From IMG/VR virus record IMGVR_UViG_3300045973_000399, positions 1 to 22,901 of that record: a stretch of DNA of 22,901 nt. The stretch is one strand, 5' to 3'. Below, one piece after another: positions 1 through 22,901 of the stretch. Under the pieces are notes generated by a model. The model was given only the letters and a program-made list of their open reading frames with translations, had not been told where the DNA came from and made no database searches. The translations under genes and the position numbers were made by a program. The stretch's first letter is position 1; the number at the start of each line of letters is the position of its first letter. The DNA is from a virus.

Positions 1-774
1 CTTGAGCACGCCCACGTCATTCGAGAGGGTGAGATACACGAAGCCGTTGAAGCCATCGGCCAACCAGGTACGAGCCAGAGATGGACGAGCCGCGATGTCC
101 AAGGTGCTCTTGGTGGACGCGACTGGGTCGTATGCGTACAACTTCTGCTTCGTTGGGTCTTGGACTTCTGCGATGTCATAGTTCCCCACAAACCAGAGCT
201 GACCGCCTGAGGCGATCAAGTTCGAATTCATGGAGCGAGGAGACCCGTTGAAGGTCTCAGGAATGTTGATGGACAGGGATGTCGGTTGTTGAGTTGCGAT
301 GTCGAACTCGATGATCTGCGAGAAGGCAGCGCCATTCGTCACGTACATCTTGTTGCCCAACTTGGCAATCCAGTAGGGCGTGAAGGAGGAGCCAGTCCGA
401 GCTGTTGTCTTGGAATAGGCGCTCTCGCTATCTGCGATTGCAGTCACAGTGGCACCCACTTCAGCCAGGCTTGGCTCACGAGTGACTCGGATGAATTGAC
501 TTGAGGTGATCGAGATGACAGTCACTAACCGAGGCTTCTGTGTCCGTCCTGAGTCATAGCGTGGATAGTGCAGCTTGGTCAACGTGTCCCAGGTGGGCTC
601 GTCATCAGAGGAGGCACCCCAGTACTCGTAGATGTAGATTCCATTCGAGGCGGTTACCCAGAGGTAACGTCCATCATGACAGATGTTGGCTGCACCAGCA
701 AGTGAGGTCGTCAATGTTCCAGTCGTGAGCTCAGCACCAGTCGACTTGTAGATGTTCTCGATCTTCCAGCTCAT
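1..774 (-). CDS. Putative tail tip protein with propeller-like repeats (partial, 3' end outside window)
   Basis: I translated this frame by hand: it stays open for 258 codons from an ATG that overlaps the stop of the upstream hub gene (ATGA) and runs off the window edge, so the C-terminus is missing. Similar blocks recur along it: residues about 30-53 (GRYLWVTASNGIYIYEY), 135-158 (LGNKMYVTNG then IIEFD), 185-217 (GGQLWFVGN then KLYAYD) and 237-258. Each has a small polar turn, an aromatic strand and a second strand, as in YVTN or Kelch-type beta-propellers. Its place directly after the gp15-like hub fragment suggests a tail tip or host-recognition component. The propeller fold and the role are inferences; I do not recognise the family. 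Confidence 0.7.
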   Translation of the reverse strand, partial: MSWKIENIYKSTGAELTTGTLTTSLAGAANICHDGRYLWVTASNGIYIYEYWGASSDDEPTWDTLTKLHYPRYDSGRTQKPRLVTVISITSSQFIRVTREPSLAEVGATVTAIADSESAYSKTTARTGSSFTPYWIAKLGNKMYVTNGAAFSQIIEFDIATQQPTSLSINIPETFNGSPRSMNSNLIASGGQLWFVGNYDIAEVQDPTKQKLYAYDPVASTKSTLDIAARPSLARTWLADGFNGFVYLTLSNDVGVLK

Positions 775-1361
775 ATCGTTGCTCCTCGCACAACCTCAAA
801 CGAGAAGTTGGGAATTCGACCAGATGGACCAAGGTCAAAGTCATTCAGCGCCAGGTACGCCAGTCCTCGGTAGGCAGGAGCATCTGCGGCACCAACTCCC
901 GACTGATAGGTCGGATCTGCCGTCTGCGAATCCGTGCCCAGATACAAGGTGCCAATGAGCGGCTTCACGTCAGTGCGCGAGTCGATGATCAAGTCCCCAT
1001 CGGCCCAAATCCGGGATATCCCCAAGATCGGACCAGCACAGATTCCAATCAAGCAGTCAATCTTGTAGCCGGTGGTCACCGTGGTCGGACCCCCCTTGCC
1101 AGATCGATTCTTGATGTCGTAGGTCGTCTTCTCGGCTGCCCAGATCATGTTGCCAGCAACTCGCTGTCGACCAATCACGTAGGGAATCGTGGTTCCATAG
1201 GCTGCCGTCTGCACGCGAAGATCACCAATCGAGTCCTGGCGGATCTCCTGCTGGCTTGACGCGTAGGCTGAGCCAATCACCCAACCGGCTTGAGCACCAG
1301 TCGGACCACCTACCAGGTAGCCAACAAAGGCCGATGCGGCTGGAATGATCAGTTGAGACAT
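771..1361 (-). CDS. Tail tip hub protein, N-terminal part of GTA gp15-like family
   Basis: This 196-residue protein matches the beginning of the large host-specificity/hub proteins (gp15 type) of gene transfer agents and related siphoviruses. It has a glycine/alanine-rich hydrophobic start (residues about 8-32), then a segment about DLRVQTAAYGTTIPYVIGR, GNMIWA, a Gly-Lys-Gly-Gly turn, CLIGICAGPILGISRIWADG, and an ending about APAYRGLAYLALNDFDL followed by RIPNFSFEVVRG. Full-length relatives usually exceed 1000 residues and carry a TIM-barrel-like domain; here the frame stops right after the conserved N-terminal unit. The start (ATG 1361) shares one base with the upstream stop (TAATG). The truncation looks genuine, since the next gene is coupled by ATGA. 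Confidence 0.75.
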   Translation of the reverse strand: MSQLIIPAASAFVGYLVGGPTGAQAGWVIGSAYASSQQEIRQDSIGDLRVQTAAYGTTIPYVIGRQRVAGNMIWAAEKTTYDIKNRSGKGGPTTVTTGYKIDCLIGICAGPILGISRIWADGDLIIDSRTDVKPLIGTLYLGTDSQTADPTYQSGVGAADAPAYRGLAYLALNDFDLGPSGRIPNFSFEVVRGATI

Positions 1362-1603
1362 TACTGAGGACCCTTCATTCGATTCACGGAACCAGTCAGA
1401 ATACGCACCTCGCTGTGGAAGGCGGTGGGTTCAACGGTCACCTTGCCGGTGTTGAACATGTCGATGAACTCGTCCTCGACATCACGGAAGAAGAAGACTC
1501 CTCTTCGGCCATCCTGGAGATGGATTCGGTCAAGCTTGCAGCCGTACATCTTGAGCGAGGCAGCAAGGACAATGTCGGTGGTTGGGTATTCGAAGTGGAT
1601 CAT
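1361..1603 (-). CDS. Small DUF5659-like protein
   Basis: An 80-residue protein whose pattern fits the DUF5659 family as I remember it: a start with TTDIVLAASLKMYGCKL, then a basic turn and the strand GVFFFRDVEDEF, and a C-terminal helix with MFNTGKVTVEPTAF. Family members are small proteins of unknown function found in phages and prophages. The gene overlaps the upstream peptidase gene by four bases (ATGA) and the hub gene by one base, so it is embedded in the tail tip operon. The equivalent genes of gene transfer agents are normally adjacent without such an insertion. The family assignment is from memory and no function is implied. Confidence 0.6.
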   Translation of the reverse strand: MIHFEYPTTDIVLAASLKMYGCKLDRIHLQDGRRGVFFFRDVEDEFIDMFNTGKVTVEPTAFHSEVRILTGSVNRMKGPQ

Positions 1604-2055
1604 ATGATGTCCTGGTATGAGAATGTGTTTGGGTATGGAAACGAATAGACAAAGGCAATTCTCTTGCTAAGGTCCTCGTTGAGGGTATTTAGGACAACCT
1701 TGCGTGCCTGAATGGCAGCATGGACAATCTGATCTTCGGCCACCAGGATGCCCAGGTGGCCCACGGCACGGCCATAGCGGAAGCAGACGATGTCTCCAGG
1801 AAGTGCCTTGTCCTGCCGCTTGCACCCAAAGAACTCCAACGTGGTCAGAAGCACTTCCTCTCGGTTGTGCAGGTGCCACTCGGGTGAGTAGTTGTTTGGA
1901 ATCTGGGTGCCAGCAGGAATCAGCCCTGCCTCCTCTGCAACCGCTGCAACGAGTTGGGCACAGTCTACCCCGACGTTCCTAACTCGTGCCTGGTGGTGAT
2001 AGGGGGTACCTACCCAGCCAAGGGCTGCCGCGATGATCTTATCTGAACGTGACAT
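1600..2055 (-). CDS. NlpC/P60 (C40) cell-wall peptidase of the tail tip
   Basis: A 151-residue NlpC/P60 cysteine peptidase, the gp14-type tail peptidase that opens host peptidoglycan during DNA entry. An N-terminal helix leads into GWVGTPYHHQ and then VGVDCAQLV with the catalytic Cys at residue 32. The catalytic His is most likely H100 in AVGHLGIL, with H112 (VHAA) as a further candidate. PGDIVCFRYG lies between. I chose the ATG at 2055 because the domain begins there; a longer frame to 2160 would add 35 Ser/Pro-rich residues inside the upstream gene. With this start the gene overlaps the hub gene by 17 bases. The Shine-Dalgarno sequence is weak, so translation may depend on coupling. Confidence 0.88.
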   Translation of the reverse strand: MSRSDKIIAAALGWVGTPYHHQARVRNVGVDCAQLVAAVAEEAGLIPAGTQIPNNYSPEWHLHNREEVLLTTLEFFGCKRQDKALPGDIVCFRYGRAVGHLGILVAEDQIVHAAIQARKVVLNTLNEDLSKRIAFVYSFPYPNTFSYQDII

Positions 2056-2887
2056 CTGTGTTGATATGTGGAAAGCCGCCAAAGTTGGCGACATTGTTGA
2101 ACTTGGACTTGCAGGTAGCAAGGGACTTATCACAACCGGCCTTGACTGTGAACGTGTCACCTACACCAATCGTGAAGGCGGTAGGCAGGAACAACTCGAC
2201 TGACCCAACTGGATTCTTCTTGACGACCACGGAAAGTCCTGAGTTGTTTCCTGACGTGAAGGTCAGCACGCCATTCGCAAAGAAGGCCTCGGCTTGGGTG
2301 CTTGCGGCACCTGTGATGTCGAACTTCCACTTGGCCACGTTGATGGTACCGACTGCACCCGTGAAGGTGAAGGCCCCACTTGCAACCCCACAGGCACCAA
2401 TCTTGCCTGGTCCAACCGAGCCAAAGAGCTCGTGCCTGCACGCCGAGGTGTAGGTGATGCCGATGTTCTTCTCGAGCAACTTCATGTGGCTCACCAGTTC
2501 TACCTGGAAGCCATCTTCCGACCAGCCAATCTGACCAATGCGTCCCTTGAAGACGATCAACCTACCAGCCGATGGGTCTGCCCATGAGCACCAAGCAGCC
2601 TCTACTTGGGCATCATCAAACTTGCCGTCTTGCAGGTCTGCATCTGGCACCTCGATGACAGCAGCACCAAGTTCCTGGGTAGAGACCTGTGCATCTCCGG
2701 TAGACACGAACTTGATGGCATTCAGACCAGGAGCAGGTGTATACACAACAGAATCAACAACAAGATCAGTGTCGTGATCAGTCCAGCCATACGTGACTCC
2801 CTGCTGAGTGGTCAACTTGATGAGTCGAGCAATGCGAGGCGAGTTGGTGTCAAGCTCGGCCTGTAGGCCAACGGGAATCACTCTCAT
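2039..2887 (-). CDS. DUF2163/BR0599-type tail hub protein (GTA gp13-like)
   Basis: A 282-residue protein with two parts. The N-terminal half (about 1-145) fits DUF2163, including GWTDHDTDL and IVFKGRIGQIGW. The C-terminal half fits the phage BR0599 domain and ends with AGCDKSLATCKSKFNNVANF followed by GGFPHI. Four cysteines sit at conserved places: C150 (ACRHE), C166 (ACGVA), C252 (GCDKS) and C259 (TCKSK). In the gene transfer agent hub, as I recall, such cysteines hold an iron-sulfur cluster; here this is inferred. The protein would form the ring between the distal tail protein and the tip. Neighbours are in GTA order: gp12-like upstream and the peptidase downstream. Its start overlaps the preceding stop by ATGA. 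Confidence 0.85.
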   Translation of the reverse strand: MRVIPVGLQAELDTNSPRIARLIKLTTQQGVTYGWTDHDTDLVVDSVVYTPAPGLNAIKFVSTGDAQVSTQELGAAVIEVPDADLQDGKFDDAQVEAAWCSWADPSAGRLIVFKGRIGQIGWSEDGFQVELVSHMKLLEKNIGITYTSACRHELFGSVGPGKIGACGVASGAFTFTGAVGTINVAKWKFDITGAASTQAEAFFANGVLTFTSGNNSGLSVVVKKNPVGSVELFLPTAFTIGVGDTFTVKAGCDKSLATCKSKFNNVANFGGFPHINTDVTFR

Positions 2888-3474
2888 TCGAACACCTCAA
2901 TCAGGGAGATATCTCCGATGTCGTCACCAAGAGACGTGTTGTCACTTGCGAGTGCCGACATGACCCAGTTCAGTTGTCCCTGGTCAAATCGAGCACTGAA
3001 GTAGAAGGTGCCAGAGATGGTCAATCCACTCGTGTAGCCAGCCACATGGGCACAGGGCACGCCATTCACGACCACCACCGAGTGAGCAACAACGGTAGAT
3101 CCTGACTTGATTGCCACGTCAGCATCGAGGTTGAAGATGGGGTGGGTATCGAGGGGACTACGGAGGAAGAAGTTGTTTGAACTACCCGTGTAGACCAGTG
3201 GGGTGTTCGTCCATGTGTTCAAGTCAGGGTCCTTGAACTTGAAGGAGTAGAGCGAGCCCATGGCGGTGTCCGTGTAGAACAGGGCCATCGCCTTCCGGTC
3301 CTCTGCTCGAATCAAGCGAGCAGGCCACTTCCAGGTGGTGCGGTAGTTGGTCAACTTGTTCAGGCGGTACTCAGCACCACCATTCGTCACCACGGTAGTC
3401 GGCAGGTTGAAGTTGCGCTCCAACCCGTGGATGAGCTTCAAGTTGGGAAACAGTGCGTTTACAAATGCCATCAT
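2884..3474 (-). CDS. DUF2460 distal tail protein (GTA gp12-like)
   Basis: A 196-residue protein fitting the DUF2460 family, which forms the distal tail ring that joins the tube to the tip. The start (FVNALFPNLKLIHGLERNF) is followed by T-V-V and the E-Y-R-L-N segment, then a W-K-W-P core with RAEDRKAMALFYTDT, and FKFKDPDLNTW, the family's usual lysine/aspartate turn. The start is a double ATG whose first codon overlaps the tape measure stop (ATGATG). The function follows from the family and from its position between the tape measure and the hub gene. Confidence 0.82.
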   Translation of the reverse strand: MMAFVNALFPNLKLIHGLERNFNLPTTVVTNGGAEYRLNKLTNYRTTWKWPARLIRAEDRKAMALFYTDTAMGSLYSFKFKDPDLNTWTNTPLVYTGSSNNFFLRSPLDTHPIFNLDADVAIKSGSTVVAHSVVVVNGVPCAHVAGYTSGLTISGTFYFSARFDQGQLNWVMSALASDNTSLGDDIGDISLIEVFE

Positions 3475-6400
3475 GCGGCCCTCAGGTTGTACTTGCGAGT
3501 GGCGTCATGAACGCCCATTGCTATTTCGCGCTTGACCATGTCGATCTGCTGGAGGAAGGAGCGAGAGTCAGTGGCACTGATGGACACATTGACAGAGGTG
3601 TTTCCACCCGTGTTGAGCAACTCGTTAGGAATGACCGTGCCACCCGTGTTGAAGGTCTTCAACTCAGGGCCGTTCTCACCAACCCAGTAGGACTTGCCTG
3701 CCTGGACGTCACCACCACCTGCTCGTGCGCCACCGAAGTAGGACGAGAGGAAAGATCCTGCCTGCCCAACGAGACCGCCAGTTTGTCCCTTGTCAAAGTT
3801 GGGTCCGAACAGCGCATTGGCCAGTCGAGCAGCCAACGCATTCGCGACCATCTGGTCGATGACCTTCTTGAAGGAAGATCCGAGGTCGTCCATCTTGCCC
3901 TGCATGAGGTCAAAGAAGAACGTGTCCAACGCCCCTTGAATTCCCTTGGCCGCATCTGCCCACCAGGAAACCACCTCGCCTGCCTTCTCCTTGTGGAGCT
4001 CAGCCAACTTGTTCGTCTGCTCTTCAGCATAACGAAGGAAGTCGTCTTGTGTGATCTTGCCTTCCTCGAGCAACTTGGCAGCAATCTTGATGTTGCGTTG
4101 CACATTGGCCGTGACAGTTGCCTCTGAACTGTCGAGGTAGGTGTTGATCTGCTTGGATTCCTCGAGAGCAACACGGATGTTCTCCCTACGACCAGCCTGT
4201 GCCTTTGCGAGGGCGTCAATCTCGGCTTGTCCAGCAGGAGACGTGCCTTCCTTCAACTTGTCGACCTTCAGCTCTTCCTTCTTGGCAGCAACGAGGCGCT
4301 CACGCTCATCTGCTGTCTTGCCAGTCAACGTTAGCTCATATTCCTGCAACTTGATGGCATCTTCCTCACCAGTCAACGTCTTCTTGGCAGCAGCGAGTGC
4401 ATCTTCCTGCTTGATCTTCTGGGCGTTGTAGTCAACGCCACGGGCAAGATTGACCAGCTCCTGCTTCTGCAGCGGGAGCAAGTCCTTGTACTTACCATCA
4501 GTGACTTCGAACAGGGTCTTCTCAACAGTAGTTGCTTCCTTGGTGAGGTCGATTTGGCGAAGCAGGTCTTCCTTGGCTGCGATGAAGGGATCTACCTTCT
4601 CGGCACCTGCCTTGTCTGGTTGCTTGGCTGCGGCAGAGCGCTTCTTCAGGAGGTCAATGCGTGCCTGCTCAGCGGTCTTTGCTCGATTGGCAAAGCGCTG
4701 GCTCTCATTGTCCAACTTCGTGTCCTCAGCAATCAGTTCCTTGACCTTGACAATCTCGAGGTTGTACAATTCAAGGCGGCGCTGGATGAAGGCAGCAGTC
4801 GTGTTTGGAATGGCGCCCTGTGCCTGCTCAGCACGAACTTGATCACCAATCTGGATGCGACGCTCAGGAGTGATGTTCTCCTTGATGTTCAGCGCCATCG
4901 CCTTGTACTCACGGGTGGAGCGAGTCACGTCAGCAATCGACTTTATTGCCTTTGCGGCCCAGTCAACAAAGGACTTCACCTGCTCGCCAGTCGACTCAGC
5001 GACTTGGTTTTTCAGCTCTTTCCAAGCGGTGCCGAGATTTGTAAGCGACTTCTCTTGCTCGCCACCCATCTTGACGAGGTTGTCAGATGCAACACCACCA
5101 AAATCAGTGACGCGCTTGGTGTACTTGTACATGTTGTCACCGGCTTCACGGATGGCAATGGACTGCTCACGGAAGTTGGGACCAAGGAGCTGCATGACAG
5201 CGGCAGTCGTCTTGGCAGAGACCCCGATGGCGTCGTAGTTCTTGAGGATCTGGGCAGCAACTTGCTCTGGCTTCTGGTTCTTGATGTCCTCAAGCGACAT
5301 GCCAAGTGACTCGAAGGAGAAGATCGTCTTCGCATTGTCCTCGTCCATCTTGTTCATAGAGCGAGTCAACTTGTCATAGACCTTGACAAGTCCCTCCACT
5401 GAGGCGCCATTCTCATCTGCAACTATCTGGAGCGCGACAAGGCGCTCACGGGAGACACCGAGCTTCTGTGCGAGCTCATCTTGTGCATCAGCGGCAGCAC
5501 GGGCCGAGAGGGCCATTGCGGAGATACCGGCAGAAACCGCCACGACTGCCGCCACAACAGCAGTCGCAACCCCAGCAATGATACCCATTGACCCAGCAGT
5601 TGCAGCACCTGCCTCTTCAGCCGCAACTGCCTGTGCCTTGAGGGCGAGATTTGCATTGTGGGTCTCAGCTGCAAACTTTGCCTGCGAGTCAGCAGCATCA
5701 AGTGCCGCCTTGGCGGCAGGCGCCGAGCTTGCTCCCCTGATGAGAGAATTGAGATCCCCTCCACTCATCGAACCAGATTGCCCCTTGCGCTCTGCCTCGA
5801 GAGCAGCCTTCATTGCACTGAGTTGTGCTTTCTCCTCAGCACTTCTGCCAACTGCCTTTGTTAGACCATTGTCTGCCTTGTATTGCTCGTAGGCAGCGTG
5901 TGCTGGAAACTTGGCTTGATAGGCAGCAAGCTCCACTGAAACCTTCTGGGCGGCATTGAACGCCTCCAGTGCGACCTTGGCACCATTCGTCTTTCCCTCA
6001 AGAACCGTGAACGAGATGGCCGCCGCCTTGGTGATCTTGGAAAGTTCTGACGTGTTGTCAGTTGCAATCTTCACGCCAGTCTGAGTACCAACAACGCTGG
6101 CTGTCAATGACCCTGCCATATTCGACATGGCACCGGACGAGGTTGATGCTTGCTTGCCAAGTTGACCAACTTCTTCCTTGGCCATCCGCGCACCAGCGGT
6201 GGCCGCAGCAAATGACGCGGCTAGACCCTTAAGCGAGGCGAGTCCAGTACCAGTGAATGCCTGGAACATCCGACCAGCAGCCTCCGCGGCCCCATCGCCC
6301 CCTCGTGCAACATCCTGCAGATCAGCAAAGAAGGACTGCGCGTTCTTCCCTGCTTCATTGAAGTGGCCGCCAATCTTCTTGCTGGCGTCCTCCACTTTCT

Positions 6401-6521
6401 TGAGGCCATCGGCCGCCTTGGTATCTCCGAGACCCTTGAGCGAGTCCCCCAGCTTCTTGACGCCAGCCGAGGCCTCGTCCTTGAATTCCGCTAGAATTTG
6501 CACATTGTTATCTGCCATCAT
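3471..6521 (-). CDS. Tail tape measure protein, lambda-type
   Basis: The longest gene here, 1016 residues, mostly Ala/Lys/Glu helix and coiled coil. It sets tail length and is expelled during DNA injection. A hydrophobic stretch at about 307-337 (GIIAGVATAVVAAVVAVSAG) could insert into a membrane. It is followed by the tape-measure motif LGVSRERLVALQ and GASVEGLVKVYDKL. The C-terminal part resembles lambda H: DTFFFDLMQGKMDDLGSSF, then a Gly-rich segment with GGGDVQAGKSYWVGENGPEL and G-G-T-V-I-P-N. At about 1.5 angstrom per residue it predicts a tail near 150 nm, which is an inference. It starts with a double ATG overlapping the end of the frameshifted chaperone frame, and ends ATGA-coupled to the distal tail gene. 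Confidence 0.93.
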   Translation of the reverse strand: MMADNNVQILAEFKDEASAGVKKLGDSLKGLGDTKAADGLKKVEDASKKIGGHFNEAGKNAQSFFADLQDVARGGDGAAEAAGRMFQAFTGTGLASLKGLAASFAAATAGARMAKEEVGQLGKQASTSSGAMSNMAGSLTASVVGTQTGVKIATDNTSELSKITKAAAISFTVLEGKTNGAKVALEAFNAAQKVSVELAAYQAKFPAHAAYEQYKADNGLTKAVGRSAEEKAQLSAMKAALEAERKGQSGSMSGGDLNSLIRGASSAPAAKAALDAADSQAKFAAETHNANLALKAQAVAAEEAGAATAGSMGIIAGVATAVVAAVVAVSAGISAMALSARAAADAQDELAQKLGVSRERLVALQIVADENGASVEGLVKVYDKLTRSMNKMDEDNAKTIFSFESLGMSLEDIKNQKPEQVAAQILKNYDAIGVSAKTTAAVMQLLGPNFREQSIAIREAGDNMYKYTKRVTDFGGVASDNLVKMGGEQEKSLTNLGTAWKELKNQVAESTGEQVKSFVDWAAKAIKSIADVTRSTREYKAMALNIKENITPERRIQIGDQVRAEQAQGAIPNTTAAFIQRRLELYNLEIVKVKELIAEDTKLDNESQRFANRAKTAEQARIDLLKKRSAAAKQPDKAGAEKVDPFIAAKEDLLRQIDLTKEATTVEKTLFEVTDGKYKDLLPLQKQELVNLARGVDYNAQKIKQEDALAAAKKTLTGEEDAIKLQEYELTLTGKTADERERLVAAKKEELKVDKLKEGTSPAGQAEIDALAKAQAGRRENIRVALEESKQINTYLDSSEATVTANVQRNIKIAAKLLEEGKITQDDFLRYAEEQTNKLAELHKEKAGEVVSWWADAAKGIQGALDTFFFDLMQGKMDDLGSSFKKVIDQMVANALAARLANALFGPNFDKGQTGGLVGQAGSFLSSYFGGARAGGGDVQAGKSYWVGENGPELKTFNTGGTVIPNELLNTGGNTSVNVSISATDSRSFLQQIDMVKREIAMGVHDATRKYNLRAA

Positions 6522-7101
6522 GCCCCCAACTTAGTGTGAAGTTCCTTAAGAGACTTCTCGTCATACCTTGCACCAGCGGTTGCCACGATCACTTGTCGCT
6601 GCATCTCCGCCTTCTCGAGGGACTGGGCATTCTTGCAGAAGAGGATCACCTGGTCGATGGACATCTCATAGATCTCCGTCAAGGTAAACCCCTTCACCCG
6701 TAGGTACGTTACAGTTTTGCCCCATCCGCCACCTTCGTCAGGTCCGCCATCGCCTTCATCAGGATGGGACGGACCCTTTGGACGAAAAAACTCAGATTGA
6801 CCTCGAGAAAGATGGCGGCCACTGCGACCCCATCGTCCATCTCGACATCATCAAACCACGCCCTCGTCTTGCCAATTGACAGGCCGACCAGGGACAGAAA
6901 GTCATCGCCACCTTCAGCGATCAGTCGAATTGCGGCCGAGGCCATGTCGCCAGAGGCGAGCAGTTCGGAAGCAGGCGCAATGATGTTGCGACTTAGCTGT
7001 ACCGCTTGGGTCAGCTGACCAATCTTGAGGGGCTTTACGCTAATCAGCTCATCGTTGATGGTGATCTCGCGGTTGGGAAACAGAACTTGAAGGTCAGACA
7101 T
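6518..7101 (-). CDS. Tail assembly chaperone, long form (GT-type) by -1 frameshift
   Basis: The same start as the short form. A -1 shift at GGGGCAAAAC (6723-6714) just before the TAA would enter a frame open to a TGA at 6520-6518, and that stop overlaps the tape measure start. Slipping on the AAA codon (residue 129) gives a product of about 194 residues, adding 65: TVTYLRVKGFTLTEIYEM and onward to HTKLGA. The added part looks like a real T domain. A hairpin (6698-6683; arms GGTGAA and TTTACC, loop GGGG) lies 16 bases past the slip and may stimulate it. The heptamer is not the classic XXXYYYZ: only the A-site tRNA re-pairs well. An independent start (GTG or ATG) in the second frame is the alternative. 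Confidence 0.72.
6683..6723 (-). promoter_or_regulatory. Candidate -1 frameshift site with downstream hairpin
   Basis: The slip region reads GGGGCAAAAC (6723-6714), with zero-frame codons GGG GCA AAA CTG TAA. After 16 more bases comes a six-pair hairpin with one G-U pair (6698-6693 with 6688-6683, loop GGGG). The site lies where lambda-like phages shift frame to make the GT fusion. The spacing is longer than usual and the P-site codon GCA pairs poorly after slipping, so the exact slip point is uncertain. Confidence 0.55.
6709..7101 (-). CDS. Tail assembly chaperone, short form (G-type)
   Basis: A 130-residue acidic/hydrophobic helical protein between the tail tube and the tape measure, the standard position for the tail assembly chaperone that coats the tape measure before the tube polymerises. 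It starts with MSDLQVLFPNREI and has helices around 25-60 and 85-120. The start has a clear ribosome site (GGAG, 8 bases upstream). The frame ends in a TAA two codons after a run of G and A bases where a -1 frameshift would give the longer form. The sequence family is variable, so the call rests on position, size and the overlapping second frame. Confidence 0.8.
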   Translation of the reverse strand: MSDLQVLFPNREITINDELISVKPLKIGQLTQAVQLSRNIIAPASELLASGDMASAAIRLIAEGGDDFLSLVGLSIGKTRAWFDDVEMDDGVAVAAIFLEVNLSFFVQRVRPILMKAMADLTKVADGAKL

Positions 7102-7121
7102 GAAGTCTCCGTTGGTTATGC

Positions 7122-7161
7122 GTATAAAGGAAGAGGGTGTCTCCTTTCGAAGACACCCTCT
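7122..7161 (-). terminator. Strong hairpin terminator after the tail tube gene
   Basis: On the minus strand an 11-base arm AGAGGGTGTCT pairs perfectly with AGACACCCTCT. Two more inner pairs (T-G and C-G) close a GAAA loop. A T-rich tail TTCCTTTAT follows. It begins 26 bases after the tail tube stop. It would end or attenuate transcription after the highly expressed tube gene and lower expression of the chaperone and tape measure genes. Because a CTAAATA motif abuts its upstream arm, it could instead be a 5' stabilising hairpin of a new transcript. Confidence 0.8.
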
Positions 7162-7167
7162 ATTTAG
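7161..7167 (-). promoter_or_regulatory. CTAAATA motif between tail tube gene and terminator
   Basis: Minus-strand CCCTAAATAGAGGG lies in the 3' untranslated region of the tail tube gene, directly before the terminator hairpin. It shares CTAAATAGAGG with the copy downstream of the capsid gene. It resembles T4-type late promoters (TATAAATA), but a start about six bases downstream would place the hairpin at the 5' end of the transcript. The promoter role is a hypothesis. Confidence 0.35.
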
Positions 7168-7178
7168 GGATAAACCCT
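7166..7178 (-). repeat. Shared 3'-UTR element AGGGTTTATCCCT (copy 1)
   Basis: This element lies between the tail tube stop codon and its terminator. It has short inverted arms (TAGGG/CCCTA when extended by one base each side). A nearly identical copy, AGGGTTAATCCCT, sits in the same place after the major capsid gene. The two copies differ at one base of 13. Function unknown. Confidence 0.6.
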
Positions 7179-7186
7179 AGTCAGGA

Positions 7187-7939
7187 TTACGCCTGGACGT
7201 AGGTGAAGTACGGAGAACCCGTGGACACTTCAGCGGCTGGCAGGAGAGCGCCAGTCAGGGTCAGGACCGCAACGTCAGAGCCGATCAGGTCAAGCGCGGC
7301 AGCGATGCCTGGCTTTGCACGGTAGAACGTGGCGATCTGAGCCTTGTTGTCGAACTGAGACTTGCCTTCGAAGCGGAACACGTATTCCTTGGCAGTGGTC
7401 GTCAGAGCTTCCAGCTTGGTGGCGTAGGACGCGTAGGTGTAGGCCACCGTGCAGGGGACTGCAGAGGTACCGGTCACCAAGGTCGAACCAGACAGGAACG
7501 TGACCGTGCCATTGACGGCATCAAGCGTGTAGTCCACACCGGCCACGAGAGCCGTGCCAGGAGTCGTCTTCGTCACGACAACCGAGGAGACGCCAGGGTG
7601 CTTCAGGGGAACCATCGAGCCAGCGTAGGCATTGATCGATTCAGAAGCAACGGTTGCACCAGTTGCGGCTGCTGCCGTGCCATAGAAAGCACGAGCCAGG
7701 TTGGCGCCATCGATATTGCGGATGCCAATCGAGAAGCCAAGGTCGGTCTGAGTCACGATGTCCAGAACGCGAGCGCGGTTGCCCGAGTAGGATTCACGGA
7801 AAGACAGGGTCTGCTCCGTGCCAGAAATCGAGAAGCCGTCAGCATCACCAATCCAGGTGAAGCCACTTGTTTGTCCAGCCGAATCACGGGTGGCCACGTA
7901 GACCTTGCCCTGACCAACTGCGTAGTACTTGTCAGCCAT
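7187..7939 (-). CDS. Major tail tube protein
   Basis: A 250-residue, beta-rich protein that would stack as rings to form the tail tube. It opens with ADKYYAVGQGKVYVATRD and a T-WIGDADGFSISG segment, then LSFRESYSGNRA and DLGFSIGIRNID, a tube-like sandwich. Threonine/valine-rich strands follow (residues about 100-175), and then EYVFRFEGKSQFDNK. A perfect AAGGAG site precedes the ATG, and a strong terminator follows the stop, as expected for an abundant protein. Position between the tail terminator and the chaperone genes supports the call. Confidence 0.88.
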   Translation of the reverse strand: MADKYYAVGQGKVYVATRDSAGQTSGFTWIGDADGFSISGTEQTLSFRESYSGNRARVLDIVTQTDLGFSIGIRNIDGANLARAFYGTAAAATGATVASESINAYAGSMVPLKHPGVSSVVVTKTTPGTALVAGVDYTLDAVNGTVTFLSGSTLVTGTSAVPCTVAYTYASYATKLEALTTTAKEYVFRFEGKSQFDNKAQIATFYRAKPGIAAALDLIGSDVAVLTLTGALLPAAEVSTGSPYFTYVQA

Positions 7940-7951
7940 TGTAGAGGCTCC

Positions 7952-8383
7952 TTAAGTGAGTTGTTTTGCATAGGCGGCATCGGCACTGAAGTTCAGCTGG
8001 TAGACAACGCGATCTGGATTAACCGAGATCAACGTGCAGCCATCATAGCCCCAAACCTTGCTACCTTCATCATTCACGATTGTCCCTCTCACCGCCTGAG
8101 AAGCATCGTCAATTAACTTGAGCTGTGTATCAACGAAGTCGACTTCTCCAGCGCCATACCCAAGAATGAGCACGACACTGTAGTTAAGACGCATCAGTTG
8201 GAATCGCTGGTGGTCAGGTCCTGTGTTCTGCATACCGGAGAACACGACCCAAGCAGCGGGTACCGCAATCAACGCCAGAGCGGGGTCAGCTTCAGTCCCG
8301 CCCATAGAAGCAGCCACGTTCTCGCCCAACGCGGTCACTGTCTTCAACTTTGACACGAGGTCGTTTGTGTAGATATCAATCAT
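7952..8383 (-). CDS. Tail terminator protein
   Basis: A 143-residue protein that would cap the finished tail and join it to the head, inferred from its size and from its place just before the tail tube gene. It starts MIDIYTNDLVSKLKTVTALG, and has a conserved-looking core (NYSVVLILGYG and VRGTIVNDEGSKVWGYDG). I chose the ATG at 8383, which has GAGG upstream, over the ATG at 8425, which would overlap the preceding gene and lacks a ribosome site. The gene overlaps the preceding small gene by 8 bases and ends 12 bases before the tail tube start. Confidence 0.75.
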   Translation of the reverse strand: MIDIYTNDLVSKLKTVTALGENVAASMGGTEADPALALIAVPAAWVVFSGMQNTGPDHQRFQLMRLNYSVVLILGYGAGEVDFVDTQLKLIDDASQAVRGTIVNDEGSKVWGYDGCTLISVNPDRVVYQLNFSADAAYAKQLT

Positions 8384-8570
8384 CCAATGCCCTCGTAATT
8401 CTATCAAGCACCTTCTTAGCAGCATGTTCTTTGACGACCTCTTCTTGTCGCATTTTCATGTAGACGCGAATGAGGTACTCGTATTCCCAGTCTGTTACCT
8501 CGATTTCGTCTCCTGCCTGGTAGTTCCCAGTCGGAGTCTCGTGGTTGAGGAGTAAGGTGATTTTACGCAT
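8376..8570 (-). CDS. Small protein of unknown function (DUF7210-like)
   Basis: A 64-residue charged protein. Its first half has a strand followed by NYQAGDEIEVTDWEYEYLI, a G-D-E-hydrophobic pattern seen in small phage proteins near head-tail genes; its second half is a Lys/Glu-rich helix. It lies between the completion protein and the tail terminator. There is no Shine-Dalgarno site; the ATG comes four bases after the preceding stop, so translation probably depends on reinitiation. The family name is from memory and uncertain. Confidence 0.6.
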   Translation of the reverse strand: MRKITLLLNHETPTGNYQAGDEIEVTDWEYEYLIRVYMKMRQEEVVKEHAAKKVLDRITRALDD

Positions 8571-8574
8571 GTAT

Positions 8575-9000
8575 TTAGTGTTTCAGGAGATGTTGGGTAA
8601 CGAAACGCCTGATTGCGTCCATGTCTCCTTGAGAGACACCAAGGAAGGGACGAGCTGGCATATTGATGGTCCCGTTCTGCAGGTAGGTCGCGTAGGGGAC
8701 GGTTGTCGAGACAACAGCGCGATTTCTTGAGATGGAGGCAGTGATCGAGTTGAACAAGGTGCCCGTGTCATAGAGGAGACCAGAGCCAGCGGTGCCCGCC
8801 TTGATGCGAGCGGCCCGTGTGGCTGGTGCCCATGGCTCCCAGGCATTGCCATCGGGATCTGCCTTCGTGGTGCGAATGCGGGCACGAGATGAGGCCACGA
8901 GGTGGTCACCAATGTTCTGGAGAAGTGGAGTCGTGTCCTGGAGATTACGAAGGAGCTTCGTAATCTGCGTCCCATTGACGGTGACCTTTACCTTGCTCAC
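8575..9000 (-). CDS. Virion morphogenesis/tail completion protein (Mu gpG, P2 gpS-like)
   Basis: A 141-residue protein fitting the phage virion morphogenesis family (PF05069 type). After an N-terminal helix come DPDGNAWEPWAPATRAARI, then LLYDTGTLFNSITASI, a strand, VPYATYLQNG, and MPARPFLGVSQGDMDAIRRF. These are the family's usual landmarks: G-x-x-W, L-x-x-T-G-x-L, Y-A-x-x-x-Q-x-G and P-A-R-P-F-L-G. Such proteins complete the tail's head-proximal end. The start overlaps the upstream stop by ATGA. A second protein of similar HK97-gp10 fold is encoded at 18675-18403. Confidence 0.85.
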   Translation of the reverse strand: MSKVKVTVNGTQITKLLRNLQDTTPLLQNIGDHLVASSRARIRTTKADPDGNAWEPWAPATRAARIKAGTAGSGLLYDTGTLFNSITASISRNRAVVSTTVPYATYLQNGTINMPARPFLGVSQGDMDAIRRFVTQHLLKH

Positions 9001-9632
9001 TTGCCGACCTTCGTTGAGAGGGCGCGAACTGTGGTCCCATTTGGCGTGTGAGCGACTGTCTGCACGATGTAGCGTGCAGTGTCAATCTCGATGACGTCAT
9101 TGTTGCGAATCAGATCAGACGGAGTCCAGGTCCAGATTTCAAGGCGGGTCTGCGTGGTGGCCATCTTCGTGGCAGCAGGAGCTGAGCCGTTGTCAGCCAC
9201 GGCCCCAATGTTCTGCAGCGCGATTGGTAGATCAGTTGCCACCTGCTCGAACACCGTCTTCTTGTCACCAGTCAGGTTGTAGACTGGACGAAGGATGTTG
9301 ACGAGATGGGTGGCGGTGACCCCAACTGGACCACGAAGTGGGGTGTTGATGAATACGATGAAGGTGCGGTCTTGTGCCTGGTTGCGGAGCAAATCGCCTG
9401 GCCTGACGGTGCCGTACTCGCAGAAGAGCTTGAAGTACGACAGTGGGTCCTCGGTCCCCTTCTTGAAGGAGTCGTCCTGGGAGTAGGCGAGGTTGAGGGT
9501 TGCCAGGTAGTTGCGCGTCTGGAGAGGCGTGATGTACGTGTCAGGCCGATAGTGTTTGAATTCCCAGCCGATGAGCTTGCCTACCTTCTTCATGGAGGAG
9601 CTGATCTTCTTGTCGATGGTGGTTCCGCTCAT
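8997..9632 (-). CDS. Head closure/neck-like protein
   Basis: A 211-residue protein with a helical basic N-terminus (SSMKKVGKLIGWEFKHYRP), a central part with DPLSYFKLFCEYGTVRPGDLL, and a C-terminal beta segment NDVIEIDTARYIVQTVAHT, the kind of barrel strand found in head-closure (stopper) proteins. Gene order, next to the completion protein and tail terminator, supports a neck role. It has AAGGAA upstream of the ATG. The large N-terminal part is longer than classic closure proteins of about 110 residues. The assignment is an inference from order and the C-terminal pattern. Confidence 0.55.
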   Translation of the reverse strand: MSGTTIDKKISSSMKKVGKLIGWEFKHYRPDTYITPLQTRNYLATLNLAYSQDDSFKKGTEDPLSYFKLFCEYGTVRPGDLLRNQAQDRTFIVFINTPLRGPVGVTATHLVNILRPVYNLTGDKKTVFEQVATDLPIALQNIGAVADNGSAPAATKMATTQTRLEIWTWTPSDLIRNNDVIEIDTARYIVQTVAHTPNGTTVRALSTKVGK

Positions 9633-9640
9633 GGTATTCC

Positions 9641-10111
9641 TTAGATGATCTTGTGGTACTGGAGGAGCCAGCCGATGACTACGAGGGTGACAGACCCGAG
9701 AAAACCGAAGCCAAGGAGAATGCGCTTCACCTGTTCCTTGGTCACCGCGTGATCTTGTTCAACTCGATCAAGACGGTCCTCTGTCCGCTTGTCACGAGTG
9801 GCAGAATCTTCCTGCTTAATCTCGAGGACGTGAATCTTGGTGCCCTGATCTACCAGCTTGTCGATGGCGATGATGACCATCTTGTGGCTGTCCTTGATCA
9901 TCGCGACAGTGGTCTCACCCTGTGCTCGAATTACAGCGATGTCGCCTCTCGTGCTCTGGATGTCATCTCTCGTACCTTGAATGAGATTGCTTTCATCAAG
10001 AATGTGGTCTCTGAGGGCGGTCCTGATATCCATCATCGTGGACTCAAGCACAGCGAGGCGCTCAGTTCCACCGAGGAGATCTGTGGTGCGACGCTGTGGA
10101 GTTTCGGTCAT
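9641..10111 (-). CDS. Coiled-coil protein with C-terminal membrane anchor
   Basis: A 156-residue protein: a polar N-terminus, a long heptad-like helix (residues about 15-125, rich in I/L/V, D, R and Q), and a C-terminal hydrophobic segment ILLGFGFLGSVTLVVIGWLL followed by QYHKII. This predicts a tail-anchored membrane protein with the coiled coil outside the bilayer. It sits between structural genes, ATGA-coupled to the 173-residue gene. It could be a holin-like or membrane-contact protein, or a virion protein that inserts in the host membrane during entry. Its function is unknown to me. Confidence 0.7.
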   Translation of the reverse strand: MTETPQRRTTDLLGGTERLAVLESTMMDIRTALRDHILDESNLIQGTRDDIQSTRGDIAVIRAQGETTVAMIKDSHKMVIIAIDKLVDQGTKIHVLEIKQEDSATRDKRTEDRLDRVEQDHAVTKEQVKRILLGFGFLGSVTLVVIGWLLQYHKII

Positions 10112-10629
10112 GCGGGTACCCAGGCACTTCCGTCCCAGTAGTTGATCTTACCAGTCGAATCCACTCGATTTGGAGTGGTGAAGGTGAGCTGTGCAATCTT
10201 GGCCAACTCAGCGGTGAGCTCAACTCGGACTGCCTCAGCAATCTGGGTAGCAGATGGACCAGAACTTCCAGTTCCACCGACTGCGTAGGCCTGTGCTCGC
10301 TCAGGCACCGTATACTGCACCAGCACGTTGTAGTTACCCAGAGTCGGCACCACCGGGTCTCCACCTCCATCTACGGAGATGTTTCCCTCGAGGACGAGGG
10401 TGTGAGCCGCCTCCATTGGACGAACTCGCCACCCATTCAGGAGGAAGAGGTAGAGCGAGATGTACAGGTCACCACCCAGCGGGTCTCCACCAGTGACTCG
10501 AAATGCCTGTTGGTACTTCGCGTTGTCACTTGTTCGGACCCACTCCTTCCAGCGGGAGTAGATCTCCCCGGTAGTCACCAAGGCGCTACCGAGAATGATC
10601 CGCTTGTTGGTTGGATCAAAGGTGATCAC
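10108..10629 (-). CDS. Conserved phage virion-associated protein of the fibre cassette
   Basis: A 173-residue protein. It opens ITFDPTNKRIILGSA, then WKEWVRTSDNAKYQQAFRV, GGDPLGGDLYISLYLFLLNG, WRVRPMEAAHTLVLEGNI, and VDGGGDPVVPTLGNYNVLV. I recall proteins with this pattern in many siphoviruses, usually near fibre or adaptor genes, but no firm function. The C-terminal 50 residues form a helix (TQIAEAVRVELTAELAKIAQ) and end with YWDGSAWVPA. A trimeric fibre-adaptor role is possible. The start has AAGGA upstream and lies 9 bases after the preceding stop. Confidence 0.7.
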   Translation of the reverse strand: MITFDPTNKRIILGSALVTTGEIYSRWKEWVRTSDNAKYQQAFRVTGGDPLGGDLYISLYLFLLNGWRVRPMEAAHTLVLEGNISVDGGGDPVVPTLGNYNVLVQYTVPERAQAYAVGGTGSSGPSATQIAEAVRVELTAELAKIAQLTFTTPNRVDSTGKINYWDGSAWVPA

Positions 10630-10638
10630 ATCAGGTCC

Positions 10639-11988
10639 TTACGGGTTCTGGTAGTTACGTTCTTGTGCTGGAGCCAACAGGATGGACTGACCGGCAGCAC
10701 GAGTGATGGATGCATCCACTTCCACGTACTGACCACCCGTCAAGCCAATGCCGAGGACCTTGACAACAGGCGTGGTGCCTGCAGTCCGTCCACCCTGGAC
10801 ATTGGTGTCATAGGCAAACGTGAAGGGCACCGAGGAGCCACCATAGGTGCCCGTGATTGGGTTGCCGTCCTTGTCGTTGACGATGACTGCCGAGGAGGTA
10901 CCGAAGTTACCAGCCGGGGTCGTGTCGAAGAACATCCAGTACTTGAAGTCGCCAGAGCCAGCATTTGCACCGAAGTTCAAGGTGCCAGCGGAGACGAATG
11001 GGTACAGGCGGTTGACACCGTTCTTGTCGAACAGAGAAACCGAGTTCAAGTAGTTCGCATTCAGGCCGTCGATTGCCACCGAGGTCGAGCCAACTAGCAC
11101 GTCACCGAGGAAGGCAGCCAGCGCATCTGCGGTGGCACCAGTCACGGTGCCGGCACCAGCATCGATGTCAGAATTCTGGCGGAGCAGGTACTGAAGCTTC
11201 TCGTAGATCTGCGTGGTCGAGGCCGTGCCACCCGAGTCAGTCACGATGATGCGGAACGGAGCCGAGGTGCCATCGATGTTGCGCATCTGGTCAGCAGCGA
11301 AGTACTCAACCGAGACCTGGTTCCATGGAGCCGTGGTGCTGATGGTCGCATCCGAGGCCGTGACCTTCAGGTCAGTTGCATTCGACAGCGGGAAGCGGTA
11401 CGTGATGTACGACAGGGTCGAGGCACCAATTGCACTGTTGTTCGAGGTGGAGTACGTCTTGCCTTGCTCGCGGCAGTAGAGAGTGAACGTGTCACCTCCA
11501 TCCGTGAAGTCAAAGTTGCCATTCGTGACGTCACCGTAGACCTGGACGGCCTGGTTGATTGGACCAGCGAAGGTGAAGTTTGCCTTCGAGCCCGTGTTCC
11601 AGCGGTAGTAAGGTTGGTCACCAGAGCCAATGGAGCCCAGTGAGACAACACCCATGTACTTCCGGAGGACAGCACCAGCAGAGGACTTCTCGGCCCAACC
11701 GGCGGTGCGAAGCAGAGCACGAGTTGTGTCGTCCTTTGGAGCCCAGCCGTTGATGAATTCGAACTGCTCTGGTGTGATGGCTTCCATTGGGAACGGGAAC
11801 TTGATGAAGGTCGATGACGACTTCCACTGTTCCTTGAGCCACGAGTACAGGCACTGGCCTGAGACGCCACCAGTCGAGCCAGCCGAGGTCACAGCCCCAG
11901 TTGTCTTGATCTCGATGGTCTTGGCGGTGGTGTCAATTGCGATGTCGGTGGTTAGCGCAAGAGAATCTGGGTCGACGATGATGGCCAT
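10639..11988 (-). CDS. Large virion protein of the fibre cassette (449 aa)
   Basis: A 449-residue, beta-rich, Ser/Thr/Gly/Ala-rich protein. Its N-terminal third has a helical segment (LYSWLKEQWKSS), then FIKFPFPMEAITPEQFEFIN and TRALLRTAGW, a pattern I recall from phage virion proteins without a named function. The middle part is beta-rich, and a segment about RNIDGTSAPFRIIVTDSGGT precedes a short helical stretch. The C-terminal end, QSILLAPAQERNYQNP, matches the end of the 868-residue fibre-like protein. It starts right after the stop of the 58-residue gene (TAAATG) with GAGGA upstream. A surface fibre, adhesin or head decoration are all possible. Confidence 0.72.
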   Translation of the reverse strand: MAIIVDPDSLALTTDIAIDTTAKTIEIKTTGAVTSAGSTGGVSGQCLYSWLKEQWKSSSTFIKFPFPMEAITPEQFEFINGWAPKDDTTRALLRTAGWAEKSSAGAVLRKYMGVVSLGSIGSGDQPYYRWNTGSKANFTFAGPINQAVQVYGDVTNGNFDFTDGGDTFTLYCREQGKTYSTSNNSAIGASTLSYITYRFPLSNATDLKVTASDATISTTAPWNQVSVEYFAADQMRNIDGTSAPFRIIVTDSGGTASTTQIYEKLQYLLRQNSDIDAGAGTVTGATADALAAFLGDVLVGSTSVAIDGLNANYLNSVSLFDKNGVNRLYPFVSAGTLNFGANAGSGDFKYWMFFDTTPAGNFGTSSAVIVNDKDGNPITGTYGGSSVPFTFAYDTNVQGGRTAGTTPVVKVLGIGLTGGQYVEVDASITRAAGQSILLAPAQERNYQNP

Positions 11989-12165
11989 TTAGTCCTCACA
12001 TTCAAGTTGGTAGTTTGGGTTCGAGAGAAGGAGGTTACCATTCTCAAGAGTTGCGATTTGCTGTACTTCAAAGGTGAAGTCATCAATCTCCGCAGAGTCA
12101 CCCTTATTTAGGGTGGGTAGGACGTGCCCTAGGTGGAGCCCGTCAGTAGTTTTAACGATTCTCAT
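11989..12165 (-). CDS. Small protein of the fibre cassette (58 aa)
   Basis: A 58-residue frame I translated by hand: it opens MRIVKTTDGLHLGHVLPTLN and ends NYQLECED. It fills the whole gap between two large virion genes. A strong AAGGAG site, which overlaps the upstream stop, precedes its ATG, and its TAA is followed immediately by the ATG of the 449-residue protein. The pattern (two or three short strands, acidic middle) gives no family I recognise. A small chaperone or adaptor for its neighbours is a guess from position only. Confidence 0.75.
   Translation of the reverse strand: MRIVKTTDGLHLGHVLPTLNKGDSAEIDDFTFEVQQIATLENGNLLLSNPNYQLECED
12099..12115. repeat. Perfect inverted repeat within the 58-aa gene
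   Basis: CACCCT and AGGGTG form six perfect pairs around a five-base loop. On the minus strand the loop, with flanking bases, contains CTAAATA. It lies inside coding sequence. There is no T-tract, so it is not a typical terminator. Confidence 0.5.
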
Positions 12166-12174
12166 TGGAACTCC

Positions 12175-14781
12175 TTAGGGTGGGTTGACGTAGTTTCTGT
12201 CCACGACCTGCTGGATCAGGATGGAGTCATCCGTTGACTTGAAGGTGTACGGCAGGTAGATTGGTTGGTACCCCATCGCGAAGATGGCAATGACACCTGC
12301 TACTCCACCACTCGAGTGGGAGAAGGAGAAGGTTGTGCCAGAGGATTCAGTACCGCCAATCTCGGTTGCTGTCGAGGGGTCTGTGCCAGCGTAGACGCGC
12401 ACTTCTGAGCCAGCAACTAGGTTGGTGAAGCCGAGAATGACAGAGTCAAGCGGGTATTGTGGCGCAATAACAGCTGCAGTTGTTGTAGTTGGGATAACAA
12501 AGTTCGTGATGAAGTTAGCAACGTTGTTGCTTGTTGATGTGAACTTCGCCTTCAACTTGAACCCGCTAGACACATTACCTTCCGCTTGCAGATTTGCCTG
12601 TGTCATCGTAATCCACGTTCCATTCCATCCAGACCCCTTGTCAATCTGGTACTGGAAGCTCACATTAGATGAACTAGAAGTAACAGCGCTTGATGCCAGT
12701 GTCTGGTGACCGTAGATAAAGTACGGGCACTCCACAATCACATAGTCGCCTGTTGCAGCTAGATACACCTTTCCGCCAGCCTCAAGTGACGATGATGCTG
12801 ATGTAAAGTTCGTACTAAAGTAACTTGCAGTCTGTACAGTGGGTTCAAGACATTGAATGGCAATCTTTCCAGATGTACCACCCATGTGAAAGTCTTGAAA
12901 GTTAGTACCTGAGGCACCTGCAATGCCAAATCCGTCAGGTGAGAAAGTGGCACCATAGTTGATGTCGCGAATAACGAAACCTTGACCAATCTTGTTGTTA
13001 CCAGCCACGATGGCTGATGGTCCAGAGATTGACTCAAGCAAGAAGTTCTTAGAAGAAAAGTCGGCCACATTCAACGCTGCTGTGCGGGTGTTTGTAAGAT
13101 ACAAACGTTGACACTTCGAGATGATGTTTGGGTCACCTACGTTAGTAGCTGAAATGTTTACTACATATGTTGGGTACAGTGTTGAGGTAGACCCGACATT
13201 CAAAGGATTATTGTATGTGCCAAAGTTTCTGATACGATGCCCAAAGCCGCCTGCGATATTCACCACCCCTGCACTTGCATAGGGATGTGCATTTGAGATA
13301 GTGCCGGCTCTACCAAAAGTAAGACCATCAATAGTAGTGTAGTTGCTTAATAGGTTAAACACCTGATTTGAGCCAGTGGTTGTCGTATCGCCGTGTGGCT
13401 TCTCAACATAATCTGTATTGATGAATGAGATATTTGGCCCCTGTATGTTAAATGTTACACCACACAACTTAGTGTTAGTGAATGTTACATTAGACCCACT
13501 CATCCCCTGTACTAGTGGTGTGGTGTTAGATGAAAGTTGATACACCCAATCAAAGTTGTTGATTGTAGCATTGTACAATGGGTTGATTGCCACGGTGTTG
13601 GAAACAGGGTTTGAGTAAAGCTTGAAGTTATCAATCGCAAGAGTGCCAATGTTGCCCGAAATGTCGAACACACTGCCCGAGGAATAACCAGAGTTGATTT
13701 GGCCGCGAGCGCAGTTAGTGATAGACATGGTTTTGTAGCTATTGATGCCACGAAAGCCATAGAACACACTGTTTGTGATTGTGCAACTGTAGCAAGCGTT
13801 AGCATCTAGACCAATGCAGAACATGGCCTTATCAATGTCGTACACCCCACAACCTGTAGAGTTGGTAAGGCGAGCGTTAGAGTTGATTGATGATGACACG
13901 TTGCTGTTCAGATTGCGAGAAGCTGCAAGTGCCATTCGCATAATCACATTCGGGATACGCACTTTGCATCCAGCTGGTGGAGTGTAGCTCGTGGCAGACG
14001 TTCCATTGTGTCCGATGATTACTTGGCCAGATGCTAGACATCCAACAAGCTTTGTTCGCGCATCTGCAACTGGCTTCCAAGCATTTGCCCACATCACCGG
14101 TTCAACAGCAGGATACCATTCGAAGACACCAGAGCCAGGAGCAGTCTCAATCTGAACACCTGGTACTTGTGACAATGAACCCCCGCCATTGATAGGCGTG
14201 GAGATGATTTGCCCTGGAGTTCCCGTGGTGTTATCAAGATAGAACCACTCACCACGAATCTTGTGTCCACCACCACGGTTGGTATTTTGAAGTATGAATG
14301 CGGCATTCGAGTCAAACACTACCTCAATCCAGCCAGTAACATCAGCAGAAGTAGCACTTGCACCGATGCCAGTAAGTGCTCCAGCTGAATAGGTGCCTCC
14401 AGTTACTTCTCGGAACTTCAAGAAGCCAAATGCAGGCATTGCAGTCCCAACAGCTATTGGGGCTGCATCGATTGTTGCCCACACGCCAAGCAAGTACCCT
14501 GATACACCGCCTTTTGTGATGGTCGTACCGATTGCTGGGACTGTTCCTGAGCCGGTGTCAAAAGCCATCCAGCGAACAGCAAGACCAGTCATGTACAATG
14601 AACCACCAGGCGCATTGATGGCACAGTTTATGCCAATCGTGCCAGTCATTCCAGCAGGTGCATTTGCATGCCAACGTGTGTCAGTACGGATTGTAAGTGT
14701 GCCTGGAGAAATGGTCCAGCTTTCACCGGCAGTCCGCGCAGTACCACCATCAAGGAACGTGTCAGTTGTAATTGTTGCCAT
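12175..14781 (-). CDS. Tail fibre-like or receptor-binding protein with beta-helix region (868 aa)
   Basis: An 868-residue protein rich in N, S, T, G and I. The N-terminal 240 residues are a globular beta part (opening MATITTDTFLDGGTARTAGE). The middle (about 280-680) shows many short strands with N-x-[FYI]-x-[IVL] steps, such as SITNCARGQI, ATINNFDWVY, NVTFTNTKLCGV and NISFINTDYV, the look of a right-handed parallel beta-helix as in phage adhesins and depolymerases. The C-terminal 90 residues form a small beta domain ending DSILIQQVVDRNYVNPP. No catalytic residues could be identified. The middle is AT-rich compared with its neighbours. The gene lies in the neck region, so a collar or head fibre is as possible as a tail fibre. 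Confidence 0.78.
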   Translation of the reverse strand: MATITTDTFLDGGTARTAGESWTISPGTLTIRTDTRWHANAPAGMTGTIGINCAINAPGGSLYMTGLAVRWMAFDTGSGTVPAIGTTITKGGVSGYLLGVWATIDAAPIAVGTAMPAFGFLKFREVTGGTYSAGALTGIGASATSADVTGWIEVVFDSNAAFILQNTNRGGGHKIRGEWFYLDNTTGTPGQIISTPINGGGSLSQVPGVQIETAPGSGVFEWYPAVEPVMWANAWKPVADARTKLVGCLASGQVIIGHNGTSATSYTPPAGCKVRIPNVIMRMALAASRNLNSNVSSSINSNARLTNSTGCGVYDIDKAMFCIGLDANACYSCTITNSVFYGFRGINSYKTMSITNCARGQINSGYSSGSVFDISGNIGTLAIDNFKLYSNPVSNTVAINPLYNATINNFDWVYQLSSNTTPLVQGMSGSNVTFTNTKLCGVTFNIQGPNISFINTDYVEKPHGDTTTTGSNQVFNLLSNYTTIDGLTFGRAGTISNAHPYASAGVVNIAGGFGHRIRNFGTYNNPLNVGSTSTLYPTYVVNISATNVGDPNIISKCQRLYLTNTRTAALNVADFSSKNFLLESISGPSAIVAGNNKIGQGFVIRDINYGATFSPDGFGIAGASGTNFQDFHMGGTSGKIAIQCLEPTVQTASYFSTNFTSASSSLEAGGKVYLAATGDYVIVECPYFIYGHQTLASSAVTSSSSNVSFQYQIDKGSGWNGTWITMTQANLQAEGNVSSGFKLKAKFTSTSNNVANFITNFVIPTTTTAAVIAPQYPLDSVILGFTNLVAGSEVRVYAGTDPSTATEIGGTESSGTTFSFSHSSGGVAGVIAIFAMGYQPIYLPYTFKSTDDSILIQQVVDRNYVNPP

Positions 14782-14784
14782 CGC

Positions 14785-15075
14785 TTATGCCCTTATCCAC
14801 AGATCACCAACCGCTGGAGAACTCGGTGCCGTCATTGACAGAGTCACCTTGGCTCCAACCACACTGGTAACTGGATTTGAAATTACGTTGATTGTGTTCT
14901 CTACTGGAACTACCGTAGTTCCACCTTCGATAGAGATTACCTGAATCGAGTTCTGCGTTGAAACAACCGCAACCCCCTCTTCGACCCCAATGACCGAGAT
15001 TGCTGGCACCAGTGACACCAGCGTGACATCTCCTTGGGAGGTCACGACATAGGTATCTTGCTCAGCAACGATCAT
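14785..15075 (-). CDS. Small beta-repeat virion protein (96 aa)
   Basis: A 96-residue protein composed mostly of 9-residue repeats, followed by VTLSMTAPSSPAVGDLWIRA. The ending resembles the start of the G-D-L-W-x-x turn found in many phage fibre proteins, here cut short. Repeats of alternating V/I residues with G, S or N turns fit a trimeric beta-prism or small beta-helix. The ATG overlaps the upstream stop (ATGA), and the stop lies 3 bases before the 868-residue fibre-like gene, so a role as its adaptor or base is plausible. Unnamed family. Confidence 0.75.
   Translation of the reverse strand: MIVAEQDTYVVTSQGDVTLVSLVPAISVIGVEEGVAVVSTQNSIQVISIEGGTTVVPVENTINVISNPVTSVVGAKVTLSMTAPSSPAVGDLWIRA
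14866..15027 (-). repeat. Six 9-residue (27-base) degenerate tandem repeats
   Basis: Residues 17-70 of the 96-residue protein align as VTLVSLVPA, ISVIGVEEG, VAVVSTQNS, IQVISIEGG, TTVVPVENT and INVISNPVT. The consensus is [VIT]-x-[VL]-[VI]-[SGP]-x-x-x-[GAST]. A weaker unit may precede (residues 8-16). The register is clear in protein but degenerate in DNA. Confidence 0.7.
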
Positions 15076-15437
15076 GATGCCGTCTTCTCCAGATTGAGGT
15101 TGCCCTCGAGGAATTTGTCGACCTTGCCATCCGCGTAGGTAACGAGCACGTCCCAGACACCCTGAGTCCAGGCCATGGCCGAGGTCTGCGCAGCCGAGAG
15201 CTCAAGCCGACAGTGCCCCTTGGTGGGCTCAGGAATCGAGGCAGTGAAGGTGAACAAGTTGGCCGTGTCGCCAATCTTGGCCTTCGCCTTGGCAGAGATT
15301 GTAGCTCCAGTCAGGTCACGTGGGGTCTGACCCGCGTCATCGACAGGCAACTTCTTGTCATAGACGTCCAGCACGTAGAAGTCGAACTGGAAGCTCGCCT
15401 TCTTGTTGATCAGTAGATTTTTGGCGCCTGCTTGCAT
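15072..15437 (-). CDS. Virion-associated protein, BppU/fibre-adaptor-like (121 aa)
   Basis: A 121-residue beta protein: KKASFQFDFYVLDVYDKKLP, then PRDLTGATISAKAKAKIGD, FTFTASIPEPTKGHCRLELS, TSAMAWTQGVWDVLVTYADG and KFLEGNLNLEKTAS. This order (D-L-T-G-A-x-I, G-x-x-x-L-x-L-S, W-D-V-x-V-x-x-x-D-G, F-L-x-G) matches small immunoglobulin-like phage proteins encoded beside fibre genes, which I recall as adaptor or baseplate-upper-like domains. The start shares one base with the upstream stop (TAATG), with AGGAG upstream. It is probably a mount for fibres of this cassette; that role is inferred. Confidence 0.7.
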   Translation of the reverse strand: MQAGAKNLLINKKASFQFDFYVLDVYDKKLPVDDAGQTPRDLTGATISAKAKAKIGDTANLFTFTASIPEPTKGHCRLELSAAQTSAMAWTQGVWDVLVTYADGKVDKFLEGNLNLEKTAS

Positions 15438-16012
15438 TATTCGAACTCCTGTACAATGAACTTGAGCTTCACCTCAGCTGAGTTACCAACAGAGCTGCCC
15501 TTGTTGACACGGGTCTGGGTAACGAGGTAGTTGGTGTAGAGAGGAATACCCGCGGTAAGCGTGTAGCTGGGCTGCCGAGTGAAGGCGAGATGTGGACCAC
15601 CGACAGAGAGACAGGGCCAAACTTCGGGAGACATGACGGTGCCATCTTGCTTGACGAGCCAGATCATGTTCCCTTGGTAGGAATCAGTCGGCTCAGCGTA
15701 GTCACTAGCCAGTGCGTAGAAGACCTGAACGCCATCTGCCTCGCCTGCTGTTTCCATCGAGATTTGAATGTGCAGGTTCTTTACCTTCTCGCCATCACCG
15801 GTAATCTTGAAGAAGGTGTACACGGGATAGGACAGGTCTTGAGCACCAGCATCAACTGGGCGAACAAGCGAGGCAGAGCTCGTTTCCTTGGTGGGGTAGT
15901 ACTCAACCAGATAGACACCCGAGTTCTTCATGTTGAAGTTCACGACCTCAATCGGAGTGCCACGACCAGAGATTACCGGTCCCTCGTCTCGATACATGGT
16001 GATGTCGATCAT
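15437..16012 (-). CDS. Virion-associated protein of unknown family (191 aa)
   Basis: A 191-residue beta-rich protein beginning MIDITMYRDEGPVISGRGTP, with a jelly-roll-like run of strands: SGVYLVEYYPTKETSS, YPVYTFFKITGDGEKVKNLH, and SAEVKLKFIVQEFE at the end. I do not recognise a named family. It is ATGA-coupled to the head-tail adaptor gene upstream and TAATG-coupled downstream, at the head of the fibre-like cassette, so it may be the piece that links the cassette's products to the neck or capsid. No signal peptide or membrane segment is seen. Confidence 0.65.
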   Translation of the reverse strand: MIDITMYRDEGPVISGRGTPIEVVNFNMKNSGVYLVEYYPTKETSSASLVRPVDAGAQDLSYPVYTFFKITGDGEKVKNLHIQISMETAGEADGVQVFYALASDYAEPTDSYQGNMIWLVKQDGTVMSPEVWPCLSVGGPHLAFTRQPSYTLTAGIPLYTNYLVTQTRVNKGSSVGNSAEVKLKFIVQEFE

Positions 16013-16521
16013 AGACGCATGCTCAGTGAGCGAGCACCTGAGACATCGGAGGTACCGAGGTAGATGCCAGTGCCCATCGAGGAGAGCAACTCAGCAACCT
16101 GCTTCGGCATGTCCAGTGGACCCTTCTTGGCGGTGACCTTGAGTGGACCTGCCTCGAGACTGGTCAGTTGACCGAGGTCTACATCGGAGAAGTAGCGGTC
16201 TTCCTCAGTCCAGTACCAGATGGCGAGCTCACAGGCTGCTTGCTGAACTTTCGCTGGAACCACTGAGGTCGAGTAGGAAGTTCCCTCGTCATCGTAGATT
16301 CCACGACGAGGCCAAAGAAGGGGCTGCAAACGGGAGGTCTTCAACCCACCGTACTTGAAGGTCTCGAGCATGTTTGATGCGCGAACCAGCAGAGATTCCT
16401 TCTTTGGCTCGTCAAAGTCAGCCCAAGCTTCAGCGCCAAACCTCAATGAGAAGTACGTGTCTGCATACGCCACATCGGTGTAGCAGTTCATTGTTGGGCT
16501 CGTGGGAGTTGCGTCAATCAT
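16009..16521 (-). CDS. Head-tail adaptor (DnaT-like/Ad1-type connector)
   Basis: A 170-residue protein fitting the phage adaptor group often labelled DnaT-like ssDNA-binding: NCYTDVAYADTYFSLRFGAE, A-W, then LVRASNMLETFKYGGLKT, LQPLLWPRRGIYDDEG, and VPAKVQQAACELAIWYW. The conserved cues are N-x-Y, A-D-x-Y-F, R-A-x-x-x-L, Q-x-L-x-W-P-R and P-x-x-V-x-x-A-x-x-E-L-A. These proteins form the ring directly below the portal; the DNA-binding label is a misnomer in most phages. The last 50 residues are probably a flexible tail. GGAG precedes the ATG. The gene lies in the usual place after the capsid gene. Confidence 0.8.
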   Translation of the reverse strand: MIDATPTSPTMNCYTDVAYADTYFSLRFGAEAWADFDEPKKESLLVRASNMLETFKYGGLKTSRLQPLLWPRRGIYDDEGTSYSTSVVPAKVQQAACELAIWYWTEEDRYFSDVDLGQLTSLEAGPLKVTAKKGPLDMPKQVAELLSSMGTGIYLGTSDVSGARSLSMRL

Positions 16522-16705
16522 TCTTTATCTCCAAGATGCGGTCCTTGAATATCTTGGCCTCATCCGCGTTCAGGTAGAGCTGGTCACCGCGTTGTGCCGA
16601 GATCTGCCTTGTGCTGATGAAACCGTGTATCCTGTCCGTGATCACAAAGAGACGTCTGCCTTGCGCATCCATCAACTTGACCACGGGAGTAGACTGCTTC
16701 CTCAT
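16514..16705 (-). CDS. Small protein of unknown function between capsid and adaptor genes
   Basis: A 63-residue basic protein (MRKQSTPVVKLMDAQGRRLF at the start, then RGDQLYLNADEAKIFKDRIL). The G-D-x-hydrophobic-x-x-x-x-E pattern near the C-terminus resembles that of the 64-residue gene at 8570-8376, suggesting that both belong to one class of small head-tail region proteins. The GAGGT before the start lies between the CTAAATA motif and the ATG. The gene overlaps the adaptor gene by 8 bases. Function unknown. Confidence 0.65.
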   Translation of the reverse strand: MRKQSTPVVKLMDAQGRRLFVITDRIHGFISTRQISAQRGDQLYLNADEAKIFKDRILEIKND

Positions 16706-16718
16706 CGTTAGGTACCTC

Positions 16719-16725
16719 TATTTAG
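16719..16725 (-). promoter_or_regulatory. CTAAATA motif downstream of the capsid terminator
   Basis: Minus-strand CCACTAAATAGAGG, just after the capsid terminator and 13 bases before the next ATG. This is a logical place for a promoter that restarts transcription. With a T4-like start position, however, the transcript would lack the GAGGT ribosome site. The promoter role is a hypothesis. Confidence 0.4.
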
Positions 16726-16736
16726 TGGTTTCCAGG

Positions 16737-16765
16737 CAAAAGAAAGGGCCCTCTTTCGAGAGCCC
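16737..16765 (-). terminator. Strong hairpin terminator after the major capsid gene
   Basis: Minus-strand arms GGGCTCTC and GAGGGCCC form eight pairs (one G-T) around a GAAA loop and are followed by TTTCTTTT. It begins 23 bases after the capsid stop codon. It would cap the abundant capsid transcript and reduce expression of the downstream connector genes. Confidence 0.9.
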
Positions 16766-16767
16766 TC

Positions 16768-16780
16768 AGGGATTAACCCT
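16768..16780 (-). repeat. Shared 3'-UTR element AGGGTTAATCCCT (copy 2)
   Basis: This lies between the major capsid stop codon and its terminator, matching at 12 of 13 bases the element in the same position after the tail tube gene. Its short arms AGGG/CCCT could form a small hairpin upstream of the terminator. Function unknown. Confidence 0.6.
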
Positions 16781-16788
16781 TAACCTGC

Positions 16789-17712
16789 TTAGTTCGCACC
16801 AACTGACGAAGAAGTCAGGGTCGTCCAGACAGCATCGGTGTCGATGAGGCCGAACTTGAACACACCATGCCAGCCCATGTTGACGAAGCGGTTCAGCTTG
16901 TCGTTCTGGGTGATGACCATGCCAGGAGCCTTCGAAGTAGCCATGCCCAGGCCGTTGAAGCCCAAGAACGAGGACTTGTAGGCATCCACCGTACCTGCAC
17001 CAGCCTGGTCGGCAAATGCGCAGTCGTTGTTGCGGATGATGATGAAGCCCTTGTACACGCCAACTTCGTTGTTGAGCGCGGTTGCTGGATCAGCATACTT
17101 GACGACATCGGTCCAGTCACCAGCAGAAGCGGCAGCACGGAGGTCCGTGATCACGTCATCGTGCATGAAGGCAACGTACAGGCCATTGCGGACAAACGGG
17201 ATGGAGGCACGAGCCATCTTGTTGTAGACCTTGTTGAGCAGCGCGCCAGTCATGACGTCAGCAGCCAACAGGCCGGCTTCGGTACCAGCGCCTGGGATCA
17301 GGACATTGGCAGAAGTTTCAAGAGTGCGAGTAGCCAGCACGTTCATCGTCTTGGCAACGTTGTCACCAACGAGGCGAGCAACTGCGAGGTCAACCTTGCC
17401 ACCGGTCTGCAGCGAGGCGAGAGCGGTAGTCGTCACAACCTTGCCGTACTCGACAGGAGTGAGGATGATCTGCGAGTCCGTGACTTCAGCAGAGGTCACG
17501 TCTTCAGTTTCGGTCAGAGGCGTGATGGCAGCAGCCAGCTTGCCATACTTCGGGAACTGGATCGACACAGCACCAATGTTGGCACGGTACTGGACGAATG
17601 GGGTCATGACATCGCCTTGCTCGGCAGCAACGATGAATCCGGCATCATAGGCCTGGATAACGCTGTTGTCGACTGAGGTGACAGTCGTCATTACGGTAGT
17701 GAAATCAGCCAT
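16789..17712 (-). CDS. Major capsid protein (HK97 fold, N4 gp56/P22-coat-like)
   Basis: A 307-residue protein with the composition of a capsid subunit, rich in A, V, T and G. Cues are IVAAEQGDVMTPFVQYRANI, VSIQFPKYGKLAAAITPL, ITLTPVEYGK-like strand ILTPVEYGKVVTTTALASLQ, a spine helix LAVARLVGDNVAKTMNVLAT, and FVRNGLYVAFMHDDVITDLR with YKGFIIIRNNDC. Family membership is inferred from this pattern, and the order scaffold then capsid is strong support. The ATG has a good AAAGGAG site 7-8 bases upstream. A strong terminator follows. No protease gene is seen nearby and the N-terminus is short, so capsid maturation probably uses the separate scaffold. Confidence 0.9.
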   Translation of the reverse strand: MADFTTVMTTVTSVDNSVIQAYDAGFIVAAEQGDVMTPFVQYRANIGAVSIQFPKYGKLAAAITPLTETEDVTSAEVTDSQIILTPVEYGKVVTTTALASLQTGGKVDLAVARLVGDNVAKTMNVLATRTLETSANVLIPGAGTEAGLLAADVMTGALLNKVYNKMARASIPFVRNGLYVAFMHDDVITDLRAAASAGDWTDVVKYADPATALNNEVGVYKGFIIIRNNDCAFADQAGAGTVDAYKSSFLGFNGLGMATSKAPGMVITQNDKLNRFVNMGWHGVFKFGLIDTDAVWTTLTSSSVGAN

Positions 17713-17731
17713 TTAGCTGCTCCTTTGTGAG

Positions 17732-18325
17732 TTACTTGCGATACTTCTTCAGCACTGCTTCGATAGCACCGTAGGGATCTTTCGCCTTACGGGCTGCTTG
17801 CAATTCCGTCTCGAAGGCATCCTGCGTCCTAGTGTCCGCAGCACGCTTTACGTCTGGGACCTGTGAAGTGCCTGTAGTAGGCGTAGAGTTCCCCTTTTTT
17901 GGGTCTTCTTGTGCCTCCGTAAACAGGTACGGGTCGCTGGCCTTGACGGCATTGATCATCTCGGCAACGCTCTCTAGGACAATTTGTCCATCGTCACCAA
18001 ACTTGATTTTGGCCTGATCTAGAAGCTTCTGCACGGTTGTTGGATTTCGAGCACCTGATGCTACCAAGGCGGTGGTTACATGAGTGTCTACTTCCTTCTT
18101 GCGTACAGTCTCCTTGAATCCAGTGAACTCCTCATAGAGCTTTGACTTCTCAGCAGTGATGCTGGCAAGTTCTCCACGAAGGGTCTTCAGGATCTCAGAA
18201 TCCTTACCAAGTTCACGCAGCTTCTGCTTCAACTGGTCTCGTTCTGCAACGATACTGGCCAATTGGTCATCTGCGCTAGTCTGTTGGGTCTGGTCGACGG
18301 TACCAGTGTGGTCTACATTCGTCAT
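17732..18325 (-). CDS. Capsid scaffold protein
   Basis: A 197-residue, highly charged protein: a Q/T-rich start, a coiled coil at about 25-75 (ASIVAERDQLKQKLRELGKD and onward), a segment with VRKKEVDTHVTTALVASGAR and LLDQAKIKFGDDGQ, a disordered linker (KKGNSTPTTGTSQVPD), and a basic C-terminal helix (ELQAARKAKDPYGAIEAVLK, then KYRK). Basic C-terminal helices bind coat protein in known scaffolds. It lies 19 bases upstream of the capsid gene, as in DUF4355-type scaffolds. The ribosome site is AGGAG, about 11 bases from the ATG. Confidence 0.87.
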   Translation of the reverse strand: MTNVDHTGTVDQTQQTSADDQLASIVAERDQLKQKLRELGKDSEILKTLRGELASITAEKSKLYEEFTGFKETVRKKEVDTHVTTALVASGARNPTTVQKLLDQAKIKFGDDGQIVLESVAEMINAVKASDPYLFTEAQEDPKKGNSTPTTGTSQVPDVKRAADTRTQDAFETELQAARKAKDPYGAIEAVLKKYRK

Positions 18326-18389
18326 GACGACGGGGTCTCCTGTCCGGGAAGTATTGGGATGAGTATTAAGGCGATTGCTCGCGTGAATC

Positions 18390-18396
18390 TATTTAG
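18390..18396 (-). promoter_or_regulatory. CTAAATA motif upstream of the scaffold and capsid genes
   Basis: Minus-strand TTCACTAAATAGATTCACG in the 77-base gap before the scaffold gene, with 64 bases between the motif and the scaffold ATG. It is the best-placed copy for a late promoter: a normal leader with a ribosome site would follow. There is no recognisable -35 box at 16-18 bases, as would be expected for a T4-type late promoter. Confidence 0.45.
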
Positions 18397-18402
18397 TGAA
18401 AT

Positions 18403-18675
18403 TCAACCTACGATGGAGGGAAGTTGTGCCAAAAGAGGTCCCGTCATCCCATCTGGTGCTTGGTCTGACCAGCCCTCATCGAGATAGGACGCGTACTCAG
18501 TATCATTCGTGAAGGTCGTCTCCTCGACATCGAAGTCCATCTCCCACGAGTCTCGACAAAGGCCGGTATCGACAGGTGTCAGGTCCTTCAAGGTAGAGAG
18601 CACCTCGTCACAGATGTCAGCCCACCGGTCCTCATCGAACCTGGTGTTCTGGAGAGTGAGCGAGATGCCAGGCAA
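18403..18675 (-). CDS. HK97-gp10-like protein with TTG start
   Basis: A 90-residue protein with gp10-family cues: DEVLSTLKDLTPVDTGLCRD, S-W, a strand with E-E-T-T-F-T-N-D, TEYASYLDEGWSDQAPDGMT, and a C-terminal helix. The family's T-P-V-D-T-G-x-x-R-x-S-W and Y-A-x-Y-L-x-x-G marks are present. The start codon is TTG, 9 bases after an AAGGTG ribosome site and just after the portal stop; no ATG lies in this position. Such proteins normally act at the neck (tail completion), but here the gene stands between portal and scaffold. The family assignment is from motifs. Confidence 0.72.
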   Translation of the reverse strand: MPGISLTLQNTRFDEDRWADICDEVLSTLKDLTPVDTGLCRDSWEMDFDVEETTFTNDTEYASYLDEGWSDQAPDGMTGPLLAQLPSIVG

Positions 18676-18676
18676 G

Positions 18677-20089
18677 TTACACCTTGACTACCGTGGCCAC
18701 AGTGCCCGTGGTAGGTGAACGATTGGGTGTGGCCGGAGCCTCAGCATCAATCTCGATGATCTTCGCCTCTGCCTCAGCACGAGACATGCCCTTGACTTCC
18801 ATGAAGTAGTCAACGCGTGAAGCGCGTCGCTCCTGAATCCTGCGTGACCAGACTTCCTCAGTTGCCTTCTCATCGATGGGAAGATCGGGAGGAGCGAACT
18901 TGACGTAGAGAGTCGACTCAGCAGGAAGCGAGATCCCATTGAAGATGGCGATGATCTTGATGACCTCATAGAGACGCTTGAAGCCGGCTTCCATCATGCG
19001 CTGACGGGACTTGCGAAGCTCGAGGTTCTGCAGTTCCTCAACGATGAGCTTGAAGCCGCTGTCTGCCTTCGAGCCCTGGCCATCGAGCTTGATGTTCACT
19101 GACCAGTCGCCAGCAAAGTCAGCCACCCACTTGTTGACCATCTGGTCAAGCGGCATCAGGTTGACATCCGGCTTCTTGTAGTCCAGATAGACGGTGTCGC
19201 CATTGGTCTCGACTGCAACCACGGTGCCTGGTCCACCCACAAATCCGGGGTCTGAAGATGGCACCCACCGCGGAAGCTTCTCGTCAGGAAACTGCTCCAC
19301 AGTCATCTGCTGTCCAGTGCCACCTTGGATGATGGCATTCGTGAACAGGGTTGGCTGCTTGTTCCAGGCAGAGGCGTACTCAGAATCCGTCAGGTGCAGG
19401 TTGTAGATGTCGTTGATCTCAATCAAGTCCATCGGAATCTCGTTCCACGCGTCATCTCGAGGGATGTTGGTGTCGTGGAACATGGCAGCAGGGATGATGC
19501 CATACGGATTGGGCTGAGGATTCGAGAGAGTCTCGTTTCCTGACTCATCGACCAGCAGGTCCTGGACCAACTCAGGAGTCCAGATGCGATAGGTGTCACC
19601 CTGCTCGGTCTCACCCGTCTCGTAGATCAGGGTCGTCATCTGCTTGAAGTCGTCAATCGCCACCGCGCTGTTGTGCTGGTCGAGCATCTCGAGCACCCAC
19701 TGGTTCCGCTCTGGTGAGTACTGGACAAGGACCATGGCTGACTTGAGCATGCGCAGACCAACGTCAAAGTTTGTGAAGAACTCGACCCAGTCAGCGGAGT
19801 CAAGGACATCAAGCACGACCTGGCCTGCCACATCATCGGGAGAAGTCGACTGCTTGGTAGAGTAGACGTTGATTGTCGGTGCCTTGCCGTTGAAGAGGAG
19901 ACCGCTCTTGTCAGCGATCATCTTGACGATGTTGCGGGCACGAGGAATGAGCCCCTTCTTGAGAGCATTCTTGCGATGGGTCTGGAGGAACTTCATGAGG
20001 TGTTCCTTGGACTCTCCATCGTAGTAGTCCCAAACGCAGTCGGCCTTGCACTTGTCGTCCTGGTCGAACATGTCCATGAATTTTGCCAT
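18677..20089 (-). CDS. Portal protein
   Basis: A 470-residue protein that would form the dodecameric DNA portal. The start has WDYYDGESKEHLMKFL, a basic helix, then ARNIVKMIADKSGLLFNGK, the usual portal opening (Y-x-G ... R-x-I-V-x-x-x-A-x-x). The middle has NPYGIIPAAMFHDTN and LIEINDIYNLHLTDSEYASA, and the end has the long helix LELRKSRQRMMEAGFKRLYE with a YVKFAPPDLPIDEKATEEVW segment (P-x-D ... E clip and crown region). The length fits SPP1-type portals. The ATG shares one base with the large terminase stop (TGATG), and AAGGAG lies 8 bases upstream. Confidence 0.9.
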   Translation of the reverse strand: MAKFMDMFDQDDKCKADCVWDYYDGESKEHLMKFLQTHRKNALKKGLIPRARNIVKMIADKSGLLFNGKAPTINVYSTKQSTSPDDVAGQVVLDVLDSADWVEFFTNFDVGLRMLKSAMVLVQYSPERNQWVLEMLDQHNSAVAIDDFKQMTTLIYETGETEQGDTYRIWTPELVQDLLVDESGNETLSNPQPNPYGIIPAAMFHDTNIPRDDAWNEIPMDLIEINDIYNLHLTDSEYASAWNKQPTLFTNAIIQGGTGQQMTVEQFPDEKLPRWVPSSDPGFVGGPGTVVAVETNGDTVYLDYKKPDVNLMPLDQMVNKWVADFAGDWSVNIKLDGQGSKADSGFKLIVEELQNLELRKSRQRMMEAGFKRLYEVIKIIAIFNGISLPAESTLYVKFAPPDLPIDEKATEEVWSRRIQERRASRVDYFMEVKGMSRAEAEAKIIEIDAEAPATPNRSPTTGTVATVVKV

Positions 20090-21360
20090 CAGTGGCTCCT
20101 TAGCGTTGCTTTGCTTGTTAGCGGGTAGAGCTTGTGCACCAGGTAACCGGCCGCATCCAAGCAGTGATCGATGTTGTTTGATTTGTCTGGTAGTCCATCA
20201 ATCCACGACTGGCGTTCAAGATTCTCAGTGTAGGTAGGACAGAGCTTCGTATTTAGGCGATATCTGCGCTCTCCGGCTGCGTTGAGAAACATCGCGTTCA
20301 TGGAGTTGATGCGGTCACCCACCCCTGGATTGGATGGATCAACGATGACCTTGAAGCCCGCTTGACGGAGGAGGGAGTGACTGGTATCGACCCCTGCTGG
20401 ATTGCGGTTCTTACCACTCGCATCGGGATAGACGAGGATGGGTCGAGTTGGGTACTTGGCCTTGATGGCCGCAATCATGGCCTTGGTATCGAGCAGGTCA
20501 ATGAACTCATCAACCGCGTAGGGAAGACCGTCCTTGACGATGTGGCTCACCGCGGCCATGTGCCCGATGTTGAAGTCCATGCCGATGTGGGCTGGCTCGT
20601 GTCTGGCGACATCGTTGATGGTGTAGTTGGTGTGGTTTTGATTTCGGTCAAAGCAGGAGTAGACCGTGTGGCTGAAGATGTTGGCGAATTCCCCGTTGAC
20701 GTAGGCTGCCTGCTTGTTGGCAGGGATGTTGGCCAACCGAGATTCGATGTAGCCCTTGGGAAGGAGGAAGTTGTCCGTCATCTTGACGTGCCAGATCTTG
20801 GTCCTGTCGCTCCTCTCCTTGACGAAGCGCTGGTACATGAAGGCGTAGCCCTCAGGAGTCGAGACAGCAAACTGGATGGCTCGCTCATCTTCAGACAGGC
20901 GGTTGCCCAGCTCGAGGAAGGCGTTGTAGGCCATGTCGGCAGATCGACACAGGTCCGCCTCGTCAAATCCGCCCCAGGCCAGAGACATACCGTTCATGCG
21001 GGTGTAGTTCTCAGCAGAGACGTTGAGCCAGATACGAGAGATCTTGCTACCTACCTTAATGTCGATGTAGTCCACGTAGGTATTCGTCAGTCTCTCAGCA
21101 TCGTATTCGAGCCCGGTAGTAGGCAGGATTCTCCTCAAGATGGGCACGATGTTGCGCTGGTTCATACCAGCGATGGGCGAGATGATGACCCCGTGCTTCC
21201 CAGGAAACCAGGTAGTGGCACATATGAGCGCCTTCCACGTGAGTGCCTCGGACTTTCCTGCTCGATAGCCGCCCACAAATCCCTGGATAGGGGTGTCCCG
21301 GTCCATGACGAAGGGGACCTGGTGTGGCATGAGGGTAGGACGAAGTTGCAGGTATCTCAT
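20089..21360 (-). CDS. Terminase large subunit
   Basis: A 423-residue DNA-packaging ATPase and nuclease. Residues 30-37 give the Walker A motif (GGYRAGKS), and LAWGGFDEAD gives the Walker B motif with D133 and E134. FAVSTPEG (about 164-171) is the coupling motif. The nuclease has aspartates at 262 (IGMDFNIG), 313 (VYPDASG), and 398 and/or 402 (NIDHCLDAAG). The length is normal for a full enzyme. The ATG at 21360 overlaps a micro-ORF stop and has no ribosome site, so translation appears to depend on coupling. A CTAAATA inside (20250-20256) is in coding sequence. Confidence 0.95.
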   Translation of the reverse strand: MRYLQLRPTLMPHQVPFVMDRDTPIQGFVGGYRAGKSEALTWKALICATTWFPGKHGVIISPIAGMNQRNIVPILRRILPTTGLEYDAERLTNTYVDYIDIKVGSKISRIWLNVSAENYTRMNGMSLAWGGFDEADLCRSADMAYNAFLELGNRLSEDERAIQFAVSTPEGYAFMYQRFVKERSDRTKIWHVKMTDNFLLPKGYIESRLANIPANKQAAYVNGEFANIFSHTVYSCFDRNQNHTNYTINDVARHEPAHIGMDFNIGHMAAVSHIVKDGLPYAVDEFIDLLDTKAMIAAIKAKYPTRPILVYPDASGKNRNPAGVDTSHSLLRQAGFKVIVDPSNPGVGDRINSMNAMFLNAAGERRYRLNTKLCPTYTENLERQSWIDGLPDKSNNIDHCLDAAGYLVHKLYPLTSKATLRSH

Positions 21361-21476
21361 AGGATGGGGGCAGAGGTGCCCTTCATGGCGGTGTCTGGCT
21401 CACTATTCGTGGTAGGACCCCTCAGGCTTGCGCCCTGGACTGGCTCAACCAGCCTCACCTCTGCTATTCGTGTCAT
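21357..21476 (-). CDS. Micro-ORF (39 aa) coupling into the large terminase
   Basis: A 39-residue frame (MTRIAEVRLVEPVQGASLRG at the start, ending MKGTSAPIL). It fills the gap between the 79-residue gene and the large terminase and overlaps both by ATGA. The terminase ATG has no Shine-Dalgarno sequence upstream, so ribosomes probably arrive through this frame. It could encode a real peptide or be a leader that meters terminase synthesis. The sequence has no family I know. A direct repeat, CACGAATAG, occurs twice within it. Confidence 0.55.
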   Translation of the reverse strand: MTRIAEVRLVEPVQGASLRGPTTNSEPDTAMKGTSAPIL

Positions 21477-21712
21477 TTCAGTTCGCTCAGCACCTTGCGA
21501 GTACTGAGCAGCGCGTTGTACCGATTGAGCAGGGACTGGATGTGCTTGCCGACCTCGACTGTCAGGAACAGGGTCTGCTGCGCGGTGAGCATTCCCTTCT
21601 CTGTACCCTGCTTGAGTGCGTTGTGGAAGTGCGCGAGCTGGAAGACCAGCTGCTCATCCGTCAAGTTATTCAGGTCGTTCAATGATGGTGGGTGCTGAGT
21701 CGACTGCGTCAT
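21473..21712 (-). CDS. Small helical protein between terminase subunits (79 aa)
   Basis: A 79-residue, mostly helical protein (MTQSTQHPPSLNDLNNLTDE, then LVFQLAHFHNALKQGTEKGM, and LLNRYNALLSTRKVLSELK). I chose the ATG at 21712, with AAGGTC upstream; this gives a 47-base overlap with the small terminase gene. A longer frame to 21775 would add a basic, low-complexity stretch. It has no signal or membrane segment. I do not recognise the family. Position suggests a packaging accessory protein. Confidence 0.65.
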   Translation of the reverse strand: MTQSTQHPPSLNDLNNLTDEQLVFQLAHFHNALKQGTEKGMLTAQQTLFLTVEVGKHIQSLLNRYNALLSTRKVLSELK

Positions 21713-22115
21713 AGGTGACCTTGCCTTCGTGAACGATGGTTGACTTGGAGCCCATGCCCTCGTACTTCTTGGCATGAAGCTCGATGGCCTTGAGAAGATT
21801 GTGAACTGGAATGTCGGGCCTAGCGAAGTTCAGTCCACCATCGGTCTCATCTGCGAAGTCACTGAGGATCTTGTTGAGAAGCATCCGCGGCTTCTGGAAC
21901 CCATTGGCCTTTCCTTCTCTGAAGGCATCGCCATGAAGGGCCTCAACGGTGCTCCTGGTCACATTGAAGCGGTCAGCAACTTCTTCCATCGTGTACCAGT
22001 GCCTGGCCATGTCATAGACTGACTCATCAGTCATCTTCAGTGCTCGATAACGGGTAGGACTGCTCATGTCTATTTTCTGTCTAGTCTCGTCACCCGGGCG
22101 TGAGTTTATGCTCAT
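21666..22115 (-). CDS. Terminase small subunit (putative)
   Basis: A 149-residue protein with a helix-turn-helix near residues 40-63 (WYTMEEVADRFNVTRSTVEA), followed by HGDAFREGKANG and a C-terminal helical part, then a Ser/Thr-rich end. Small terminases recognise phage DNA with such a fold and recruit the large subunit. The start at 22115 has AAGGAC upstream and overlaps the preceding stop (ATGA). An upstream ATG at 22145 lies inside the preceding gene and is less likely. The assignment rests on the HTH plus position upstream of the large terminase. Confidence 0.75.
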   Translation of the reverse strand: MSINSRPGDETRQKIDMSSPTRYRALKMTDESVYDMARHWYTMEEVADRFNVTRSTVEALHGDAFREGKANGFQKPRMLLNKILSDFADETDGGLNFARPDIPVHNLLKAIELHAKKYEGMGSKSTIVHEGKVTYDAVDSAPTIIERPE

Positions 22116-22339
22116 TTTGCGTCCTTTTTGATGCGTTTTGCACACCTTCTGCGTGTCTTAAAGGGAGGCACCTCGGACATTGCATACCAGACCTTGACAT
22201 CGAAGATCGCACTTGGAAACACAACCAGTGAGGACTGGTAGCGAGGCTTGAGTGGACTCTTCTGGATCAGGGCTGGGATGGTTATCGTGAGAACTTCATC
22301 GTACCAGAGGCGGTACTCAGCATCGGTGTATTCTTTCAT
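22112..22339 (-). CDS. Small basic protein of unknown function (75 aa)
   Basis: A 75-residue protein: KEYTDAEYRLWYDEVLTITI, a P-rich middle (SPLKPRYQSSLVVFP), aromatic strands (VKVWYAMSEVPPF), and a strongly basic end (KTRRRCAKRIKKDAK). The basic tail could bind DNA or RNA. The longer frame to 22552 crosses a terminator hairpin and overlaps the lipoprotein gene on the same strand, so the short start is preferred. No Shine-Dalgarno sequence is obvious. A CATAAATA motif ends 4 bases before the ATG. Unknown family. Confidence 0.55.
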   Translation of the reverse strand: MKEYTDAEYRLWYDEVLTITIPALIQKSPLKPRYQSSLVVFPSAIFDVKVWYAMSEVPPFKTRRRCAKRIKKDAK

Positions 22340-22343
22340 TCCG

Positions 22344-22350
22344 TATTTAT
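22344..22350 (-). promoter_or_regulatory. ATAAATA motif before the packaging operon
   Basis: Minus-strand CTCATAAATACGGA, the copy closest to the T4 late promoter consensus TATAAATA. It lies between the lipoprotein terminator and the first packaging gene. The ATG begins only four bases later, so a transcript starting here would lack a normal leader for that gene but could serve the small terminase and later genes. Confidence 0.4.
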
Positions 22351-22384
22351 GAGGAAGGGACGACCTGCGAGGGGGAGGCAGCAC

Positions 22385-22404
22385 AAAGGGCCCGAAGGCC
22401 CTTT
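22385..22404 (-). terminator. Hairpin terminator after the lipoprotein gene
   Basis: Arms AAAGGGCC and GGCCCTTT form eight perfect pairs around a TTCG loop closed by C-G on the minus strand, an especially stable tetraloop. It begins 18 bases after the lipoprotein stop codon. The T-run on the minus strand is short, whereas a T-rich tail (CTTTTCTTT) is present in the other direction, so it could act on both strands. Confidence 0.7.
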
Positions 22405-22422
22405 TCTTTGGAGCGAGAATGA

Positions 22423-22806
22423 TCAGTTCTGGATCGCGATCATGCGGCCATTGGCGAAGGTGAGGTAGACGCCACCTGGGTAGACCCATTGCTCGATAGA
22501 GCCTTGCGCTGTTGTGGTGGTGTTGATCCTCTTGGGCTTGCCCATAGCGCACTTCAGCACGAACTCGGTTGTGGTGCCGATCTGGGCTGTGTCCTTGGCT
22601 GCCTTGCAGGCTGCGGCATCGGCCTTGAGCTTCGCGGTCTGTTCTGCTTCGCGCTTGACCTTATCGGCTGCGGCGGCAGAGGCGGCCTTAGCAGCAGCTT
22701 GGGTAAACTCCGCGGTGGCTGGCTTGCGACCCATGGCTATGTCGTCAGAATCATTGCCGCAGGCAGCGAGGGTGGAGATCAGGAGGAGGGCGAGAAGGCG
22801 GTTCAT
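22423..22806 (-). CDS. Lipoprotein with BamE/SmpA-like C-terminal domain
   Basis: A 127-residue protein with a lipoprotein signal (MNRLLALLLISTLAAC) and lipobox L-A-A-C with Cys at 16. Gly at +2 would not retain it in the inner membrane, so outer membrane sorting is likely. An Ala/Lys-rich helix (about 34-70) spaces a C-terminal domain with GKPKRINTTTTAQGSIEQWV and GGVYLTFANGRMIAIQN. Domains of this E-Q-W-V-Y ... Y-L-x-F-x-N-G pattern occur in small bacterial lipoproteins. In a phage genome it may be a moron that changes the host envelope or blocks superinfection; that is a guess. It has its own promoter and terminator and only a weak ribosome site. Confidence 0.8.
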   Translation of the reverse strand: MNRLLALLLISTLAACGNDSDDIAMGRKPATAEFTQAAAKAASAAAADKVKREAEQTAKLKADAAACKAAKDTAQIGTTTEFVLKCAMGKPKRINTTTTAQGSIEQWVYPGGVYLTFANGRMIAIQN

Positions 22807-22839
22807 GATGTGCTTTCAGTAGTGGGTTGGTATGATGCC

Positions 22840-22867
22840 ATTATACTCAACCTGTGCTTCTTGTACA
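22840..22867 (-). promoter_or_regulatory. Sigma70-like promoter for the lipoprotein gene
   Basis: On the minus strand TATAAT (22845-22840) is a perfect -10 box, with TGTACA (22867-22862; four of six matches to TTGACA) 16 bases upstream. The ATG follows 33 bases after the -10. The -35 region lies within TTGTGTACAA, a short inverted repeat flanked by CTTCT and AGAAG arms, which may be an operator. The rest of the window's right edge (22868-22901) holds nothing I recognise. Confidence 0.7.
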
Positions 22868-22901
22868 CAACAGAAGTGTAACTACTACTGCGCGCCCATT
22901 A

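Follow-up and report, generated by a model that had tools for sequence, protein, structure and literature searches.

Siphovirus-type head and tail genes in the window analyzed here, a 22,901-base virus record that is a fragment, are preceded at one junction after another by a short coding-strand motif, TAAATA. We consider it very likely that these sites act as late promoters like those of T4 and Aeromonas phage Aeh1, here in a siphovirus, an inference drawn from sequence alone, with no transcript data. The sites are read in this way because a relative of the window, G002, encodes a homologue of the late sigma factor gp55 and because the late promoter of Aeh1 is CTAAATA. An earlier note on the window had proposed a T4-type late promoter, and the proposal is supported: enrichment, strand bias, conservation of position and codons, and a gp55 homologue in G002 are all shown. 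Initiation, start position, late timing and escape from a terminator are all inferred, since no RNA 5' ends are available.

We propose that host RNA polymerase with a gp55-type sigma factor bound to it recognizes a single −10-like element (TAAATA preceded by A, C or G, without a −35 box), and we predict a transcription start 6 nt downstream of its final A. The copies would head short units, namely terS/terL, portal, scaffold/capsid, connectors, tail tube, tail chaperones and minor tail genes.

A strand-specific motif in the window

The gene content of the window is of siphovirus type: terminase, portal, scaffold, capsid, connectors and a major tail protein with an Ig-like domain, together with a tail assembly chaperone, a tape measure protein, and tail assembly and minor tail proteins. 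The portal assignment rests on position and conservation. All eight copies of TAAATA are on the minus strand, where the recognized genes lie; the plus strand has none (Table 1). The earlier note had reported eight copies, on the coding strand only, locating each by its first base on the minus strand, and all eight held. In seven of them the base at −12 is C; the eighth reads ATAAATA.

By chance, 1.28 copies of TAAATA would be expected on both strands together, and eight were reached in none of 100 dinucleotide shuffles. The first reading had put the expectation for CTAAATA at about one per strand; a trinucleotide model of the coding strand gives 0.08, and 0.2 for TAAATA. Under the trinucleotide model, no other 6-mer in the window is as over-represented as TAAATA (P about 5e-11), and no other 7-mer as over-represented as CTAAATA (P about 5e-12). 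These P values depend on the composition models, and the related genomes discussed below are not independent of one another.

Table 1. Putative promoters, terminator-like hairpins and anchor genes in the window, with counterparts of the motif copies in relatives
Feature	Position	Strand	Context	Counterparts or best match
ATAAATA (with flanking base), late-promoter-like	22343..22350	-	before terS block; 3' of terminator-like hairpin	G001 (6494), G002 (11913), G003, G004, L255 (4886), all pre-terS
CTAAATA within terL (codons CTA AAT AC)	20250..20256	-	161 nt before portal gene start	identical codon position in G001-G004 and L255
CTAAATA	18390..18396	-	65 nt before scaffold gene	G001-G004, L255
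CTAAATA between capsid-gene terminator and next small gene	16719..16725	-	14 nt before small-gene start	G001-G004, G012, L255, all post-capsid
CTAAATA in conserved 58-aa ORF (11989-12165)	12105..12111	-	117 nt before 449-aa gene	G003, G004, G015
CTAAATA, TAA being the stop codon of ORF 8575-9000	8572..8578	-	2 nt before ATG of ORF 8376-8570; 147 nt before ORF 7952-8425	same stop codon in G001, G002
CTAAATA after major tail protein gene	7161..7167	-	60 nt before tail assembly chaperone gene	G001, G003, G015, G017
CTAAATA within minor-tail-like gene (codons CTA AAT AC)	1686..1692	-	83 nt before ORF 1361-1603	G001, G002
Sigma-70-like TGTACA-N16-TATAAT	22840..22867	-	before lipoprotein-like ORF 22423-22806, right end of window	
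Terminator-like hairpin 3' of capsid gene	16744..16767	-	just upstream of motif at 16725	
Strong terminator-like hairpin, 13 pairs	7132..7161	-	behind major tail protein gene; 5' arm abuts motif at 7167	
Terminase large subunit (anchor for relatives)	20089..21360	-		phrog_10250 7e-36; PF17289 6e-7
Major capsid protein (anchor for relatives)	16789..17712	-		phrog_1357 3e-33
Major tail protein with Ig-like domain (siphovirus tail tube)	7187..7939	-		phrog_807 5e-58

Placement relative to genes

A gene start follows each of the eight sites at a distance of 2 to 161 nt (binomial P 1e-5). When three weak small ORFs are left out, the distances become 14 to 199 nt (P 2.5e-5, within 210 nt). The claim that copies precede the packaging, scaffold/capsid, connector and chaperone modules was borne out. 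It was also correct that three copies lie in coding sequence (terL, the minor-tail-like gene and the 58-aa ORF) and that one falls on a stop codon, that of ORF 8575-9000. The doubt then raised, whether coding copies can be promoters, was not supported. The T4 late region, taken as a control, has TATAAATA both between and within genes, and the copies inside window genes use rare synonymous codons. A genic location is no bar because the coding copies are followed by the start of the next gene after 83, 117 and 161 nt; in so tightly packed a genome they would therefore serve that next gene (ORF 1361-1603, the 449-aa gene and the portal gene, respectively). With T4-like initiation, a promoter at 8572..8578 could not serve the ATG of ORF 8376-8570, because this ATG follows so closely on the motif.

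The position relative to genes would also suit promoters of the host sigma-70 type whose −10 box is unusual. We regard this explanation as very unlikely. Paired −35 and −10 hexamers separated by 16 to 18 nt gave no scan match at any of the eight sites; no sigma-70-like match elsewhere in the scan overlaps one of them, and a −35 partner is absent. Moreover, a separate sigma-70-like class stands before other genes. The core TAAATA without a −35 element, as in T4-type late promoters, is present at the window sites, with the distance to the start site inferred.

The separate class, TGTACA-N16-TATAAT, likely represents early promoters read with a host sigma factor, again by inference. Besides the window copy, there are three in G004 (21259, 23110 and 23483) with similar downstream bases, and a variant form precedes non-structural genes in G001 (7654, 8614, 10064 and 10536). 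The window copy and the one at 23483 in G004 have a downstream box in common, GCATCATACCA. The lipoprotein-like ORF 22423-22806 lies upstream of terS and has relatives in G029 and G052. CTAAATA on the other strand of G004 had been considered as a set of counterexamples to the strand bias, and was rejected as such, as these copies belong to the repeated TGTACA-N16-TATAAT promoter of that genome.

Conservation in relatives

Viral contigs were searched with TerL, capsid and portal, which gave relatives with the same module. The closer group comprises G001 to G004, G015, G017 and L255 (the same as G065), and the more distant relatives are G012, G021, G029, G031, G047, G050, G052 and G055. A check beyond the window for strand bias and late-gene placement, which the earlier note had proposed, was run in these relatives, and the motif is strand specific and found at the same junctions. 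Counts of TAAATA on the coding and the other strand are 12 and 0 in G001, 13 and 0 in G002, 6 and 0 in G015, 11 and 1 in G017 (60% G+C), and 14 and 1 in G055 (57% G+C). Whole-record counts are uninformative in the A+T-rich G003, G013 and G043, where the motif is common by chance.

For every site in the window, at least one relative has a copy at the corresponding junction, and the correspondence of sites has a P of 0.002 or less per genome in G001 to G004. The terL, pre-scaffold and post-capsid sites were mapped in all four of these. The pre-terS site is 149 to 185 nt off its mapped place in G001 to G004, yet it lies before or at the terS start in each. The base before the core is C in the window, G017 and L271, A or G in G001 and G002, and A in most copies of G055. 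CTAAATA, the motif as first described, was therefore rejected as the conserved unit: the 7-mer is not kept in relatives because its first base drifts, and the conserved core is TAAATA preceded by A, G or C. Motif enrichment was absent from many other capsid relatives examined, so the motif is a property of some lineages.

The late region of L255, at 73% G+C, has five coding-strand copies of TAAATA where 0.0002 would be expected. AAAT occurs five times on that strand, always inside TAAATA, and four of the five copies occupy the terS, terL, scaffold and post-capsid places. The lone GTA among 206 valine codons counted in L255 belongs to the copy inside terL. Across five genomes the terL site reads GTA or CTA followed by AAT AC, codons of low use, and the joint chance of the rare GTA/CTA AAT at this place is about 2e-7 if the genomes are independent. 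That both the position of the motif and its rare synonymous codons are kept reflects selection on the DNA and not on the protein.

A signal acting in RNA (processing, part of a terminator, or translation) could be invoked instead, as could chance or codon bias, and some copies do touch a hairpin or a stop codon. However, most copies have neither, and codon usage runs against the motif, which makes these explanations very unlikely compared with that of a late promoter.

A gp55 homologue and comparison with known phages

The genome of G002 is collinear with the window and has, at 11178-11597, a gene for a gp55 homologue of 139 aa, 330 nt upstream of terS (phrog_234, E 7e-31; phmmer to T4 gp55 7d7c, 1.6e-7). 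Its best tblastn match is Xanthomonas phage XacN1 (2e-24). A search for a gp55-like sigma gene had been suggested at the outset; one was thus found in a relative with the same head-tail module, and none was seen in the window fragment. It had also been remarked that a T4-like late sigma factor would be unexpected alongside siphovirus tail genes. A gp55 homologue is nonetheless present in the syntenic G002. T4 late transcription has been regarded as peculiar to T4-related phages (PMC2988020), and we found no description of T4-type late promoters in siphoviruses in the open-access literature searched.

In the T4 structure, gp55 contacts −8 through T99 and has Y97 stacked against the −12 base; F86 and T99 matter for promoter contact (PMC7892883). 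The G002 protein keeps F86 and T99 and has F in place of Y97. It is tempting to link residue 97 to the identity of the −12 base, but this was rejected: Aeh1, with C at −12, keeps Y97, and G002, with A or G, has F97.

For the T4-like phage Aeh1, the late promoter has been published as CTAAATA, with its first base at −12 (PMC1524935). The window shares with Aeh1 all seven bases, including the characteristic C at −12, the lack of a −35 box and the placement before late genes. However, Aeh1 has a genome of 233 kb, a contractile tail and a gp55 of its own, whereas here the module is of siphovirus type and the relatives are 31 to 38 kb. With the T4 late promoter, TATAAATA, and its gp55 (PMC2988020, PMC7892883), the likeness lies in the core TAAATA at −11 to −6 as a single element, in the mixture of intergenic and intragenic copies, and in the gp55 homologue of G002. 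In contrast to T4, the T at −13 is not kept, −12 is mostly C (the Aeh1 variant) instead of A, and most relatives have no visible gp55. The −13 base is also poorly conserved in other T4-like phages (PMC1524935).

The gp55 proteins of XacN1 and of Stenotrophomonas jumbo phages are closest to the G002 sigma factor (37 to 39% identity), but they are encoded in genomes of 320 to 385 kb. All gp55-bearing phage records among the listed matches are at least 134 kb. In the 102-kb contig L117, a gp55-like gene (10001-10213) is split by a long in-frame insertion that is intein-like. A T4-type sliding clamp, gp45 (PF02916), was found in none of 21 records, and the profile scored Aeh1 itself only just below the cut-off.

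Hairpins abutting the motif

Initiation as in T4 at the motif at 7167 would begin at about 7155, within the abutting hairpin. The resulting transcript would lack the first six hairpin bases and escape the terminator, a prediction that rests on folding only: removing the first 6 pairs changes the folding energy from −23.3 to −8.3 kcal/mol, and energy is lost likewise in eight further cases. This one element would then end the upstream transcript and start the next, and in the same scheme several other putative promoters sit just behind a terminator.

An abutting hairpin after the tail tube gene is also present in G001, G015, G017 and G012. Elsewhere in relatives a hairpin 5' arm directly follows TAAATA in cases that include G029, G021, G031 and G055. 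Overall, a hairpin abuts 15 of 224 motif copies, versus 2% at random positions, and the layout is therefore a minority one.

Small relatives and the missing sigma factor

Most motif-bearing relatives, several of them apparently complete, resemble the window in that no gp55 was seen, and Sigma70_r2 gave no match in the window or in most of these relatives. Fragmentation was dropped as the full reason for the missing sigma factor because the contig ends of relatives close. Exact terminal overlaps of 121 to 127 bp were found in G012, G013, G017, G029, G043 and G057; G001 has a terminal overlap of 106 bp at 92%, and G002 closes in frame with zero gap. G052 and G058 are also among the relatives whose ends overlap or join in frame. 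Judging by these contig ends, the relatives are likely complete, circular-mapping genomes of 31 to 38 kb. PolA, PolB and DnaB were not found in the motif-bearing closed genomes, nor was a recognizable sigma factor apart from G002 gp55. PolA is present in G057 and G058, capsid relatives without the motif.

Three distant, motif-bearing relatives have an integrase and/or a VapE/DUF5906/PriCT-2 primase-helicase, a gene set common to satellites and some temperate phages. These loci are at 897-2069 and 4308-6907 in G029 (L237), 8762-11042 and 16467-17534 in G052 (L251), and 3251-6410 in G050 (L282). In G001 (L093), an AAA ATPase at 7691-8560 is weakly clamp-loader-like (PF00004, 4e-7; phrog_168, 8e-6) and adjoins a homing-endonuclease-like ORF (8644-9180). 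The matches in a TerL search of bacterial genomes were only 33 to 44%, and therefore no host is assigned.

Two refinements of the late-promoter reading would account for the missing sigma factor. In the first, each phage has its own sigma factor or activator, one that has diverged too far, or is of too different a kind, for recognition. G002 does carry a gp55, and G001, G017 and G012 hold several small ORFs without a family match. Against this, a filters-off six-frame hmmsearch for a diverged gp55, and hhalign on each called ORF, gave nothing beyond G002, though the profile detects the divergent gp55 of Aeh1 at 5e-35. In the second, the 31- to 38-kb phages would borrow gp55 from a T4-like or jumbo phage infecting the same cell. 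The closure of relatives at this size is in favor, as are the lack of PolA, PolB, DnaB and sigma factor in motif-bearing ones (except the sigma of G002), the PolA of the motif-free G057 and G058, and the integrase and/or primase-helicase types of G029, G052 and G050, which are also common in satellites. However, G002 itself encodes a gp55, it is common for small temperate phages to be without a polymerase and to have an integrase and primase, the two polymerase-bearing genomes are a small sample, and no helper has been identified. We lean toward an unrecognized sigma factor of their own as the more cautious reading; a borrowed one is less likely but not excluded.

In its bolder form, the borrowed-factor reading may be put as follows: small tailed phages of 31 to 38 kb, with heads and tails of their own but no polymerase and mostly no sigma factor, might depend on a helper's late sigma factor to turn on their virion genes. 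Virophages use the late promoter of their giant virus. By analogy, these phages could be a tailed-phage counterpart of virophages, in which a small virus likewise keeps its own capsid genes behind the late-promoter motif of a larger one, and the −12 base could be the dialect of the helper. Unlike the case of virophages, no helper is identified here. The gene content of the relatives is compatible with that of phage satellites, and any dependence on a helper is inferred only.

What the motif may mean for small phages

A T4-type promoter, and once its sigma factor, in siphovirus-type phages of 31 to 38 kb would mean that this regulatory module moves between unrelated phages. The motif also makes it simple to test the sequences of uncultured phages for late operons, even at 73% G+C. 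For the phages without a sigma factor, a question is raised: whose sigma reads their promoters? If it is borrowed, a signal readable in the sequence would link small phages to their helpers.
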